DNA of 64,000 bases from Cryobacterium arcticum (GTDB taxonomy: Bacteria > Actinomycetota > Actinomycetes > Actinomycetales > Microbacteriaceae), in NCBI RefSeq assembly GCF_001679725.1, contig NZ_CP016282.1, positions 3,844,001 to 3,908,000 of the forward strand, in the 5' to 3' direction. A program made the position numbers and the translations under genes. Positions 1-64,000 of the stretch are shown here, piece by piece (the stretch's first letter is position 1; each line of letters opens with the position of its first letter). Below the pieces are notes generated by a model. It was not told the DNA's origin, searched no databases, and saw only the letters and a program-made list of their open reading frames with translations.

Positions 1-1991
1 ATGTTGACTGCATCCGGCACATCACTGAAGTACACCGTCGAGACGATCCCGTTGGCCGGGTCCGCCGCCACGTAGTACGAGTCGGCCGTGCCGTCGATGA
101 CACCGACCGACTCACCGGTCACCGCGTCGAGCACCTCGATACCTCGGGACGGAATCGCCCCATAGACGTAACCGCGCACCGGGTCGACGTCGATCGACCG
201 GTTCGACTCGATGAACGGGAACGGGCCCCGCACGATCTGGCCGAACGTGGCATCCGCGATCGACACCACCACCCAATTGCGGTTCTGTTGCCCCACATAA
301 AGCAACTCGTTCGCGTCGTCGATGCCCAGGTCGCGGATATTCTCCGGCAGAGTCATCTGCCGGGTCACCTCGTCGGTGTCCGCATCCAACTCGAAGATCG
401 TCCGGCCGTTCTGGTCACCCAGATACAGGCGGTCCTTCTCCTGCGAGAACGCCGACCCGGCCGGCAGCTTCGCATTGGTCTTGTTCACCGAATCGAGTCC
501 GCCGACGACCGTGTAGTCCACGGATGCGACGGGTTCGCCGGGGTCGGTGGGGTCGGTTCCGGGGTCGGGGTTCGGGTTGCAGCCCAGGCACGGCTGACCG
601 GTTCCGGGGTCGATGACCTGCGGAGCGGTGTCGTCGGTGACGGCCTTGCCCGCGTCGTTCTTCACGATGGTGAGCCCGTCGTAGTACTCGCCGTCGGCGG
701 TGCGGGACTCGTACCGCAGTTCGTCGCCGGAGACGTCGATCAGCTGGTAGAGCTCGATTCCACCGCCGAGCTTCTTCAGCGTGGCGCCGTTCTCGGTCCA
801 CAGGCGCGGGCCGGCACCGGAGTACATCTTGGAGCCCACGACGGAGACGGCGTAGACCGGACCGTCGTAGTTCAGCTCCGCGTTCCAATCGGCGGGGTTG
901 CCTTCCTCGGCGGCCGAGGTGTTGCCGCGGCCGTAGTTGTGGTCGTGGCCCTGCAGCACGAGGTCCACGTTGTTCGCCTCGAACAACGGCACCCACGCCT
1001 CGCGGATGGCGCGGTTGTTGCGTCCCTCGTCGAGGGAGAACACCGGGTGGTGGAAGAAGACCACGGTCCACTTGTTCGGGTTGGTCTCGAGGGTCTCCTT
1101 GAGCCACTGCGTCTGCACGGCCAGGGCGGATGCCTCGGTGACGTTGCTGTTCAGGGAGATGAACCGCACGCCCTGGTAGTCGCTGTAGTACACGGTGCCG
1201 TCCAGCAGCGCCGAGACCTCCGGCGCCGTCGGGCCGTTGTCGGGGTACTCGAACTGCGCCTGCCACTGGCGGGAGAGTTCCTCGCCGCTGTACTCGTGGT
1301 TGCCGGCCGCCGACAGGAAGTTCTGGGTGCCGAAATTGTAGCCGGCCGCGTCGAACACCTCGCCCCACTGGGCGTCGTTGTTGGCGTCGTCGATCAGGTC
1401 ACCGGCCTGCAGCACGATCTTGGCATCCGGTCGGTCGCGGAAGGCGTTGCGGATGACCCGGGACGCGTCGGACTTGATGCCGTTCTGCACGTCGCCGAGG
1501 TAGATGAAGGAGAAGTCCTCCGCGGTTGCGGCGGCGGTGGTGAAGTGCTGCCACTCGCTGAAGTTGGTGCCGTCGCCGACCCGGTACTGGTACTGGGTGG
1601 CCTCGCTCAGGCCGGTGAAGTTGACGGTGTGGAAGGACTCCTCCCAGCCCTCCTCCGTGGTGACCTTCTCGGTGTCGGTGGACTTCACCACGGTGTAGTC
1701 GATTCGGTACGGCTCGGCCGTGGCCACCCGGATCTGGGCCTGCGCGGTGGTGACGTCGGTGCTGGTGCGCCAGGTCACCGCCTGCGAGGTGGCCAGGTCG
1801 GCTGCCGGCGTGAGCACGATCCGGTCGGGGATGCGTGACGGCCCGTGCTGCACGATCGGGGTGACCGTGGCGGCGGATGCGGGTGCGGTAACACCAACGA
1901 TGGGCGCGAGCAGGGCACCCGCCACGGTCGCCACCGTGAGCGCGGCGATCAGGCCGCGCCTCCGGGTGCGCCGGGAGGACGAATTCGCCAT
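1..1991 (-). CDS. Secreted purple acid phosphatase-like metallophosphoesterase with C-terminal beta-propeller-like region (3' end outside window)
   Basis: The gene is read on the minus strand and continues past the left edge, with at least 663 codons here. Start ATG at 1991 has an AGGAAAGG ribosome site about 10 bases upstream. Residues 1-40 form a signal peptide (Arg-rich start, hydrophobic core, cleavage after ASA). A fibronectin-like N-terminal domain follows, then the metallophosphoesterase blocks GDVQNG (~164), AGDLIDD (~199), GNHEY (~230), FFHHP (~315) and GHDHNYGR (~350), which supply the dinuclear metal ligands in this family. After a Pro/Gly/Asp-rich linker near 475, repeated strands such as DRLYLGDQNGRTIFELD and LLYVGQQNRNWVVV resemble a YncE/SMP-30 propeller. 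It is expected to hydrolyse phosphomonoesters outside the cell. It is a paralogue of the next gene, in the same orientation. The C-terminal anchoring mode cannot be seen. Confidence 0.88.
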   Translation of the reverse strand, partial: MANSSSRRTRRRGLIAALTVATVAGALLAPIVGVTAPASAATVTPIVQHGPSRIPDRIVLTPAADLATSQAVTWRTSTDVTTAQAQIRVATAEPYRIDYTVVKSTDTEKVTTEEGWEESFHTVNFTGLSEATQYQYRVGDGTNFSEWQHFTTAAATAEDFSFIYLGDVQNGIKSDASRVIRNAFRDRPDAKIVLQAGDLIDDANNDAQWGEVFDAAGYNFGTQNFLSAAGNHEYSGEELSRQWQAQFEYPDNGPTAPEVSALLDGTVYYSDYQGVRFISLNSNVTEASALAVQTQWLKETLETNPNKWTVVFFHHPVFSLDEGRNNRAIREAWVPLFEANNVDLVLQGHDHNYGRGNTSAAEEGNPADWNAELNYDGPVYAVSVVGSKMYSGAGPRLWTENGATLKKLGGGIELYQLIDVSGDELRYESRTADGEYYDGLTIVKNDAGKAVTDDTAPQVIDPGTGQPCLGCNPNPDPGTDPTDPGEPVASVDYTVVGGLDSVNKTNAKLPAGSAFSQEKDRLYLGDQNGRTIFELDADTDEVTRQMTLPENIRDLGIDDANELLYVGQQNRNWVVVSIADATFGQIVRGPFPFIESNRSIDVDPVRGYVYGAIPSRGIEVLDAVTGESVGVIDGTADSYYVAADPANGIVSTVYFSDVPDAVN

Positions 1992-2062
1992 GGGATGACG
2001 GCCTTTCCTGGAAGAAGTTGTCGAAGGGTGCGTTCGGGTGGGCGCGGCGGCGGCGGGGCCGG

Positions 2063-4330
2063 TCATGCCGTGCCGCCCTGGCGGGCGCCGGTGCGGTTGA
2101 GGCGACGGCCGAACAGGATGGCGCCGATGCCGAGCAGCAGGGCGATCCCCGCCGCGGCGAGCCACAGGCCCAGTGCGACGACGCCCGTGTTGGCCAGGTC
2201 CCGCACGCCGGTGCTCGGGGAACCGAGCGGCAGGACCTTCATGGTCGACTCCGCGGTGACGCCGGATTCCAGGCCGCGCACCACGATGGTGTGCGTGCCG
2301 GCCGGGATGCCGGCGGGGATCCGGCCGGTGAAGGCGAAGTTGCCGGAGGCATCCGCGGTGGGGTACCCGAGGGTGACCGGGTCGGAGTGCAGCTGCACCT
2401 CGAGGTCTTCGTTGGGCTTGAAGCCCGACCCCTTCAGGCTGATCTGACCGCCTGCCGCCACGCCGGTCGCCGAGAGCTCCAGGTCACCGGGGGTGTAGGT
2501 GGGCGTCGGTTGCGGGTTGGTGGTGGGCGATGTGGTCGGTGCCGTTGTGGGCGCCGTTGTGGGCGCCGTCGTTGGCGACGATGTCGGCCCGGCGGTCGGC
2601 CCGGCGGTCGGGCCCGTCGTGGGCTCCGTCGTCGGTTCGGTCGTCGGAGCGGTGGTCGGCACAGCCGTCGGCTCGGCCGTGGGCTCGCTGGTCGGTTCGG
2701 CCGTCGGCCCGGCGGTCGGCTCGGCCGTGGGCTCGCTGGTCGGCACGGCCGTCGGCTCCGGCGTGGGTGCGGTGGTCGGCTCCGGGGTCGGCGGGGCGGT
2801 GGGCTCCGGTGTGGTCGGCGGCGTGGTGGGCGGCGTGGTCGGTTCCGGTGTGGGAACCGCGCCGGGCACGACCGGGGTGGGCCGCTCGGGGGCGTTGACG
2901 GTGCTGCGGGCCGAGCCGGGGCCGGAGTCGCGGCCCACGGTGACATCCGTGACGAGCTTGACGCCGTCATCCGTCTTCGTGATCGAGAAGGCGTCAAAGA
3001 GCTCGCCGGTCACCATGCGGCTCTCCACGTAGATCTCGTCGTTGGTCACGTCGACGGTCTGGTACATCTGGGTGTCGCGGTTCATGCTGCGCAGGTTGGC
3101 GCCGTTGGTGATCCAGTTGTTCGTGGCCAGGTCGTCGGGCACGTACATCTTGGGACCGGCGACGGTCACCATGTAGACCGGGCCGGTCTGGCTGGTCGCC
3201 GCGTCGGCTCCGGCGGGCAGGTTCTGCTCGTTGGCGAACAGGTTGCCGCGGCCGTAGGCGTGGTCGTGGCCTTGCAGCACGAGGTCCACGTTGTGCTTCT
3301 CGAAGATGGGCAGCCAGGCTTCGCGGATGATCTTGTTGTCGCGGCCGGAGGTGACCGAGAACACCGGCTGGTGGAACGAGATGACACTCCACTTGCCCGG
3401 GTTCTCCTCGAGCGCCCTGTCGAGCCATTCGGTCTGGGCGGCCAGGTCGGTGGTGTTGATCTGCGAGCCGTTCAGCGAGATGAAGCGCACACCCTGGTAA
3501 TCGGTGAAGTAGGTGTTCTCGCTGAAGGTGGCCTGGATCTCGGGGGTCTGCGCGGGGCCGTTCTCGGGGAACTCGAACTGCGCCTTCCAGTACTTGGTCA
3601 GCAGCGGACCGGGGTAGTACTCGTGGTTGCCGGGGGTGGCCATCACGTTGAGGTACGCGTTCTCGTAGCCGGCGGCGGAGAACCACTCGCCCCACTCGGC
3701 GTCGGCGACATCCGTGTCGATGAGGTCGCCGAGGTGCACGACGGCCTTGGCGTAGGGGCGGGCCTCGAACGCGGCCCGGAAGGTGCGGGAGGCGTAGGAC
3801 TTGACGTCGTTCTGGGCATCGCCCTGCACGAGGAACGAGAACGGCTGCGGAGTCGTGGACGCCGTGGCGAACTCGAACCACTCGCTCCAGGTGTCGCCGT
3901 CGCCGACCCGGTACAGGTAGCTGGTGGCCTCGGCCAGTCCGGTGAGGGTGGCCGTGTGGTACTTGATCGGGTAGCCCAGATCGGTGGCGAACTCGGTGGT
4001 GCTCACGGCCGAGATCGTGGTCCAACTCGCCACGGGCCCGTCGGTCATGGCCGCGAGCTGCACCTGGGGTGCGGTGACGTCGGTCGAGGTCCGCCAGGAC
4101 ACGTTCTGGGACGAGGCGGGGGTGGTGGTCGGGGTGAGGATGACCCGGTCCGGCACGGCGGTGGCGGTGTAGATGGTGGCGGGCTTCACGGCCGGCGGCG
4201 CCAGGCCGCCCGCCGCGTAGGCGATGCCGCTGCCGAGTGTGGTCAGTGCCAGCGCGGCGATGAGGCCGCCCGCCAGCACGGTGTTGCGCCTTTTCGGTGA
4301 GTTCACCATGCGCGTGAGAACGCCATTCAT
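2063..4330 (-). CDS. Cell-wall-anchored purple acid phosphatase-like metallophosphoesterase with Pro/Thr/Glu stalk and LAXTG sorting signal
   Basis: 755 residues. Start ATG at 4330 has AAGGGG about 11 bases upstream; the internal Met8 is an alternative. A signal peptide ends near residue 39 (AYA-A). Metallophosphoesterase blocks are QGDAQND (~167), LGDLIDTD (~202), GNHEYYPG (~230), SFHQPVFS (~320) and GHDHAYGR (~358). Residues ~490-610 are a low-complexity stalk of PTxEPT/PTAxPT repeats. A beta-sandwich-like domain follows (~615-700). Residues 712-716 read LANTG, followed by a hydrophobic helix and an RR-containing tail, which is the layout of a class E sortase substrate in actinobacteria. 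The enzyme should sit on the wall and release phosphate from organic esters. The sortase is not in this window. The gene lies 71 bases upstream of its paralogue and the two may be cotranscribed. Confidence 0.9.
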   Translation of the reverse strand: MNGVLTRMVNSPKRRNTVLAGGLIAALALTTLGSGIAYAAGGLAPPAVKPATIYTATAVPDRVILTPTTTPASSQNVSWRTSTDVTAPQVQLAAMTDGPVASWTTISAVSTTEFATDLGYPIKYHTATLTGLAEATSYLYRVGDGDTWSEWFEFATASTTPQPFSFLVQGDAQNDVKSYASRTFRAAFEARPYAKAVVHLGDLIDTDVADAEWGEWFSAAGYENAYLNVMATPGNHEYYPGPLLTKYWKAQFEFPENGPAQTPEIQATFSENTYFTDYQGVRFISLNGSQINTTDLAAQTEWLDRALEENPGKWSVISFHQPVFSVTSGRDNKIIREAWLPIFEKHNVDLVLQGHDHAYGRGNLFANEQNLPAGADAATSQTGPVYMVTVAGPKMYVPDDLATNNWITNGANLRSMNRDTQMYQTVDVTNDEIYVESRMVTGELFDAFSITKTDDGVKLVTDVTVGRDSGPGSARSTVNAPERPTPVVPGAVPTPEPTTPPTTPPTTPEPTAPPTPEPTTAPTPEPTAVPTSEPTAEPTAGPTAEPTSEPTAEPTAVPTTAPTTEPTTEPTTGPTAGPTAGPTSSPTTAPTTAPTTAPTTSPTTNPQPTPTYTPGDLELSATGVAAGGQISLKGSGFKPNEDLEVQLHSDPVTLGYPTADASGNFAFTGRIPAGIPAGTHTIVVRGLESGVTAESTMKVLPLGSPSTGVRDLANTGVVALGLWLAAAGIALLLGIGAILFGRRLNRTGARQGGTA

Positions 4331-4708
4331 CCGGGTGGATGCCCCTTAGGTCATGAGACGCGTCGCGTCTGGTCGTGGAAACAGGCCAGAGGGCACACGG
4401 GCCCTCGGCGAGGCCAACTGTAGGAGGCTGTGCAAACACACAGAAAGTGTCGGATGCGCACGTTCAGGAGCTGTTCATACGGCGACGAAATGTTCGTGGG
4501 AGGTCCACCGCGGGGCAAGCCCGGTGCCAGGCGTCGGCTACCGTTCGGGCACCATCCGTTCACCGTCGTCGGTGCAGGCCTGAGTGCACTCTCAGGTCAA
4601 CGACCCTGATGGACAGCCTCCCGTTGTCTGGCTTTCACCTTCGATTCGTACACTCCAGACAGAAGCCGCCTCCGCGTGCTCCAGGTTCGGGTTGAAAGCG
4701 ACGTGTGC
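4331..4708. other. Intergenic region between divergent phosphatase and GT87 genes
   Basis: This stretch of 378 bases has no convincing gene. It contains a perfect six-base inverted repeat, CCTGAG-TGCACT-CTCAGG, at 4579-4596. Near 4624-4654 there is a weak promoter-like pair, TTGTCT and TACACT, with a 19-base spacer facing the glycosyltransferase gene. The function of either element is unproven. Confidence 0.4.
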
Positions 4709-6022
4709 ATGTCTTATTTCGTTGAGCTGGTCGACCACCGGCTGGGCCGGTTACTCACCCCAGCACGTCGCGTGTGGTTGCAGAGCCCGCGCACGCTCCT
4801 CCTCGGCTTCCTCGGCCTGCACACGCTCTTCCTCTTTGCCCTGCTGCCCACGATCCTCACCGGTCGGGTGCTCGGCGACCTCCCCCTGTACCGGGTCTGG
4901 GCGGAGCAGGCCCTGCGCAACGGGGTCTGGCAGGGCATCGACGTGGAATGGGTCTATCCCATCGGCGCGCTCGTGCCCGTGGTGCTGGCGGATGTCGCCG
5001 GCCCGCTGCTCTACCAACTGCTGTGGTTCCTGATGACGATGGCGCTCAACGCCACGGCCGTCGGCATCCTCACCGACTGGGGCCGCAACCGCAATGGGTA
5101 CAAAGCGGCCTGGTTCTGGCTGGCGTTCAGCCTGGTGCTCAGCCCGGTGGGGCTGCTGCGGTTGGAGGGGCTCAGCGCCCCGCTGGTGATCATGGGGCTG
5201 GTTTTACTGGCCCGCCGACCGATGATCGCGGCGGCGCTGCTCACCGTTGCCACCTGGATAAAGGTCTGGCCTGCCGCGGTGTTCCTTGCCGTCGTGGCGG
5301 TCAGCCGCCGCCGGATCACCGTGATCGTCACGGGCGCCGCACTCTCGGCGGGTATCGCCGTGGCCGTCTGGGCGGCGGGCGGGCTGCGGTACCTCACGGG
5401 ATTCGTCACCATGCAGTCCGACCGGGCGCTGCAGCTCGAGGCACCCGTGACGACGCCGTGGGTGTGGCTGGCGGCCATGGGGCAGCACGGCACCACCATC
5501 TACCAGAACCATGCCATAGCCACCCGCGAGGTGAGCGGGCCCGGCACGACCCTCGTGGCCGCGCTCATGACACCCGCGATGTTCCTGGTGATGGCGGCCA
5601 TCTTCGTGCTGCTGCTGCTCGCTCTGCGACGCAGCCGCGACAACGCCCAGCTTGTACTGATGGGCGCACTGGCCCTGGTCAGCACGTTCGTGGTGCTCAA
5701 CAAGGTGGGCTCTCCGCAATACATGCTCTGGATCGCGCCGGTCGTGGCCGTGGGTGTGGCGCACGACTGGGCCAGGTGGCGGGTTCCGGCTTACCTGATG
5801 CTCGGAATCGGTGGGCTGACCACGCTGATCTTCCCCATCTTCTACCTCCCGCTCGTGCACGGTGACGCGGGGGCCCTGCTGCTGCTGACCCTGCGCAACG
5901 GGCTGCTCGTAGTGATGCTCGGCTGGTCGGTGCTGGGGCTGTGGCGCACGGCCAGGGCGGGCTCGCCGGCATCCGTGTCGGTGCGGCAGACCGCCTCATC
6001 ACGCGGCCTGGCGGCCAACTGA
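4709..6022 (+). CDS. GT87-family (DUF2029) polytopic membrane glycosyltransferase
   Basis: 437 residues from the ATG at 4709; an in-frame GTG at 4676 would add 11 residues but has no better ribosome site. About ten hydrophobic segments span the protein, separated by short charged loops (for example around RRPMI and SRRRITV). An N-terminal extracytoplasmic stretch, LPLYRVWAEQAL, and the block VEWVYPIGALVPV match the DUF2029/GT87 family, to which mycobacterial polyprenol-phosphate-mannose-dependent mannosyltransferases belong. The acceptor (lipoglycan or wall glycan) is not deducible. It is monocistronic or transcribed with the phosphatase gene at 6070, 47 bases downstream. Confidence 0.75.
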   Translation: MSYFVELVDHRLGRLLTPARRVWLQSPRTLLLGFLGLHTLFLFALLPTILTGRVLGDLPLYRVWAEQALRNGVWQGIDVEWVYPIGALVPVVLADVAGPLLYQLLWFLMTMALNATAVGILTDWGRNRNGYKAAWFWLAFSLVLSPVGLLRLEGLSAPLVIMGLVLLARRPMIAAALLTVATWIKVWPAAVFLAVVAVSRRRITVIVTGAALSAGIAVAVWAAGGLRYLTGFVTMQSDRALQLEAPVTTPWVWLAAMGQHGTTIYQNHAIATREVSGPGTTLVAALMTPAMFLVMAAIFVLLLLALRRSRDNAQLVLMGALALVSTFVVLNKVGSPQYMLWIAPVVAVGVAHDWARWRVPAYLMLGIGGLTTLIFPIFYLPLVHGDAGALLLLTLRNGLLVVMLGWSVLGLWRTARAGSPASVSVRQTASSRGLAAN

Positions 6023-6069
6023 CACCCCCTCACGCGGGGTGGCCCGGCCGCGCACGGCACAATAGGGGG

Positions 6070-6681
6070 GTGACTGCTACAACGACCTTCGCCCTCGTCC
6101 GCCACGGCCAGACCGATTGGAACGCCGCCGGGCGCATCCAGGGGGCCACGGATGTGCCCCTCAACGACGTGGGCCGGGGCCAGGCGACGGATGCCGTCGC
6201 ACCGCTCTCCGACTACGCCTGGGACTTCGTCGTGTCGTCGCCGCTGTCGCGCGCGGCCGAGACCGCCGACATCATCGCGACCGATCTGGGCCTCGAGGTC
6301 ACCCGCCACCTGCCCGGTCTGGTCGAGCGCAACTACGGTCCGGCCGAGGGACTCTCCGCGGGCCCGAAGCTCGACGCTCTGCGGGTGGACGGCAGCTACG
6401 GCAGCTTCCGCGGGGCCGAGTCCGAGGTGAGCGTGTCGACCCGCGGGCTCGGCGCTCTCCTGCAGCTGGCCGAGGACTACCCGGGCGCCCGCATCATCGT
6501 GGTCTGCCACGGCACCCTGATCCGGCTGAGCCTGTCGGCCGCCCTCGAGGTGGAGATCCCCCCGATCCTGAACGCCGCGATCTCGGTGGTGCAGTTCAGC
6601 CCGGAGGCCGGCTGGACCGCGTCGGTGATCAACAACGAGGCCCTCGAAGACGACGCCCTGGACGCCGTCGCCGCCCTCTAG
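6070..6681 (+). CDS. Histidine phosphatase family protein (phosphoglycerate-mutase-like)
   Basis: 203 residues. The GTG start at 6070 directly follows a run of G residues, and the protein starts at the family's usual N-terminus. The catalytic block LVRHGQTDWN lies at residues 9-18 (phospho-accepting His12), the SSPLSRAAETA arginine block near 60, the acidic general acid region LVERNYGPAEG near 88 and the second histidine in VVCHGTLIRLS near 147. These are the complete active-site set of branch 1 histidine phosphatases, including cobC/GpmB-like enzymes. The substrate is unknown. The gene ends just before a palindrome array. Confidence 0.88.
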   Translation: MTATTTFALVRHGQTDWNAAGRIQGATDVPLNDVGRGQATDAVAPLSDYAWDFVVSSPLSRAAETADIIATDLGLEVTRHLPGLVERNYGPAEGLSAGPKLDALRVDGSYGSFRGAESEVSVSTRGLGALLQLAEDYPGARIIVVCHGTLIRLSLSAALEVEIPPILNAAISVVQFSPEAGWTASVINNEALEDDALDAVAAL

Positions 6682-6690
6682 GCCCACACG

Positions 6691-6985
6691 CTGGTTGAGT
6701 CTGCCGAAACCAGGTGACGTGCGTCGAGAAACCGGCTCACCGGGTCTCGACAAGCTCGACCGACGAAATGGGCGCGACCCACACACACCTCACGAGGCCT
6801 CGACAAGCTCGACCGACGAGACGGCCGCGACCCACACGCTGGTTGAGCTTGTCGAAACCAGGTGACGTGCGTCGAGAGGTCGGCTCACCGGGTCTCGACA
6901 AGCTCGACCGACGAAATGGGCGCGACCCACACACACCTCACCGGGTCTCGACAAGCTCGACCAGCGGGATGGCGCGACCGGCGAC
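6691..6985. repeat. Intergenic array of dispersed imperfect palindromes
   Basis: Two related elements alternate. One is CTGGTTGAGCTTGTCGAAAC followed by CAG. The other is GGTCTCGACAAGCTCGACC, roughly the reverse complement of the first. The first type starts at 6691 and again at 6839, a 148-base spacing. The second type occurs near 6744, 6799, 6892 and 6944. Each can form a short hairpin (CTGGTT...AACCAG). The array fills the gap between two convergent genes. Open frames through it are not genes. Confidence 0.85.
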
Positions 6986-6995
6986 GCCAACCGGG

Positions 6996-8153
6996 TCAGC
7001 GGCGGGTGGAGACCGTGACGGTGAACTTCGCGTTGCGGCCCACCTGGTGGGTCTGCCCGACGATGCGGGTGAGCGCCGGGCGGTAGCCGAGGTGCGTGTT
7101 CCACACCGTCCAGAGCTCGCCGCCGGGGCGCAGCACCCGGGCGGCATCCTCGAAGAGCTTGAGCGCGATGCCCGCGTGCACCGACGACCCGATGTGGAAC
7201 GGCGGGTTGAGCACGATCAGCTCGGCCGACGCATCCGGCTGGGCGTTCAGCGCGTCATCGCGCACGACCCGCACCCGGTCGGCGACGCCGTTGGCCCGCA
7301 TGGTGGCCGTGGCGGATGCGACGGCGGCGGCCGACTGGTCGGTCGCCAGCACCTGCAGGCCGGGACGGCGCAGGGCGAGGGCCGCGGCGAGCACGCCGGT
7401 GCCGCAGCCGAGGTCGATCGCGGTGGTCGCATCCGGCTTCATCCGGTCGACGAAGTCGAGCAGGAACCGGGTGCCGATGTCGATGGTGGTGCCGGCGAAC
7501 GCGGCGCCGTGCGCACAGACGGTGAGGCCGAGGTCTGGGTGCACGACCGACCGCGGCCAGGTCTCCACGGATGCGTCGCCCTGGATCGGCCGGCTGGCCA
7601 CGAGCACCCGGGACTTCTGCCGGGCCGGGGTCACCGTGAGCTCGCCGAAGTGCCGGCGCAGGACCTCGTTCATGGCCACGGTCATGTGCTTGATGCGAGC
7701 GCCGGCCACGAGGGTCACGTCCGGTGCGGCGAAGCGGGCGACGGTACCGGCCAGTTCGTCGAGGGCGGCGAGGCTCCGCGGCAGCTGCAGTAGCACGAGG
7801 CGGGCGCCGGTGAGCAGCTCAGCGCCGAGCGGCAGGTGCCGGTATGCCCCGACGATGCCCACAAGTTCGGGCACCGAACCGGCCAGGTCGGCCGCGTTGA
7901 GATCGAGCGCCGTCTCCCCGGAGAACGCATCCTGGTACACGCGAATGTCCGCCCCGGCGCTCACCTGGGCGGCGGCGGCGAGCGTCAACGCGCCGTAGTG
8001 GTCCTCGAGCACCACCACCTCACCGGGCCCGGCCACGGCCAGCGCCGCGGCGGCCTCGTCGAGGATCAACCGGTCGCCGGCATCGACGGCGAAGAGGTTG
8101 GCGGCCTCCACGTCCGGCCGGCGGCGCAGGCTCTCGAACGGAAACTCAGGCAT
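6996..8153 (-). CDS. RsmC/RlmG-type class I SAM-dependent methyltransferase
   Basis: 385 residues from the ATG at 8153; the longer frame upstream has no homologous look and is low in plausibility. The N-terminal half (~1-190) is a degenerate methyltransferase-like domain, as in RsmC and RlmG. The C-terminal half holds the SAM-binding motif AIDLGCGTGVLA (~250) and the catalytic NPPFHIG block (~325), typical of guanine-N2 methyltransferases of rRNA. The size is close to RlmG (about 380 residues). It probably methylates a guanine of 23S or 16S rRNA. It is divergent from the helicase gene at 8266, with 112 bases between. Confidence 0.82.
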   Translation of the reverse strand: MPEFPFESLRRRPDVEAANLFAVDAGDRLILDEAAAALAVAGPGEVVVLEDHYGALTLAAAAQVSAGADIRVYQDAFSGETALDLNAADLAGSVPELVGIVGAYRHLPLGAELLTGARLVLLQLPRSLAALDELAGTVARFAAPDVTLVAGARIKHMTVAMNEVLRRHFGELTVTPARQKSRVLVASRPIQGDASVETWPRSVVHPDLGLTVCAHGAAFAGTTIDIGTRFLLDFVDRMKPDATTAIDLGCGTGVLAAALALRRPGLQVLATDQSAAAVASATATMRANGVADRVRVVRDDALNAQPDASAELIVLNPPFHIGSSVHAGIALKLFEDAARVLRPGGELWTVWNTHLGYRPALTRIVGQTHQVGRNAKFTVTVSTRR

Positions 8154-8265
8154 CCGCTCAGAATAGCCGTCCGGCGGCCGGGAACTCGCGCGGCTCGGGG
8201 AGGTCGGTGCGGCGTGGGACAATGAGAGACCCCTGTTCACCGAACCGTCACGGACACCGCACCTT

Positions 8266-11200
8266 ATGGCCCACAACCTCAGCGATCTGCAGATCGCGCG
8301 CCTCGTCGGGCCACAGGCGTACTCGCGCGGGGTGCGCTACGCCAAGGAGGGCCGGGTCGAGGATCAGGTCTGGCAGCTGGGCGGCAGCCGTCTGCTCGGC
8401 ACCGTGGGCGGCACGCAGGCGCGCCCCTACGACGTGGTGGTCACCTTCCAGCAGGACGCCAGCGGCACCGTCGTGCGCGCCTCCGGCACCTGCAGCTGTC
8501 CGATGGGCATCAACTGCAAACACGTCGTGGCCCTGCTCCTGGCCAGCCGATCCAGCGCCGCCGACCTCGCCCGCGCGCCGCGTGCGGCGGATTCCCAGCG
8601 AAGCGTCACGGCCGCGCCCGCGACCTGGCAGAGCGCCCTGGCCCCGCTCACCCGGGCCCCGGAGGCCGAACCCAGCACGGGCACCGCCCTCGCCCTGCAG
8701 TTCGAGCTGCTGCCCCCGCCCCGCGCCGCCCGGATCGCCGCCCCCGCCGTGTCGCTGGCCCGCCTGGGCGTGCGCCCGATGGTGCGCGGCAAGAAGGGCA
8801 AGTGGATCCGCGGCAACCTCACCTGGGACAACCTCGCCTACTCCCGCGGCATGCTCAACCGCACCCAGCTGCGCGTGCTCACGGCCCTGTTCGAGCTGTA
8901 CTCCTCCGGCCAGCGCTACCACGTGGTCACCGACCCCTGGCTGCACCTGGACGGCTTCGCCAACCGGGCGCTCTGGGGGTTGCTCGGCGAAGCGCGCGAG
9001 GCCGGCATCCCGTTCATCGGCACCACCTCGGCCCAGCACGCCGTGACGGTGTCGACGGAGGCCGCCGAACTCGCCCTCGACATCCGCCGCGACGACGACG
9101 GCCTCACCCTCTCCCCCACAGTCTCCCTTGACGGCCGCGTGCTCGACCGGGCCGCGCTCGGCTACATCGGCGACCCGGCGCACGGGCTGTTCACCTGGAC
9201 AACGCACGGCACCGAGGTGCGCCTCACCGTTGCGCCGCTCGCCCGCCAGCTCGGCCGGGACCTGCGGGTGCTCGCGTCGGCGCACGAACCCATCACCGTG
9301 CCGCCTGACGAAGAGAACGTCTTCCTGGCCGACTTCTACCCGTTCCTGCGCGGCCAGCTCACCCTCACCAGCACCGACGAGTCGTTCGACCTGCCCGACA
9401 CCGCCCGGCCGGTGCTGGCACTGTCGATCAGCGCCCAGGCGGATGCGCGCATCACGCTGCACTGGGACTGGCACTACACGGGCGGCCCCGGCGCCGCCGG
9501 CCCGGCCGTCGCGCCCCTGCGTGGACCGGCCACCGAGGACGCCCCGGCCGGCTACCGGGACACCGCCGACGAGGGCCGCATCCTGCATGCCCTGGACGGC
9601 ATATTTGCCGCGTACCCCGCACACCTGCCGTCGTTGTACGCCGCGAGCCCGGCCGACACCGCCGAAATGCCCGACCCCGCCGGCTCCCCCGGTATCCTCC
9701 GCGCCGACTCGACTCTCGACGGCGCGCGCATGATCGAGTTCCTCGACACCGTGCTTCCGGTGCTGGAGCAGGCCGACGACATCCTGGTGCAGTTCGTCGG
9801 TGATGCCCCGGAGTACCGGGAGGCCGCCGAGCCGCCCACGCTCACCTTCGCCACCACGGCGCGTGCCGAGAGCCGGGACTGGTTCGACCTGTCGGTACGG
9901 GTCACGGTCGACGGCGAAGACGTGCCCTTCGACGAGGTCTTCCGTGCCCTGGCCACCGGGCAGGAGCTGATGATCCTCGCCGACGGCACTTACTTCAGCC
10001 TGGACCGGCCCGAATTGCAACAGCTGCGCAACCTCATCGAGGAGGCCCGCGGCCTGCAGGACTCCCCCAACGACTCCCTGCGCATCAACCGCGCCCAGTC
10101 CGACCTCTGGGAGGAGCTGCAGGACCTCGGCAGCGCCGAGGCTGAAGCCGCCGCCTGGCGGGACACCCTCGCCGGACTCGCCGAGGGTGCCGAGATCGCG
10201 CACCGCGCGCTGCCCGGCGCGGTCAACGCCTCGCTGCGGCCGTACCAGCAGACCGGGTACGACTGGCTCGGCTTCCTCTTCGACACCGGCCTGGGCGGCG
10301 TGCTCGCCGACGACATGGGGCTCGGCAAGACCCTGCAGGCCATCGCCCTCATCGTCGACGCCCGGGAACGCCAGACCGACCGCAAACCGTTCCTCGTCGT
10401 GGCGCCCACCAGCGTTGTGCACAACTGGGCCACCGAGTGTGCCCGGTTCGCGCCCGGCCTCAACGTGGCGGCCATCACCGAGACCACGGCCAAACGGGGC
10501 GCCTCCCTCTCGCACGCCGTGGCCACGGCGGATGTCGTGATCACCTCGTACACGCTGTTCCGGCTCGACTTCGACGAGTACGACGCCGTGAGCTGGGCCG
10601 GGCTGCTGCTCGACGAGGCCCAGTTCGTGAAGAACCACAAGTCCCGCGCGCACCACTGCGCCAAGCGGTTGCAGGCCCCGTTCAAGCTCGCGATCACCGG
10701 CACGCCGCTGGAGAACAACCTGATGGAACTGTGGTCGCTGCTCTCGATCACCGCCCCGGGCCTGTTCCCCAGCGCCGCCCGGTTCGCCGAGTACTACCAG
10801 CGGCCCATCGAGACCCAGGCCGACGGCGACCGGCTCAGCCAGCTGCGCCGGCGCATCCGCCCGTTCATGCTGCGCCGCACCAAAGACCAGGTGGCCAGCG
10901 ACCTGCCGGCCAAGCAGGAACAGGTGCTGCAGCTCGAACTGCACCCGCGGCACCGGCGGGTCTACCAGACCCACCTGCAGCGGGAGCGCCAGAAGGTGCT
11001 CGGCCTGCTCGGCGACCTCAACCAGAACCGGTTCGAGATCTTCCGGTCGATCACCATGCTGCGCCAGCTCAGCCTGGATGCCTCGCTCTACGACGACAAA
11101 TACGCCGACATCCCCTCGAGCAAGCTGGATGTGCTCATGGAGCTTCTCGAAGACGTGGTCGCCGAGGGGCACCGTACCCTGATCTTCAGCCAGTTCACCG

Positions 11201-11628
11201 GCTACCTCGCCAAGGTGCGCGCCCGCCTCGACGGCGCCGGGGTGAGCTACTCCTACCTCGACGGGCGCACCCGCAACCGGGCGGCGGCCATCGACGGGTT
11301 CAAGAACGGCGACACCTCGGTGTTCCTGATCAGCCTCAAGGCCGGCGGGTTCGGCCTCAACCTCACCGAGGCCGACTACTGCATCCTGCTAGACCCCTGG
11401 TGGAACCCGGCCGCGGAGGCGCAGGCCGTGGACCGCGCGCACCGGATCGGGCAGACCAAGAACGTCATGGTGTACCGGCTGGTGGCCACCGACACCATCG
11501 AGGAGAAGGTGATGGCGCTCAAGGCCGTCAAGGCCAAACTCTTCGACAACGTGATGACCGACGGCGGCGGTGCCCAGGGCGCCGGCCAGGGGCTCACGGC
11601 GTCCGATATCCGCGAACTGCTCGAGTAA
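8266..11628 (+). CDS. SNF2-family DEAD/DEAH helicase with N-terminal SWIM zinc finger
   Basis: 1120 residues. A SWIM zinc finger lies near residues 75-90 (CSCPMGINCKHVVALLL, CxCx...CxH ligands). A bacterial SNF2 spacer domain follows to about 640. The ATPase core shows DDMGLGKTLQA (Walker A, ~681), LLLDEAQFVKN (DEAQ, ~782), ITGTPLENN (~808), LIFSQFTGYL (~971), GGFGLNLTEAD (~1030) and DRAHRIGQ (~1060). The full motif set implies an active double-stranded-DNA translocase of the HepA/RapA group, probably acting in transcription recycling or repair. The DUF1206 gene follows after three bases and is likely cotranscribed. Confidence 0.92.
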   Translation: MAHNLSDLQIARLVGPQAYSRGVRYAKEGRVEDQVWQLGGSRLLGTVGGTQARPYDVVVTFQQDASGTVVRASGTCSCPMGINCKHVVALLLASRSSAADLARAPRAADSQRSVTAAPATWQSALAPLTRAPEAEPSTGTALALQFELLPPPRAARIAAPAVSLARLGVRPMVRGKKGKWIRGNLTWDNLAYSRGMLNRTQLRVLTALFELYSSGQRYHVVTDPWLHLDGFANRALWGLLGEAREAGIPFIGTTSAQHAVTVSTEAAELALDIRRDDDGLTLSPTVSLDGRVLDRAALGYIGDPAHGLFTWTTHGTEVRLTVAPLARQLGRDLRVLASAHEPITVPPDEENVFLADFYPFLRGQLTLTSTDESFDLPDTARPVLALSISAQADARITLHWDWHYTGGPGAAGPAVAPLRGPATEDAPAGYRDTADEGRILHALDGIFAAYPAHLPSLYAASPADTAEMPDPAGSPGILRADSTLDGARMIEFLDTVLPVLEQADDILVQFVGDAPEYREAAEPPTLTFATTARAESRDWFDLSVRVTVDGEDVPFDEVFRALATGQELMILADGTYFSLDRPELQQLRNLIEEARGLQDSPNDSLRINRAQSDLWEELQDLGSAEAEAAAWRDTLAGLAEGAEIAHRALPGAVNASLRPYQQTGYDWLGFLFDTGLGGVLADDMGLGKTLQAIALIVDARERQTDRKPFLVVAPTSVVHNWATECARFAPGLNVAAITETTAKRGASLSHAVATADVVITSYTLFRLDFDEYDAVSWAGLLLDEAQFVKNHKSRAHHCAKRLQAPFKLAITGTPLENNLMELWSLLSITAPGLFPSAARFAEYYQRPIETQADGDRLSQLRRRIRPFMLRRTKDQVASDLPAKQEQVLQLELHPRHRRVYQTHLQRERQKVLGLLGDLNQNRFEIFRSITMLRQLSLDASLYDDKYADIPSSKLDVLMELLEDVVAEGHRTLIFSQFTGYLAKVRARLDGAGVSYSYLDGRTRNRAAAIDGFKNGDTSVFLISLKAGGFGLNLTEADYCILLDPWWNPAAEAQAVDRAHRIGQTKNVMVYRLVATDTIEEKVMALKAVKAKLFDNVMTDGGGAQGAGQGLTASDIRELLE

Positions 11629-11631
11629 CCG

Positions 11632-12480
11632 ATGACCGACCTGTCCGCCGAACCGGCGGCGGACCGGGCCGACGAGGCCCGCGAGCGCTTGAAGCAGGCC
11701 GCTCAGCGCGCCCACCGCAACCGGTCGGTGCGCGCCTCCGCTCGGCTCGGCCTGTTGGCCAACGGCCTGGTGCACGCCCTCATCGGCGGCACCGCGCTGG
11801 GGGTCGCGAACGGCGGCACCGGCGAGGCCGACCAGCTCGGCGCCCTCACGGCCATCTCCACGGGGCCCGGCGGCATCGTGGTGCTCTGGCTGTCCACCAT
11901 CGCCCTGTGGGGCCTGGCGCTCTGGCAGGGCACCAATGCCGCGTTCAGCGTGGCGCCCAACCGGCGGGTCCTGGTGTTCCGCCGCTCTCTCAACGTGGGC
12001 AAGGCGCTGGGCTTCGCGCTGCTCGGTCTGGTGACGTTCGCCGTTGCGCTCGGCGCGCGCTCCGGGGGCAGCGAGGTGGTGCGGGAGGCCGACGCCGCCA
12101 TCGTCGAGAGCCCCGTGGGCCTGTTCCTGCTGCTCGTGGTGGGCGTCACGGTGGGCATCATCGGCGGCGGGCTGGTCTGGCGCGGGGTGCGGCGCAACTT
12201 CCGCGAGGAGCTGCGCTACCTCTGGGGTCCGACCAAGGTCGTGGTGCTCACCCTCGGCGTCTTCGGCCACGTCGCCAAGGGCCTGGCGTTCCTCGTCACC
12301 GGCGCCCTGCTGGTGGCCGCGGCCGTGTTCGCCGACTCCCGCTGGGTGGGCGGGCTCGACGCCGGGTTGCGCTACCTGCTCACCCTGCAGTCCGGGCCGG
12401 TGCTGCTGAACGTGGTGGCTGCCGGCCTCATCGCCTTCGGCCTCTATCTGGTGGCCCGGGCGGCGTTCCTCCGGCACTGA
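11632..12480 (+). CDS. DUF1206 domain integral membrane protein
   Basis: 282 residues. After a cytoplasmic charged N-terminus (~1-35), three repeats of two membrane helices each can be seen: (ASARLGLLANGLVHALIGGTAL...), (LNVGKALGFALLGLVTFAVAL...) and (VVVLTLGVFGHVAKGLAFL...). Each has a Gly/Ala-rich first helix and a hydrophobic second helix. Three such repeats define DUF1206. No function is established for the family. It starts three bases after the SNF2 helicase stop. Confidence 0.88.
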   Translation: MTDLSAEPAADRADEARERLKQAAQRAHRNRSVRASARLGLLANGLVHALIGGTALGVANGGTGEADQLGALTAISTGPGGIVVLWLSTIALWGLALWQGTNAAFSVAPNRRVLVFRRSLNVGKALGFALLGLVTFAVALGARSGGSEVVREADAAIVESPVGLFLLLVVGVTVGIIGGGLVWRGVRRNFREELRYLWGPTKVVVLTLGVFGHVAKGLAFLVTGALLVAAAVFADSRWVGGLDAGLRYLLTLQSGPVLLNVVAAGLIAFGLYLVARAAFLRH

Positions 12481-12600
12481 CGCGTGCCGCGCTGAGCCCT
12501 GCCGCATCGCCCCGGCATCCGCTATCTGTTCAGCATGGGCAAGGCTGGGAGTTGGATGCGGACCGGGTCATCTGCTTCAATTTCGAAGTACTCTGTGGGC

Positions 12601-13101
12601 ATGAACATTCGCGAGATCCCGCTCACCGCCGCCGACGGCTCCACCACGTCGCTGGCCGCGTACGCCGACAAGGTGGTGCTCGTCGTCAACGTGGCCTCCC
12701 GTTGCGGCCTCACCCCGCAGTACGAGACCCTCGAGCAGTTGCAGCGCACCTACGCCGACCAGGGCTTCACCGTCCTCGGCTTCCCGTGTAACCAGTTCGG
12801 CCTCGGTGAGACCGGCAGCGCCGAGAAGATCGAGGCGTTCTGCTCCACCACCTACGGCGTGACCTTCCCGCTGATGGAGAAGACGAAGGTGAACGGCGGC
12901 TCGCAGCATCCGCTCTACGCCGAGCTGACCCAGACGCCGGATGGCGCGGGCAAGGCCGGCAAGGTGAAGTGGAACTTCGAGAAGTTCGTGATCTCGCCCT
13001 CGGGTGACGTGCACCGCTTCCGCCCGACCACCCTCCCCGACTCCCCCGAGGTCATCGCCGCGATCGAGTCCGGCCTGGCCGAGCTGAAACCGGCCGCGTA
13101 A
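12601..13101 (+). CDS. Glutathione peroxidase family thiol peroxidase
   Basis: 166 residues from the ATG at 12601; upstream in-frame codons lack family character. The peroxidatic residue is Cys35 in NVASRCGLTPQY, encoded by TGC rather than TGA, so it is a non-seleno enzyme. The Gln/Trp/Asn partners are in the FPCNQFGLGE block (~62) and KVKWNFEKFVIS (~122). Actinobacterial members usually draw electrons from thioredoxin or mycothiol systems rather than glutathione (family knowledge). It reduces hydrogen and organic peroxides in the cytosol. Confidence 0.9.
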   Translation: MNIREIPLTAADGSTTSLAAYADKVVLVVNVASRCGLTPQYETLEQLQRTYADQGFTVLGFPCNQFGLGETGSAEKIEAFCSTTYGVTFPLMEKTKVNGGSQHPLYAELTQTPDGAGKAGKVKWNFEKFVISPSGDVHRFRPTTLPDSPEVIAAIESGLAELKPAA

Positions 13102-13144
13102 CCCGCGCCCGGTCCGCCGTTCCCGGCCTGGCTGCTCCCCCCAA

Positions 13145-13182
13145 CGGACATCTGCACCCGGCACACCGGGCGCAGAAGTCCG
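13145..13182. terminator. Bidirectional hairpin terminator
   Basis: CGGAC-A-TCTGCACCCGG pairs with CCGGGCGCAGA-A-GTCCG across a CACA loop, giving a 16-pair stem broken by one A/A mismatch and one G/T wobble. It lies between the convergent peroxidase and cupin genes and lacks a long T tract on either side, as is common in actinobacteria. Confidence 0.75.
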
Positions 13183-13201
13183 ATCGGGCACCAGTTGGCG
13201 C

Positions 13202-13579
13202 TCAGCTGCTGCTCGGCACCCCGTAGTCGGCCGCGCTGTGCACCTCGATGGCGACGTACGGTTCGTCGCCGAGCACCCGGGCGTTGTGCCCGGGCGGGAT
13301 CACGTAGGAGTCCCCGCTGCTGATGGTGGCCGTCGTGCCGTCGTCGAGCATCGTCTCCAACGCCCCGGAAACGCAGTAGCCCACGTGCAGCAGCTGACAG
13401 GAGTCGGTGTTCACCACCGGCTTGATGTCATCCGCCCAGGTCCAGCCCGGCTGCATGGTCATGCGGCCGATCGAGTACTCGCCCAGGTGGTTGAGCTCCA
13501 GCAGGGTCTTCTCGGGCGCGCGGCGCTCGTCCGGCTTGTCGTGCGACTTGACCTGCAGGGTGTGCGTGATGGTGGACAT
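13202..13579 (-). CDS. Cupin-domain protein
   Basis: 125 residues from the ATG at 13579, with GGGAGGA seven bases upstream. The centre holds a cupin barrel: LLHVGYCVSGALETMLDDG (~65-83) and GDSYVIPPGHNARVLGDEPYVAIEVHS (~90-116), with only part of the classical metal-binding His/Glu set. The N-terminus (LQVKSHDKPDERR) is polar. It could be a small dioxygenase-like or ligand-binding protein; the substrate is unknown. It is transcribed toward the peroxidase gene and is not clearly in an operon with the secreted-protein gene 167 bases upstream. Confidence 0.8.
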   Translation of the reverse strand: MSTITHTLQVKSHDKPDERRAPEKTLLELNHLGEYSIGRMTMQPGWTWADDIKPVVNTDSCQLLHVGYCVSGALETMLDDGTTATISSGDSYVIPPGHNARVLGDEPYVAIEVHSAADYGVPSSS

Positions 13580-13746
13580 GGTGTCCTCCCCAACTCTGGC
13601 GGGCCTGGTGAGGGGCCGGAGGCGCGGCCCACCGTGACGCTGCCGGCCTCTGACCGAGCCAGCGTAATCCCGGCGGATGCGTGGGGAAAGGCCCCCGGCG
13701 GGACCGGTTCCGGCCGCGCCGGCGAGGTCGTCCTCCCCGGCGAGCG

Positions 13747-14457
13747 CTACCCGGCGAGGGGGATGATCCGGCCGGTGCCCGTGGCGATCTCGATGTCGAA
13801 GCCGGGGTAGAGCCCGGGCCGGATCGCGTCGGTCAACGCCGTGAGGGCGGCCTTGCTGAGTGCCGGGTGCTCGCCGCCGTCTGCGGTCTCCGGGTAGAGC
13901 TCGACCTCTACCGTCACGGTGAACGGGTTCGCGCTCACGCTGAACGTCTGGCCCTCGGGCACGGCCTTCTGCACCAGGGCGGACACCCGGCTGACCTGCG
14001 GCTGGATGTCGGTCTCGGTGAAGCCGACGTTCTCGTGCAGGTCGTAGGGGTCGCCGACAGCGTCGAGGGTGGCGAGCGCCTCCGCCGGGGCGTCGAACTT
14101 GAAGCCCACCCCGAATCCGTCGTCGGTCATATAGCCGTAGGCGAAGTCGTCGGGGTAGGCCTCCTGCACGAGCGCCATCGCGCTCCCTCTGGGACCTTGG
14201 CCGGCGAAAAGAGCCTCCTCCTCTTCCTCGGTCAGCGCGTCCCAGTCGACCGGCGCGCGGGTCGGCTCGGGGATCGGCGTGGCCGAGATCACCGGGGTCG
14301 CCGTCGCGGCCGCCGCCGCCGGGGTGTCTTCGGCCTCGGCCAGCAGCGGTGGCACGGCGAACGCCGCGCCCACCGCCACGGCCAGGGTGATCGCCCCGGT
14401 CACGATCAGTCTTTTTCGCGCGCTGCCACTGCCACTGCCGGTCATCCGAGCCCCCAT
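13747..14457 (-). CDS. Secreted or membrane-anchored protein of unknown function
   Basis: 236 residues, not recognised. The N-terminus has a basic stretch (SARKRLIVTG) followed by a hydrophobic segment (~18-40), which could be a signal peptide or a single anchor. A Pro/Ala/Thr-rich linker (~45-70) comes next. The soluble part contains an acidic LTEEEEEALFAG block and alternating beta-like segments ending in GTGRIIPLAG. The codon usage matches neighbours, and the linker-plus-domain layout is typical of exported actinobacterial proteins. Confidence 0.65.
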   Translation of the reverse strand: MGARMTGSGSGSARKRLIVTGAITLAVAVGAAFAVPPLLAEAEDTPAAAAATATPVISATPIPEPTRAPVDWDALTEEEEEALFAGQGPRGSAMALVQEAYPDDFAYGYMTDDGFGVGFKFDAPAEALATLDAVGDPYDLHENVGFTETDIQPQVSRVSALVQKAVPEGQTFSVSANPFTVTVEVELYPETADGGEHPALSKAALTALTDAIRPGLYPGFDIEIATGTGRIIPLAG

Positions 14458-14532
14458 CGTTTGCTGCCGAGGCTAGCCGAGATGCGGCGGAGGGCGCTGG
14501 CCCCCGTTCGCTCCGTGGCGGCAGGCCGCGCC

Positions 14533-15840
14533 TTAGAAGGCCAGTAGGTTGTCCTTGAGGGTGGCGTGCGTGTATTCGGTGCGGGCCAGGCCGCGGCGCT
14601 GCAGTTCGGGCACCAGGCCGTCCACGATCTCGGCCACGGCCTGGCGGCTGAGCGCACCGGAGATCAGGAAGCCGTCGCCGCCGACCTGCTCCATGGCATC
14701 CTGCATCTGCTGCGCCACGGTGGCCGGGGTGCCCACGAACGGCACCGCGTTCAGGCTCGGCATCGAGGCGAGCTCGCGCAGGGTCTTGGTGCCGGCGTCG
14801 CCGCCCTTGCGGAGGAACGCCTCGAGGGTGGTGCGGTGGCCGTTGGTGGTGATCTCGGGCACCGGCGCATCCAGGTCGAACTGGGTGAAGTCCACGTTGG
14901 TCAACGCGCTCAGATGGGCGAGGGCCACGTCCATGCCCTCGGGGGTCATCACGGCCCGGCGGGCGGCCTTGGCCTGGGCGAGTTCGTCGGTCTCGTCGAG
15001 CACCGGGCTCACCACAAAGAGCACCTTGCAGTCGTCGGGGTTGCGGCCGGCCTCCACCATGCGGGCACGGATGTCGTCCCGGTAGGCCTTCATCTCTGAC
15101 ACCCCGGTGGCGGAGCAGATGATGGTGTTGGCGTGCTTGGCCGCGAACGCACGGCCGCGGGGGCTGCCACCGGCCTGGCACAGGGTGGGCTGGCCCTGCG
15201 GGCCGGGCATCATGTTGAGCGGGCCGCGCACCTTGTAGTACTTCCCGTCGTGGTCGATCGGGTGAACCTTGGTGTGATCGGCGAAGACGCCGGTCTCGCG
15301 GTCGCGCACCAAGGCGCCCGGGTCCCACGAGTTCCACAGGCCCTTGACGACCTCCACGTACTCGTCGGCCATCTCGTAACGTTCGTCGTGCTCGTAGTGC
15401 AGGTCGAGGCCGAAGTTCTGGGCGGCGCGGTCCTCGCTGGAGGTCACCACGTTCCAGCCGATTCGCCCGTGCGTGAGGTTGTCGAGGGTGGCGTACATCC
15501 GTGCGGTGATGAACGGCGGGTAGAAGCTCGTGGAGGCCGTGGCGATCAGGCCGATGTGCTTGGTGTGCTCGCCCAGCTTGGCCATCAGCGGCAGCGGGTC
15601 CTGCTTGGGGGCGTACATGTTGTACTTCAGGTCGGTCGCCATCGAGCCGCCGTGCACATCGGACACCATGAGCGAGTCCTCGAACATGACGAAGTCGAAC
15701 TTGCCGCGCTCCATCATCTTCACGATGTCGACGTAGAACTCACCGTCGATCCAGCTCTCGTCGTTGTTGCCGTCGAACTGGCCGAGCCAGGACGGGGAGG
15801 AGAAGTTGAGGAACCAGCCTAGGTGGAATTTGTTTGCCAT
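14533..15840 (-). CDS. NtaA/SnaA/DszA-family FMN-dependent monooxygenase (copy 1 of 5)
   Basis: 435 residues, the normal size for this branch of the bacterial luciferase superfamily. It begins FHLGWFLNF, followed by FVMFEDS (~50), FYPPFITARM (~105), GWNVVTSSEDRAAQNFG (~130), KVRGPLNMMPGPQGQPTLCQ (~205-225) and GGDGFLISG near 395. Known members (nitrilotriacetate, EDTA, dibenzothiophene sulfone and pristinamycin enzymes) use reduced FMN from a separate reductase to oxidise and cleave C-N or C-S bonds. The real substrate is unknown. It is divergent from a NodB-type deacetylase and shares its upstream elements. It is the most divergent of the five copies in the N-terminal loop. Confidence 0.88.
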   Translation of the reverse strand: MANKFHLGWFLNFSSPSWLGQFDGNNDESWIDGEFYVDIVKMMERGKFDFVMFEDSLMVSDVHGGSMATDLKYNMYAPKQDPLPLMAKLGEHTKHIGLIATASTSFYPPFITARMYATLDNLTHGRIGWNVVTSSEDRAAQNFGLDLHYEHDERYEMADEYVEVVKGLWNSWDPGALVRDRETGVFADHTKVHPIDHDGKYYKVRGPLNMMPGPQGQPTLCQAGGSPRGRAFAAKHANTIICSATGVSEMKAYRDDIRARMVEAGRNPDDCKVLFVVSPVLDETDELAQAKAARRAVMTPEGMDVALAHLSALTNVDFTQFDLDAPVPEITTNGHRTTLEAFLRKGGDAGTKTLRELASMPSLNAVPFVGTPATVAQQMQDAMEQVGGDGFLISGALSRQAVAEIVDGLVPELQRRGLARTEYTHATLKDNLLAF

Positions 15841-15857
15841 GCCCAGAGGCTAGGAAC

Positions 15858-15919
15858 GGCGCATTTCACCGGGGTGGCCTCGAGGCACCTGCGTGATTAC
15901 GCATGGGTGGCGCAATACG
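15858..15919. promoter_or_regulatory. Cluster of candidate operator elements between monooxygenase and deacetylase genes
   Basis: Three related elements are visible: GGCGCATTTC (15858-15867; GAAATGCGCC on the other strand), the palindromic GCGTGATTACGC (15891-15902) and GGCGCAATACG (15909-15919). Similar words occur upstream of the other monooxygenase units and of the GntR gene, so a shared regulator is inferred. Confidence 0.5.
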
Positions 15920-15971
15920 GGGGCAACACACCTTCGATCCGTCGAAACAGGGGCCGCCTAACGTGTCGGTC

Positions 15972-16610
15972 ATGACAGACACCGGCGCGCCCCGCCCACA
16001 CACCACCAACCTGTACTCCTTCGATCCGGCCGCCCGCACGGTGGCGTGGACCATCGACGACGGCACCAACGCCGAGTCGATCCGCCGGCTGGCGCTGTTC
16101 GCCGCGGCGACGGGGGTGCGCATGACCCTGTTCCCCTGCGGCAGCTACCCGGGCTGGGCGGAGCACGCGGCACTGTGGCGGCCGCTCGTGGCCTCGGGCC
16201 AGGTGCAGGTGGGCAACCACACCTGGTCGCACCGGGAGCTCACCACCCTCACCGACGAGGAGATCATCGAGGAACTCACGCTGAACGAGGAGTTCTTCCT
16301 CGAGCACTACGGCGTCAGTACCAAGCCTTACTTCCGGCCGCCGAACGGCTCCCGCGACGAGCGCACGGATGCCGTGGCCGAGCGGGCCGGCTACTCGGTG
16401 CAGGCCATGTGGAGCGGCCTGCTCACCGAGGGGCCCGACCGCACGGCGGAGGAGCTCATCGAGTCGGCCGGCCGGGAGTTCCGGGCCGGCGCCATCGTGA
16501 TCGGGCACGTGAACTTCGACGCCGTGCAGGATGCCCTGCCCGCGCTGATGGATGCCATCACGACGGCGGGCCTCACCCCGGTGACCCTGCGCGACGTCTT
16601 CGCCGCCTGA
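15972..16610 (+). CDS. NodB-type polysaccharide deacetylase family hydrolase
   Basis: 212 residues from the ATG at 15972; a GTG nine bases earlier is an alternative. The NodB core is present: TIDDGTNAE (~26, the Asp-Asp metal/catalytic pair), NHTWSHRE (~78, HxxxH metal ligands), FRPPNGSRDE (~122) and IVIGHVNFD near 178. There is no signal peptide, so it acts in the cytosol. This argues against wall deacetylation and for an amidase or deacylase role on a small molecule, like PuuE-type or imidase members (inference). Its promoter region is shared with monooxygenase copy 1. Confidence 0.82.
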   Translation: MTDTGAPRPHTTNLYSFDPAARTVAWTIDDGTNAESIRRLALFAAATGVRMTLFPCGSYPGWAEHAALWRPLVASGQVQVGNHTWSHRELTTLTDEEIIEELTLNEEFFLEHYGVSTKPYFRPPNGSRDERTDAVAERAGYSVQAMWSGLLTEGPDRTAEELIESAGREFRAGAIVIGHVNFDAVQDALPALMDAITTAGLTPVTLRDVFAA

Positions 16611-16651
16611 CCAGCGCGCGACGCACCCCCTCCGCCGGTCGAGCCCTTTCG

Positions 16652-17400
16652 CTGGTCGAGCCCGTCGAGACCCGGCGAGACGACCCACGGATGCCGCGGC
16701 AGCGACACACACGCCCCTCACGGGGTCTCGACAAGCTCGACCAACGAGACGGGGACGACCGCAGACCACGTCACGAGGTCTCGACCGACAAGACCGGCAC
16801 AACCACACCGCTGGTCGAGCCTGTCGAGACCCGGCGAGACGACCTACGGATGCCGCAGCAGCGACACACACGCCCCTCACGGGGTCTCGACAAGCTCGAC
16901 CAACGAGACGGGGACGACCGCAGACCACGTCACGAGGTCTCGACCGACAAGACCGGCACAACCACACCGCTGGTCGAGCCTGTCGAGACCCGGCGAGACG
17001 ACCTACGGATGCCGCAGCAGCGACACACACGCACCTCACGGGGTCTCGACAAGCTCGACCGACGAGACGGGAACGACCGCAGACCACGTCACGAGGTCTC
17101 GACCGACAAGACCGGCGCAACCACACCGCTGGTCGAGCCCGTCGAGACCCCGCGAGACGACCTACGGATGCCGCGGCAGCGACACACACGCACCTCACGA
17201 GGTCTCGACAAGCTCGACCGACGAGACGGGAACGACCGCAGACCACGTCACGAGGTCTCGACCGACAAGACCGGCACAACCACACCGCTGGTCGAGCCTG
17301 TCGAGAACCGGCGAGACGACCTACGGATGCCGCGGCAGCGACACACACGCCCACACACACGTCACGGGGTCTCGACGAGCTCGACCGACGAGATGGGAAC
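16652..17400. repeat. 159-bp tandem repeat array built from palindromic elements
   Basis: The word CTGGTCGAGCC(T/C)GTCGAGA recurs at 16652, 16811, 16970, 17129 and 17288, an exact 159-base period, with the last unit incomplete. Each unit carries one CTGGTCGAGC element, a TACGGATGCCGC segment, ACACACACGC, a GGTCTCGACAAGCTCGACC element and a GGTCTCGACCGACAAGACC segment. Copies differ by scattered point changes. Because 159 is a multiple of three, long spurious frames run through both strands. It fills the gap between convergent genes. Confidence 0.93.
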
Positions 17401-17453
17401 GAACGCAGACCGGGTCACGAACCAGCCAGGTGGGACATGTCGGACTTTCCGGG

Positions 17454-18737
17454 TCAGTAGGCGGTGAGGTTGCCGCGCAGGGTGTCGGCCGAGTACTCGG
17501 AGCGGATCAGGCCGCGGCGGCGCAGCTCCGGGGCCAGGTCGCCGGCGATGTCGGCGACGGCGCGCGGGGTGACCGGGCTGTTCACGAGGAACCCGTCGCC
17601 GCCCACCTCGGCCATCACGGCCTCCATCTGGTCGGCGGCGGTGGCGGGAGACCCCACGATCTCCAGCGACGGGATGATGGTGCTCGCGATCTCCCGCAGG
17701 GTCTGGTGCTCCCGGCCGGCGAACATCTGCGCTGTGGTGGTCTTCGCCGCGTTCGTGGAGACCGGCGGCACCGGCGCATCCAGGTCGAAGGTGGAGAAGT
17801 CGATGCCGCTGGCGAACGACATGTAGGCCAGCCGGCCCTCGATGTCGGCGACCATGGCCGCGTGCCGGCGGCGCTGCAGCTCCAGCGCATCCTCGTGGGT
17901 GTCGCCGATGATGAAGTCGGTGAGGAAGAGCACCTTGACGGCATCCGGGTCACGACCGGCGTCGACGAGGCCCGCACGGATGTCGGTGCGGTACTGCTTC
18001 ATCCACTCGATCGAGCCGCTCGGAGCCACGATGGTGTCGGCGAACCGGGACGCGAAGACCCGGCCCACCGGCGAGCCGCCGGCCTGGCAGATCACCGGGA
18101 TCCGCTGCGGACCCGGCGGCACGTTGAGCGGGCCACGGCTGGAGAAGTAGCTGCCCTCGTAGTCGGTCTGGTGGATCTTGGTGTGGTCGGCGTAAATTCC
18201 CGCCGCCACATCGTCGACCACGGCGTCCTCGTCCCACGAGGTGAGCAACGCCGTCACGGCCTGGGCCCAGTCGGTGGCGATGGCGTAGCGCTCGGAGTGG
18301 TCCCAGTGCTTGTCCATGCCGTAGTTCTGCGCGGTGCGGTCGTTGTGCGCCGTCACCAGGTTGAAGCCCACCCGGCCGCCGGAGAGGTGGTCGAGGGTGG
18401 TCATCAGCCGGGCGGCGAGGAACGGCGGGTAGAACGACGTCGTCATCGTGGCGATGAGGCCGATCTTCTCGGTGGAGGCCGCCAGCAGCGGCACCAGCGC
18501 CATCGGGTCGTGCTTGGGCGAGGCGAACCCGGTGCGCAGCGAGTGCTCCATCGACGAGCCGTAGGCATCCGGGATGAAGGAGCCGTCTTCGATCATCAGG
18601 TAGTCGAAGCCGGCCCGCTCGAGCGCCCGGGCGAAGTCGACGTACACATCGGTGTTGGGGAACAACCCGCCGCGGTCGGAGTGCGGCGCATGCCAGGCCT
18701 GCGTGGAGAAGCTGAGGAACCAGCCGAGATGGAACAT
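17454..18737 (-). CDS. NtaA/SnaA/DszA-family FMN-dependent monooxygenase (copy 2 of 5)
   Basis: 427 residues starting MFHLGWFLSFSTQAW. Family blocks are YLMIEDGSFIPDAYG (~45), FYPPFLAARLMTTLDHLSGG (~100), GFNLVTAHNDRTAQNYG (~125), SSRGPLNVPPGPQRIPVICQ (~198-218) and GGDGFLVNSP near 388. The start lies 12 bases after the stop of copy 3, so the two are an operon transcribed leftwards from the promoter region near 20.1 kb. A two-subunit or two-step pathway is possible. It ends next to the 159-bp repeat array. Confidence 0.88.
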   Translation of the reverse strand: MFHLGWFLSFSTQAWHAPHSDRGGLFPNTDVYVDFARALERAGFDYLMIEDGSFIPDAYGSSMEHSLRTGFASPKHDPMALVPLLAASTEKIGLIATMTTSFYPPFLAARLMTTLDHLSGGRVGFNLVTAHNDRTAQNYGMDKHWDHSERYAIATDWAQAVTALLTSWDEDAVVDDVAAGIYADHTKIHQTDYEGSYFSSRGPLNVPPGPQRIPVICQAGGSPVGRVFASRFADTIVAPSGSIEWMKQYRTDIRAGLVDAGRDPDAVKVLFLTDFIIGDTHEDALELQRRRHAAMVADIEGRLAYMSFASGIDFSTFDLDAPVPPVSTNAAKTTTAQMFAGREHQTLREIASTIIPSLEIVGSPATAADQMEAVMAEVGGDGFLVNSPVTPRAVADIAGDLAPELRRRGLIRSEYSADTLRGNLTAY

Positions 18738-18749
18738 GGCGGCGCCCTC

Positions 18750-20042
18750 CTAGTAGGCGAGAAGGTTGTCGCGGAAGGTGGAGTGCTCGTATGACGGGCG
18801 GATCAGGCCCCGCTTACGCAGCGCCGGCGCGAGGCCGTCGGCGATCTCGGTGATGTTCTGCCGGGTGACCGGCTTGGCGATCAGGAACCCGTCGCCTCCG
18901 GCGTACTCCATGTACTCACCCATCTCCTCGGCAATCGACTCCGGCGTGCCGATCAGCGGCACCGATTCCTGCGTGCGGTGGTTGGTCACGGCCTCACGGA
19001 TGGTGGCGCCCGAGCGGGCGAAATCGTTCATGGTGCTCTGGTGGCCCTCGTTCTTCGACAGGTCCGGGAACGGCGCGTCGTAGTCGTACTTGGACCAGTC
19101 GGTGCTGGTGAAGTAGGAGAAGCCGGCCACCTGCGCGTCGATGTTGGCTGCGGATGCCTTGAGCATCGCGGCGTTCTTCTCCTCGGCCTCTGCCTTGGAG
19201 TCGGCCAGCACCGGGCTGATCAGGAACAGCACCTTGACGTCTTTGGGGTCGCGGCCCAGCGCGATCATGCGCTCCGAGACGTCGTCGCGGTAGGCCTTCA
19301 TCTCCTCGACGCCCTTGACGGCGGCGATGATGGTGTCGGCGTTGCGGGCACCGAACTCACGGCCCACATCCGACCCGCCGGCCTGGCAGATCACCGGGTG
19401 TCGCTGCGGACCCGGGATGGTGTTGAGCGGCCCGCGGGAGCGGTAGTACTTGCCCTCGAAGTCGACGGTGTGCACCTTGGTGTGGTCGGCGAAGACACCG
19501 TTGACCTCGTCCATCAGCACGGCGTCCTCGTCCCACGAGTCCCACAGCGCCTTCACGACGTCGACCCACTCGTTGGCACGGGCGTAGCGCTCGTCGTGCG
19601 GGATGAGGTCCTTCAGGCCGTAGTTCTGCATGGCCGACTTGTTGCTCGAGGTGACCAGGTTCATGCCCACGCGTCCGTTGGTGACGTGGTCGAGGGTGGA
19701 GAACAGCCGGGCCGCCATGAACGGGTGGTAGAACGACGTGGAGATCGTCGCGACGATACCGATGTGCTTGGTGGCGGCTGTGAGGAACGGGATCAGCGGC
19801 ACGGGGTCGAACCGGATGGTGCCGCCGTTCTTCACCGACGACTCGAAGGTGCCCCGGTGCACATTGGGCAGCACCGAGGAGTCCTCCAGCATCATGTAGC
19901 TGAAGCCGGCCCGCTCCAGCGACGTCGCCATGTCGACGAACAGCTGGGGGTTGCCGACGTCCTGGCTGACGTTGCCCGACCAACGCTGATTCCAGTTGTA
20001 GACGCCGAAGCCGGTGCCCATGAACCATCCCATGTGAAACAT
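18750..20042 (-). CDS. NtaA/SnaA/DszA-family FMN-dependent monooxygenase (copy 3 of 5)
   Basis: 430 residues from the ATG at 20042, chosen because MFHMGWFMGTGFGVYNWNQ aligns with the other copies; the longer frame upstream is unlikely. Blocks include YMMLEDSSVLPNVHRG (~48), FYHPFMAARLFSTLDHVTNG (~100), GMNLVTSSNKSAMQNYG, RSRGPLNTIPGPQRHPVICQ (~205) and GGDGFLIAKP near 390. Its N-terminal loop (YNWNQRWSGN) closely matches copy 4 (YGWNQQWSGN), suggesting a recent duplication between the two sub-loci. It is first in the operon with copy 2 and divergent from the GntR regulator. Confidence 0.88.
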   Translation of the reverse strand: MFHMGWFMGTGFGVYNWNQRWSGNVSQDVGNPQLFVDMATSLERAGFSYMMLEDSSVLPNVHRGTFESSVKNGGTIRFDPVPLIPFLTAATKHIGIVATISTSFYHPFMAARLFSTLDHVTNGRVGMNLVTSSNKSAMQNYGLKDLIPHDERYARANEWVDVVKALWDSWDEDAVLMDEVNGVFADHTKVHTVDFEGKYYRSRGPLNTIPGPQRHPVICQAGGSDVGREFGARNADTIIAAVKGVEEMKAYRDDVSERMIALGRDPKDVKVLFLISPVLADSKAEAEEKNAAMLKASAANIDAQVAGFSYFTSTDWSKYDYDAPFPDLSKNEGHQSTMNDFARSGATIREAVTNHRTQESVPLIGTPESIAEEMGEYMEYAGGDGFLIAKPVTRQNITEIADGLAPALRKRGLIRPSYEHSTFRDNLLAY

Positions 20043-20070
20043 GCCGTACCACTTTCTGCCTGAGGTGAGG

Positions 20071-20227
20071 GTGTTGCGCCGTGCGGTTATGCGCGATGTA
20101 GACCAGTAGAAGCGCGGCGTATTTCGCGCGATCGCTGACCGTGTTTCCCGCGCATTACGCTCCCGCGGCGGGTCTGGCCGCCCCACTATTACGAAGAATC
20201 GAGAGTCTGGTTTCGCGCTCGTTACGC
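20071..20227. promoter_or_regulatory. Cluster of four candidate operators between monooxygenase operon and gntR-type gene
   Basis: Elements seen: GTGTTGCGCC (20071-20080), GGCGTATTTCGCGCGATC (20116-20133), GTTTCCCGCGCATTACGC (20143-20160) and GTTTCGCGCTCGTTACGC (20210-20227). The last two are direct repeats 67 bases apart with 14 of 18 positions identical. Read on the other strand, the second (GATCGCGCGAAATACGCC) fits the same pattern. The position between the operon and the regulator suggests autoregulation plus control of the operon; binding is inferred. Confidence 0.55.
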
Positions 20228-20304
20228 CATCATCGATCCGTGGTGCCCACTACAAGGGGGCCCGTATTCTGAGGTTTCTTCCCCGAATCCGACAGGTGGT
20301 CCTG

Positions 20305-21186
20305 ATGTCTTTCACCCACAACGAGCTTCGAGCGGTTGAATTCCAGCGGCAGCGACTCCTGTCCCAACCGACTCTGCACACCTCCTCCCGGCGCACCTAC
20401 GAGCAGCTGCGGGCGAGCATCCGGGCCGGCCTGACGCATCCGGACACCCAGTTTCGCGAGCTCACCATCTCGCAGGAGTTCGGCGCCAGCCGCAACTCGG
20501 TGCGCGTGGCGTTGGCCATGCTCGCCGCCGACGGCCTGATCACCCGGGGTCCGCGCCGGGGCACCATCCTCACCAAACAGATCATCGACTTCCCGGTGGA
20601 CCGGGTGCTGCCGCGCTCGTTCGATGTGAACCCGAGCACCGCCACGCACGGCATGATCGTGCTCGACCTCGAGTCGGCCGTGCTCACCACACCGCCGCTG
20701 ATCGCCGAGCTTCTGGACACCCGGGTGGAGCGCATCGTGAGCTACGAGCAGATGGCGATCTTCGACGGCGAGCCCGTCTACGTGCGCTCAGGGGTCTCCC
20801 CGCTGGTCTCCGACGCCGACGAGTATTTCGCCCGCATCGCCTCCTGCAACGCCGCCGTGGCCGCCATCACCGACACGGCTGCCGGCACGGATGCCGCCCC
20901 CGGCGCACCGGGCGGGGACCGGACCGCAGCCGGTATCGAGATGGAGGGGGTCTTCGAGCTCCTGTTCGAGGTGCCGTTCGGGCACTGCCGCAGCCGGGTG
21001 GAAGTGGTCGGCGCCGACGAGCACCTGGCCAAGCTGCTCGGTGTGGAGGAGGGCTCACCGCTGCTGCTGCGCCAACAGGTGAACTACGACATCCACAATG
21101 TGGCCCGCGAGTTCAGCTTCACCCACTACCGGGGCGACCGCGCCACCCTCACCAGCCGACGCGTCTACGAGCGGGGCGCCGCATGA
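20305..21186 (+). CDS. GntR-family transcriptional regulator with UTRA ligand domain
   Basis: 293 residues from the ATG at 20305, which has AGGTGG seven bases upstream; a GTG at 20296 is the alternative. A winged helix-turn-helix covers ~30-95 (RRTYEQLRASIRAG, LTISQEFGASRNSVRVALAMLAADGLITRGPRRGTIL). The UTRA domain occupies ~110-290 and ends with the characteristic GSPLLLRQQVNYD and EFSFTHYRGDR strands. A low-complexity Ala/Gly insert (~195-210) interrupts it. UTRA domains bind small effectors and modulate DNA binding. The gene lies between a monooxygenase operon and an ABC importer, so it likely senses the imported substrate or a product. Confidence 0.88.
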   Translation: MSFTHNELRAVEFQRQRLLSQPTLHTSSRRTYEQLRASIRAGLTHPDTQFRELTISQEFGASRNSVRVALAMLAADGLITRGPRRGTILTKQIIDFPVDRVLPRSFDVNPSTATHGMIVLDLESAVLTTPPLIAELLDTRVERIVSYEQMAIFDGEPVYVRSGVSPLVSDADEYFARIASCNAAVAAITDTAAGTDAAPGAPGGDRTAAGIEMEGVFELLFEVPFGHCRSRVEVVGADEHLAKLLGVEEGSPLLLRQQVNYDIHNVAREFSFTHYRGDRATLTSRRVYERGAA

Positions 21187-21821
21187 GCGCCGCGCTGGGC
21201 TGGGACGCCGGGACGGGCGACGGCATGCCGAAACAGCCGCAGCTGATCGCGCAGAACGCCCAGACCATGTTGGAGGGCTGGCGGGACGCGGCACCCCTGA
21301 TGGTGCCGGGCAACACCGTGCACCGCATCGCCCTCGACCAGCATCCGGAGCGGCGCGGCGGCAGCATCGACCAGCCCGACGCCGAGATCGTGCGGATGCG
21401 CCTGGTCGAGCACGCCCTCGTCGCCCCCTCTCCCCTCATCAAGGCGCTCATGCACACCGACGAATTCGCGGTGTCGATGCTCGAGCAGCTGGGCAGCATC
21501 GGCGACCAGCCGCTCTTCGTGCGGGTGAGCTACCACCTGGTGGGCGATTTCGAGGCGACCGCCCGACGCCTACGCACCCCGTCACAGGCCGGGGCGACGA
21601 TGACCACGGAGGAGTCGTTCCGGTTGCACTTCGGCGTCGACCTGCTCTCCAACGATGTGAGCGTCGAGGCCGTGCGGAGCGACCGGCGCACAGCAACGGC
21701 CATGCGGGTGAGCGTCGGGGCGCCCATGATCCTGCGCCAGATGCTGCTCACCGACGAGCACGGCTGGGTGCGGGAGCTCAGTTTCACGCACTTCCGCGCC
21801 GACCGCGTGACGCTGGAGTGA
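21183..21821 (+). CDS. UTRA-domain-only protein lacking the GntR DNA-binding domain
   Basis: 212 residues, starting at an ATGA overlap with the upstream regulator stop, so the two are translationally coupled. The C-terminal part parallels the UTRA domain of the neighbour: VEAVRSDRRTATAMRVSVGAPMILRQ followed by VRELSFTHFRADRVTLE. The N-terminal part (PQLIAQNAQTMLEGWRDAAPLMVPGN) matches the start of the effector domain. No helix-turn-helix precedes it. It probably arose by duplication of the effector domain. A plausible role is to heterodimerise with, or titrate effector from, the full-length regulator (inference). Confidence 0.75.
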   Translation: MSAALGWDAGTGDGMPKQPQLIAQNAQTMLEGWRDAAPLMVPGNTVHRIALDQHPERRGGSIDQPDAEIVRMRLVEHALVAPSPLIKALMHTDEFAVSMLEQLGSIGDQPLFVRVSYHLVGDFEATARRLRTPSQAGATMTTEESFRLHFGVDLLSNDVSVEAVRSDRRTATAMRVSVGAPMILRQMLLTDEHGWVRELSFTHFRADRVTLE

Positions 21822-21833
21822 GCCGCGCGCCAC

Positions 21834-21847
21834 GTTCCGCTTACGCC
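21834..21847 (+). promoter_or_regulatory. Candidate operator upstream of ABC importer operon
   Basis: GTTCCGCTTACGCC resembles a shortened form of the GTTTCGCGCTCGTTACGCC element near 20.2 kb. It lies about 200 bases upstream of the solute-binding protein gene, in the only gap before the importer operon. The match is short and the role is inferred. Confidence 0.35.
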
Positions 21848-22044
21848 GGGGCAGCGAAATCAAGAGGAAACGTTTAAGTCGGTCACCGGTAACACCCCCC
21901 ACTCACACTAAGAGCAGGCAGCCGCTCGAACCACCCACTCGAGTTCACCAGGAAGCGCCCCAAGGGCCCCTTCCACTTACACTCTCCTTCCCTCAGCGGG
22001 CACGCACAGCAGGCGTGACCGCATCTACCGCATCGGAGTACGCA

Positions 22045-23682
22045 GTGTCCTCTTTCCGTAAACGCCTCCTCTCGGCCACCGCCGTGGCGCTGTCGGTTGG
22101 CCTCCTGGCCACCGGCTGCAGCAACCTCGCCCCCTCCACCGAAGGGGCGTCAGGCGGCACCGTCGTGGTCGTCGTCCCCGAGCTCTCCACCCAGCTCTCC
22201 TTCGACACCAGCTACGCCATCACCGCCTCGTACTTCGACACCTCACTCGCGCTGAACGCCACCCTGATCCGCAAGCCCTACATCGACAGCGAGCAGGCCG
22301 GCACAACCGAACAGGACCTGTACAACTTCGAGGGTGTGCTCGCCAAGGACTACACGGTGAGCGAGGACGGCCTCACCTACACGTTCAACCTGCGCGAGGG
22401 CATCATGAGCGAGATGGGCAACGAGCTCACCTCCGAGGACGTCGTCTGGTCGTACCAGCGCAAGTTCGGCGCCCCCACCAGCATCGTTCCCTACGTCACC
22501 GCGCCGGCGATCGTCTCCGCCGACCAATTCGTCGCCACCGACAAGTACACCGTCACGGTCACCGTGGAGAAGCCCGCCTACGGCTTCACGCTGCTCTCGA
22601 CCATGGCCGACATCACCGGCGACATCTACGACTCCACCTACCTCAAGGAGAACGCGACCGACGAGGACCCGTGGGCCACCGAGTTCACCTCGGGCCGCTA
22701 CGACTTCGGTTTCGGCGCCTACACGGTCGAGAGCGTCGACCCGGGCTCCGAGATGGTGCTCGTGGCCAACGAGAACTACGCGCTCGGAACCCCGGAGATC
22801 ACCAAGATCATCCAGCGGGTCGTGCCGGACGCCGGCAACCGCGCGCAAGCGCTCAAGAACGGCGACGCGGATGTGGCGCTGGGCCTGTTGGCCGCCGACC
22901 TGAACTCCCTCGAGACGGATGACGCGGTCCTCGTACCGTCCAAGCCCCGCAACGGCTACCTGGTGTTCTCGCTGAACACCAAGCTCGCCCCGTTCGACGA
23001 CCTGGCCGTGCGCAAGGCCTTCACCAGCGCCATCGACTACGACCAGATCATGAGCGAGGTCTATCAGGGCCGCGCCGTGAAGAAGAACACCATGCTCTCC
23101 ACGGATGCGCCCGGCTACGACGGCGAGGGACTCCCCGACTGGGAGTACGACCCCGAGGCCAGCAAAGCAGCGCTCGAGGCGGCCGGGTACACCGACACTG
23201 TCCCGGTGACCATCAGCGTCAGCAACGAGAACCAGTCCATCTCCGACCTCGCCGTGTCGATCAAGAGCTCCGCCCTGGCGGCCGGCTTCGACGTGACAGT
23301 GGAGGCCCTGCCGGCCACGCAGATGCAGGAGAAGGCGGCCGGCGGACAGGTGCAGGCCACCATCGGCAACGGTGAGGCCATCTCGCTCACCCCGTCGTAC
23401 CAGCTGCAGCTGCTCACCACCCCGGGCTCCTCGTCCAACTACGCCCAGTGGGACAGCCCCACCTTCCAGGCCCTCGTCGCCGCCGGTGACGCCGTCGCCG
23501 ACCCGCTCTCTGACGAGGGCGGCAAGGCCTGGAACGCCGCCGAGAAGTACTGGCTCACCGAGGAGGTGCCGCACATCTTCCTCGGCCAGACCGGCTCCGA
23601 CTCCGCGGTGGCCTCGACCCTCACGGGCTGGACCTGGCGGACCGACCACGCGGTCGACCTGTCGGTCATGACCAAGGACTGA
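22045..23682 (+). CDS. ABC importer solute-binding lipoprotein, family 5 (peptide/nickel type)
   Basis: 545 residues from the GTG at 22045, with CGGAG six bases upstream; an upstream in-frame GTG at 22015 is less likely because it would bury the signal. A lipoprotein signal ends at the lipobox LLATGC, with Cys25 as the lipidated residue. SBP_bac_5 features follow: VLAKDYTVSEDGLTYTFNLR (~100), an LTSEDVVWSYQR helix, FNLREGI, NGYLVFSLNT and the lobe-closing VRKAFTSAIDYDQI (~330). Family 5 proteins bind peptides, nickel chelates, opines and other large ligands. It heads the importer operon. A short GC hairpin (23684-23697) after it may give it higher expression. Confidence 0.9.
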   Translation: MSSFRKRLLSATAVALSVGLLATGCSNLAPSTEGASGGTVVVVVPELSTQLSFDTSYAITASYFDTSLALNATLIRKPYIDSEQAGTTEQDLYNFEGVLAKDYTVSEDGLTYTFNLREGIMSEMGNELTSEDVVWSYQRKFGAPTSIVPYVTAPAIVSADQFVATDKYTVTVTVEKPAYGFTLLSTMADITGDIYDSTYLKENATDEDPWATEFTSGRYDFGFGAYTVESVDPGSEMVLVANENYALGTPEITKIIQRVVPDAGNRAQALKNGDADVALGLLAADLNSLETDDAVLVPSKPRNGYLVFSLNTKLAPFDDLAVRKAFTSAIDYDQIMSEVYQGRAVKKNTMLSTDAPGYDGEGLPDWEYDPEASKAALEAAGYTDTVPVTISVSNENQSISDLAVSIKSSALAAGFDVTVEALPATQMQEKAAGGQVQATIGNGEAISLTPSYQLQLLTTPGSSSNYAQWDSPTFQALVAAGDAVADPLSDEGGKAWNAAEKYWLTEEVPHIFLGQTGSDSAVASTLTGWTWRTDHAVDLSVMTKD

Positions 23683-23732
23683 CCCGGGCACTCCCGGCCG
23701 ACCTCGTCCGCACCACGAAAGGCACGATCACC

Positions 23733-24605
23733 ATGAGCAGCACCGCACCCCTCCTCGAGGTCGCAGGCCTGACCATCCATTACCCCGGTCAGGACACCAA
23801 TGCCGTGGATGACGTGAGTTTCACGATCGGCCAGGGCGAGATCGTCGCCCTGGTCGGCGAGTCGGGGTCGGGCAAGTCCACCCTGGCCCGCGGGGTGGCC
23901 GGTCTGCTCACCGACCCGGCGATCGGCGTGACCGCCACGGTGTTGCGTTTTGATGGTGCCCCCATCGAACGCAACGTCGGGGCGGTCCTGCCCAGCCGGG
24001 TCCCCGGCGTCACCATGATGTTCCAGGACGCCAGCACCTCGCTCGACGTGGTCTGGACGGTCGAAGAGCAGTTGCTCGCGATCCTCCGCAACACCGAACG
24101 GATGTCGAAGAAGGCCGCCCGCGCCCGCGCCAGGGACTGGCTCGACAGGGTCGGCCTGGCCGACACCGACCGGGTCATGGCGGCCCGGCCCTACGAACTC
24201 TCCGGCGGCATGCGGCAGCGGGTGATGCTCGCGCTCGCCCTGGCCGGCTCGCCCCGGCTGCTCATCGCCGACGAACCCACCAGCGCGCTCGACGCGTCGC
24301 TGTCGCGCCTGTCGATGCAGCTGCTCACCAGCCTGAGCAGCGAGCTCGACACGGCGCTGCTCATCGTGAGTCACGACATCGCGATGTGCACCGAATTCTC
24401 CGACCGTACCCTGGTGATGTACCACGGTGCCATCGTCGACCGCGGCGCCTCCGCGACCCTCGCCCAGACCGTGGTGCACCCTTACGCCCAGGGCCTGCTG
24501 GCCTGTGTGCCCTCCTTCGAGCACCTCGACGACGACGAACTGCCCACCCTGGACTCGTTCATGAACGGTCCGTCAGCCCAGTCCGCCCGGGAGGCGACCT
24601 CATGA
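23733..24605 (+). CDS. Dpp/Opp-type ABC importer ATP-binding subunit (D position)
   Basis: 290 residues. Walker A is GESGSGKST (~44), the Q-loop region MMFQDASTSLD (~91), the signature LSGGMRQR (~152), Walker B LLIADEPTSALD (~171) and the switch histidine in IVSHDIAMC (~210). The C-terminal extension, VVHPYAQGLLACVPSF (~250), is typical of OppD/DppD proteins. Unlike full OppD subunits it lacks an obvious cysteine-rich [4Fe-4S] tail. It overlaps the next gene by four bases (ATGA). It powers the permease pair encoded downstream. Confidence 0.9.
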   Translation: MSSTAPLLEVAGLTIHYPGQDTNAVDDVSFTIGQGEIVALVGESGSGKSTLARGVAGLLTDPAIGVTATVLRFDGAPIERNVGAVLPSRVPGVTMMFQDASTSLDVVWTVEEQLLAILRNTERMSKKAARARARDWLDRVGLADTDRVMAARPYELSGGMRQRVMLALALAGSPRLLIADEPTSALDASLSRLSMQLLTSLSSELDTALLIVSHDIAMCTEFSDRTLVMYHGAIVDRGASATLAQTVVHPYAQGLLACVPSFEHLDDDELPTLDSFMNGPSAQSAREATS

Positions 24606-25420
24606 ACACCGCCGAATTCGTGCTTGAGAACGTCGTCAAGAGGTTCGGGTCCAAGCACGGCCATGTGGCCGTCGACCGGGTCTCCACGCGCTTCTCCAAC
24701 ACCCAGGCCGTCGGCATCATCGGCGAGTCCGGGTCGGGCAAGTCCACCCTGGGCCGCATGCTCTGCGGGCTGGAGAACCCCACCTCCGGGTCCATCCGGT
24801 TCAACGGCGAAGAACTCGCCGACATCCGCCGGTCCCGCCCCCGGCTCGAGGAGTTCCGCCGCGAGGTGCAGCTGATCGGGCAGGACACCACCTCGTCGTT
24901 CGACCCGCGGCACTCGCTGCGGGAGTCGATCATGTACCCGGCGATGAACCTCGGCGGTCTGAACCGCCGCGACGCCTACGAGAAGACCGACGAGGTGCTG
25001 CTGCAGCTGGGCCTCGCGCCGGCCATGGCCGACCGGGCCGCCGGCAGCGTCTCCGGCGGACAACGCCAGCGCTTCGCGATCGCCAGGGCCCTCATCGTCG
25101 AGCCGCGCATCCTCGTCTGCGACGAGGTCGTCTCCGCGCTGGACGTGTCGGTGCAGGGCGGCATCTTGAACTTTCTGAAGACCTTCAGCCGCACCCGCGC
25201 GGCCGGAATCATCTTCATCTCGCACGGCCTGCCCGCCACCGCGTTCATCTCGCAGGAGCTCATGGTCATGTACCAGGGCGGGATCGTGGAGAACGGCCCC
25301 ACCCGCGAGGTCGTCACCAACCCGGCGCACGACTACACCAAGAAGCTTCTCGCCGGTTATCACAACACCGGCGACGCGGATGCGCACCAGTACCCCGAAA
25401 AGGAGACCCACGTTGCCTGA
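24602..25420 (+). CDS. Dpp/Opp-type ABC importer ATP-binding subunit (F position)
   Basis: 272 residues from the ATG at 24602, overlapping the upstream stop by four bases. Walker A is GESGSGKST (~42), LIGQDTTSSFDPRHSL (~93) is the Q-loop segment, the signature is SVSGGQRQRFAIARAL (~150), Walker B is ILVCDEVVSALDVS (~172) and the H-loop is FISHGLPATAFI. The Walker B tail, VVSALD, replaces the usual PTSALD but keeps the catalytic Asp-Glu. The H-loop has Gly after His rather than Asp. It forms the ATPase heterodimer with the preceding subunit. Confidence 0.9.
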   Translation: MNTAEFVLENVVKRFGSKHGHVAVDRVSTRFSNTQAVGIIGESGSGKSTLGRMLCGLENPTSGSIRFNGEELADIRRSRPRLEEFRREVQLIGQDTTSSFDPRHSLRESIMYPAMNLGGLNRRDAYEKTDEVLLQLGLAPAMADRAAGSVSGGQRQRFAIARALIVEPRILVCDEVVSALDVSVQGGILNFLKTFSRTRAAGIIFISHGLPATAFISQELMVMYQGGIVENGPTREVVTNPAHDYTKKLLAGYHNTGDADAHQYPEKETHVA

Positions 25421-26453
25421 ATTCCTGGCTCGCCAGCGTTGGTGGTTCACCCGCCTGCTGATGCTTCCCGTGCACCTCCTGGTCTTCACGATCATCACCT
25501 TCCTGCTGCTGCGGATGGTGCCCGGCGACCCCGTGATCGGGGTGCTCGGCGCCAACTACACCGACGAGGCCTACCTGGCCATGCAGAAGAGCCTCGGCCT
25601 GGACGGCACCGTCTGGCAGCAGCTCGGCAACTACGTGGCCAACCTCGCCCAGCTCAACCTCGGTCAGTCCATCTCCACCGGCGAACCCGTCATCGTCAGC
25701 CTGATGGACCGGCTGCCCGGCACCCTCGAACTGGCCGTGCAGGGGCTCCTGCTCACGATCATCGTGAGCGTGCTGCTCTCGCACCTGGCCGTGTTCCACC
25801 CCCGCAACATCCTCGCCAAGGCCGTTCTGGTCTACTCGCGGGCCGCCGGTGCCCTGCCCGAATTCGTGCTCGCGATCGTGGCGCTGTTCGTGTTCTACGC
25901 TGTACTGCACTGGGCGCCCGCGCCGCTGGGCCGACTCGACACCGGGCTGCCGCAACAGACCCGGATCACCGGTTTCCCGTTCCTGGACACCATCATCCAG
26001 GGCTACTGGGTGGGCACCTTCTCGATGGCCCAGCACCTCGTTCTGCCGCTGATCGTCATGGTGATCGCGCAGTCGGCCGTCGTGATCAAGCTCCTGGTCT
26101 CCGGGCTGCAGGGCGCCATCAGCGATCCGGCCACGTCGTTCCGCATCACGACCGGCAGCGGCCGTACCGCGACGACCCTGAGCATCTACCGCCGGGCCGC
26201 GCCCGCCGTGGTGACGCTGGTCGGGCAGATGTTCGGTTACCTCGTCGGCGGCACCATCGTGATCGAGTCCCTCTTTGGCTTCGCCGGGGTTGGGTCGCTC
26301 GCGGTGAAGGCCGTCATCACCACGGACTACCCCGCGATCCAGGGCTTCCTGCTCGTGATCGCCGCCATCACCCTGATCGTGTACATGCTCGTCGACCTCA
26401 CCGTCATGATCATCGACCCCCGGCGCCGTCCGGGTGCAGTTGGGAGCAACTGA
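25413..26453 (+). CDS. Dpp/Opp-type ABC importer permease (B position)
   Basis: 346 residues if translation starts at the TTG at 25413, which has AAGGAG seven bases upstream; the ATG at 25380 is the alternative but would overlap the ATPase gene by 41 bases. The first membrane helix (LLMLPVHLLVFTIITFLLLRMVPGDP) carries the family's MVPGDP motif. About six helices follow. The cytoplasmic EAA-like loop is TTGSGRTATTLSIYRRAAP near 250, and GTIVIESLFGFAGVGSLAVKAV is the conserved penultimate block. It forms the translocation channel with the next gene product. Confidence 0.88.
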   Translation: MPEFLARQRWWFTRLLMLPVHLLVFTIITFLLLRMVPGDPVIGVLGANYTDEAYLAMQKSLGLDGTVWQQLGNYVANLAQLNLGQSISTGEPVIVSLMDRLPGTLELAVQGLLLTIIVSVLLSHLAVFHPRNILAKAVLVYSRAAGALPEFVLAIVALFVFYAVLHWAPAPLGRLDTGLPQQTRITGFPFLDTIIQGYWVGTFSMAQHLVLPLIVMVIAQSAVVIKLLVSGLQGAISDPATSFRITTGSGRTATTLSIYRRAAPAVVTLVGQMFGYLVGGTIVIESLFGFAGVGSLAVKAVITTDYPAIQGFLLVIAAITLIVYMLVDLTVMIIDPRRRPGAVGSN

Positions 26454-27364
26454 TGACCGCACTGGCCCCCCGCACCGCACCGCGCTCGGTGGCGGATATC
26501 CGCGCCGAACGCCGCCGCTACGCCGCGAAGCTGCCCCGCCGCAAGGTGCGCATCTCGCTGCTGCTGCCAGCGCTGATCATCGTGGCCATCGCGATCTTCG
26601 TCCCGCCGCTCACGGCGTTCGACCCGATCCAGACCAGCGGTCCGGCGTCCACTGCGCCCAACGGCACCCACTGGTTCGGCACCGACAGCGCCAGCCTCGA
26701 CATCTTCGCCCGCACGGTGGCGGCCGCCCGCTACAACCTGTCGATCGCGTTCGCGGCCACCGTGCTGTGCACCGCGATCGGCGTGGTGTTCGGTGTCGTC
26801 ATCGGCAGCCTGGAGTCCGAGCGGAGCGTCGGCGGCCTGGCCGCCCGCGGCACCACCCGGCTGTTCGACCTGCTGCAGGCGATTCCGGGCATCCTGATCG
26901 GCTTGGTGATCGTCACCTTCTTCGGCGCCTCGATCACCTCCCTGGCCGTGGGAACCGCCATCATCCTCGCCCCGGTGCAGATGCGGCTCGTGCGCATCGA
27001 GGTGCTGCGGGTGCGCAAGGAGGCCTACCTCGACGCGGCCCGCATGAGCGGTCAGACCGAGCTGCAGCTGATGCTGCGGCACGTGATGCCCAACTCGGTC
27101 TGGGTGGCGCTGGAGAACATGTCGTTCCTCTTCGCCGCGAGCATGCTGCTCACCGCGGCGCTCGGCTTCGTGGGAGTGGGCCTGCAGCCGCCCACCCCGG
27201 AGTGGGGTTCGATGCTCTCCTCCGCCACGAACGACGCGCTCTCCGGACGCTGGTGGCCGGCCGCCTTCCCGGCCGCGGCCCTGATGATCACGGTGTGGGC
27301 CTTCGCCAACGCCTCCCACGCCCTCTTCGGCCGTCCCGAGGGCGCCTCCGCCGGGGGTCACTGA
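26453..27364 (+). CDS. Dpp/Opp-type ABC importer permease (C position)
   Basis: 303 residues. The start overlaps the upstream stop by one base (TGATG). An N-terminal cytoplasmic basic stretch precedes helix 1 (ISLLLPALIIVAIAIFV). The periplasmic segment GTHWFGTDSASLDIFARTVAAAR (~67) is the hallmark of DppC/OppC proteins. The EAA loop is EVLRVRKEAYLDAARMSGQ (~190), and ALGFVGVGLQPPTPEWGSML (~240) is the conserved C-terminal block. It completes the importer (binding protein, two ATPases, two permeases). The operon ends at a palindrome array. Confidence 0.9.
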   Translation: MTALAPRTAPRSVADIRAERRRYAAKLPRRKVRISLLLPALIIVAIAIFVPPLTAFDPIQTSGPASTAPNGTHWFGTDSASLDIFARTVAAARYNLSIAFAATVLCTAIGVVFGVVIGSLESERSVGGLAARGTTRLFDLLQAIPGILIGLVIVTFFGASITSLAVGTAIILAPVQMRLVRIEVLRVRKEAYLDAARMSGQTELQLMLRHVMPNSVWVALENMSFLFAASMLLTAALGFVGVGLQPPTPEWGSMLSSATNDALSGRWWPAAFPAAALMITVWAFANASHALFGRPEGASAGGH

Positions 27365-27387
27365 CCCCGTCCCGCGCACCCAACACG

Positions 27388-28010
27388 CTGGTTTGAGCCT
27401 GTCGAAACCAGGCGACCAACCCGAAAAACGCACCCGCACGCTGGTTGAGCCTGTCGAAACCAGCCGACGGAACCGGACGACCTGCGCGGCCTGGGCGACC
27501 TACGAGGTTTCGACAAGCTCGACCACCGAGATGGTGCGACCACGAGACGGCCCGCAAGACGCACCCCACACGCTGGTTGAGCCTGTCGAAACCAGGCGAC
27601 GGAACCGGACGACCTGCGCGGCCTGGGCGACTTACGAGGTCTCGACAAGCTCGACCACCGAGATGGTGCGACCACGAGACGGCCCGCGGAACGCACCCCA
27701 CACGCTGGTTGAGCTTGTCGAAACCAGGCGACGGAACCGGACGACCTGCGCGGCCTGGGCGACTTACGAGGTCTCGACAAGCTCGACCACCGAGATGGTG
27801 CGACCACGAGACGGCCCGCGGAACGCACCCCACACGCTGGTTTGAGCCTGTCGAAACCAGGCGACGGAACCGGACGACCTGCGCGGCCTGGGCGACTTAC
27901 GAGGTCTCGACAAGCTCGACCACCGAGATGGTGCGACCACGAGACGGCCCGCAAAACGCACCCCACACGCTGGTTGAGCCTGTCGAAACCAGGCGACGAA
28001 CCCGCCCAAC
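27388..28010. repeat. 132-bp tandem repeat array built from palindromic elements
   Basis: CTGGTTGAGC(C/T)TGTCGAAAC recurs at 27441, 27573, 27705, 27837 and 27970, giving a 132-base period (133 once, where a T is inserted near 27841). Another partial copy lies near 27388. Each unit pairs this element with a GGT(C/T)TCGACAAGCTCGACC element about 65 bases later and a GAGATGGTGCGACCACGAGA segment. The repeat lies between the convergent permease and esterase genes. A length of 44 codons keeps spurious frames open. Confidence 0.93.
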
Positions 28011-28026
28011 CCGGGCGACGCGCAGG

Positions 28027-29613
28027 TCAGCCGGCGAAGGCCAGGGCCGCGCCGGCGTAGGTGGCGGCAACGGTGGTGACCTCGGTGGGGCCGGCCGGGG
28101 CCGCGTCGTAACGGATCACCGGCTGGCCCTCGACGGGCTCGCCCGCCGTCCAGGCCGGCCAGGTGGGGTCTCCCCCGGCGATGAAGTCCACCGCATTGCC
28201 GTGCACCTCGTCGGCCAGGCGCTGCGACGGCGCCGGGCCGGCCAGCACCTCAACCCGTGGGGCGTCGAGCGCGTCGAAGAAGAACGGCAGGTCGAGGCAG
28301 TGCAACGCCCCGCCGAACGTGGGCGATCGCCAGGCGAACGCCCACAGCCAAGTAGGTGCGGCATCCGCTGCCCGGCCCACGGCGACGCCGACCGAGGCCG
28401 CAACGCCCAGCGTGACGGATGCGGCGGCGGCCCGGTCGGCCGCGACCGCGGTGCGGGCCTCGGCGACCTGCAGCATCACGCCGCGGATGGCGCGGTCCGA
28501 GGCGAACTGGCCGAGGATGTCGGCGGTGCCGCGCCCGTCATGGGCCGCGGCGTAGGCGCGCGCGGCGGGACCGGCGACGCCGAGCCGCACGAGCATCTCG
28601 GCGGCATCCTCGCCCGCGAGCTCGTCGGTGAGGTCGTTCATGGCGAAGTTGAACTCGTGGTCGGTGCTGCCGAGCATCAACGGCTTGTCAGCGCCGATGC
28701 CGGCCCGCACCGCGGCACCGGTGGCCAGCGGCACGAGGTCCCCGTCGATCACCGGGCCGAACGGCAGCCCGCCGACAAGGGTGTTAGCGATCTCGCCGAG
28801 CGGCCCGGCCGGGCCATCCGCCGGCAGGGCCGTGGCCCGCGGCTGCTCCGCCAGGATCTGCTGCTCGGTGAGCGCGCCGAGGCCGGCCCGGGTGGGCGCC
28901 ACACCGGCGAGCTCGGCCACGCGCCGGCCGATCTGCTCGGCCTGGTCGGGCGTGAGGTGGGTAGCCACGCCGGAGATGACGATGGCCCGCGCGAAGAGTG
29001 GTTGCGCGCGCGGCGAGCCGAGCAGGGTGAGCACGGCCCCGCCGCCGGCGGACTGACCGGCGATGGTGACCCGGGCCGGGTCACCGCCGAAGAAACGGAT
29101 GTTGCGCTGCACCCACTCGAGCGCCAGCAGCCAGTCGAGCACGCCCCGGTTCAGCGGCGCATCCTCGATCCAGCCGAAGCCGTCGAAGCCGAGCCGGTAC
29201 GACACGTTCACCGTGACCACACCGTGCCGGTTGAAGCCGGCGCCGTCGTACCAGGGACTCGCGGCCGACCCGGAGGTGTAGCCGCCGCCGTGGATGTAGA
29301 CCAGCACCGGCAGGCCCGCCCCCTCAGCAGAGGTGGTCGGATCGGGCGTGAAGACGCTCACGTTCAGGGTGGACTCGCCGGGAAAGCTGGGCTCGGGCAC
29401 GAGGGTGGTGTCGCCACCGTCGATGCGCTGCGGGGTGGCACCGGGGCTGCCGGCATCCAGCACGCCCGGCCACGGCGGATGCGGCACGGGAGCCGCGAAG
29501 CGCAGCTCGCCCACCGGCGCGGCCGCGTACGGGATACCGAGGAAGGCCGCGGAGCCGAATCTCTGACGGCCGCGGACGACCCCGGCTGTGGTGCTGACGT
29601 CGACGGTATCCAT
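28027..29613 (-). CDS. Type B carboxylesterase/lipase family protein
   Basis: 528 residues of alpha/beta-hydrolase fold. The N-terminus has the family block FLGIPYAAAPVGELRF (~24). The oxyanion-hole motif is YIHGGGYTSGSA (~107), the nucleophile elbow is TIAGQSAGGGA (~188, Ser in GQSAG), and the C-terminal His region is FGGALHCLDLPFFFD near 438. The catalytic acid is likely in the STDHEFNF segment (~320). It has no signal peptide, so it acts in the cytosol on esters. Its place between the importer and monooxygenase copies 4 and 5 suggests it may process the same substrate class, though this is unproven. Confidence 0.87.
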   Translation of the reverse strand: MDTVDVSTTAGVVRGRQRFGSAAFLGIPYAAAPVGELRFAAPVPHPPWPGVLDAGSPGATPQRIDGGDTTLVPEPSFPGESTLNVSVFTPDPTTSAEGAGLPVLVYIHGGGYTSGSAASPWYDGAGFNRHGVVTVNVSYRLGFDGFGWIEDAPLNRGVLDWLLALEWVQRNIRFFGGDPARVTIAGQSAGGGAVLTLLGSPRAQPLFARAIVISGVATHLTPDQAEQIGRRVAELAGVAPTRAGLGALTEQQILAEQPRATALPADGPAGPLGEIANTLVGGLPFGPVIDGDLVPLATGAAVRAGIGADKPLMLGSTDHEFNFAMNDLTDELAGEDAAEMLVRLGVAGPAARAYAAAHDGRGTADILGQFASDRAIRGVMLQVAEARTAVAADRAAAASVTLGVAASVGVAVGRAADAAPTWLWAFAWRSPTFGGALHCLDLPFFFDALDAPRVEVLAGPAPSQRLADEVHGNAVDFIAGGDPTWPAWTAGEPVEGQPVIRYDAAPAGPTEVTTVAATYAGAALAFAG

Positions 29614-29733
29614 CGGTGGCCTTCCAGAGTGGTGCGAGCTAGGGGCGTGACGGCGACCAGATTACCGGACCGCCCGATGAGGCCCGGTCCGTCCCGGCGC
29701 GAGCCACCCGGTGCCCGGCCACGGGACCCGGGC

Positions 29734-31035
29734 TCAGAACGCGAACAGGTTGTCGCGGAAGGTGCCCGGCAGGTACTCCTCGCGGATCAGGCCGCGGCGC
29801 CGGAGCGCCGGGGCCAGGCCGTCGCAGACCTCGGTGATGTTCTTGCGGGTCACCGGCAACGCCACCAGGAACCCGTCGCCGCCGGCCTCCTGCATGGCCT
29901 CGTCCATCTGGCCGGCCACGGTGTCGGGCGAGCCGACCAACTGCACCGAGGAGGTACCGCGACGCTGGGAGGCGAGAGCTTCGCGCAGGGTCTTACCCGC
30001 GGACGCGGCAAGGAAGTCGTCGACGACGCTCTGGTGGCCGTTGTGCTTGCCGGTGAGGTCGGGGATCTCCTCGTTGAGGGCGAACTTCGACCAGTCCAGG
30101 CCGGAGATGTAGGACATCCGCATCAGCGACGCCTCGATGTTGCCCTGGTTCGCGGCGTCCATCCGGCGCTTTTTCTCGATCGCGTCGGCGTCGGTGTCGG
30201 CGAGCACCGGCTCCACGAGGAACAGCACCTTGACGTCTTTCGGGTCGCGGCCGAAGCCGATCATCCGGCGGGAGATGTCGTCGCGGTAGCGCTTCATGCC
30301 GTCGGCACCGGCCACCGAGGCGAGGATCGTGTCGGCGTGCTTGGCGCCGAAGTCCATGCCCGCCGGCGACCCGCCGGCCTGGCAGATGATCGGGTGCCCC
30401 TGCGGCGACGGCACCGTGTTGAGCGGCCCGCGGGTCTTGTAGAACTCGCCGTCGAAGTCGGCGCGGTGCACCTTGGTGTGGTCGGCGAACATGCCGCTCT
30501 CCTCGTCGAGGGTGAGCGCGCCGGGCTCCCAGGTGTCCCAGAGCGCCGTGACCGCCTGCACCCACTCGTCGGCCATGCGGTAGCGCAGGTCGTGCTCGTA
30601 GTGCTTGGCCAGCCCGTAGTTCTGCGCGGCCGCATCCGGGCTGGCGGTCACCAGGTTCACGCCCACCCGGCCGTGGCTGAGATGGTCGAGGGTGGTGAGC
30701 AGCCGGGCGGCGAGGAACGGCGGGTAGAAGGTGGTGGCAGCGGTGGCCACGAGCCCGAGGTGCTGGGTGGCCGCGGCGAGCAGCGGGATGAGCGGCATCG
30801 GGTCCATCCGCACGATGCCGGCCCGCAGCGACTCCTCCATGGTGCCGCGGAAGGTGTCCGGGATGACCGAGGAGTCCTCCAGCATCATGTAGTCGAAGCC
30901 CGCGCGCTCCAGCGACGTGGCCAGGTCGACGAACAGCTGCGGGTTGGCGAGGTCCGCCGCCGCATTGCCCGACCACTGCTGATTCCAGCCGTACGACCCG
31001 AATCCGAAACCGAGGAACCAGCCCATGTGAAACAT
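29734..31035 (-). CDS. NtaA/SnaA/DszA-family FMN-dependent monooxygenase (copy 4 of 5)
   Basis: 433 residues starting MFHMGWFLGFGFGSYGWNQ. Blocks are YMMLEDSSVIPDTFRG (~50), FYPPFLAARLLTTLDHLSHG, GVNLVTASPDAAAQNYG, KTRGPLNTVPSPQGHPIICQ (~205) and GGDGFLVALPVTRKNITEV near 392. Copy 3 shares its N-terminal loop and its C-terminal PVTRxNITE stretch, so these two are closest. The start codon directly follows the stop of copy 5 (TGA-ATG), making a tight two-gene operon transcribed leftwards, a mirror of the copy 3-copy 2 pair. Confidence 0.88.
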   Translation of the reverse strand: MFHMGWFLGFGFGSYGWNQQWSGNAAADLANPQLFVDLATSLERAGFDYMMLEDSSVIPDTFRGTMEESLRAGIVRMDPMPLIPLLAAATQHLGLVATAATTFYPPFLAARLLTTLDHLSHGRVGVNLVTASPDAAAQNYGLAKHYEHDLRYRMADEWVQAVTALWDTWEPGALTLDEESGMFADHTKVHRADFDGEFYKTRGPLNTVPSPQGHPIICQAGGSPAGMDFGAKHADTILASVAGADGMKRYRDDISRRMIGFGRDPKDVKVLFLVEPVLADTDADAIEKKRRMDAANQGNIEASLMRMSYISGLDWSKFALNEEIPDLTGKHNGHQSVVDDFLAASAGKTLREALASQRRGTSSVQLVGSPDTVAGQMDEAMQEAGGDGFLVALPVTRKNITEVCDGLAPALRRRGLIREEYLPGTFRDNLFAF

Positions 31036-32322
31036 TCAGAACTCCCTGAGGTTGTCGCGGAGCGTGGCCCCGGTGTATTCGCTGCGGATCAGCCCACGGC
31101 GGCGCAGCACGGGCGCCAGGCCGTCAGTGACCTCGCTGATATAACGGCGGGACAGCTGCCCGGCGATGAGGAAGCCGTCGCCGCCGACCTCGTCCATTGC
31201 CTCCTCCATCGCGTCGGCCACCTCCTCGACGGTGCCGCTCACTTCGAGCGACCCGAGCCGCACCGGGCGCTCGGCGATCTGGCGCAACGTGGTGGTGGGG
31301 TCGGAGCCCTGCAGCATGCCGAGCGTGGTGGAGGACGCCGCATCCGTCTTGATGGTCGGCAGCGGCGCGTCCAGGTCGAACTGGGAGAAGTCGATGCCGC
31401 TGGTCCAGGACAGCCGGGCCAGGGCGTCCTCGACCGTGGTGGCGTCGATGCGCTTCTTCTTGGCCACGGCCTCGTCGTGGGTCTCGCCGAAGACCGGGGA
31501 GATCGTGAACAGGATCTTGAGGTCCTTCGGGTCCCGGCCGAACCGCACCAGCCGCTCGGTCATGTCGGCGCGGTACTCCTTCATCGCGGCGATGCCGGGT
31601 ACGGATGCGACGACGGTGTCGGCGTGCCTCGCCGCGAGGTCCCGGCCGGCCGGGGAGCCACCCGCCTGGCAGACCACCGGGCTGCCCTGCGGGGAGGGGA
31701 TGGTGTTCAGCGGCCCGCGGGACTTGTAGAAGCGGCCCTCGAAGTTCACCGGGTGCACCTTGGTGTGGTCGGCGTAGATCCCGGCCTCGTGGTCGGCGAC
31801 GACGGCGTCGGGCTCCCAGGACGCCCAGAGCTGCTTGACCAGGTCGATCCACTCATCGGCCATCTCGTAACGCAGGTCGTGCTCGAAGTGCACGTCCCGG
31901 CCGAAGTTCTGCGCGGTGCGCACGTTGTGGGCGGTGACCAGGTTGATGCCGGCGCGGCCGTGCGAGAGGTGGTCGAGGCTGGCCATCAGCCGCGCCGCGG
32001 CGAACGGCGGGTAGTAGGGCGTGGCGATGGTCATGATCACGCCCAGGTGCCGGGTGGCCTGCATGATCAACGGCACCAGAATGGCCGGGTCGTGTTTGGG
32101 CGCGTGGTTGGCCTTGGCGAGGTAGTACTCGGCGGTGCCCTGGTAGGCGTCGGGGATGAACGCGCCGTCCTCGAGCATCATGTAGTCGAACCGGGCACGC
32201 TCCATGGCGCGGGCGAGTTCGATGTACAGGTCGGGGCTCGTCCAGTCCCTGGCCGCCTCGCCCGACCAGTCCTTGCCCCAGCCCGGAAGCGTGTAGTTGA
32301 GAAACCAGCCCATGTGGAACAT
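31036..32322 (-). CDS. NtaA/SnaA/DszA-family FMN-dependent monooxygenase (copy 5 of 5)
   Basis: 428 residues from the ATG at 32322, preceded by AGGGC; a GTG at 32358 would add 12 residues not seen in the other copies. The sequence starts MFHMGWFLNYTLPGW. Blocks are YMMLEDGAFIPDAYQG (~48), YYPPFAAARLMASLDHLSHG, GINLVTAHNVRTAQNFG, KSRGPLNTIPSPQGSPVVCQ and GGDGFLIAGQLSRRYISEV near 385. The EDGxFIPDAY block and TAHNxRTAQN match copy 2, so the second sub-locus again pairs one copy-3-like with one copy-2-like enzyme. Gene order within the pair is inverted relative to the first sub-locus. Confidence 0.88.
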   Translation of the reverse strand: MFHMGWFLNYTLPGWGKDWSGEAARDWTSPDLYIELARAMERARFDYMMLEDGAFIPDAYQGTAEYYLAKANHAPKHDPAILVPLIMQATRHLGVIMTIATPYYPPFAAARLMASLDHLSHGRAGINLVTAHNVRTAQNFGRDVHFEHDLRYEMADEWIDLVKQLWASWEPDAVVADHEAGIYADHTKVHPVNFEGRFYKSRGPLNTIPSPQGSPVVCQAGGSPAGRDLAARHADTVVASVPGIAAMKEYRADMTERLVRFGRDPKDLKILFTISPVFGETHDEAVAKKKRIDATTVEDALARLSWTSGIDFSQFDLDAPLPTIKTDAASSTTLGMLQGSDPTTTLRQIAERPVRLGSLEVSGTVEEVADAMEEAMDEVGGDGFLIAGQLSRRYISEVTDGLAPVLRRRGLIRSEYTGATLRDNLREF

Positions 32323-32366
32323 TCGCCCGCCCTGCCCTTCTTCGATGACTTCTCCCACTCAAGTGG

Positions 32367-32415
32367 CGGCGCATTTCCCGAAAGGTGACCGGAGGTTACC
32401 GCTGTATTGCGCCGC
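32367..32415. promoter_or_regulatory. Candidate operator pair upstream of monooxygenase copies 5 and 4
   Basis: GGCGCATTTC (32368-32377) is identical to the element at 15858-15867, and GTATTGCGCC (32404-32413) is the exact reverse complement of GGCGCAATAC at 15909-15918. They lie 45-92 bases upstream of the copy 5 start. The shared pair supports coordinated control; binding is inferred. Confidence 0.5.
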
Positions 32416-32540
32416 CCGGGCCGGCCCGGCCGGGCGTCGGATCGGGGCTGGCCAGAGCAGGCAGTGGCGAGCAGAATGGATGCGCCACGCCGCGGTGAGC
32501 ACCTCACCGGGGTCGGCATCACCGCGGGAGGAGCACACGA

Positions 32541-33104
32541 ATGGGCATTCTGATCTGCACGGGCATCACCTCACTCGACGGCTACGTGGCCGACGAGAAG
32601 GGCAACTTCGACTGGAGCGTGCCCAGCGAGGAGGTGCACACCTTCGTCAACGACCTGGAGCGGTCGGTGGGCACCTACCTCTACGGCCGGCGGCTGTACG
32701 AGGTGATGGTGGCGTGGGAGACCATGCACCTCAACGACGACGACCAGCCCGCCGTGATGCGCGACTACACCGCGATCTGGCAGGCCGCCGACAAGATCGT
32801 CTACTCCAGCACCCTGGCCGAGGTCTCCAGCCGGCGCACCCGCATCGAGCGCAGCTTCGACCCGGAGGCGGTGCGGGAGCTCAAGCGAACTGCGACCGGC
32901 AACCTGTCGGTGGGCGGCCCGAACCTGGCCGCGCAGGCCTTCGCGGCCGGGCTGGTCGACGAGGTGCAGCTGTTCGTATCGCCCGTGGTCGTAGGCGGTG
33001 GCACGAGGTTCCTGCCCGACCATCTGTCGCTGTCGCTCGAGTTGAAGGACGAGTACTCCTTCCGCAACGGCGTGGTGTACCTCGGCTACCGGGTGCGCCG
33101 GTGA
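32541..33104 (+). CDS. Dihydrofolate reductase/RibD C-terminal domain family protein
   Basis: 187 residues. The fold begins LICTGITSLDGYVADEKGNFDW (~4), the typical N-terminal strand and loop of RibD-like reductases. YLYGRRLYEVMVAWE (~52) and VYSSTLAEVSSRRTRIERSF (~93) follow, and the NADPH-binding glycine strand is GNLSVGGPNLAAQAFAAGLVDEVQLFVSPVVVGGGTRF (in pieces, ~120-158). Such stand-alone domains are common in actinobacteria and their substrates are mostly unknown. It is divergent from monooxygenase copy 5, with 218 bases between. Confidence 0.85.
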   Translation: MGILICTGITSLDGYVADEKGNFDWSVPSEEVHTFVNDLERSVGTYLYGRRLYEVMVAWETMHLNDDDQPAVMRDYTAIWQAADKIVYSSTLAEVSSRRTRIERSFDPEAVRELKRTATGNLSVGGPNLAAQAFAAGLVDEVQLFVSPVVVGGGTRFLPDHLSLSLELKDEYSFRNGVVYLGYRVRR

Positions 33105-33172
33105 CGGCACCGGGCGGACGGGCCGCGGGATAATGGGGCTCTCGCCCCGCACACCACCGACAGGACCAGCCG

Positions 33173-34105
33173 ATGACGCCTGACCACTCGTTCCCCGCCA
33201 CCACCCGCGCCCTCGTGATCGGGGAGGCCCTGATTGACATCGTGCGGCGGCCCGGCGCGGAGCCGGTGAGCCACGCCGGCGGCAGCCCGATGAATGTGGC
33301 GTACGGGCTCGGCCGGCTGGGCGTGCCCACCACCCTGGTCACCCAGATCGGCGCCGACCCGTTCGGTGACCTCATCGCCCGGCACCTGCGCGCCGCCGGC
33401 GTCGACCTGCTGCCCGGGTCGGTCACGGCGAGCGCCACCTCCAGCGCCACCGCCATCCTCGACGCCACCGGTGCCGCCACGTACGACTTCGACCTGCGCT
33501 GGGAGCTGCCGGAGCTGTCGCTGCCGGCTCCGTGCACCCTCATCCACACCGGTTCGATCGCCGCGATCCTGCAGCCCGGCGCCCGGGCGGTGCTCAGCGC
33601 GTTCACGAGCGCCCCGGCCGGCACCCTGCTCAGCTACGACCCCAATGTGCGGCCGGGCATCATGGGCAGCCGCGACGAGGTGGTGCGGGCCGTCGAGGAG
33701 CTGGCCGTCGCCGCCCACGTGGTGAAGATGAGCGACGAGGATGCCGCGTGGCTGTACCCGGGCCGCGACCTGGACCAGATCACACGGGACTACGTGGCGG
33801 CGGGGGTGGCCCTGGTCGCCATCACCCGCGGCGGCGACGGCGCGATACTCCGCGCCGGCGGGGCCACGGCCGAGCTGGCGGCGCATCCGGTGGCCGTGAT
33901 CGACACCATCGGTGCGGGCGACTCGTTCATGTCGGGCCTGCTCTACGCGATCCTCGCCGGCGGGACCACCGAGGCCGTGCTGCAGAACACGCTGGACGCG
34001 ACCGACCTCGGCCGGCTGGGCCAGACCGCCCTGGCCAGTGCCGCGGTCACGGTGTCGCGCGCCGGCGCGAACCCGCCCACCGTGGCGGAGCTCGCGGCAT
34101 GCTGA
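33173..34105 (+). CDS. PfkB-family sugar kinase (fructokinase-like)
   Basis: 310 residues. PfkB signature 1 region is GGSPMNVAYGLGRLGVPTTL (~38) and signature 2 is DTIGAGDSFMSGLLYAILAGG (~243), including the catalytic Asp of GAGD. The sugar-binding segment near the start, VIGEALIDIVRRPG, and the DPNVRPGIM block (~160) are characteristic of bacterial fructokinases, so ATP-dependent phosphorylation of fructose or a related ketose is likely. There is no sugar transporter next to it. Confidence 0.86.
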   Translation: MTPDHSFPATTRALVIGEALIDIVRRPGAEPVSHAGGSPMNVAYGLGRLGVPTTLVTQIGADPFGDLIARHLRAAGVDLLPGSVTASATSSATAILDATGAATYDFDLRWELPELSLPAPCTLIHTGSIAAILQPGARAVLSAFTSAPAGTLLSYDPNVRPGIMGSRDEVVRAVEELAVAAHVVKMSDEDAAWLYPGRDLDQITRDYVAAGVALVAITRGGDGAILRAGGATAELAAHPVAVIDTIGAGDSFMSGLLYAILAGGTTEAVLQNTLDATDLGRLGQTALASAAVTVSRAGANPPTVAELAAC

Positions 34106-34259
34106 CCGACCTGCCGCCGGCCTGCCGCCGGCCTGCCGAAGCAGACCGTACCGGGCAAGTCAATCCCCTTGAACGTGGGGCAGAGCCTGGCTTTACTGTG
34201 CGTACGTTGTCCCCGTCTTACGGGTCTCCGACAGCGGGATACAGGAAGTCTGGTGCGAC

Positions 34260-35231
34260 ATGGTGGTCACAACAACCGATACCGCGGTGCAAGTCTCGGT
34301 CGAACTCACCCCCTCGGATGGCGTGGTGATCGAAGGCAGTTCGCTGGGGGTCACCATCCGGATCACCGCGCTCCGCTCCGCGATGATCGACCATGCCGAG
34401 ATCTCGCTGATCCGCAAGGTGAACTACACCTACGGCCGCGGCAACATCTACGGCGGCGTCTTCCCCGCCCGGGAACGCAGCACCGAGGTGCTCGCGGCGG
34501 TCACGGTGCCGCCGCCCGGCGCGATCCCGGCCGGCCAGTCCCGGGTGCTCACCGGCAGCCTCAACATCCCCGGCGACGGCCCGGCCTCCGTGCGCGGCGA
34601 CCTCATCGACGTGGGCTGGTCCGTGCGGTGCGTGCTTCGGGCCGCCGGCGGGCAGATCATCAAGCGCGAGCGCCTCATCGACGTGCAGTCCTGGGGCCAG
34701 ACCAGCGCCACCGACATCGGCCACCCGCCGGTCGGGGAGAACCTGGGCCACGTCGCCCTCGAGTTCATCGCGCTCTCCTCCCGGGTGCTCGAACCCGGCA
34801 CCCCGCTCACCGGGGTCCTGCGGCTCCGTGCCCACGACGCCGTCGCCACCCGGGGAGTACGGGTGCAGCTCGTGCGCTGCGAGGAGGTCTGGGGCGGGCC
34901 CGGCCAGGAGGCGAACCCGGACGCGAGCGAATCCGAAGGATACCGGCACTCCGAAGCGGTGATGGCCGCCGTCACGCTGGCTCCCGCGGGAACCCTGACC
35001 CCCGGCACGGTGGTGGACCTGCCCTTCGCGGTCGAGACGCCTGCCGGGCTGCCGGCCCCGTCGCTCTCGATCGGCAACCTGCACGTGCGCTGGGAGATTC
35101 GGTCGGTCGTCGACCTGCCGCTGCGGCTGGACCCGCGGCTGTCTCTGGACCTGCTCGCGGTCACCGCCACCCGGCAACCCACCGCGCACCCCGCCGAACA
35201 CCCGCGATCCGGCAGCCTCGACACCGACTGA
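34260..35231 (+). CDS. Arrestin-fold-like protein of unknown function
   Basis: 323 residues, almost entirely beta-strand in pattern, with no signal or membrane segment. Two sandwiches can be proposed: ~1-150 (VQVSVELTPSDGVVIEGSSLGVTI..., AEISLIRKVNYTYG, RVLTGSLNIPGDGP) and ~160-310 (LEPGTPLTGVLRLRAHDAV, VRVQLVRCEEVWGG, TVVDLPFAVETPAG, LSIGNLHVRWEIRSVVDLP). The second half has the arrestin C-domain logic: a strand with paired charged residues, an LPFxxxxP strand and a V(R)WEI strand. Bacterial Spo0M-type and eukaryotic arrestin proteins share this layout. No partner is known. It stands between a sugar kinase and an aldo/keto reductase operon. Confidence 0.55.
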   Translation: MVVTTTDTAVQVSVELTPSDGVVIEGSSLGVTIRITALRSAMIDHAEISLIRKVNYTYGRGNIYGGVFPARERSTEVLAAVTVPPPGAIPAGQSRVLTGSLNIPGDGPASVRGDLIDVGWSVRCVLRAAGGQIIKRERLIDVQSWGQTSATDIGHPPVGENLGHVALEFIALSSRVLEPGTPLTGVLRLRAHDAVATRGVRVQLVRCEEVWGGPGQEANPDASESEGYRHSEAVMAAVTLAPAGTLTPGTVVDLPFAVETPAGLPAPSLSIGNLHVRWEIRSVVDLPLRLDPRLSLDLLAVTATRQPTAHPAEHPRSGSLDTD

Positions 35232-35347
35232 CCGGCCCGCCCGAGCACCACGTCGTACCCGATCCGTCCGATTGAGAAGCCGGACTGCTGGATTGCATCC
35301 GGTTCTCCTGTTGGACAGCGACGTGGCGCGAGGAGCAGCCTGAGGGT

Positions 35348-36319
35348 ATGGAATACACACACCTCGGCCGCTCCGGCCTGTCGGTTTCGCGTCTCTGCCT
35401 GGGCACCATGAACTTCGGACCGGAGACCGACGAGCCCACCTCGTTCGGCATCATGGACGCCGCCCGTGCGGCGGGCATCAACTTCTTCGACACCGCCAAC
35501 GTCTACGGCTCCAAGCTGAGCCGCGGCGCCACCGAGAGCATCCTCGGCCGCTGGTTCGCGCAGGGTGGCGCGCGCCGCGAGGACACCGTCCTGGCCACGA
35601 AGGTCTTCGGCACCATGTCCGACCGTCCCAACGACGGCAAGCTGTCGGCGCTCAACATCCGTCGTTCGCTCGACGAGAGCCTGAAGCGGCTGCAGACCGA
35701 CCACATCGACCTGTTCCAGTTCCACCACGTGGACCGGGACACCCCGTGGGACGAGATCTGGCAGGCCATGGAAACCGCCGTGGCACAGGGCAAGATCCTC
35801 TACGCCGGCAGCAGCAACTTCGCCGGCTGGCACATCGCCACCGCCCAGGCCGAGGCCCGCAAGCGCAATTTCACCGGGCTGGTCAGCGAGCAGTCGCTGT
35901 ACAACCTGCTCAAGCGTGACATCGAACGTGAGGTCATCCCGGCGGCGCAGGCCAACGGGATGGGCATCCTGCCCTGGTCGCCCCTGGAGGGCGGCCTGCT
36001 CGGTGGGGTGCTGCGCAAGGAGCGCGACGGCAGCCGCCGGGCCTCCGGTGCCAACGCGGAGAAGCTCGAGAAGAACCGCGACGCCATCGGCGCCTACGAG
36101 GACTTCGCCGCCGAGCTCGGCACCGAGCCGGGCGACCTCGGCTTGGCCTGGCTGATGCACCAGAAGGCCGTGACCGCACCGATCATCGGCCCGCGCACCA
36201 TGGACCAGCTCGAGGCCGGGCTGCGCGCCGTGGACGTGAAGCTCGACCAGGCCGCGCTGACGCGGCTCGACGAGATCTTCCCCGGCTACAAGACCGCGCC
36301 GGAAGACTACGCCTGGTGA
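35348..36319 (+). CDS. Aldo/keto reductase
   Basis: 323 residues of TIM-barrel type. The catalytic tetrad is visible: Asp in INFFDTANVYG (~53), Tyr in the same block (Tyr58), Lys in VLATKVFGTM (~84) and His in DLFQFHHVDRD (~125). The NADPH-binding end is TAPIIGPRTMDQLEAGLRAV (~290). It resembles the YajO/Tas-like group that reduces aldehydes and ketones. The gene overlaps the downstream epimerase by four bases, so they form an operon. Confidence 0.9.
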   Translation: MEYTHLGRSGLSVSRLCLGTMNFGPETDEPTSFGIMDAARAAGINFFDTANVYGSKLSRGATESILGRWFAQGGARREDTVLATKVFGTMSDRPNDGKLSALNIRRSLDESLKRLQTDHIDLFQFHHVDRDTPWDEIWQAMETAVAQGKILYAGSSNFAGWHIATAQAEARKRNFTGLVSEQSLYNLLKRDIEREVIPAAQANGMGILPWSPLEGGLLGGVLRKERDGSRRASGANAEKLEKNRDAIGAYEDFAAELGTEPGDLGLAWLMHQKAVTAPIIGPRTMDQLEAGLRAVDVKLDQAALTRLDEIFPGYKTAPEDYAW

Positions 36320-37317
36320 GCGCGACACTGAGTGTTCTGTTCATCGGCGGCAGCGGCGTTATCAGCGCCGCCGCCGCGGAGCTGGCCGTGGCCCGTGGGC
36401 ACCGGCTCACCGTGCTCAACCGGGGCCAGTCCGACCTGCAGGCCGTGCCCGCCGCCGCTGAGCTGCTGACCGCGGACGTGCGGGATGCCGCCGCGGTGCG
36501 GGCCGCCCTCGGCGAGCGCCACTTCGACGTGGTCGTGGACTTCGTCGCGTTCACGCCCGAGCACGTGCGGGCCGACATCGAGCAGTTCACCGATCGATGC
36601 GGCCAGTACGTCTTCATCAGCTCGGCCTCGGCGTACCAGAAGCCGCCGGCCGCGCTGCCGATCCGGGAGTCCACACCGCTGCACAACCCCCACTGGCAGT
36701 ACTCCCGCGACAAGATCGCCTGCGAAAACGTGCTGCTGGACGCCTACCGCGATCAGGGTTTCCCGGTCACGATCATCCGCCCCTCACACACCTACGACCG
36801 CACCCAGATCACGCTGCTGAACGGCTGGACCGACATCCACCGGATGCGCACCGGGCAGCCGGTGGTGGTGCACGGCGACGGCACCTCGCTCTGGACGCTC
36901 ACGCACAGCACCGACTTCGCCAAGGCCCTGGTCGGCCTGTTCGGCCGCTCGCAGGCGCTGGGCGACAGCTTCACGATCACCTCGGACGAGTACCTGCCGT
37001 GGGATGCCCTCTACGCGGAGTACGCCCGCGCCGCCGGCGCCCCCGCGCCCGAGATCGTGCACGTGGCCAGCGACACCATGGCCGCCGAGAACCCGGAGTG
37101 GAGCGGGCCTCTGCTGGGCGACCGCTCCCACTCGGTAATCTTCGACAACACCAAGGTGAAGGCACTCGTGCCCGACTTCGTCTGCACCACCCCGGTGGCC
37201 CTGGGCTTCCGCGAGGCGATCGCCTGGTACGACGCGCATCCGGAGCAGCAGGTCGTGGATGCGGCGCTGAACGCCACCCTCGACCGGCTCGTGAGCGCGC
37301 ACTCCACCCGTTCCTGA
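36316..37317 (+). CDS. NAD-dependent epimerase/dehydratase family protein (extended SDR)
   Basis: 333 residues from the GTG at 36316, which overlaps the upstream stop as GTGA. The Rossmann motif is VLFIGGSGVISAAAA (~8), followed by HRLTVLNRG and FDVVVDFVAF (~75). The active-site Ser region is YVFISSASAYQKP (~105); the expected YxxxK appears as YSRDK (~135). The IIRPSHTY block (~160) is typical of extended SDRs such as mRNA-binding/NDP-sugar epimerase-like proteins. It likely acts on a nucleotide sugar or sugar derivative. It is flanked by two aldo/keto reductases. Confidence 0.87.
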   Translation: MSATLSVLFIGGSGVISAAAAELAVARGHRLTVLNRGQSDLQAVPAAAELLTADVRDAAAVRAALGERHFDVVVDFVAFTPEHVRADIEQFTDRCGQYVFISSASAYQKPPAALPIRESTPLHNPHWQYSRDKIACENVLLDAYRDQGFPVTIIRPSHTYDRTQITLLNGWTDIHRMRTGQPVVVHGDGTSLWTLTHSTDFAKALVGLFGRSQALGDSFTITSDEYLPWDALYAEYARAAGAPAPEIVHVASDTMAAENPEWSGPLLGDRSHSVIFDNTKVKALVPDFVCTTPVALGFREAIAWYDAHPEQQVVDAALNATLDRLVSAHSTRS

Positions 37318-37345
37318 ACATCCGTTACACAAGATTGGACACCCT

Positions 37346-38206
37346 ATGAAGACCCGCCAGCTCGGCGATCGCACCGTGAGCTCCATCGGCCTGGGCGGCA
37401 TGCCCATGTCGATCGAGGGCCGACCCGATGAGGCCCGCTCCATTGCCACCATCCACGCCGCCCTCGAGGAGGGCGTGACCCTGATCGACACGGCGGATGC
37501 GTACCACCTGCACGCCGACGAGGTCGGGCACAACGAGTCGCTCATCGCCCGCGCCCTCGCCTCCTGGGGTGGCGACACCTCGCAGGTGGTCGTGGCCACC
37601 AAGGGCGGGCACCTGCGCCCCGGCGACGGCAGCTGGTACGTCGACGGCCGGCCTGAGTACCTCAAGGAAGCCGCGAAGGCGTCACTGCAGCGGCTCGGCG
37701 GCGACGCCATCGACCTCTACCACCACCACCGGCCCGACCCGGCGGTGCCGTACGCCGACTCGATCGGCGCCATCCGCGACCTCCTCGATGAGGGTGCCAT
37801 CCGCCTGGCCGGCATCTCCAACGCCAACCCGGAGCAGATCCGTGAGGCCTACGAGATCCTCGGCGGCCGGCTCGCCAGCGTGCAGAACCAGTACTCGCCG
37901 GCGTTCCGCAGCAGCCAGCCCGAGCTCGACCTCTGCACCGAACTCGAGGTCGCCTTCCTGTCCTGGAGCCCGCTGGGCGGCATCAAGTCGGCCGCCGACC
38001 TCGGCACCAGGTTCGCCCCGTTCCAGCAGGTGGCGGATGCCCGCGGCGTGAGCCCGCAGGTCGTCACGCTGGCCTGGCACCTGGCCGCTTCGCCCCGGGT
38101 GATCCCCATCCCCGGGGCGAGCCGGCCGGAGAGCATCCGCAATTCGGCCCAGGCGGCCGACCTCGTCCTCACGGCCGAGGAGCTGGCCGCGCTCAACGCG
38201 GCCTGA
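37346..38206 (+). CDS. Aldo/keto reductase
   Basis: 286 residues. Catalytic Asp and Tyr are in VTLIDTADAYH (~47-53), Lys in VVVATKGGHL (~86) and His in IDLYHHHRPDP (~122). The cofactor-binding end is VIPIPGASRPESIRNSAQAA (~255). It is shorter than the first reductase and belongs to a different subgroup, because the loop after the lysine carries SWYVDGRPEYLK. It follows the epimerase after 28 bases and is closed by a strong terminator hairpin, so three oxidoreductases form one unit. Confidence 0.89.
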   Translation: MKTRQLGDRTVSSIGLGGMPMSIEGRPDEARSIATIHAALEEGVTLIDTADAYHLHADEVGHNESLIARALASWGGDTSQVVVATKGGHLRPGDGSWYVDGRPEYLKEAAKASLQRLGGDAIDLYHHHRPDPAVPYADSIGAIRDLLDEGAIRLAGISNANPEQIREAYEILGGRLASVQNQYSPAFRSSQPELDLCTELEVAFLSWSPLGGIKSAADLGTRFAPFQQVADARGVSPQVVTLAWHLAASPRVIPIPGASRPESIRNSAQAADLVLTAEELAALNAA

Positions 38207-38233
38207 GCCGCACCGAGCTCACCGCACGACCAG

Positions 38234-38267
38234 CACGGCGGCCGGGAATTCTGTTCCGGCCGCCGTG
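38234..38267 (+). terminator. Intrinsic terminator after aldo/keto reductase operon
   Basis: CACGGCGGCCGG pairs perfectly with CCGGCCGCCGTG across a ten-base loop, followed by TTGTCTGT. The hairpin lies 27 bases after the stop codon of the last gene of the unit. Confidence 0.82.
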
Positions 38268-38300
38268 TTGTCTGTCAGTACAACCGAAACTGGAGCATCC

Positions 38301-38603
38301 ATGACCGCCACCGTTCACCTCACCCTGCAACTCGACCCGAACGCGCTCGATCGCGCAGCGGCGGTACTCACCGAGACCCTGACGGCCACCCGCGCCTGGC
38401 CCGGCAACGAGGGACTCGAGGTGATCGTCGACGACGCCGACGCGACACACGTGATCGTCGTCGAGTCCTGGGCCAGCGCGGCCGACCACGCGGCCTACGC
38501 CGAGTGGCGCACCACCCCGGAGGGCGTCAACCGGCTCGGCGAGATCCTCGCGGCCCCGCCCGTGAAGACGGTCTTCTCCGAGCGGATCCCGCTGGGCCTG
38601 TAG
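38301..38603 (+). CDS. ABM-type (antibiotic biosynthesis monooxygenase fold) small protein
   Basis: 100 residues from the ATG at 38301, with TGGAG six bases upstream. The dimeric alpha-beta barrel pattern is visible: TVHLTLQLDP strand, AAAVLTETLTATRAWPGNEGLEV helix-strand, HVIVVESWASAADHAAYAEWR and a closing helix. The ESW followed by the HxxY region is typical of putative quinol monooxygenases in the YgiN group. The substrate is unknown. It is convergent with a LysR-type gene, 14 bases apart. Confidence 0.82.
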   Translation: MTATVHLTLQLDPNALDRAAAVLTETLTATRAWPGNEGLEVIVDDADATHVIVVESWASAADHAAYAEWRTTPEGVNRLGEILAAPPVKTVFSERIPLGL

Positions 38604-38617
38604 CCCCCGACGGTTGC

Positions 38618-39553
38618 TCAGGCAGCCGTGCCCACCCGGTCGTCTGCTGCACCGAGAACCTCGGCACCGGTCCGCGCGGCGGCGACGTCTTCGAGCAGTT
38701 GCTCGAGGAACGCCGACGCGGCCGGGCTCGGCTCGTCGGCCACGGCCACGGCCACGGTCCACTCGGGCACGCTGGCCGGCAGCGGCACGGCCACGAGGTC
38801 GTCGGGCCGTTTCTGCGCGAAGCTTGTGGGCACGATCGCCACACCGAGGTTGTAGCCCACCAGTTCGAGCAGCGGATGCACGTCGTTGACCTCCAGCGCC
38901 GCGCGGTACTCGAAGCCGGCCGCGGCGAAGGCCCGCCGGGCGAGCATGTGGGCACCCCAGCCGGCCTGGAATCCGACGAGGGGCTCGGCCCGGAGGGTCT
39001 CAAGGTCCACCTCGGTCAGGGACGCCACGGGGTGATCGGGGTGGCAGAGCACCACCATCTTCTGGCTGCTCAACCGGTGCAGCCGCACCCCGGGCGGGGT
39101 GTCGCCGGTGACGACGACCAGGGCCACGTCGGTGGTGCCGCTCGCCACGCCCTCGATGAGCTCGACCGAGCCCACCTGGCGCAGCCGCACCTCCACGCCC
39201 TGGTTGGCGGTGCGGAAGCGGGCGAGTTCGGCGGGCAGGTCCACGGAGCCCAGGCAGGGCTCGGCGCCCACGGTGAGGCGGCCGCGCATCAGGCCGCGCA
39301 CCGCGGCGACCGCGTTCTGGGCGGCGGAGGCGCTCGCGAGCGTGCGCAGCGCATCCGCCAGCAGGGCCTGGCCGGCGGCCGTGAGCTCGACCCGACGGGT
39401 GCTGCGGATGAACAGCGAGGTGCCCAGCTCGATCTCGAGCGCCCGAATGGACGCGGAGAGCCCCGACTGGGAGATGTGCAGCAACTCGGCTGCCCGGGTG
39501 AAGTGACGTTCGTCGGCGACCGTCACGAAGTGCTCAAGCTGGCGCAATTCCAT
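38618..39553 (-). CDS. LysR-family transcriptional regulator
   Basis: 311 residues. The N-terminal winged helix-turn-helix is canonical (MELRQLEHFVTVADERHFTR, AAELLHISQSGLSASIRALE, RRVELTAAGQALL). The effector domain occupies ~90-300 with the usual two lobes (RGRLTVGAEPCLGSVDLPAELARF, and LVGFQAGWGAHMLARRAFAAAG). The target is unclear because its upstream side faces a palindrome array, not a divergent gene. It could act on the ABM gene with which it is convergent, or elsewhere. Confidence 0.9.
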   Translation of the reverse strand: MELRQLEHFVTVADERHFTRAAELLHISQSGLSASIRALEIELGTSLFIRSTRRVELTAAGQALLADALRTLASASAAQNAVAAVRGLMRGRLTVGAEPCLGSVDLPAELARFRTANQGVEVRLRQVGSVELIEGVASGTTDVALVVVTGDTPPGVRLHRLSSQKMVVLCHPDHPVASLTEVDLETLRAEPLVGFQAGWGAHMLARRAFAAAGFEYRAALEVNDVHPLLELVGYNLGVAIVPTSFAQKRPDDLVAVPLPASVPEWTVAVAVADEPSPAASAFLEQLLEDVAAARTGAEVLGAADDRVGTAA

Positions 39554-39599
39554 TGTGCAAGTCTATGACTGAGTATGGCTGCAATCAGAAGACGGCACG

Positions 39600-40300
39600 C
39601 TGATCGAGCTTGGGTCGCGAGGTCTCGACAGGCTCGACCGACGGGACTGGCGCGACCCACACGCTGGTTGAGCTTGTCGAAACCAGGCGACCTGCGACGA
39701 CAGGCCGGCTCACCAGGTCCCGACAAGCTCGACCGACGCGACTGGCGCGACCCACACGCTGGTTGAGCTTGTCGAAACCAGGTGACGTACGACGACAGGC
39801 CGGCTCACCAGGTCTCGACAAGCTCGACCGACGAGACGGGAACGAGCACAGACAGGGTCACCAGGTCTCGACAAGCTCGACCGACGGGACTGGCGCGACT
39901 GGCGCAACCCACACGCTGGTTGAGCTTGTCGAAACCAGGCGACCTGCGACGACAGGCCGGCCCACGAGGTCTCGACAAGCTCGACCGACGAGACGGGAAC
40001 GAGCACAGACAGGGTCACCAGGTCTCGACAAGCTCGACCGACGCGACTGGCGCGACCCACACGCTGGTTGAGCTTGTCGAAACCAGGCGACGTACGACGA
40101 TAAGTCGGCTCACGAGGTCTCGACAAGCTCGACCGACGAGACGGGAACGAGCACAAACAGGGCCACCAGGTCTCGACAAGCTCGACCAACGAGACTGGCG
40201 CGACCCACACGCTGGTTGAGCTTGTCGAAACCAGGCGACGCACGACGACAGGCCGGCCCACGAGGTCTCGACGAGCTCGACCGACGAGAAGGGCGCGACT
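39600..40300. repeat. Array of alternating palindromic elements with partial 148-bp periodicity
   Basis: CTGGTTGAGCTTGTCGAAAC begins at 39664, 39759, 39916, 40064 and 40212, with spacings of 95, 157, 148 and 148. Between them lie several GGTCTCGACAAGCTCGACC elements and shared AACGAGCACAGACAGGGTCA segments. The array separates hspR from the lysR gene upstream end. The unit composition resembles the 148-base unit at 6.7 kb. Confidence 0.9.
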
Positions 40301-40318
40301 ACACGCCGGATCGGGTCT

Positions 40319-40732
40319 CTACTTGTCGAGGGGGCGCCAGATCACGATCTGGTTGGAGCGGCGGGTGCGGGTTCCCGCGCGCATCGAGATGACCTCGCCG
40401 GCGGAACCGGCCGCGAAGACGCGGCGGCCCGGCCGGTTGAGCAGCTCGTCGGCCAGGGCCGCTTCGAGGTCCCCGACGCGGCTTTGCAGCGAGCGCACGG
40501 TGTCCTCCAGCGCGAGAATACGGCGGATGCCCTCCAGGCTCACGCCCTCGGCGCCCAGGTCGGCGATCTCCCGCAGCCGGGCCACGTCGCGCATGGAATA
40601 ACGGCGCGAGCGGCCCGGCGTGCGGTCGGGGCTGACGAGGCCCAGGCGGTCGTATTGCCGCAGAGTTTGCGGGTGCATCCCGGCAAGCTCTGCGGCGGTA
40701 CTGATCACGAAGACCCGGGTGTTCTCATCCAT
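40319..40732 (-). CDS. hspR: Heat-shock repressor HspR (MerR family)
   Basis: 137 residues. The MerR-type helix-turn-helix is FVISTAAELAGMHPQTLRQYDRLGLVSPDRTPGRSRRYSMRDV (in pieces, ~9-50). A coiled-coil dimerisation helix follows (~70-95), and then a basic tail. HspR binds HAIR inverted repeats with DnaK as co-repressor (known in Streptomyces and Mycobacterium). It is the last gene of dnaK-grpE-dnaJ-hspR, nine bases after dnaJ, so it represses its own operon through the HAIR sites upstream of dnaK. Confidence 0.95.
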   Translation of the reverse strand: MDENTRVFVISTAAELAGMHPQTLRQYDRLGLVSPDRTPGRSRRYSMRDVARLREIADLGAEGVSLEGIRRILALEDTVRSLQSRVGDLEAALADELLNRPGRRVFAAGSAGEVISMRAGTRTRRSNQIVIWRPLDK

Positions 40733-40741
40733 TGACGTTCG

Positions 40742-41755
40742 TTATCCCTTGGCCCGGGCGATGAGTTCGTCGCGCGGGTTCTCCTTGGGCAGGGCCTCGT
40801 TGAAGGCGAGGAGCTTCTCCTCGGCGTCCTTCGAGAGGTGCGATGGAACGGCCACCTGCACCACGGCGAGCAGGTCGCCGGTGCCCTTCGGCGTGACGAC
40901 GCCGCGGCCCTTGACCCGCAGCACGCGACCACTGGGGGTGCCGGGTGCCACACGCAGCTTCACCGGCGGTCCGCCCAGGGTGGGCACCTCGATGGTGGCG
41001 CCGAGGGCGGCTTCGACAAAGGTCACGGGCACGTTCACACGCAGGTTCAGACCCTCACGCTCGAAGACCGGATGCTTGCGCACGGTCACGGTGAGCACGA
41101 TGTCGCCGGGCTCGCCGCCATCCGGGCTGGGTTGCCCCTGCCCGCGCAGCTTGATCTTCTGACCGTCGGCGACGCCCGCGGGGATCTTTACCTTGATCGG
41201 CCGACCCTCCTGCGTCTGCAGGGTGATCTGATCGCCATGGGTGGCCGTGATGAAGTCGACCGTGGTGGACGCGATGACGTCGCGGCCCTTGCTGGGGCCA
41301 CCGAAACCGCGGTAGCCGCCGCTGGGCGTGCCGAACCGGCCGCCGGCAGCGCCGGCACCCTGTCCGCCACGGCCGAACATGCCACCGAGGATGTCGTCGA
41401 AGCCGGCCTGCTCATAGGAGTAGCCCTGTTGCCGGGCTCCCCCGCCGAACATACCGCCGAAGACGTCGTCGAACCCACCCTGCTGGCCACCCTGGCCAGG
41501 GGCGGTGAAGCGAGCTCCACCGCCCATGGCGCGCACGGCGTCGTACTCCTTGCGCTGTTCGGGGTCGCCGATCACCGAGTGGGCCTCGCTGATCTCCTTG
41601 AACTTCGCCTCCGCTGCGGGGTTACCCGGGTTGGAGTCGGGGTGGTACTTCCGAGCGAGCTTGCGGTACGCCTTCTTCAGGTCGGCGGCGGAGACGTCTT
41701 TCGAGACCCCGAGAACCTTGTAGAAGTCCTTGTCGAACCAGTCCTGGCTAGCCAT
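40742..41755 (-). CDS. dnaJ: DnaJ-type co-chaperone without zinc-finger domain
   Basis: 337 residues from the ATG at 41755, eight bases inside grpE. The J-domain (~8-75) has the HPD motif in RKYHPDSNPGN. A long Gly/Phe/Gln-rich region covers ~85-165. The substrate-binding C-terminal domains (~170-310) follow directly (DVIASTTVDFITATHGDQITLQ, GLNLRVNVPVTFVEAALGAT). The CxxCxGxG zinc repeats of type I DnaJ are absent, making this a class II (CbpA-like) protein in the operon position. It stimulates DnaK ATPase and delivers clients. Confidence 0.93.
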   Translation of the reverse strand: MASQDWFDKDFYKVLGVSKDVSAADLKKAYRKLARKYHPDSNPGNPAAEAKFKEISEAHSVIGDPEQRKEYDAVRAMGGGARFTAPGQGGQQGGFDDVFGGMFGGGARQQGYSYEQAGFDDILGGMFGRGGQGAGAAGGRFGTPSGGYRGFGGPSKGRDVIASTTVDFITATHGDQITLQTQEGRPIKVKIPAGVADGQKIKLRGQGQPSPDGGEPGDIVLTVTVRKHPVFEREGLNLRVNVPVTFVEAALGATIEVPTLGGPPVKLRVAPGTPSGRVLRVKGRGVVTPKGTGDLLAVVQVAVPSHLSKDAEEKLLAFNEALPKENPRDELIARAKG

Positions 41756-42433
41756 CGCTCGGTACCTGCACGACGACCTTGGCGACCCGCAGCAGCGAGG
41801 AACCGAGGTAGTAGCCGGTCTCGACGACATCGCCGACGGTTTCCACCTCGACGTCCGGGCTGGGCTGCTGGAAGATGGCCTCGTGCACGGTGGGGTCGAA
41901 GACGTCGCCGACCGAACCGTACGGCTTGAGGCCGATGCGCTCGGTGCTGGCTCGCAGCTTCGCGGCGATGGTCGCGAAGGCGGTGTCGCCCTCGAGGTCG
42001 CCGTGCTTCTCCGCCCGGAACAGGTCGTCGAGCACCGGCAGCAGCACCTTGACGACCTCTCCGGTGACGCGCTCGCGCTCGATCTCGCGGTTCGCCTCGG
42101 TGCGCTTGCGATAGTTCGCGTACTCGGCGGTGACCCGCTTGAGGTCGGCGAGGTGCTCGTTCGAGGGGTCGTTGGCTTCGAGAGTGGCCGCGTCCAGGAT
42201 GTCCTGCACGGTCAGCTCGTCCTCTTCGATGCCCTCGGCGCTCGCGGCGTCAGGGCTCTCGCCCTGCTTCACCTCGGATGCCTCGGTCGCGCCGACCGCG
42301 GCGGCCAGCTCGGCCTCCGCGTCCGTTGCGGCGTCGGACCCGCCCGCCGCGGGGGCGCCCGAGTCGGGCGCTCCCGCAGCAGAGGCGGATTCTTCTTCGG
42401 GACGGTTCTCGTCCGGGCGCTTGGAGTCGCCCA

Positions 42434-42434
<1 letters not shown>
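41748..42434 (-). CDS. grpE: Nucleotide exchange factor GrpE
   Basis: 228 residues. An acidic Ala/Glu-rich N-terminal tail (~1-70) precedes the long coiled-coil helix (~75-130, LADLKRVTAEYANYRKRTEANRE in pieces) and the beta-wing head (~165-225) with DVFDPTVHEAIFQQPSPDVE and GDVVETGYYLGSSLLRVAKV. The block VHEA is diagnostic. It shares one base with the dnaK stop. It exchanges ADP for ATP on DnaK and acts in the cytosol. Confidence 0.95.
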
Positions 42435-44299
<1,865 letters not shown>

Positions 44300-44347
44300 G
44301 TGAGAGTATCTCCTTCAAAAGATGGGGTTCAAGGCGTATTGCTAAGA

Positions 44348-44431
44348 CTTGAGTGTTGCTGACTCAAGTGTGGCACCGGCGGAAAAACTCGTCAAGTTGA
44401 TGCGGACAAACTTGAGTCCACGAGGCTCAAC
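44348..44431 (-). promoter_or_regulatory. dnaK promoter with two HAIR (HspR) operators
   Basis: A perfect HAIR element, CTTGAGT-N7-ACTCAAG, occupies 44348-44368. An imperfect one, CTTGAGT-N7-GCTCAAC, occupies 44411-44431. On the minus strand a promoter with -35 TTGACG (44390-44395), a 17-base spacer and -10 CACACT (44367-44372) can be read, the first HAIR overlapping the -10 and transcription start. The second site lies upstream of the -35 and also faces the response-regulator gene. Confidence 0.85.
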
Positions 44432-44507
44432 TCTCAGCATCTTCACAAGCTCAGGGCCCCGGATACCCGTGGGAGGCACTCCCAGGCGAATCCTGAGACA
44501 ATATCGT

Positions 44508-45287
44508 GTGCCAGCCTTGCCCCCGCCCGACCCGATTGCGGACTCCGTGCGCCGGCGCGCCGTGCTCGCCAAGCTTCCGCGCATCTCCCGGCTCGACGGA
44601 ACGGCCATCCGGGTTCTGCTCGTCGACGACGAAGACACCCTCACTACTCTGGTGAGCCTCGCTCTCAGCTATGAGGGCTGGCTGGTCGATGTGGCGCACA
44701 CCGGTCAGGATGCGCTGCGCGCGTACCGCGCCAACCGGCCGGACGTGATCATCCTGGACATCATGCTGCCCGACACCGACGGGCTGAGCGTGCTGCGGCA
44801 CCTGCGCGACAACGGGTCGAGCACCCCCACCCTCTTCTTGACCGCGCGGGACTCCGTGGACGACCGCATCATCGGTCTCACGGCCGGCGGCGACGACTAC
44901 ATGACCAAGCCGTTCAACCTGGAGGAGCTCGTGGCCCGGCTGCGCGGGCTGCTGCGCCGCGCCGTGCAGGCCGCGCCCGACGACGGCTCCCGGCTCGTGG
45001 TCGGCGATCTCAGCCTCGACGAGACCAGCTACCAGGTGCGGCGCGGCGAGACCGACATCATGCTCACCACGACGGAGTTCGACCTGCTGCGCTACTTCAT
45101 GCGCAATCCGATGCGGGTTCTCAGCCGCGCGCAGATCCTCGACGAGGTCTGGAACTACGACTTCGCCGGCAGGGCGAGCATCGTGGACCTCTACGTGTCC
45201 TACCTGCGCAAGAAGATCGACGCCGACCGGGCGCCGATGCTGCAGACCGTGCGCGGCGTGGGGTACCTGCTGCGGGCTGCCGAGTGA
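44508..45287 (+). CDS. OmpR-family response regulator
   Basis: 259 residues from the GTG at 44508; the longer upstream frame runs through the HAIR promoter and is rejected. A ~30-residue N-terminal extension precedes the receiver domain, IRVLLVDDEDTLTTLV (~34), phospho-acceptor Asp in DVIILDIMLPDTDG (~80), switch Thr/Lys in LFLTARD and DDYMTKPFNLEE (~134). The winged helix C-terminal domain ends with the canonical RASIVDLYVSYLRKKID and TVRGVGYLLR. The GTG may be close to the transcript 5' end because GACAAT lies five bases upstream. It overlaps the kinase gene by four bases. Confidence 0.9.
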   Translation: MPALPPPDPIADSVRRRAVLAKLPRISRLDGTAIRVLLVDDEDTLTTLVSLALSYEGWLVDVAHTGQDALRAYRANRPDVIILDIMLPDTDGLSVLRHLRDNGSSTPTLFLTARDSVDDRIIGLTAGGDDYMTKPFNLEELVARLRGLLRRAVQAAPDDGSRLVVGDLSLDETSYQVRRGETDIMLTTTEFDLLRYFMRNPMRVLSRAQILDEVWNYDFAGRASIVDLYVSYLRKKIDADRAPMLQTVRGVGYLLRAAE

Positions 45288-46888
45288 CCACCCGCTGGAG
45301 CCTCCGGCGCCGCCTCGTGGTGGGCATCGCGGGCGTCGTGGCCAGCATGATGCTCGCCTCGGGCATCCTGAGCATCGTGGCGCTGGGCACGTCGACGATC
45401 ACGGTGGCGGATGCGCAACTGACGGCCTCGATCTCGGCGTTGAGCCGGTCGGTCGACAAGTTCGGCCACAGCGCCGGCGGTGCCACGGACGGCACCGACC
45501 ACAGCCGGGCCGGGCACAGCGGCGCCGGTTACAGCGGGGGCGGCTACACCGACAAGGGCGCCGGTCATCCGGACACCGCCGCCCGCGACACCGGCGAGGT
45601 GCGCACCAAGTCGCTCGTCGACTTCGTCGGGCACGGGCGCGGCAGCGTGATCGCCATCCTCTGGCGTGGCGAGGTGGTCGACTCCGCCCTGTTCTCCGAC
45701 ACCGGAGCCGTGGTGCTCACCACGGATGTGGCCGCAGACATCGCGCGGTCGGTCGAGGCCTCCGGCGGCACGGCGCCCAACCGCACCCTCGAGTTGGGCG
45801 AGCTGGGTCGCTACCGCCTGGCCACGGTGGTCAATGACGGCGACGTGCTCGTGGCCGCCGTGCCGCTGGCCGCGGCCGACCAGGCGCAGCTGCGTCAGGG
45901 AGTGGCCATCGCCATCCTGACCGTGCTCGCCCTGATCGGAACCATCGTCGGCACCATCGTGGTGGTGCGCCTGGCGCTCCGCCCGCTCGGCCGGGTGGTC
46001 GACACGGCCGTGGCCGTCACCTCGCTCAAGCTCGATGCGGGCGATCACGGCATCGCGCCCCGCGTGGCGCCCGCCGACACCGACCCCCGCACCGAGGCCG
46101 GCCAAGTGGGCGAGGCGCTCAACCAGTTGCTCGACCACGTCGACACGGCACTGAGCGTGCGGGCGGCGACCGACCGGCGCATGCGCCGGTTCGTCACGGA
46201 TGCCTCGCACGAACTGCGCACCCCGCTCGCGGCCATCCAGGGCTACGCCGAACTCACCCGGCAGGACAGCGCGGAGCTGCCCGAGGTGACCGAGTACTCG
46301 CTCGCGCGCATCGAGTCGGAGGCCCGGCGGATGAGCTCGCTCGTGGCCGACCTGCTGCTGCTCGCCCGCCTCGACGAGGGACAGGACCTGCACGTCGACG
46401 ACGTGGACCTTGCCGACCTGCTGCTCACCGCGGTCAACGATGCCCGGGCCTCCGCGCCGGGGCACACCTGGATCGCGGAGGTGCCGGACACGGCGGTCGT
46501 CGTGCGCGGTGACCGGGAACGGCTGCACCAGCTGCTGGTGAACCTGCTTTCCAACGCACAGGGCCACACCCCGGCCGGCAGCGTCGTGACCACCACGCTG
46601 CGCGTGGACGGCCCGGGCCTGCCGGTGCAGCTGAGTGTGCGGGACAACGGGCCGGGCATCGACGCCGACCTGCTCCCGGTGATCTTCGAGAGGTTCGCCC
46701 GCGGCGACGCCTCCCGGGCAACGGGATCCGGCGGCACCCGCAGCACCGGACTCGGCCTGGCGATCGCCCAGTCGATCGCCGAGGCGCACGGCGGCACCAT
46801 CCGGGCCTTCTCCTCCCCCGCCGGCAGCACCTTCACGGTCGCCATTCCGCTCCCGCCCGCCCCCTCCCGCCCCTCCAGCGAGCTGTGA
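45284..46888 (+). CDS. Sensor histidine kinase
   Basis: 534 residues from a GTG overlapping the regulator stop (GTGA). TM1 is ~12-38 and TM2 ~205-230, enclosing an extracellular sensor of about 165 residues. That sensor contains a Gly/His/Ser-rich stretch (~65-105, for example GTDHSRAGHSGAGYSGGGY). A HAMP linker follows, then HisKA with DASHELRTPLAAIQGYAEL (~305), N-box LLSNAQGHTP, G1 DNGPGIDADL, F-box FERFARGD and G2 TGLGLAIAQS. It phosphorylates the adjacent OmpR-type regulator. The TcrY/PrrB-like layout gives no clear signal. Confidence 0.92.
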   Translation: MTTRWSLRRRLVVGIAGVVASMMLASGILSIVALGTSTITVADAQLTASISALSRSVDKFGHSAGGATDGTDHSRAGHSGAGYSGGGYTDKGAGHPDTAARDTGEVRTKSLVDFVGHGRGSVIAILWRGEVVDSALFSDTGAVVLTTDVAADIARSVEASGGTAPNRTLELGELGRYRLATVVNDGDVLVAAVPLAAADQAQLRQGVAIAILTVLALIGTIVGTIVVVRLALRPLGRVVDTAVAVTSLKLDAGDHGIAPRVAPADTDPRTEAGQVGEALNQLLDHVDTALSVRAATDRRMRRFVTDASHELRTPLAAIQGYAELTRQDSAELPEVTEYSLARIESEARRMSSLVADLLLLARLDEGQDLHVDDVDLADLLLTAVNDARASAPGHTWIAEVPDTAVVVRGDRERLHQLLVNLLSNAQGHTPAGSVVTTTLRVDGPGLPVQLSVRDNGPGIDADLLPVIFERFARGDASRATGSGGTRSTGLGLAIAQSIAEAHGGTIRAFSSPAGSTFTVAIPLPPAPSRPSSEL

Positions 46889-47467
46889 ACCAAGCCCCGG
46901 AAATCCCTGTGCTTAAGTCACAGCTCGCGTAACGTTTGGGCATGCCTCGCCTCGTTGTCGTGCTCCCGCTGGCGCCGCTGACGGTCGGCGCGAGCTTCGC
47001 CGTGGCCGAGTGGCCGCTGCACGTCACGGTGCTGGCGCCCTTCCAGACGGATGCCGCCCCCGCCGCCATCGGCGACGCCCTCCATGCGGCCGTGGCCGGC
47101 CAGCCGCCCCTCACCCTCGTCGCCGGCGCCGACGAGCTGTTCGGGCGGCGGCACGACATCCCCGTCACGCTGCTCCTGGCACATGCCGGGCTCGACCGGC
47201 TGCGCGACGCCGTGGTCGACGCCATCCGCCCGTTCGCCACGGCCCCCGACGAACCGGCCTTCGCCGGCCCGGACTTCCGCGCCCACGTGACGCACAAACC
47301 TCCCGCCAGACTGCATCCCGGCGACACGCTCACGCTGAGCCAGATCGCCCTGGTCGACATGCTCCCCCGCGCGCACGCCGCCGGCCGCACGGTCCTGGCC
47401 GCCCACCCCTTCCTCGCCCCAAAACCCCTCGCGAACTGTGACTTAAGCCCTAGAAAACCGGGTTCAC
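46885..47467. repeat. Compound inverted repeat framing the 2H phosphoesterase gene
   Basis: The inner left arm, GCTTAAGTCACAGCTCGCG at 46911-46929, is matched inversely by 47430-47448 at 18 of 19 positions. An outer seven-base arm, GTGAACC at 46885-46891, is matched inversely by GGTTCAC at 47461-47467, though the spacing between inner and outer arms differs (19 versus 12 bases). No target duplication is evident. It could mark a small mobile cassette or paired operators. Confidence 0.6.
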
Positions 47468-47478
47468 TGGGGGCATAA
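46942..47478 (+). CDS. 2H phosphoesterase (LigT/2'-5' RNA ligase-like) family protein
   Basis: 178 residues from the ATG at 46942; a TTG six bases earlier is possible. Two HxT motifs mark the active site: WPLHVTVLAPF (~28) and FRAHVTHKPP (~114). Strands and helices around them fit the bilobal 2H fold. Members hydrolyse or ligate 2',5' or cyclic phosphate bonds in RNA or nucleotides. The last ~18 residues (after FLAPKP) run into an inverted repeat and look unrelated to the family, so the native end may have been altered. Confidence 0.72.
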   Translation: MPRLVVVLPLAPLTVGASFAVAEWPLHVTVLAPFQTDAAPAAIGDALHAAVAGQPPLTLVAGADELFGRRHDIPVTLLLAHAGLDRLRDAVVDAIRPFATAPDEPAFAGPDFRAHVTHKPPARLHPGDTLTLSQIALVDMLPRAHAAGRTVLAAHPFLAPKPLANCDLSPRKPGSLGA

Positions 47479-47508
47479 AACGCTGTCCGCGGCGGCTAAA
47501 ATGGTCGG

Positions 47509-47799
47509 ATGACTACCCATGCCGCTCCGGAGCACGTGCCGCACTAGTTCTTTCCGGCCGGGGCGCTCGGCGGTCTGGGGATGCTCGACGCCCTGGCCGG
47601 GCCGTTCCCCACCATGCGTTTCATGCCCAGCGGCGGGGTTACGGCCGGGAATGCCACCGACTACCTCGCGCATCCGTCGGTCTTCGCCGTCGGCGGCAGT
47701 TGGATGGTGCCGCGCGGGCTGATCGGTGCCGGCCGGTTCGCCGAGATCACGGCCCTCTGCCGCCGCACGGTCGACGCCTTGGCGGTGCACGGTGGTTGA
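47509..47799 (+). pseudogene. eda: KDPG aldolase (eda) remnant, N-terminal half missing and amber codon at the catalytic lysine position
   Basis: ATG at 47509 is followed by 11 codons (TTHAAPEHVPH) and a TAG at 47545. The same frame then encodes FFPAGALGGLGMLDALAGPF, MRFMPSGGVTAGNATDYLAH and VFAVGGSWMVPRGL, the C-terminal half of 2-keto-3-deoxy-6-phosphogluconate aldolase. In active enzymes the residue before FFPA is the Schiff-base lysine, so TAG sits where AAG is expected. Residues 1 to about 120 of the enzyme are absent. The frame stays open to 47799 and overlaps kdgK by eight bases, so it was the first gene of an eda-kdgK operon. Confidence 0.8.
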
Positions 47800-48757
47800 G
47801 CGCACCGGCCGGATTGTCACGCTCGGCGGGACCATGGCGCTGCTGCGCGCCGAGACACCGGCTCCGCTGGCCCACGTGCACGAGCTCGCGCTGGGCATCG
47901 GCGGCGCCGAGAGCAACCTGGCGATCGCGCTGGCCCGGCTCGGCACCCCGGTCAGCTGGGTGGGCCGGGTGGGTGCCGACAGCCTGGGCGAGCGCGTGTT
48001 ACGCGAGCTCCGCGCCGAAGGGTTGGATGTGCACGGCACGGTCGACCCCGAGGCACTCACCGGGCTGATGATCAAGGAGCGCCGCACGAGCGACACGGTC
48101 AAGGTCTGGTACTACCGCTCCGGTAGCGCCGGAAGCCGCCTGACCCCGGCGGATGTGGCGCCCGGCCTCATCGAGGAGGCCACCCTGCTGCACGTCACCG
48201 GCATCAGCCTCGCCCTCTCCGACAGCGCCAGGGACACGGTGCTTTCCGCCGTGGCCCGCGCCCAGGCCGCCGGGGTGCCGGTGTCGTTCGACGTCAACCA
48301 TCGGGCCTCGCTCTGGTGCGACCGGGATGCCGCCGCCGCCGCCTACCGGGAGGTTGCGGCGAGCGCGACGATGGTCTTCGCCGGCGAGGACGAGGCCAGG
48401 CTGCTCACCGGCGCCGACGAGACTGCCTCCGTGGCCGACCTCGCCCGGTCGATCGCCGCACTCGGCCCCGACCAGGTGCTGATCAAGCTCGGCGCCGACG
48501 GCTGCCTCGCCCTGGTCGACGGCACCGAGCACCGGCAGGCGGCGGTGCCCGTGCGGGTGGTGGACACCGTGGGAGCCGGCGATGCCTTCGTGGCCGGGTA
48601 CCTGGCCGAACTGGTGGCCGGGCGGCCGGTGGCCGAGCGGTTGCGCACCGCCGTGACCACGGGCGCGTTCGCCTGCCTCACCCCCGGCGACTGGGAGGGC
48701 ATGCCGCGCCGGCACGAGCTCGCCCTGCTGCACCAGGCCGAGCCGGTGAGCCGCTGA
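47792..48757 (+). CDS. kdgK: 2-dehydro-3-deoxygluconate kinase (PfkB family)
   Basis: 321 residues from the GTG at 47792, overlapping the decayed aldolase frame. PfkB features are GIGGAESNLAIALARLGTPVSW (in pieces, ~28-50), the substrate strand VWYYRSGSAGSRL (~105), FDVNHRASLW (~165) and DTVGAGDAFVAGYLAELVAG (~262) with the catalytic Asp. The YYRxGSA block and linkage to eda favour KDG kinase, which phosphorylates 2-keto-3-deoxygluconate in hexuronate or gluconate breakdown. With a broken eda next to it, the product must be used by another aldolase. Confidence 0.82.
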   Translation: MVERTGRIVTLGGTMALLRAETPAPLAHVHELALGIGGAESNLAIALARLGTPVSWVGRVGADSLGERVLRELRAEGLDVHGTVDPEALTGLMIKERRTSDTVKVWYYRSGSAGSRLTPADVAPGLIEEATLLHVTGISLALSDSARDTVLSAVARAQAAGVPVSFDVNHRASLWCDRDAAAAAYREVAASATMVFAGEDEARLLTGADETASVADLARSIAALGPDQVLIKLGADGCLALVDGTEHRQAAVPVRVVDTVGAGDAFVAGYLAELVAGRPVAERLRTAVTTGAFACLTPGDWEGMPRRHELALLHQAEPVSR

Positions 48758-48803
48758 CCGGCCGCAATCCGAACGTCGCCCACGTTGACTTCAACCGGTC
48801 AGC
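48753..48803. terminator. Hairpin between convergent kdgK and transporter genes
   Basis: GCTGACCGG at 48753-48761, overlapping the kdgK stop, pairs perfectly with CCGGTCAGC at 48795-48803. The loop contains a nested AACGT/ACGTT pair. Its position between convergent genes suggests termination. Confidence 0.5.
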
Positions 48804-48859
48804 AGGGATGTTCGCCTCAATCCGGCGGTCGAGGTGCCGGCAATCGCCACGGCACGCTC

Positions 48860-50128
48860 CTAGCGGCGGATGGCTTCGCGCGTTGAGTTGCGAGCGGTAA
48901 TGATGCCAATCAACGCGATGACCGCGGCGGCGAGCATCGTGATCGCCAGTGGGAGTGCTGTGTCCTCACCGGCTATGGTCACCATCGGTGACACGAGGGC
49001 GGCCAGAGCGAACTGGGCCGCGCCAAGTACCGCCGATGCGGTTCCCGCCGCCTTGGGAACCGCGCCCAGTGCGAGCGCCGTGGCATTGCCGAGAACCAGG
49101 CCAACGCTCGCCACGGCGATAAAGATCGGGACGATGAAGGTAGCTGCCGGTGCACCCGTGACGACGAGCACGAACAGGGCCGCGGTTGAGACCAACATCA
49201 CCGCGATCCCGATCTGCAGCACCCGGGCCGGACCGACGGCGTGAGCGAGTCGAGCGGAGAACGCGCTAGCACCCACCAGCCCCAGGGCGTTCACACCGAA
49301 GGTGATTCCGTATGTGACGGGACCCATTCCGATCATCACCTGGTACACGAACGGCGATGCCGAGATGTAGGCCATCATGACCGCGAAGGCGAAGATGAAC
49401 GTGACAGTGTTCGCGATGAATACTCGCGACCAGAGCGCCCGCATAGGTGACGCCTCTCCGGGCACCCGGATTCGCGCGTGAGCGCGGCGTTCCGCTGGGT
49501 GCGATTCCCTCACAACCAGGAGCACGGCGGCAAGCATCAGAACCGACAATGCGGTTACCACCCACAGCACTCCGCGCCAGCCGACCGGCCCGACCAGCAG
49601 ACTTCCAACGAACGGCGCGAGCACGGGTGCGACTCCACTGACGACCATCATCAGGCTGAACGCGCGCGCCGCCGGCTTGCCGACGGCGAGGTCTGACACT
49701 ATCGCCCGGCCCACCACCATTCCGGCGGCGCCGGTCAACCCCTGCACGAAGCGGGCCACGATGAGGATGCCCACTGTCGGTGCAAGCGCAGCGGCCGCGC
49801 TGGCGAGGATCAGAAGGATGCTCCCGATCACGAGTGGGCGAACGCGCCCAAACCGATCGGAGAGCGGCCCGAACACAAGTTGGCCGGCAGCGATTCCGAT
49901 GAAGAAGGCAGTGAGTGTGAGTTGAATCGATGTGGCAGACGTGTTCAGATCGGCCGTCATGGTCGGGAAGGCCGGCAGATACATGTCGATGGCGAACGGT
50001 GCCAACGCGGAGAGAAGAGCGAGGACGACAAGAAGGGCCGCGGACACTCCGCCAGCATTGGAGACCTCTGACTTGGTACTGAGAGGACTTGAGGTAGGCG
50101 CGGTGGCCCGTGGCTGTGGTGAGGACAT
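48860..50128 (-). CDS. Bcr/CflA-type multidrug MFS exporter
   Basis: 422 residues with twelve membrane helices after a ~30-residue cytoplasmic tail. Family motifs are APFAIDMYLPAFPTM in helix 1 (~43), the motif A loop GPLSDRFGRVRPLVIG (~88), and RFVQGLTGAAGMVVGRAIVSDL in helix 4-5 (~130). The proton-coupled Bcr/CflA group exports bicyclomycin, sulfonamides or chloramphenicol. It is divergent from a MarR regulator 62 bases away, a classic drug-efflux control pair. Confidence 0.9.
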   Translation of the reverse strand: MSSPQPRATAPTSSPLSTKSEVSNAGGVSAALLVVLALLSALAPFAIDMYLPAFPTMTADLNTSATSIQLTLTAFFIGIAAGQLVFGPLSDRFGRVRPLVIGSILLILASAAAALAPTVGILIVARFVQGLTGAAGMVVGRAIVSDLAVGKPAARAFSLMMVVSGVAPVLAPFVGSLLVGPVGWRGVLWVVTALSVLMLAAVLLVVRESHPAERRAHARIRVPGEASPMRALWSRVFIANTVTFIFAFAVMMAYISASPFVYQVMIGMGPVTYGITFGVNALGLVGASAFSARLAHAVGPARVLQIGIAVMLVSTAALFVLVVTGAPAATFIVPIFIAVASVGLVLGNATALALGAVPKAAGTASAVLGAAQFALAALVSPMVTIAGEDTALPLAITMLAAAVIALIGIITARNSTREAIRR

Positions 50129-50142
50129 GACGCTCTTTCAAG

Positions 50143-50162
50143 TAGTTGTGAATAAGTAACTA
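50143..50162. promoter_or_regulatory. Candidate MarR operator in MFS/marR intergenic region
   Basis: TAGTTGTGAATAAGTAACTA has five-base inverted arms, TAGTT/AACTA. An overlapping pair, GTTGTG (50146-50151) and CACAAC (50169-50174), is also inverted. Either could bind the MarR dimer and control both divergent genes. The local AT-richness fits a promoter region. Confidence 0.45.
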
Positions 50163-50190
50163 TATCTCCACAACAAGATAGACTGAAATT

Positions 50191-50667
50191 ATGTTCCCGA
50201 ATGCACCCGCCTCCCCCATCCCGACTGACGTGGATCGCTATGCAGACCTGGCTGAAGTCATTCTGCGGGCGGCGCGCGAATTGAGCTTCCGCGAACATCG
50301 CGACTCTGGAACGATTTCCCTGACGCCGGCCAACGCCAACGTGATGCGGTACATCGATCGCAACCCCGGTGCGACACCGAGTGATGTCGCTGACGCGACC
50401 GGTGTCTTGCGCAGCAACCTCAGCGCCTCGTTGCGAGAGCTGGAAAGACTCGGCTTCGTCGAGCGGAGAAGCGACCCAGCCGACGGACGCGGCGTGCAAC
50501 TGTTTCCCACCGAACGCGCCGCGCGCAACCTCGCCGTCATTCGAGCCGGATGGGGGGAACACGCGCGCGACGCACTCGGAGACCTCGCCGGCGTTGAGGA
50601 CACGACGGCGCTCATCGAGCGACTGACCGCCGGCCTCGTTCAAGCCCGCAGAGCCCACCGGTCGTAG
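50191..50667 (+). CDS. MarR-family transcriptional regulator
   Basis: 158 residues. A winged helix-turn-helix fills ~40-110: LTPANANVMRYIDRNPGATPSDVADATGVLRSNLSASLRELERLGFVER (in pieces) and the wing RRSDPADGRGVQLFPTERA. Flanking helices (~1-35 and ~115-155) make the dimer interface. It probably represses the divergent Bcr/CflA exporter and releases on binding a phenolic or drug-like ligand, as is usual for the family. Confidence 0.9.
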   Translation: MFPNAPASPIPTDVDRYADLAEVILRAARELSFREHRDSGTISLTPANANVMRYIDRNPGATPSDVADATGVLRSNLSASLRELERLGFVERRSDPADGRGVQLFPTERAARNLAVIRAGWGEHARDALGDLAGVEDTTALIERLTAGLVQARRAHRS

Positions 50668-50778
50668 ACCACCTGACGCGGATCCGGACTTCGTCAAGGA
50701 TTGCTGCCCAGAGATCATCGCTCTCGCTGCGATTTGCCTCCCTAGCTTCTTTTTGGGTGATGCGTATCATCGTGGATC

Positions 50779-50868
50779 ATGACCTCGATTCGACGTTTTC
50801 GGCCTGAGGATCTCGTGTCCAGCCCCGCGTTTAGCCATGCCGCCGCCATCAGCGACGCCTTGCGATGA
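50779..50868 (+). pseudogene. Short remnant resembling the N-terminus of a RidA-family protein
   Basis: ATG at 50779 opens a 29-codon frame, MTSIRRFRPEDLVSSPAFSH followed by AAAISDALR and a TGA. The pattern of a basic-aromatic start, PEDL, then SPAFSHAAAI looks like the first strands of actinobacterial RidA (imine/enamine deaminase) proteins, whose next segment would be a GGQ-containing strand. Nothing resembling that follows. It may be a truncated gene; chance similarity cannot be excluded. The rest of 50668-50890 has no feature. Confidence 0.3.
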
Positions 50869-50890
50869 GTAGTTCCCGTGTGAGCACGCC

Positions 50891-51427
50891 GTGACTTCGT
50901 TCGTGGCACTCCTACGTGGCATCAACGTGGGCGGTAACAACCTGATCGCAATGAGTGACGTTGTGACGGAATTTCGAGCGGCCGGTTACACGAACGTCAG
51001 CACACATGGCCAAAGCGGTAACGTCCTGTTCGAAACAGACAGTGGGGGCATCGAACTCGAAAACACCATCGAGGACATGCTCCACGAGCGTTTCAACGTC
51101 CCGATCCTCGTCTTGACTCGTTCGCACCAAGAACTAGCCGCGACCGTAGCGCAAGCACCCGCCGATCATGGCTCGGATCAATTGCGCAGCGACGTGTTCT
51201 TCCTCAAACTCCCGCTCACGGCCGAAGCTGCTTTCGCTGAGCTACCCGAGCTGCGCGAGGGAGTGGATTCGATCGCGCCCGGACCGGGAGCGCTCTACTT
51301 CTCACGCGTCGCCGCCCGGGCAACCACAACCCGCATCCAACGGCTCTATGCAATGCCCATGTTCCAGCAGATGACCGTGCGGACCTGGCGGGTCACGACC
51401 CGGCTCCTGAAACTACTGGACACCTGA
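50891..51427 (+). CDS. DUF1697 family protein
   Basis: 178 residues from a GTG at 50891. The opening MTSFVALLRGINVGGNNLIAM and the block STHGQSGNVLFET (~42; usually TYIxSGNVVF) are the defining DUF1697 signatures. VFFLKLPLTAEAAF (~105) and TRIQRLYAMPMFQQMTVRTWRV (~150) complete the domain. Members are small cytosolic proteins without an assigned reaction. It stands alone between a decayed frame and an unrecognised small gene. Confidence 0.88.
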   Translation: MTSFVALLRGINVGGNNLIAMSDVVTEFRAAGYTNVSTHGQSGNVLFETDSGGIELENTIEDMLHERFNVPILVLTRSHQELAATVAQAPADHGSDQLRSDVFFLKLPLTAEAAFAELPELREGVDSIAPGPGALYFSRVAARATTTRIQRLYAMPMFQQMTVRTWRVTTRLLKLLDT

Positions 51428-51655
51428 GTTACGGGGTCTCTGACGCGGCCTGTTTAGACCCAGTCGCCCAAGGCAACACGATCACGATCTGTGCTTCTTG
51501 CTCACAGTTCACGAGTCGCTGCGTCCTCCGAAGACGGACTCGGAGGGCGGGACACGTGAGGTGGTCGCATCAGCGAGTGCCGAACGGGCCCAGATGTTGT
51601 TGACTGGGGCAATGACATCCGCGCCACCGATCCTGTCGATGAGAGAAGACACCGA

Positions 51656-52030
51656 ATGGCGAGCGGAGTCGCTGCCCGCCTGTACGAAACCAACAGCGGC
51701 CTGTCGCCGACCATCCTCGGCGAATTCGACCCTGAACAACCGAGGGAGTCGATTCCGATGGGTTACACGAATCTGCACCTTCTCGAAAAGCGCGCGGTTA
51801 TCAGCGAAGGTCAACTCGTACGGCTGTGGCCAAGCCGCTATGAACCGAGCGCCGGGACAGATCTGTCCGCCTACTACGCCGTCACGGAGGGCAACACATC
51901 CGGCAATCTGAGGGTTGGGGTCGACAATTCGATCGGTCACGCGGTGCACCAAGCCCAAATCCTGTCGGACCGCATGAACGGCGCTCCCGTGATCGTCGTA
52001 CGGCTGCTGAGCTCGACTTTCTGGCATTGA
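51656..52030 (+). CDS. Unrecognised small protein
   Basis: 124 residues, no family recognised. No signal peptide or membrane segment is seen. The composition is balanced, with strand-like segments (TNLHLLEKRAVISEGQLVRLW, NLRVGVDNSIG, PVIVVRLLSSTFWH). Codons are mostly GC-ending but less strictly than in neighbours. Overlapping frames on the minus strand are longer but look less protein-like, so this frame is preferred. 51428-51655 upstream contains no gene I can support. Confidence 0.4.
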   Translation: MASGVAARLYETNSGLSPTILGEFDPEQPRESIPMGYTNLHLLEKRAVISEGQLVRLWPSRYEPSAGTDLSAYYAVTEGNTSGNLRVGVDNSIGHAVHQAQILSDRMNGAPVIVVRLLSSTFWH

Positions 52031-52131
52031 CCTGCGCCCGGCACCACCCCGTTGGGCAGGATCGTGACAATCCCCGGCCCCGCAACCGGACCGTCTCCGA
52101 CTGGCGCGCAGGGGCTTGCCCGCGGCAGCGC

Positions 52132-52920
52132 TCAGTCGGAGGTAGTGGACTTCGGTAGGGGCAATCCCTCGAACGGTTCGATCCGATCGACGAAGGCGAC
52201 TCGATCCTTCGACCCCAAGGTCGTGGCACCGTAGGAGATCTGTACCGACCGAGGGTTCCAGCCGTCGTCGACCCCAATCTTCCCTGCGGCTTTGCCGGAC
52301 CGATCCCGGTCGATGTCGTTCATGGACACCGATAACCACTGCGAATCCCCGAATGCGCTGCCGGACCATTGCCATTGTGCGGCCGGGTCGTCCGACCCGG
52401 ACCGCTCAGCATTCTCGGCCGCGCGTTCGGGGTCGATCGTTTCACGTTTCAGTGCGCCCAGGCCGTGCGCGCTCGTCACGTCGGAGATGAGCTCCATGAT
52501 GCGAGTCCAGTCCTCCACACGCGAGGGGATGCCCAAGCTCTCGCGTTCGCCGGAGTTGAACGTGACGTACAGCGATTCGCCGCCGTAGCCGTTGCCCTCT
52601 GGCGAGTAGAGCCTGCCCTCGTTGCCATACGGCCCGTCTTCCCATTCGAGCGCGAATTCATCGCTGAGGTGGGCTTCGATCTCTCCCAGGATGCTGGCCG
52701 ACACCGTCCTGATCTCCTCGGCAGGAGGAGCTCGCAGTACGTCCGCGGCGTCCATACCGGCGTGTCCCGGATAGTCGGCCCAGTCCACGGTAACCGTTTC
52801 CCCGCTATCGGCCCGGTAGGTGGTCGTCGGCGACGGGGCGCAGGAGGTCACGGTGATCGCGAGGGTCAACGCCACGAGCATGCCGGCAACGGCACGTCCT
52901 GCGACGGATGGTCTATCCAT
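52132..52920 (-). CDS. Putative lipoprotein of unknown function
   Basis: 262 residues. The signal sequence ends in a lipobox-like TVTSC (Cys27) after a hydrophobic core (MLVALTLAITV). The mature part is soluble, rich in Asp/Glu/Ser, with a WADYPGHAG block near 45, EWEDGPYGNEGRLYSPEG (~95) and WQWSGSAFGDSQWLSVSM (~185). No family is recognised. It is convergent with the small gene ending at 52030. Confidence 0.65.
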   Translation of the reverse strand: MDRPSVAGRAVAGMLVALTLAITVTSCAPSPTTTYRADSGETVTVDWADYPGHAGMDAADVLRAPPAEEIRTVSASILGEIEAHLSDEFALEWEDGPYGNEGRLYSPEGNGYGGESLYVTFNSGERESLGIPSRVEDWTRIMELISDVTSAHGLGALKRETIDPERAAENAERSGSDDPAAQWQWSGSAFGDSQWLSVSMNDIDRDRSGKAAGKIGVDDGWNPRSVQISYGATTLGSKDRVAFVDRIEPFEGLPLPKSTTSD

Positions 52921-53001
52921 AGGGCTAACGTAACGTGCGCTCGCTCGGCAGCGGCCGGTCGCGCGCAGCGAACGGATGCCCGCTCGAGCGACCCACGCCC
53001 G

Positions 53002-53940
53002 TCACCTCGCGCTTGCGGTCGCGGGTGCCGCCAGCCGAACACTCGGGGCGAGGCGGTGCCGTTCCTCGATGGACCGGCCCCACGCGGTGCCGGCGAGGAT
53101 GAGGGCGATGCCGAGGAAACCGGCAAGGCCCACGGCGTCACGTGCGACAGTGATACCCACGACGGCGGCCCAGATCGGCTCGGTGCCGAGCAGCAGGCTC
53201 ACCCGCGAGGGCGAGGTGCGCCGCACCGCCCACGTCTGCACGAGGAACGCGAAGACCGTGCAGGCCAGGACGAGATAGAGGAACAAGGCCCAGCGTCCCG
53301 GGTCGAGGTGGCCAAGGAAGTGCGGGATGGAGTCGCCGTAGAAGAGGGACGCCACCGAGAAGATCATCGCGCAGGTGGCCAGCTGCACGGTGGTGAGGTG
53401 CAGCGAGTCCATCGGCTTAGTGCCGGATAGGACGAACATCGAGGTGACGTGCACGGCGCGGATGATCGCTGCGATCAGGATGAGCACATCCCCGAGACTC
53501 GGTGCCTGGAAGACGCCGTTGCTGGCCAGCAGCGCGACGCCCACGATGGCGATCGTGGCGGCGGCGGAGAACCGGCCGGGCAGTCGGCGACCGGAGACCG
53601 CCGAGTCGAGAAGCGGCGTGAACACGATCGTCAGGCTGATGATGAGCCCGGCGTTCGTGGCCGAGGTGTGGGCGATCCCGAAGGTTTCGAACACGAACAC
53701 GGCAGCCAGCACCACGCCGAGCAGCACCCCCACCCGCAGTTCGCTCGCGGTGACGCGGCGCCGCTGCCCGGCCACGATTGCGGCCAGGATGCCGGCGGCC
53801 AGCAACATCCGGAGCGCGAGCAGTGCGACGACGGATTGGGGTGTGACGAGTTCTTTGCCGACGAGGTAGGTCGACCCCCAGCTGGCGGCGACCAGGAGCA
53901 GGAGCAGGTCGACGCGGAAGGGGCTGAGGAGGACGGGCAT
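53002..53940 (-). CDS. EamA-family (DMT superfamily) transporter
   Basis: 312 residues from the ATG at 53940; the longer frame upstream runs antisense through the lysR gene and is not used. Ten membrane helices form two EamA repeats: VDLLLLLVAASWGSTYLVGK (~9) and LGDVLILIAAIIRAVHVTSMFVLSG (~150). The SWGSTYL motif at the first helix end and the closing SLLLGTEPIWAAVVGI block near 250 are typical of metabolite or drug exporters. It is divergent from a LysR gene, 72 bases away, which probably controls it. Confidence 0.88.
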   Translation of the reverse strand: MPVLLSPFRVDLLLLLVAASWGSTYLVGKELVTPQSVVALLALRMLLAAGILAAIVAGQRRRVTASELRVGVLLGVVLAAVFVFETFGIAHTSATNAGLIISLTIVFTPLLDSAVSGRRLPGRFSAAATIAIVGVALLASNGVFQAPSLGDVLILIAAIIRAVHVTSMFVLSGTKPMDSLHLTTVQLATCAMIFSVASLFYGDSIPHFLGHLDPGRWALFLYLVLACTVFAFLVQTWAVRRTSPSRVSLLLGTEPIWAAVVGITVARDAVGLAGFLGIALILAGTAWGRSIEERHRLAPSVRLAAPATASAR

Positions 53941-53983
53941 GTCACCATCGTCCGGGACGAGCTTGGCTAAGACAAGAGAGGGG

Positions 53984-54000
53984 TTTCGGGCGCAATACGT
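53984..54000 (+). promoter_or_regulatory. Element in eamA/lysR intergenic region resembling the monooxygenase-region operators
   Basis: TTTCGGGCGCAATACGT here contains GGCGCAATACG, identical to 15909-15919, and lines up with GTTTCCCGCGCATTACGC at 20143. It is just upstream of the LysR start. It may be an independent LysR or generic promoter element, so the likeness to the 15-32 kb sites may be coincidental. Confidence 0.35.
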
Positions 54001-54012
54001 TAGTTTGAGCTT

Positions 54013-54915
54013 ATGGAACTGGGTCAGTTGCGAGCGTTGCGTGAGTTGGGCGACCGCGGCAGCATTGCCGCCGTCGCAGCGGCGTTGTATGTGACGCCCT
54101 CGTCGGTCTCGCAACAGATCAGCGCCCTGCAGCGCACCTCGGCCGCTCCGTTGACAGCCAGACACGGTCGCCGCACGGTACTCACCGACGCCGGGCGGGC
54201 GCTGGCGCTGGCGGCGATCGACGTGGAAGTGGCGCTGGAACGCGCCGGACAGGCAGTGGCTCGCTTCCAGGGCGACCAGCTGGGCACGGTATCGGTGGCG
54301 GCCTTCCACAGTGTGGGGCTGGCCGTCTTCGGACCGCTGATCGCCGCCAGCCTGAGCCCGGACCGGCCCGATGTGCAGGTGAGCGACTTCGACGTGGCCC
54401 AGGAGGACTTCCCCCTCCTCACCACCGATCACGATCTGGTTCTCGCCCACCGGATGGTCGGCAGCCCGCGCTGGCCGACATCGGTCCGGGTCGAGCCGCT
54501 CCTGTACGAGCCGCTCGATATCGCGGTCCGTCGCGATCACCCGCTTGCCTCCAGGGCCGCGATCGAGCCCGCGGATCTCCACGACGAGGCCTGGGTCGCC
54601 GTGCACGAGGGGTTCCCCCTCCGGCAGGCCCTGTCGGTGATCGCGGGCATCGGCGGCCGCGAGGCACGTGTACTGCACCAGATCAACGAGTTCGCCGTTG
54701 CGGCCTCGGTGGTCGAGGCGAGCGGATGCGTCGCACTGATGCCCCGGTACACGACCGACCTTCGCGACCATCCGAACCTGGTTCTTCGCCCGCTCGCCCG
54801 CACCGACCTCGGTCGGCACATCGACTGCCTGGCGCGACCGGAAACCCTGGAGCGTGCCAACACGAAGGCGGTCCTGTCGCAGATCAGGACCATCGCCGAG
54901 GCTCTCGTCCGATGA
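54013..54915 (+). CDS. LysR-family transcriptional regulator
   Basis: 300 residues. The helix-turn-helix is MELGQLRALRELGDRGSIAA followed by VAAALYVTPSSVSQQISALQ and GRRTVLTDAGRAL. The effector domain (~90-295) shows GTVSVAAFHSVGLAVFGPLI and DIAVRRDHPLASRAAIEPAD. This ArgP/IciA-like architecture often regulates amino-acid exporters. Its divergent position to the EamA gene suggests it activates that exporter in response to the exported metabolite. Confidence 0.9.
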   Translation: MELGQLRALRELGDRGSIAAVAAALYVTPSSVSQQISALQRTSAAPLTARHGRRTVLTDAGRALALAAIDVEVALERAGQAVARFQGDQLGTVSVAAFHSVGLAVFGPLIAASLSPDRPDVQVSDFDVAQEDFPLLTTDHDLVLAHRMVGSPRWPTSVRVEPLLYEPLDIAVRRDHPLASRAAIEPADLHDEAWVAVHEGFPLRQALSVIAGIGGREARVLHQINEFAVAASVVEASGCVALMPRYTTDLRDHPNLVLRPLARTDLGRHIDCLARPETLERANTKAVLSQIRTIAEALVR

Positions 54916-55053
54916 TCATTCGATCTGTTTTCGTTGGCTCTCTGGCGGGCCCTTCCTACCTGTCGACCAGTCAACGAGCCAATGGTCAGCTCAGTGATTC
55001 GCAGGCCGTGCCAAGCCACTGAATGGGCTGAGATGAGGAGGGCCGGCCGGAAC

Positions 55054-55677
55054 TCAACGCGGCCACAGGGGTCGAACCAACCGCGACCCTTCCCGCAGGG
55101 GCTCGGCGTCGAAACGAGTGACCGTCTCCGCGATCCCCCGCTCGGCCCATTCGACGCCGATCAGGAGTTCGCCCTGAGGCGGCGTCGGCCAGATCCAGAA
55201 GTCGCGTGCCCAGGAATCCATGAAGACCTGGGGACGGTCCATGCCCTCGATCACAGGTCCGTCGCCGGCGAGCGTCTCGATCTCCCCCGTGCCGGCCCAC
55301 GGTGACTCACTCTGGGTGGAAACCATCCGCCCGTCACTGTATTGGATGCCCCACCGAAGCCCATCGGGCTGGAACTGTTGATCCATGTGGCCGCGACCGT
55401 GCGCCCGGTTCAGGTACGCGAAGACTCGTTGACGCGCCTGCAGTCCGACCTCATTGATACGGATGTTCAGACGAAGCAGGAATCCCTCGCTGAAGCAGCG
55501 GAACCCGTCGACCAGGATCACCGTGGAGTCGGACCGGCCCAGCTCTACGGGCGTTCCGACGGACACGGGCATCTCGTGCCACCGCGGCCCCATCCAGCCG
55601 GCAACATCGAACGGTGTCAAGTCGTCGTCGTCGGTATATGAACGGGCGGGAATCTCGGGAAAGAACGAGTCGGTCAT
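55054..55677 (-). CDS. Hypothetical cytosolic protein
   Basis: 207 residues, no family recognised. It starts MTDSFFPEIPARSYTDDDDL, and is rich in Trp and aromatic residues: WMGPRWHEMPVSV (~28), GFRCFSEGFLLRLNIR (~58), GLRWGIQYSDGRMV (~107), DFWIWPTPPQGELLIGVEWAERG (~158). Predicted beta-rich, without signal peptide. The DFWIWPTPPxGxL segment looks like a conserved functional block. It is convergent with the LysR gene; the intervening 138 bases contain no gene. Confidence 0.6.
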   Translation of the reverse strand: MTDSFFPEIPARSYTDDDDLTPFDVAGWMGPRWHEMPVSVGTPVELGRSDSTVILVDGFRCFSEGFLLRLNIRINEVGLQARQRVFAYLNRAHGRGHMDQQFQPDGLRWGIQYSDGRMVSTQSESPWAGTGEIETLAGDGPVIEGMDRPQVFMDSWARDFWIWPTPPQGELLIGVEWAERGIAETVTRFDAEPLREGSRLVRPLWPR

Positions 55678-55814
55678 CTGTGAACCTCTGGTCTCAACGG
55701 AGCTGTGCGGAGCAGGGTGTTCGTACGAGCACGGCTCATTCGGAAGCCGGGCAGCACGGCCACGCTACGCCAACGTCAGACCGAATTTCGTTGCGGGAAC
55801 CGTGCTGAGTCGCG

Positions 55815-56072
55815 CTAGCTGTCGGAGCCCGACTTGGGCAGGTAGGCGCGCACAATCGCTACCGCGACCAATCCAACAAGAATGATCGCGCTGATCGGTA
55901 TGGCCCAGAGCGCGCCGAATCCCACGACCGCCGGCCAGACCGGCTCAGGGCCGTCCAGGCTGCCCCACTGTTCCCCACGCGAGAGCCCGAGATTCCCGTA
56001 GATGACGGCGACGGCCAGAGCGAGCAGGCTCAGCCCAAGTAGGGCTGCCGCCCCGGCGATCCACCGTTTCAC
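55815..56072 (-). CDS. Small membrane protein, two helices
   Basis: 85 residues from a GTG at 56072 with GGGAGGGA upstream. Two hydrophobic segments (~5-27 AGAALLGLSLLALAVAVIYG; ~46-70 VVGFGALWAIPISAIILVG) flank a short polar loop with WGSLDGPEPVW. The C-terminus is basic then polar. Not recognised. It follows the larger membrane protein after 13 bases, so the two are probably one unit. The stretch 55678-55814 holds nothing I can call. Confidence 0.6.
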   Translation of the reverse strand: MKRWIAGAAALLGLSLLALAVAVIYGNLGLSRGEQWGSLDGPEPVWPAVVGFGALWAIPISAIILVGLVAVAIVRAYLPKSGSDS

Positions 56073-56085
56073 GGTTGTCCCTCCC

Positions 56086-56592
56086 TCAACGGCCGGCGGC
56101 CGACTCTGCATCGGCCGGGAGCCCCCGCGGGGTCCGCCCCGTGTCACGTCGCACCCACAGCACCGCCAGCATGAACAGCAGCACCACATGCACCACCGAA
56201 CTGGCGCCGCCCTCTTCGATCCAGCCGAGCACTCCCAGCGAGAAGCCCCGCGTGAGTCCGTTCTCCGCGTAGCCGGCCACCAGCGACCACAGTGAGACAC
56301 CGATGAGCGCGGCCGTTGCCACGGCGAAGCTCACTCGAAACAGCGATTGCGATCGCCTGGGGCGGTTCCGCATCGCGGTAACAAGAACGAACACCACGAG
56401 AACGCTCAAAGCTGCGACGGCGAGCAGCGGCAGGAGCGCGGGCCCAGGCGTGGTCACCCACACCAGTTGATTGCTCAGGTTGTAGACGGCACCGCCCAGC
56501 AGACCGGTTCTCTGGATGGTGAGAATTCCGATTCCGCAGACGAACACGAGACTGACTGCAACTCCGGCGAGCGCCCACGCTGCGTTTCTCAT
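56086..56592 (-). CDS. Integral membrane protein of unknown function
   Basis: 168 residues with four hydrophobic helices (~5-27, ~50-72, ~85-108, ~125-147). Short basic loops (RNRPRRSQ, VRRDTGRTPRG) follow helices 2 and 4 on the cytoplasmic side. No family is recognised. It is paired with the downstream two-helix protein and may form a membrane complex with it (inference). Confidence 0.6.
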   Translation of the reverse strand: MRNAAWALAGVAVSLVFVCGIGILTIQRTGLLGGAVYNLSNQLVWVTTPGPALLPLLAVAALSVLVVFVLVTAMRNRPRRSQSLFRVSFAVATAALIGVSLWSLVAGYAENGLTRGFSLGVLGWIEEGGASSVVHVVLLFMLAVLWVRRDTGRTPRGLPADAESAAGR

Positions 56593-56748
56593 GCAGGGTG
56601 GCCCATCGACCGGCGACGTTCGACTGTGTCAAGAATTCTGGCGGTAGCGCTGATTGGGTCCCCCTGATGCGTTGCAACCGAATCGCCCATACTACGCACG
56701 TGCCGCCCGGCGCGGTCCTGCCGCCGGCATCGTCCGGCCGCTGCATCG

Positions 56749-57753
56749 CTACCGACCAGAGTCGTCCGGAGCCTGTTCGGCCGTGGCCGCATTGCGCGCG
56801 GCCAACCGGCCAAAGGCGGCGCTGAGCTCGGGCGGGCCGATCACCTCCACGTCCGTGTCGAAGCGGTTGAGCGACGCGGCGAGCGCGATCCACGACCACG
56901 AGCCTGTCTCCAGGCGGCAGCGGTCGGGCCCGAGGTCTTCGACGATGCCGTCGCCGGCGAAGGGGAGCACGTCGCGGGCGGACCGGCCGAGGATCACGGT
57001 GCCGACACAGGGCCACCGGCCGGCCTGGTCAGACCCGGTGAAGCGGCCGGCGACGTAGTCGGTAGCGCTGCCGCCGGGGATCTCGCGGGGGGTGAATCGC
57101 GGCCCGGTCGGGATGCGCGGGGTGATGCGGTCGGCGCGGAAGAGCCGCCAGTCGTCGGCGTCGAGATCCCACGCCACGAGGTACCAGCGCCCCTGGCTGG
57201 TCACCAGGTCGTGCGGCTCAACGCGTCGGGGCGGCACAGCATGGCCCTCGCTGCCCCAGTCTCGACCCGCGTATTCGAAGCGCAGCACCTCGCGGGCGCG
57301 CACGGCCGTCGAGATGGCGATGAGCACATCCGTCGACACCGCCTGGGGTGCCGGGTCACCCGGCCGACGCGGCAGGGTCGTGAACTCGAGGGCGTTGAGG
57401 CGATGGCGGAGGCGCGCCGGCATCACCTGCCGCACCGTCGTGAGGGCACGCAGCGCCGCCTCCTCGATCCCCACCCCGGTCACGGCCGCCGCCTGCAGGG
57501 CCACGGTGAGGGCGACCACCTGGTCGTCGTCGAAGAGCAGCGGGGGCAGCTCGCTTCCGGCGTCGAGGCGGTACCCGCCATCCGGCCCCATCGTGGCCTG
57601 GATGCTGTAGCCCATCTCGCGCAGGCGCTCGACGTCGCGGCGCACCGTGCGGTGGCTGATCGCCAGCCGCTCGGCCAAAAGCGCACCGGGCCAGTCGCGC
57701 CGGGTCTGCAGCAGCGACAGCAGGGTGAGCAGCCGGGAGGTGGTCGTGGTCAT
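56749..57753 (-). CDS. WYL-domain transcriptional regulator (YafY-type)
   Basis: 334 residues. An N-terminal HTH_11/DeoR-type winged helix covers ~5-60 (RLLTLLSLLQTRRDWPGALL, ERLAISHRTVRRDVERLREM, then GGYRLDAG). The WYL domain is ~140-220 and carries RRVEPHDLVTSQGRWYLVAW, with WYL at ~195. A WCX-like C-terminal extension ends at 334. WYL domains bind nucleic-acid-derived or other ligands. It is divergent from a VOC-protein gene 101 bases away, its probable target. Confidence 0.9.
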   Translation of the reverse strand: MTTTTSRLLTLLSLLQTRRDWPGALLAERLAISHRTVRRDVERLREMGYSIQATMGPDGGYRLDAGSELPPLLFDDDQVVALTVALQAAAVTGVGIEEAALRALTTVRQVMPARLRHRLNALEFTTLPRRPGDPAPQAVSTDVLIAISTAVRAREVLRFEYAGRDWGSEGHAVPPRRVEPHDLVTSQGRWYLVAWDLDADDWRLFRADRITPRIPTGPRFTPREIPGGSATDYVAGRFTGSDQAGRWPCVGTVILGRSARDVLPFAGDGIVEDLGPDRCRLETGSWSWIALAASLNRFDTDVEVIGPPELSAAFGRLAARNAATAEQAPDDSGR

Positions 57754-57854
57754 GTCTCGATCGTAGGTCGAGTGTAGGACCGAAACAGACCTAGACGGTT
57801 GCCAGAGTGGCTGTTGTCGGGATCACGCCCGGCACGTTCTCACTAGGAGCAGAG

Positions 57855-58319
57855 ATGACCATCACCACGACCACCCACCTCAACTTCCGCGGCGACGCCC
57901 GAGCGGCCCTGGAGTTCTACCAGTCCGTGTTCAGAGGCCGGCTCACCATCGCCAGCTACGCCGACTTCGGCATGCCCACGGATGCGCCGGGCGCCGACAA
58001 CGTCGTCTTCGGCCAGGTCGACTCCCCCGACGGTTTCCGGGTGATGGCGTACGACATTCCGGGGCAGTCCGGCGCTTCGGCCCCCGTCTCGGGCTCCGCG
58101 CACCGGGAGAACGGTGTCACCATCACCGACCAGCCGTTCTTCGTCTCCGTGCGCGGCGAGTCCCTGGGCGAGGTGCAGGGGTACTGGACCGCACTCTCGG
58201 CCGGCGCGTCGATCGTCGAACCCCTCGGCGCATCCGCCTGGAGCCCCGGCTTCGGCATGCTCACCGACGGCTTCGGCGTCACCTGGATTCTCGACGTGGC
58301 GGCCCCAGAGACCCGGTAA
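57855..58319 (+). CDS. VOC-family (PhnB/glyoxalase-like) protein
   Basis: 154 residues from the ATG at 57855, with AGGAG eight bases upstream. The PhnB-type signature runs LNFRGDARAALEFYQSVFRG (~10-29), then DNVVFGQVDSPDGFRVMAYD (~52) and the ending PWSPGFGMLTDGFGVTWILDV-like block (~130-148). Members form paired beta-alpha-beta-beta-beta modules; many lack an assigned reaction. It is controlled plausibly by the divergent WYL regulator and followed after nine bases by an acetyltransferase. Confidence 0.88.
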   Translation: MTITTTTHLNFRGDARAALEFYQSVFRGRLTIASYADFGMPTDAPGADNVVFGQVDSPDGFRVMAYDIPGQSGASAPVSGSAHRENGVTITDQPFFVSVRGESLGEVQGYWTALSAGASIVEPLGASAWSPGFGMLTDGFGVTWILDVAAPETR

Positions 58320-58328
58320 TTTAGGGGG

Positions 58329-58832
58329 ATGGAAATTCGGGAAGCACGCGCGGACGACTGGGCCCAGATCTGGCCGTTCCTGCGCGACGTCGTGGCGGCC
58401 GGCGAGACGTACTGCTGGCCGCGCGACACCACCGAGGAGGCCGCCCACACCTGGTGGATGGCCAAGCCGGGCGGGCGCGTGTTCGTGGCGGACGACAACG
58501 GCCAGGTGCTCGGCACCGCCGAGCTGCACCCCAACCAGCCCGCGGCCGGCAGCCATGTCTCCAACGCCGGCTTCATGGTGGCCCCGCAGGCCGCCGGCCG
58601 CGGCATCGGCCGAGCCCTGGCCGAGCACGTGCTGGTGCAGGCCGCGAACGCGGGCTTCCACGCCATGCAGTTCAACGCCGTGGTCGAGACCAACCACAAC
58701 GCGGTGAGTCTGTGGAAGTCGCTGGGTTTCACCGTGCTGGCCACGGTTCCCGCCGCATTCCGGCACCCGGTCAACGGTCCGGTGGGCCTGCACGTGATGT
58801 ACCGTTCCCTCGAGACGCCCCTGCCGGCCTGA
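58329..58832 (+). CDS. GNAT-family N-acetyltransferase
   Basis: 167 residues. Motif A, with the acetyl-CoA pyrophosphate loop, is VSNAGFMVAPQAAGRGIGRA (~79-98; R/QxxGRGIG). Motif B lies around MQFNAVVETNHNAVSLWKSL (~120). The N-terminus MEIREARADDWAQIWPFLRD is typical of the family. It resembles L-amino-acid or antibiotic acetyltransferases of the PhiT/Pat kind, but the acceptor is unclear. It follows the VOC gene in the same direction. Confidence 0.88.
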   Translation: MEIREARADDWAQIWPFLRDVVAAGETYCWPRDTTEEAAHTWWMAKPGGRVFVADDNGQVLGTAELHPNQPAAGSHVSNAGFMVAPQAAGRGIGRALAEHVLVQAANAGFHAMQFNAVVETNHNAVSLWKSLGFTVLATVPAAFRHPVNGPVGLHVMYRSLETPLPA

Positions 58833-58907
58833 GCCCGGCCGGAATCCGATCGTGGGCGCGGGCACATCCGTCGCCCGCTGTTCACCGTGCGGCCTTAGTC
58901 TGGCCTC

Positions 58908-60230
58908 ATGACCGAGACACTCGACGGCGCCACCTCCAGCCCGGCCGGCCCCACCCCCACCCGCGCGGCCGTGCTCGCCTGGAGCCTGTGGGACTGGGGG
59001 TCGGCCGCGTTCAACGCCGTGGTCACCACCTTCGTCTTCGCCGTGTACCTCACGGGCTCGTCGTTCGGCGACAAAGACGTCATCGCCGCCCAGCTGGGCT
59101 GGGCGCTGGCCATCGCGGGCTTCCTCATCGCGGTGCTGGCCCCCGTCACCGGCGCCCGCTCGGACTCCTCCGGCCGGCGCAAGTACTGGCTCGGCGTGAA
59201 CACCTTCATCGTGGTGGCCCTCACCGCCGCCATGTTCTTCGTGCAGGCCTCCCCCGAGTTCCTGCTGCTGGGCCTGGTGCTGCTCGCCGCGGGCAATGTG
59301 TTCTTCGAGCTGGCCGGGGTGAGTTACAACGCCATGCTTGCCCAGGTGTCCACCCCGCGCACCATCGGCAAGGTCAGCGGCTTCGGCTGGGGCATGGGCT
59401 ACATCGGCGGCATCGTGCTGCTGCTCATCGTCTACTTCGGCTTCATCAACCCCGAGGTGGGCCTGTTCGGCGTCACGAGTGAGAACGGCCTGGCGGTGCG
59501 GGTGACCATGCTCATTGCCGCGGCCTGGTTCGGCCTGTTCGCGCTGCCGTTGCTGCTGCGGGTGCCCGAGTACCAGGCTCCGGATGCCGAACGGCGCGCC
59601 AAGGTGGGCTTCCTGCAGTCCTACGTCGAGCTAGGCCACGACGTGGCCCGGCTCTGGCGCACCAGCCGGCAGACGGTGTACTTCCTCGTGGCGAGCGCCG
59701 TGTTCCGGGACGGCCTGGCCGGGGTGTTCACGTTCGGCGGGGTGCTCGCGGCCTCGGCGTTCGGGTTCTCGCCCGGCGAGGTGATCATCTTCGCCATCGC
59801 CGCCAACGTGGTCGCCGGCATCGCCACCATCAGCGTGGGCGTGCTCGACGACAGGCTCGGCGCCAAGCCCGTGATCATCACGGCCCTGGTGGGCCTGATC
59901 GTCAGCGGAAGCCTGGTGTTCCTGCTGCACGACGGCGGCCAGATCGTCTTCTGGACGGCCGGACTCGCCCTCTGCCTGTTCGTGGGCCCGGCCCAGTCCG
60001 CCAGTCGCACCTTCCTGGCCCGCATCATCCCGGCCGGCCGTGAGGGCGAGGTGTTCGGCCTGTACGCCACCACCGGCCGGGCCGCCAGCTTCCTGGCGCC
60101 CACCGCGTTCGCCCTCATGGTGACGCTGTTCGGCGAAACCTACTGGGGCATCCTGGGCATCATGCTCGTGCTGCTGGTAGGGCTGCTCCTGCTGTTACCC
60201 GTGCGGGCCAAGCCCAGCCGCATGGCCTGA
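58908..60230 (+). CDS. UMF1-family MFS transporter (Atg22-like)
   Basis: 440 residues, about twelve membrane helices. The opening AWSLWDWGSAAFNAVVTTFVF (in pieces, ~25-45) is the UMF1/Atg22 hallmark. APVTGARSDSSGRRKYWL (~80) is the motif A loop, and GFGWGMGYIGGIVLLLIVYF (~155) is also characteristic. Family members are thought to export amino acids or other solutes. Upstream, 58833-58907 has only a plausible promoter spacer; downstream it is convergent with the lipoprotein pair. Confidence 0.87.
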   Translation: MTETLDGATSSPAGPTPTRAAVLAWSLWDWGSAAFNAVVTTFVFAVYLTGSSFGDKDVIAAQLGWALAIAGFLIAVLAPVTGARSDSSGRRKYWLGVNTFIVVALTAAMFFVQASPEFLLLGLVLLAAGNVFFELAGVSYNAMLAQVSTPRTIGKVSGFGWGMGYIGGIVLLLIVYFGFINPEVGLFGVTSENGLAVRVTMLIAAAWFGLFALPLLLRVPEYQAPDAERRAKVGFLQSYVELGHDVARLWRTSRQTVYFLVASAVFRDGLAGVFTFGGVLAASAFGFSPGEVIIFAIAANVVAGIATISVGVLDDRLGAKPVIITALVGLIVSGSLVFLLHDGGQIVFWTAGLALCLFVGPAQSASRTFLARIIPAGREGEVFGLYATTGRAASFLAPTAFALMVTLFGETYWGILGIMLVLLVGLLLLLPVRAKPSRMA

Positions 60231-60254
60231 GCCGGCCGGCCTACCGCCCGGCTC

Positions 60255-60800
60255 CTACCCGCCCGGCAGGGTCGCGATGACCGCGGCCCAGAGCACCGGG
60301 TCGGTTCCGGTTCCGACCGAGTTCAGCGTGGCCCCGGTGTTGACCATGGTGAAGGGCACCGACTGTATGGTCTCGTCGCAGGACGCGGTGACCTCAGTGG
60401 CTTCGACGCCCGCGGATGTCGCGGTGACGGTGATCGAATTATCCTCGCCGCCCTGACAGGCCAGTTGCAGTGCGTAGCTGCCCGGAGCGACATCCGCGGT
60501 CACGCCGGACCTGCTCTCCTCGGCGGCCGTGATCTGGCTGTTGGTGTAGAAGACGTACTGGTCGGTTCCGGTGATCGGGAACACCTTGCCGGCGAAGTCT
60601 GCCGACGCCTCGGAGTTCCAGGTGGCGGCTGGAGTCGGGGTGGGTGCTGCCGTCGGAGTGGCCGAGGTACTGGGAACCGGCGCGGGGGTGCCGCCGGCCG
60701 CCGGTCCGCCGGGGCTGCTACACGCCGCCAGTCCCACCGTCGCGATCAGGATCCCCAGGGCGCCGATGAAGGTGCGCGAACTTCTCTGCGTGCGACTCAC
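60255..60800 (-). CDS. Putative lipoprotein (paralogue B)
   Basis: 181 residues from the GTG at 60800, with GGAAGGGT upstream. The lipobox is VGLAAC (Cys27 or so) after a hydrophobic core. A Pro/Ala/Thr linker comes next, then a beta-rich domain with GSYALQLACQGGEDNSITVT, EVTASCDETIQSVPFTMV and DPVLWAAVIATLPGG at the end. Two conserved Cys may form a disulfide. It follows paralogue A after four bases. No family is recognised. Confidence 0.65.
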   Translation of the reverse strand: MSRTQRSSRTFIGALGILIATVGLAACSSPGGPAAGGTPAPVPSTSATPTAAPTPTPAATWNSEASADFAGKVFPITGTDQYVFYTNSQITAAEESRSGVTADVAPGSYALQLACQGGEDNSITVTATSAGVEATEVTASCDETIQSVPFTMVNTGATLNSVGTGTDPVLWAAVIATLPGG

Positions 60801-60804
60801 GGCA

Positions 60805-61347
60805 TCACCCTTCCGCACCGGGCAGCAACTCGGTGACAGCGAGGGCCCATTCCACGGGCGCTTCACTGTCGCTGAGCAGGGTGAACTCCGTACCATCGCT
60901 GGTGGTGGAGAACGTCATGCCCGAGGAGACGTCTGAGCATCCGCTGGTCAGCGTCGTACCGGCGGCGTTGTTCGCGCTGACGGTCACGGTGGTGTCTGCG
61001 TCGCCTCGGCACGCCAGGTATACCGAGTAGCTGCCGGCCGGCAGAGTCGACGCCGTGAGCGAGAACGACCCCGGCGCACCACCCTGGAATCGTCCGTTCT
61101 GGGCCATTTTGAATCCGTCCGACCCGCTGGTGGGCACGGTGCCGGCGGCCCAAGCGGCGGTTTCGGCTGGATCGATGGAGGCCGTCGGAGCGGGCGTGGC
61201 CGTCGCGGCGGGAGAAGCGCTCGCCGCGACCGGAGCGCTGGCGGTGGGCTGGGGTTCACCGGGCGTGCAGGCGGCCAATCCAGCCGCGAGGGCAATTCCC
61301 CCGAGAGAGACAAAGACGGTTCGACAGGTGTTCCGTGTGTTCCCCAT
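60805..61347 (-). CDS. Putative lipoprotein (paralogue A)
   Basis: 180 residues from the ATG at 61347; a TTG 12 bases earlier is possible. The lipobox is AAGLAACTPG. The Pro/Ala/Thr linker is followed by a beta-rich domain in the same order as paralogue B: GSYSVYLACRGDADTTVTVS, LTSGCSDVSSGMTFST and VEWALAVTELLPG. The matching LAC(x)G...C pattern and matching end show a tandem duplication. Function is unknown; surface exposure is likely. Confidence 0.65.
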   Translation of the reverse strand: MGNTRNTCRTVFVSLGGIALAAGLAACTPGEPQPTASAPVAASASPAATATPAPTASIDPAETAAWAAGTVPTSGSDGFKMAQNGRFQGGAPGSFSLTASTLPAGSYSVYLACRGDADTTVTVSANNAAGTTLTSGCSDVSSGMTFSTTSDGTEFTLLSDSEAPVEWALAVTELLPGAEG

Positions 61348-61517
61348 CGATTCAGTCAACCGCAGTCAAGGCCCCGATAACAGGCACGATCGTTCCCGGG
61401 CGTGTTGAATCGGGGCCGGTCCGGCCGGATTTCGACGGGCCCGGGCGCCGGCTGTCGCCCGATCGAGCGCCCGTCTAGGTGGCCGAATTGCATACGATTT
61501 CGGCGAAAGCGTGAGTG

Positions 61518-61784
61518 TCAGTACTCGAGGTCGTCCGCGGCGAGCCAGGGAAAGTCGACCTCGCCGGCCACGCCCGTCGCCAGTTCCACCTCGTGGATCT
61601 CCAGCACCACGCACACGCCCGGCGACACGAGAACCGCCACCGTTACGTCTCCGGCCACGGGCAGCGAGACCATTCCGCCGCCGGCTCGCACCGCGCTGGT
61701 CAGTGCCGTCGTGAGTTCGGCCACATCGCACGATCTGTGCAACCGGAACGGGCGATCGCCGACCGTGAGGGTATACGCCTGCAT
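61518..61784 (-). CDS. Small conserved-looking hypothetical protein
   Basis: 88 residues from the ATG at 61784, with GAGGAGG just upstream. It is beta-rich (QAYTLTVGDRPFRLH, MVSLPVAGDVTVAVLVSPGVCVVLEIHEV) with an alpha segment (VAELTTALTSAVRAGG) and no signal peptide. Not assigned to a family. It is divergent from the DNA glycosylase gene, 127 bases away. Confidence 0.6.
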   Translation of the reverse strand: MQAYTLTVGDRPFRLHRSCDVAELTTALTSAVRAGGGMVSLPVAGDVTVAVLVSPGVCVVLEIHEVELATGVAGEVDFPWLAADDLEY

Positions 61785-61911
61785 CACGCCTCCTCGATCG
61801 ACACCTCAGGCTAGGCCTAAAGAACGTGAGTGTATACAGCTTGACAGCGCCCAGCCGCGCGTGGTTGGACCGGGCGGCTCGCGGGTACGGTCTCGCGGGT
61901 ACGGTGGAGCG

Positions 61912-62562
61912 ATGGACCATCTCACGGGCTTCCGGCCGGCGACGCGGGACTTCTTCGCCCGCGACTCGCTCGAGGTGGGGCCCGAGCTGCTGGGCTGCGT
62001 GCTGCAACGGGCGGATGCGCACGGCACCGTGGCCATCCGTCTCACCGAGGTGGAGGCGTACGGCGGCGAGCGCGACCCGGGCGCCCACGCCTACCGGGGC
62101 AAAACGGCCCGCACCGCGAGCATGTTCGGCGAAGCCGGGCACCTCTACTGCTACTTCACCTACGGGATGCACCACGCGATCAACCTCGTCACCGGCCGGG
62201 CCGGGCAACCGTACGGCTGCCTGATCCGCGCCGGCGAGGTGGTGGCGGGTGCCGACCTGGCCCTCGCCCGGCGCCTGAAGAAGCCGCGCAGCAGCCCACT
62301 GCGCGACTGGGAGCTGGCCCGCGGCCCGGCGTGCGTGGCGCAGAGTCTGGCGGCCACGCGGGACAACGACGGCGACGACCTGTTCGGCGGACCGTGGAGC
62401 GTCTGGGTGCCCGAGCATCCGGTCGCCGTGCCGCACCTCACCGGGCCGCGCGTGGGCCTGAGCGGCCCAAGCGGCACCGAGGACTTCCCCTGGCGTTACT
62501 GGCTGCCCGGCGAGCCCTCGGTCTCCGCCTACAAGAAGGCCCGCCCTTCGTCGGTAGCCTGA
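61912..62562 (+). CDS. 3-methyladenine (alkyladenine) DNA glycosylase, AAG/MPG family
   Basis: 216 residues from the ATG at 61912, with GGTGGAG upstream. Family blocks are LEVGPELLGCVL (~16), RLTEVEAYGGERDPGAHAYRGKT (~40; Glu of TEVEAY is the catalytic acid and HAYRGKT the DNA-binding turn), SMFGEAGHLYCYFTYGMHHAINLV (~66) and LIRAGEVV (~103). It ends at YWLPGEPSVSAYKK. It excises alkylated purines in base-excision repair. The long open frame upstream of 61912 is not coding. Confidence 0.92.
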   Translation: MDHLTGFRPATRDFFARDSLEVGPELLGCVLQRADAHGTVAIRLTEVEAYGGERDPGAHAYRGKTARTASMFGEAGHLYCYFTYGMHHAINLVTGRAGQPYGCLIRAGEVVAGADLALARRLKKPRSSPLRDWELARGPACVAQSLAATRDNDGDDLFGGPWSVWVPEHPVAVPHLTGPRVGLSGPSGTEDFPWRYWLPGEPSVSAYKKARPSSVA

Positions 62563-62646
62563 CGTTTCGCTGAACGCAGCCTGATCATTACGTCATGGTC
62601 CGAAATCCACCGGCGCCGGCGCGGTGTGGCGGGGCAGACTGGTCCG

Positions 62647-63447
62647 ATGACCAATTCACTCATCCAGAAGGCCGAACTCCTCAACGCTCTGCACGTGCCC
62701 GGCACGCCGCTCGTCGTCACCAACGTGTGGGACGCCATCACGGCGAAGATCGTCTCCGAAGCTCCCGGCGTGAAGGCCCTGGCCAGCGCCTCGCACTCCG
62801 TCTCCAACGTGCGCGGGCTGCAGGACGGCGAGGGCCTGAGCGTGGACGAGGCCATCATCGCCGCCCGCATCATCACCGGCGCCACCGACCTGCCGGTCTC
62901 GATCGACTTCGAGAAGGGCTACGCAGCGGATGCCGCGGGCGTGACCCGGAACGTGCGTCGCCTCATCGAGGAGGCGGGTGCCGCGGGCATCAACCTCGAG
63001 GACTCGGTGGGGGCGCCGAAGGCTCCGCAGTTCGACATCGCCACCGCCGCAGCGCGCGTCGCGGCCGCCCGCGCGGGTGCCGAGGAGGCAGGCGTTCCCC
63101 TGGTGATCAATGCCCGGGTGGACACCCTGGCCGGCGGCGGCGAGTGGGCCGAAGCCGTGCAGCGCGCCAACGCCTACCTCGATGCCGGCGCCGACGTGAT
63201 CTTCTTCCTCGGCCTCGGAGATGAAGACAAGGTCAAGCGCGCCCTCGACGAGGTGAACGGCCGCATCTCGGTGATCGGTCACCCCGGCGCCGTGCCGCTG
63301 ACCCGGCTGGCCGAGCTCGGCGTCTCCCGGGTGAGCTTCGGCCCCGGCACCCTGGGCCTGGCCCTCGCCGCGCTGCAGCGGGCTGCTACCCAGCTCACCG
63401 CCCTCGGCGACTACCCCGACGACCTCGGCTTCCCCTTCGAGATCTAG
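62647..63447 (+). CDS. Isocitrate lyase/PEP mutase superfamily protein
   Basis: 266 residues from the ATG at 62647. The TIM-barrel starts VVTNVWDAITAKIV (~25; the family's NxWD motif), ASASHSVSNVRGLQDGEGL (~50), LPVSIDFEKGYAADA (~82, metal-binding Asp/Glu), GINLEDSVGAPK (~113, ED pair), INARVDTL (~152) and FGPGTLGLALAAL (~233). The KKCGH lyase loop of true isocitrate lyases is missing, placing it with phosphonomutase, methylisocitrate lyase-like or oxaloacetate decarboxylase members. The exact C-C or C-P chemistry is not deducible. Confidence 0.88.
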   Translation: MTNSLIQKAELLNALHVPGTPLVVTNVWDAITAKIVSEAPGVKALASASHSVSNVRGLQDGEGLSVDEAIIAARIITGATDLPVSIDFEKGYAADAAGVTRNVRRLIEEAGAAGINLEDSVGAPKAPQFDIATAAARVAAARAGAEEAGVPLVINARVDTLAGGGEWAEAVQRANAYLDAGADVIFFLGLGDEDKVKRALDEVNGRISVIGHPGAVPLTRLAELGVSRVSFGPGTLGLALAALQRAATQLTALGDYPDDLGFPFEI

Positions 63448-63600
63448 CCGGTTGCCGCCTCCCCCGGCCGACGCGCGACGCGGCCGGGGCAGGGGCGGCC
63501 CGTTTCCCTCGTGACCGGTCGGTGTCAGGATGCTGCTGCCCGGCCTGTCTCGTGCACCTCGATTCGAGCGGTGGGCAAGCCGATCTCTCGAGGGGGAAGC

Positions 63601-64000
63601 ATGACGACCTTTGGCGTTGAGGAGGAGTACTTCCTCATCGACCCGCACACCCTCCGGCCGGTCGGTGCGGCGGACGCGGTTCTGGACGAGCTGTCATCGG
63701 AGACGACCGCGACCGGCCTCGTCACACACGAATTCCTCACTTCCCAGGTGGAACGGGCCACCCCCGTCTTCACCGGTCTCGACGAGGCCGAGGCCGACCT
63801 GGCCCGGTTTCGCGGACGCCTCACCTCCGCGGCCCGGTCGCACGGTGTGCTGGCCGTCGCAACGGGCACCCCGTTCGACGCCGAGGCCGTGACGGCCGTC
63901 ACGCGGTCGAGCCGGTATCAGCAGATCCGGGCCGGCCTGGGCGATATCGTGCGGGACCACCAGATCTGCGCCACCCATGTGCACGTGGGCGTGCCCGACC
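63601..64000 (+). CDS. YbdK-type carboxylate-amine ligase (glutamate-cysteine ligase 2 family), 5' part
   Basis: 133 codons are in the window; the gene continues past the right edge. Start ATG at 63601 is preceded by GAGGGGGAAGC. MTTFGVEEEYFLIDPHTLRP is the family's N-terminus, with GVEEE metal/ATP ligands. LVTHEFLTSQVERATPV (~40) and TGTPFDA (~91) follow, and ICATHVHVGVPD (~122) is the conserved strand. It is probably an ATP-dependent carboxylate-amine ligase with weak or no true glutamate-cysteine activity. Confidence 0.9.
   Translation, partial: MTTFGVEEEYFLIDPHTLRPVGAADAVLDELSSETTATGLVTHEFLTSQVERATPVFTGLDEAEADLARFRGRLTSAARSHGVLAVATGTPFDAEAVTAVTRSSRYQQIRAGLGDIVRDHQICATHVHVGVPD

Follow-up and report, generated by a model that had tools for sequence, protein, structure and literature searches.

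The repeated words found across a flavin monooxygenase cluster of Cryobacterium arcticum are probably pieces of operators for GlnR, under whose control the cluster would scavenge nitrogen. In actinobacteria, GlnR is the global nitrogen regulator and belongs to the OmpR type. A sequence-only reading of the window, a 64,000-nucleotide stretch of the genome, had proposed that one family of elements links import, oxidation and hydrolysis, and that a GntR/UTRA protein encoded within the cluster binds them. One conserved element family indeed links import, oxidation and perhaps hydrolysis; the GntR protein as its binder is not supported.

Gene content of the cluster

Profile matches confirmed five monooxygenases of the NtaA/DmoA type (LLM1 to LLM5), the GntR/UTRA gene and a peptide-type importer. 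Where indicated, the score is that of a longer open reading frame.

14533..15840, minus strand: LLM1, NtaA/DmoA-family FMN monooxygenase (TIGR03860, 444.8 bits, cut-off 279.7; PF00296)
15972..16610, plus strand: polysaccharide-deacetylase-family protein (PF01522, 81.9 bits, longer ORF)
17454..18737, minus strand: LLM2, 12 bp after LLM3 (TIGR03860, 394.4 bits)
18750..20042, minus strand: LLM3 (TIGR03860, 406 bits, longer ORF)
20305..21186, plus strand: GntR/UTRA (HutC-type) regulator (PF00392, 49.3 bits; PF07702, 48.2 bits)
21183..21821, plus strand: protein with a UTRA domain and no HTH, its gene sharing 4 bp with the GntR gene (PF07702, 31 bits)
22045..23682, plus strand: importer solute-binding protein, family 5, from a GTG start, one of several (PF00496, 249.1 bits, longer ORF)
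23733..24605, plus strand: importer ATPase 1 (PF00005, 101.7 bits)
24602..25420, plus strand: importer ATPase 2 (PF00005, 105.4 bits, longer ORF)
25380..26453, plus strand: importer permease 1 (PF00528, 59.2 bits)
26434..27396, plus strand: ORF in the permease 2 position, assigned by position and conservation in relatives, with no Pfam match
28027..29613, minus strand: carboxylesterase-family protein (PF00135, 255.9 bits)
29734..31035, minus strand: LLM4 (TIGR03860, 384.4 bits)
31036..32322, minus strand: LLM5 (TIGR03860, 409.9 bits, longer ORF)

All five monooxygenase copies pass the curated TIGR03860 cut-off. The NtaA/DmoA family has been associated mainly with sulfur and pollutant metabolism, and the present cluster differs from its known enzymes in holding five copies together. 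LLM1, the one copy compared with solved structures, matches them with E values of 2.3e-87 to 1.9e-47; it resembles dibenzothiophene desulfurization enzyme A (5tlc), dimethyl-sulfide monooxygenase (6ak1) and YtnJ (1yw1), as well as nitrilotriacetate monooxygenase (3sdo), riboflavin lyase (5w48) and EDTA monooxygenase (5dqp).

Architecture of the repeated element

All ten words reported earlier are present at their positions; GGCGCATTTC is the same at 15858 and 32368, and GGCGCAATAC at 15909 recurs at 32404 in reverse complement. The words are real and their pairing is far from random, but the unit and two of the words had been misread. Most words are the ends of predicted 44-bp operators composed of four 5-nt boxes with an 11-bp period, a unit that differs from the consensus SGCGCRWWTACGCC proposed before. 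The sites are listed below, with the genomes of relatives (G numbers) in which they recur.

15859..15902, minus strand: site A, before LLM1; GTAAT-n6-GGTGC-n6-GCCAC-n6-GAAAT, then GCGC; G002, G010
15912..15927, plus strand: site A2, two-box GCAAT-n6-GCAAC facing the deacetylase gene; G002, G010
20117..20160, minus strand: site B1, before LLM3-LLM2; GTAAT-n6-GAAAC-n6-AGCGA-n6-GAAAT; G002, G022, G357, G440
20188..20225, minus strand: site B2; GTAAC-n6-GAAAC-n6-CTCGA-n6-GTAAT; among the relatives compared, G002 only
21856..21893, plus strand: site C, before the importer; GAAAT-n6-GAAAC-n6-GTCGG-n6-GTAAC; five of five genomes compared
32369..32412, minus strand: site D, before LLM5-LLM4; GCAAT-n6-GTAAC-n6-TCACC-n6-GAAAT; G002, G010

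By our reading, eight of the ten words fall on recognizable boxes: 15858 and 15891 on site A, 15909 on A2, 20116 and 20143 on B1, 20210 on B2, and 32368 and 32404 on D. The other two do not. G002, the closest relative, lacks the word at 20071 through a deletion, and the word assigned to the importer, at 21834, occurs in G002 and is absent from G022; the conserved importer box, previously overlooked, begins 22 bp further on, at 21856. The words at 20143 and 20210, described as direct repeats, are related rather than exact ones, both reading GTAAY-n6-GAAAC on the minus strand.

Genome-wide rarity is a property of the paired form and not of the single words. The two 10-bp words GGCGCATTTC and GGCGCAATAC have two and three copies in the window, respectively, against one and none in 400 kb of the same genome, and one of the three GGCGCAATAC copies lies outside the cluster, at 53989. 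The 10-bp word GGCGYAWWNC occurs at 130 places in the genome, compared with 82 for its reversed control, and was dropped as a marker because it is not specific; among the 100 of these 130 matches that were listed, GGCGCATTTC appears nine times and GGCGCAATAC three times elsewhere in the genome. The specific feature is the paired form, GCGYAWW-N30-WWTRCGC, which is found at three places in the 4.35-Mb genome, all within the cluster, preceding LLM1, LLM3-LLM2 and LLM5-LLM4 in identical orientation. A 13-bp palindrome, GGCGYAWTRCGCC, was dropped as a candidate unit once the interior boxes appeared.

The period is seen in sites collected with patterns that leave the interior free. A KNNAY box lies 11 bp from box 1 in 11 of 12 such sites and 22 bp from it in seven, with the 22 other offsets giving 0 or 1. 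Of 149 genomes, 34 contain a loose 44-bp pattern, at 52 places in all (its reversed control has 15 places in as many genomes). A stricter pattern allowing up to one mismatch has 64 places (control, 5); neighbourhoods were retrieved for 15 of the 61 stricter-pattern places outside the genome under study.

The abundance of the short word, together with the places that both patterns and their controls find, could be taken to mean that the words arise by chance or from the promoter composition of AT-richer intergenic DNA. This reading is already contradicted by the confinement of the paired form to the cluster, by the conservation of element blocks in relatives and by first-order simulations of the LLM3-GntR, UTRA-importer and LLM5 gaps, in which the observed scores of the amt matrix described below were reached in 0 of 1000 sequences for each gap. 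We consider it extremely improbable.

Similarity to GlnR boxes

A scan for four boxes with weights set by hand lacked selectivity: it gave 177 background matches at threshold in 400 kb, and its top scores there were close to those of the window. Trained matrices took its place. One of them, the amt matrix, was derived from 18 ammonium-transporter (amt) promoter sites, all from other genomes. The five best matches to this matrix in the window include 20185 (minus), 21853 (plus), 20118 (minus) and 32370 (minus), i.e., sites B2 (23.6, the window's best), C (22.1), B1 (15.7) and D (10.2), and scores as good were reached by 0, 0, 0 and 1 of 798,280 background positions, respectively. The remaining match, 27817 (plus), sits in a tandem repeat. 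When the matrix was respaced to 8-10 or 12-14 bp, its best score over the four gaps was 7.0, against 23.6, 22.1 and 10.2 at 11 bp, and no period gave a signal in the LLM1 gap. Site A, in which box 2 is GGTGC, scores -4.2, a value reached by 146 of 1000 simulated sequences and hence at chance. With an LLM-type matrix, site A reaches 25.3, compared with a background maximum of 6.3, and B1 and D reach 30.2 and 35.6.

GlnR is encoded in the genome (PF21695, GlnR_1st, 144.8 bits); the candidate matches PDB 8hih with an E value of 3.3e-76 and, in the N-terminal part, 4o1h, "Transcription regulator GlnR", with 1.3e-24. The elements resemble the amt boxes of the genus and the glnA box of the genome itself. 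Both of its amt genes carry GlnR-like boxes, and so does one of its two full glutamine-synthetase loci; there the glnA box, which was not part of the training set, scores 29.8 and sits some 80 bp ahead of the predicted start. The matrix scan gave no good box at the second glutamine-synthetase locus (L191) or at a second GntR and LLM cluster (L070) of the same genome.

The published layout of the GlnR box consists of four 5-nt boxes with 6-nt spacers and an 11-bp period, according to the accessible part of a review (PMC10704036). Sites B1, B2, C and D show 5-nt boxes (GTnAC/GAAAC), n6 spacers and the 11-bp period, as in the GlnR regulons of Streptomyces and Mycobacterium, where such four-box elements lie upstream of the targets. 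The M. smegmatis consensus, Gn2AC-n6-GnAACA with the core AC/T-n9-AC, is similar to the cluster sites in its equal box spacing and in allowing T in the first box, but it has two boxes, whereas the cluster sites have three to four (PMC3662644, accessible part). Unlike the GlnR box, the elements preceding LLM genes carry GCG and RCGC flanks and a T at the fifth box position, boxes 1 and 4 ending in T where amt boxes mostly end in C. Because the search pattern imposed both the flanks and the terminal T, these are freely shown only by the window and its orthologs.

These flanks, and the weak amt scores at site A and at several sites in relatives, would also suit another OmpR/PhoB-family regulator, such as MtrA or an orphan response regulator, that binds the LLM-type elements alone or with GlnR. 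The genome has 20 Trans_reg_C matches, and PMC10704036, in its accessible part, cites a paper titled as MtrA binding GlnR boxes. The near absence of background positions scoring as high as B2, C, B1 and D argues against such a regulator, which we judge to be unlikely. The same observations weaken the GlnR reading, as do the two loci without a good box and the tandem-repeat match at 27817.

Conservation in relatives and the GntR/UTRA pair

As the earlier interpretation required of real elements, conserved blocks cover them at the orthologous loci of relatives (G002, G010, G022, G357 and G440). The amt-matrix scores of site C range from 9.8 to 22.1 in the genomes compared. Several LLM-type sites score weakly with this matrix: 3.1 for site B of G440 and -0.4 for that of G357, 1.3 for site A in G002 and G010, and 5.2 for the LLM4 site in G022 and G440. 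Exact elements also occur in other genera, where they precede flavin reductase genes in two genomes and, in three more, LLM genes or that of an importer permease.

In G010, LLM1, the deacetylase gene, LLM4 and a shortened LLM5 lie on one contig with sites A, A2 and D. The 60 kb searched there contain no match to the GntR protein, its UTRA partner, the importer binding protein or permease 1, and a GntR ortholog was not found in the genome (150 contigs, 96% complete; best match E 4.6e-13). The elements therefore do not depend on the GntR gene. The idea that the words serve as operators for the GntR/UTRA protein at 20305 had seemed plausible, as B1 and B2 are located in the intergenic stretch ahead of its gene, the paired halves can also be read as a 46-bp inverted repeat, and the four relatives with an element in this stretch (G002, G022, G357 and G440) all have GntR relatives. 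Such binding leaves unexplained the interior boxes at 11-bp steps, which form direct repeats of the GlnR kind, and the match to amt and glnA promoters. It was set aside as the main explanation because of G010, the period and the amt match, and we regard it as very unlikely. A heterodimer of GntR and UTRA proteins with one HTH, bound to asymmetric half-sites, was dropped after the interior boxes appeared.

The 20305 protein is similar to the HutC-type GntR/UTRA repressors YvoA and DasR in combining an HTH with a UTRA domain, and YvoA is its best PDB match (E 7.5e-12). Unlike these repressors, it is paired with an HTH-less UTRA protein; Pfam detects only UTRA, and no GntR HTH, in the 21183 product. 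In seven of the 18 proteins found, query included, the GntR protein is fused to the HTH-less partner. The predicted structure of a fused GntR-UTRA-UTRA protein (490 residues) has a mean pLDDT of 72 and a pTM of 0.65, with both UTRA regions mostly at pLDDT 80-90. A literature search on two-UTRA or fused GntR proteins found nothing. The pair may form a second, substrate-specific layer of control.

Proposed role in nitrogen scavenging

Collectively, the GlnR reading is favoured by the 11-bp period, the independently trained amt matrix, the glnA and amt controls of the same genome, the encoded GlnR, the published box layout, the persistence of elements without GntR in G010, and the exact elements before flavin reductase, LLM and permease genes in other genera. 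GlnR-like sites before monooxygenase and importer genes suggest a function of the cluster in nitrogen scavenging. This function, binding and activation by GlnR, and any substrate are inferences. When nitrogen runs short, GlnR would occupy sites A, B1/B2, C and D and activate LLM1, LLM3-LLM2, the importer and LLM5-LLM4; the deacetylase gene might be controlled through A2. Small organic compounds containing nitrogen would then be taken up and oxidised by the FMNH2-dependent monooxygenases, which frees the nitrogen, and a substrate-specific level of control would come from the GntR/UTRA protein together with its HTH-less partner.

Peptide uptake genes are among the GlnR or nitrogen-limitation targets of M. 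smegmatis, and GlnR is enriched at a peptide-binding-protein promoter in S. venezuelae, according to the accessible parts of PMC3662644, PMC3087709 and PMC4617892. The word "monooxygenase" is absent from these parts of the first two, and its sole mention in that of the third is ornithine monooxygenase. A literature search for GlnR with nitrilotriacetate monooxygenase found nothing, and one for GlnR with luciferase-like monooxygenase or flavin reductase gave no link among the matches listed. For GlnR in Microbacteriaceae the literature search found a single paper, which mentions GlnR once, and for GlnR in Cryobacterium a single one, whose title concerns gastric cancer. The targets proposed here, NtaA/DmoA-type monooxygenases and a family-5 importer, differ from those of the known GlnR regulon.

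More tentatively, and with somewhat less than even confidence, we propose that Microbacteriaceae share an undescribed nitrogen-starvation pathway. In it, GlnR-type operators with the LLM signature GCGYAAT-n6-GTNAY-n6-GSCAC-n6-GAAATRCGC would drive an importer, NtaA/DmoA-type monooxygenases and, in some genomes, a flavin reductase and a riboflavin kinase to supply them with FMNH2; nitrogen would be cut oxidatively from small organic compounds, with a sensor of two UTRA domains and one HTH adding substrate control.

The analysis also corrects a misreading, in that a four-box element mimics the inverted-repeat operator of a neighbouring regulator if only its outer ends are seen. If the GlnR reading is true, nitrogen scavenging would be the class of function of a recurrent, uncharacterised cluster of flavin monooxygenases with an importer, the GlnR regulon would extend to the NtaA/DmoA monooxygenase family, and the promoter signature would serve to trace the remaining pathway genes in related genomes.

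Gene Cluster and Paired Words

All five NtaA/DmoA-family FMN monooxygenases of the cluster (LLM1–LLM5; window G000:C1:3844001-3908000, genome size 4.35 Mb) exceed the TIGR03860 cut-off. LLM1 stands alone, LLM3 and LLM2 are spaced by 12 bp, and LLM5 and LLM4 by 0 bp. The cluster also encodes a polysaccharide-deacetylase-family protein, a GntR/UTRA regulator (gene at 20305), a family-5 ABC importer, a carboxylesterase, and a second UTRA protein, whose gene overlaps that of the regulator by 4 bp:

21183-21821, UTRA-only protein without an HTH, directly after the GntR/UTRA gene

Two long tandem-repeat arrays occupy intergenic gaps of the cluster, at 16650-17420 (159 bp × 4.8) and 27420-28002 (132 bp × 4.4). 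In the orthologous cluster of the relative G002 (L061), the deacetylase and LLM2 are separated by two extra monooxygenase copies.

The sequence-only reading had taken ten words as operators of the neighbouring GntR/UTRA protein, and all ten are present where it placed them. Taken singly, these 10-bp words prove little. The genome holds 130 matches to the pattern GGCGYAWWNC, compared with 82 for the reversed control, and among the 100 of these 130 matches listed, GGCGCATTTC was found nine times and GGCGCAATAC three times outside the window. A third GGCGCAATAC copy lies at 53989 in the window, outside the cluster. As pairs, the words are striking: GCGYAWW-N30-WWTRCGC is found at three places in the own genome (15859, 20117, and 32369), at three corresponding positions in G002, and at two in G022, both of these preceding LLM genes. 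Overall, the 149 genomes searched hold 52 places in 34 genomes versus 15 for the reversed control, with close study covering G000 (the own genome), G002, G010, and G022.

A Four-Box Array with an 11-bp Period

Along the LLM strand, the word pairs are the outer ends of a four-box array. In 398 family genomes, GCGYAAT-N28-GAAATRCGC with at most one mismatch occurs at 64 places in 47 genomes, versus 5 for the reversed control; ten places are exact, including three own. Periodicity was assessed in 12 sites, i.e., these ten and two exact G022 sites; three G002 and two G010 sites were excluded as orthologous, and G440a and G230 are possibly mutual orthologs. A KNNAY box lies 11 bp past box 1 in 11 of the 12 sites and 22 bp past it in seven (base rate 0.044). 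The search patterns left the element interior unconstrained, and KNNAY, which was picked after the sites were seen, has as its control 22 other offsets, each occupied in 0 or 1 of the 12 sites. The GlnR box, gTnAc-n6-GaAAc-n6-GtnAC-n6-GAAAc in an excerpt of PMC10704036 and Gn2AC-n6-GnAACA for M. smegmatis in an excerpt of PMC3662644, has, as excerpted, the same layout as this array.

Independent Test with Ammonium-Transporter Sites

Upstream of the genus's ammonium-transporter (amt) genes, GTAAC-n6-GAAAC-n6-weak-n6-GAAAC was found, and 20 of the 23 genus loci score at least 13 of 18 against the published GlnR consensus (nine rows outside the genus were unused). An amt matrix was trained on 18 such sites, all from other genomes, with own and window sites excluded. 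Its five best matches in the 64 kb are at 20185 (minus strand, 23.6), 21853 (plus, 22.1), 20118 (minus, 15.7), 27817 (plus, 14.9; inside the 132-bp tandem repeat), and 32370 (minus, 10.2). Among the 798,280 positions of a 400-kb own background (both strands), a score of 14.9 is never attained and 10.2 is attained once. Respacing the matrix to 8–10 or 12–14 bp gave a best score of 7.0 across the four gaps. One own glnA promoter, which was not used in training, has a site scoring 29.8 roughly 80 bp upstream of the predicted start; the second glutamine-synthetase locus (L191) has no amt-matrix match. The own genome contains a GlnR gene (PF21695, 144.8 bits), whose product matches PDB 8hih (E 3.3e-76) and 4o1h, named GlnR (E 1.3e-24).

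Conservation of the Elements and the Role of GntR

In alignments with G002 and G022, and with G010, G357, and G440, the elements are conserved blocks within otherwise drifting gaps. Of the single words, that at 20071 is deleted in G002; that at 21834 is present in G002 and absent from G022. Beginning 22 bp past the latter, a four-box block, AGCGAAATC...GWAAC...GWAACA, is conserved before the importer across the five genomes compared (own, G002, G022, G357, and G440).

A single G010 contig holds LLM1 (97% identical), the deacetylase, LLM4, and LLM5, plus sites A (before LLM1), A2 (facing the deacetylase), and D (before LLM5-LLM4). Its LLM5 (L124:692-1801) matches over 370 residues versus 428 in the query, without a stop, and is apparently shortened by an internal deletion. 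The search of 60 kb of G010 at E 1e-6 yielded no match to GntR, the UTRA protein, the importer binding protein, or permease 1, and no GntR ortholog was found in the genome (150 contigs, 96% complete; best match E 4.6e-13). Since A, A2, and D are kept there, the elements seem to be independent of GntR, contrary to the initial assignment.

Seven of the 18 proteins found, query included, are GntR-UTRA-UTRA fusions of 490–505 aa (P0003-P0009, including proteins of Cryobacterium and Curtobacterium); the predicted structure of one fused chain has a pTM of 0.65. Elsewhere in the own genome (L060:10690-10745, ~102.7 kb), GCGGATTGCGCC and GGGCGTATTGCGCC words lie in the gap that separates an MFS-like transporter ORF from a divergent gene, with a GntR/UTRA paralog nearby. 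The four-box score there was 11.1 in a first simple scan, and neither the amt nor the LLM-type matrix matched at the thresholds used.

Evidence Counting against GlnR

The amt matrix gives site A a score of −4.2, which 146 of 1000 simulated sequences also reach. With an LLM-type matrix, built from nine non-own sites, site A scores 25.3 versus a background maximum of 6.3; because of this score and its conservation, it was counted as an element. For the relatives' LLM-type sites, amt-matrix scores span −0.4 to 17.3. LLM-type sites share GCG and RCGC flanks, whereas amt sites lack the 3'-side flank. Furthermore, a matrix scan found no good site at the second own LLM cluster (L070). This second type of GntR and monooxygenase cluster (L070/L071) has one weak site in G010 (amt matrix, 9.9). 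Given these contrary results, GlnR is the best candidate rather than a proven binder.

Possible Wider Regulon

Surroundings were surveyed for 15 of the 61 non-own GCGYAAT-N28-GAAATRCGC places (at most one mismatch). Exact sites adjoin LLM genes in G230 (one place) and G440 (three), a relative of the importer permease in G201, and flavin reductases in G357 and G395. One-mismatch sites, most of which may be chance matches, have as neighbours in G357 LLM3, a riboflavin kinase, an alpha/beta hydrolase, and an MFS transporter. Beside such sites in G331 and G398 lie genes for other types of binding protein; no gene was identified beside one G427 place. The own genome also has a reductase pair:

L255:6973-8231, FMN-reductase (PF03358) and flavin-reductase (PF01613) pair, divergent from an alpha/beta hydrolase

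Between this pair and the hydrolase, a four-box site near 8407 (GAAAC-n6-GTAAT-n6-GACAC-n6-GCAAC) scores 11.5, marginally over the background maximum (10.5). Amt-matrix sites were also found in two other clusters, one preceding an importer ATPase in G002:C10 (20.9) and one where a permease match in G063 begins (16.6).

Proposed Mechanism

Activation of GlnR by nitrogen limitation is known for the family, according to excerpts of PMC10704036 and PMC3662644. Under nitrogen limitation, activated GlnR would bind sites A–D and raise transcription of the importer and the monooxygenases. FMNH2 would be supplied by flavin reductases encoded elsewhere, the products would be processed by the hydrolases, and GntR/UTRA could provide substrate-dependent tuning. 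What the analysis shows of this scheme is limited to the DNA elements with their conservation and a GlnR gene in the genome. Most likely, the cluster works through GlnR-driven import and oxidation under nitrogen limitation.
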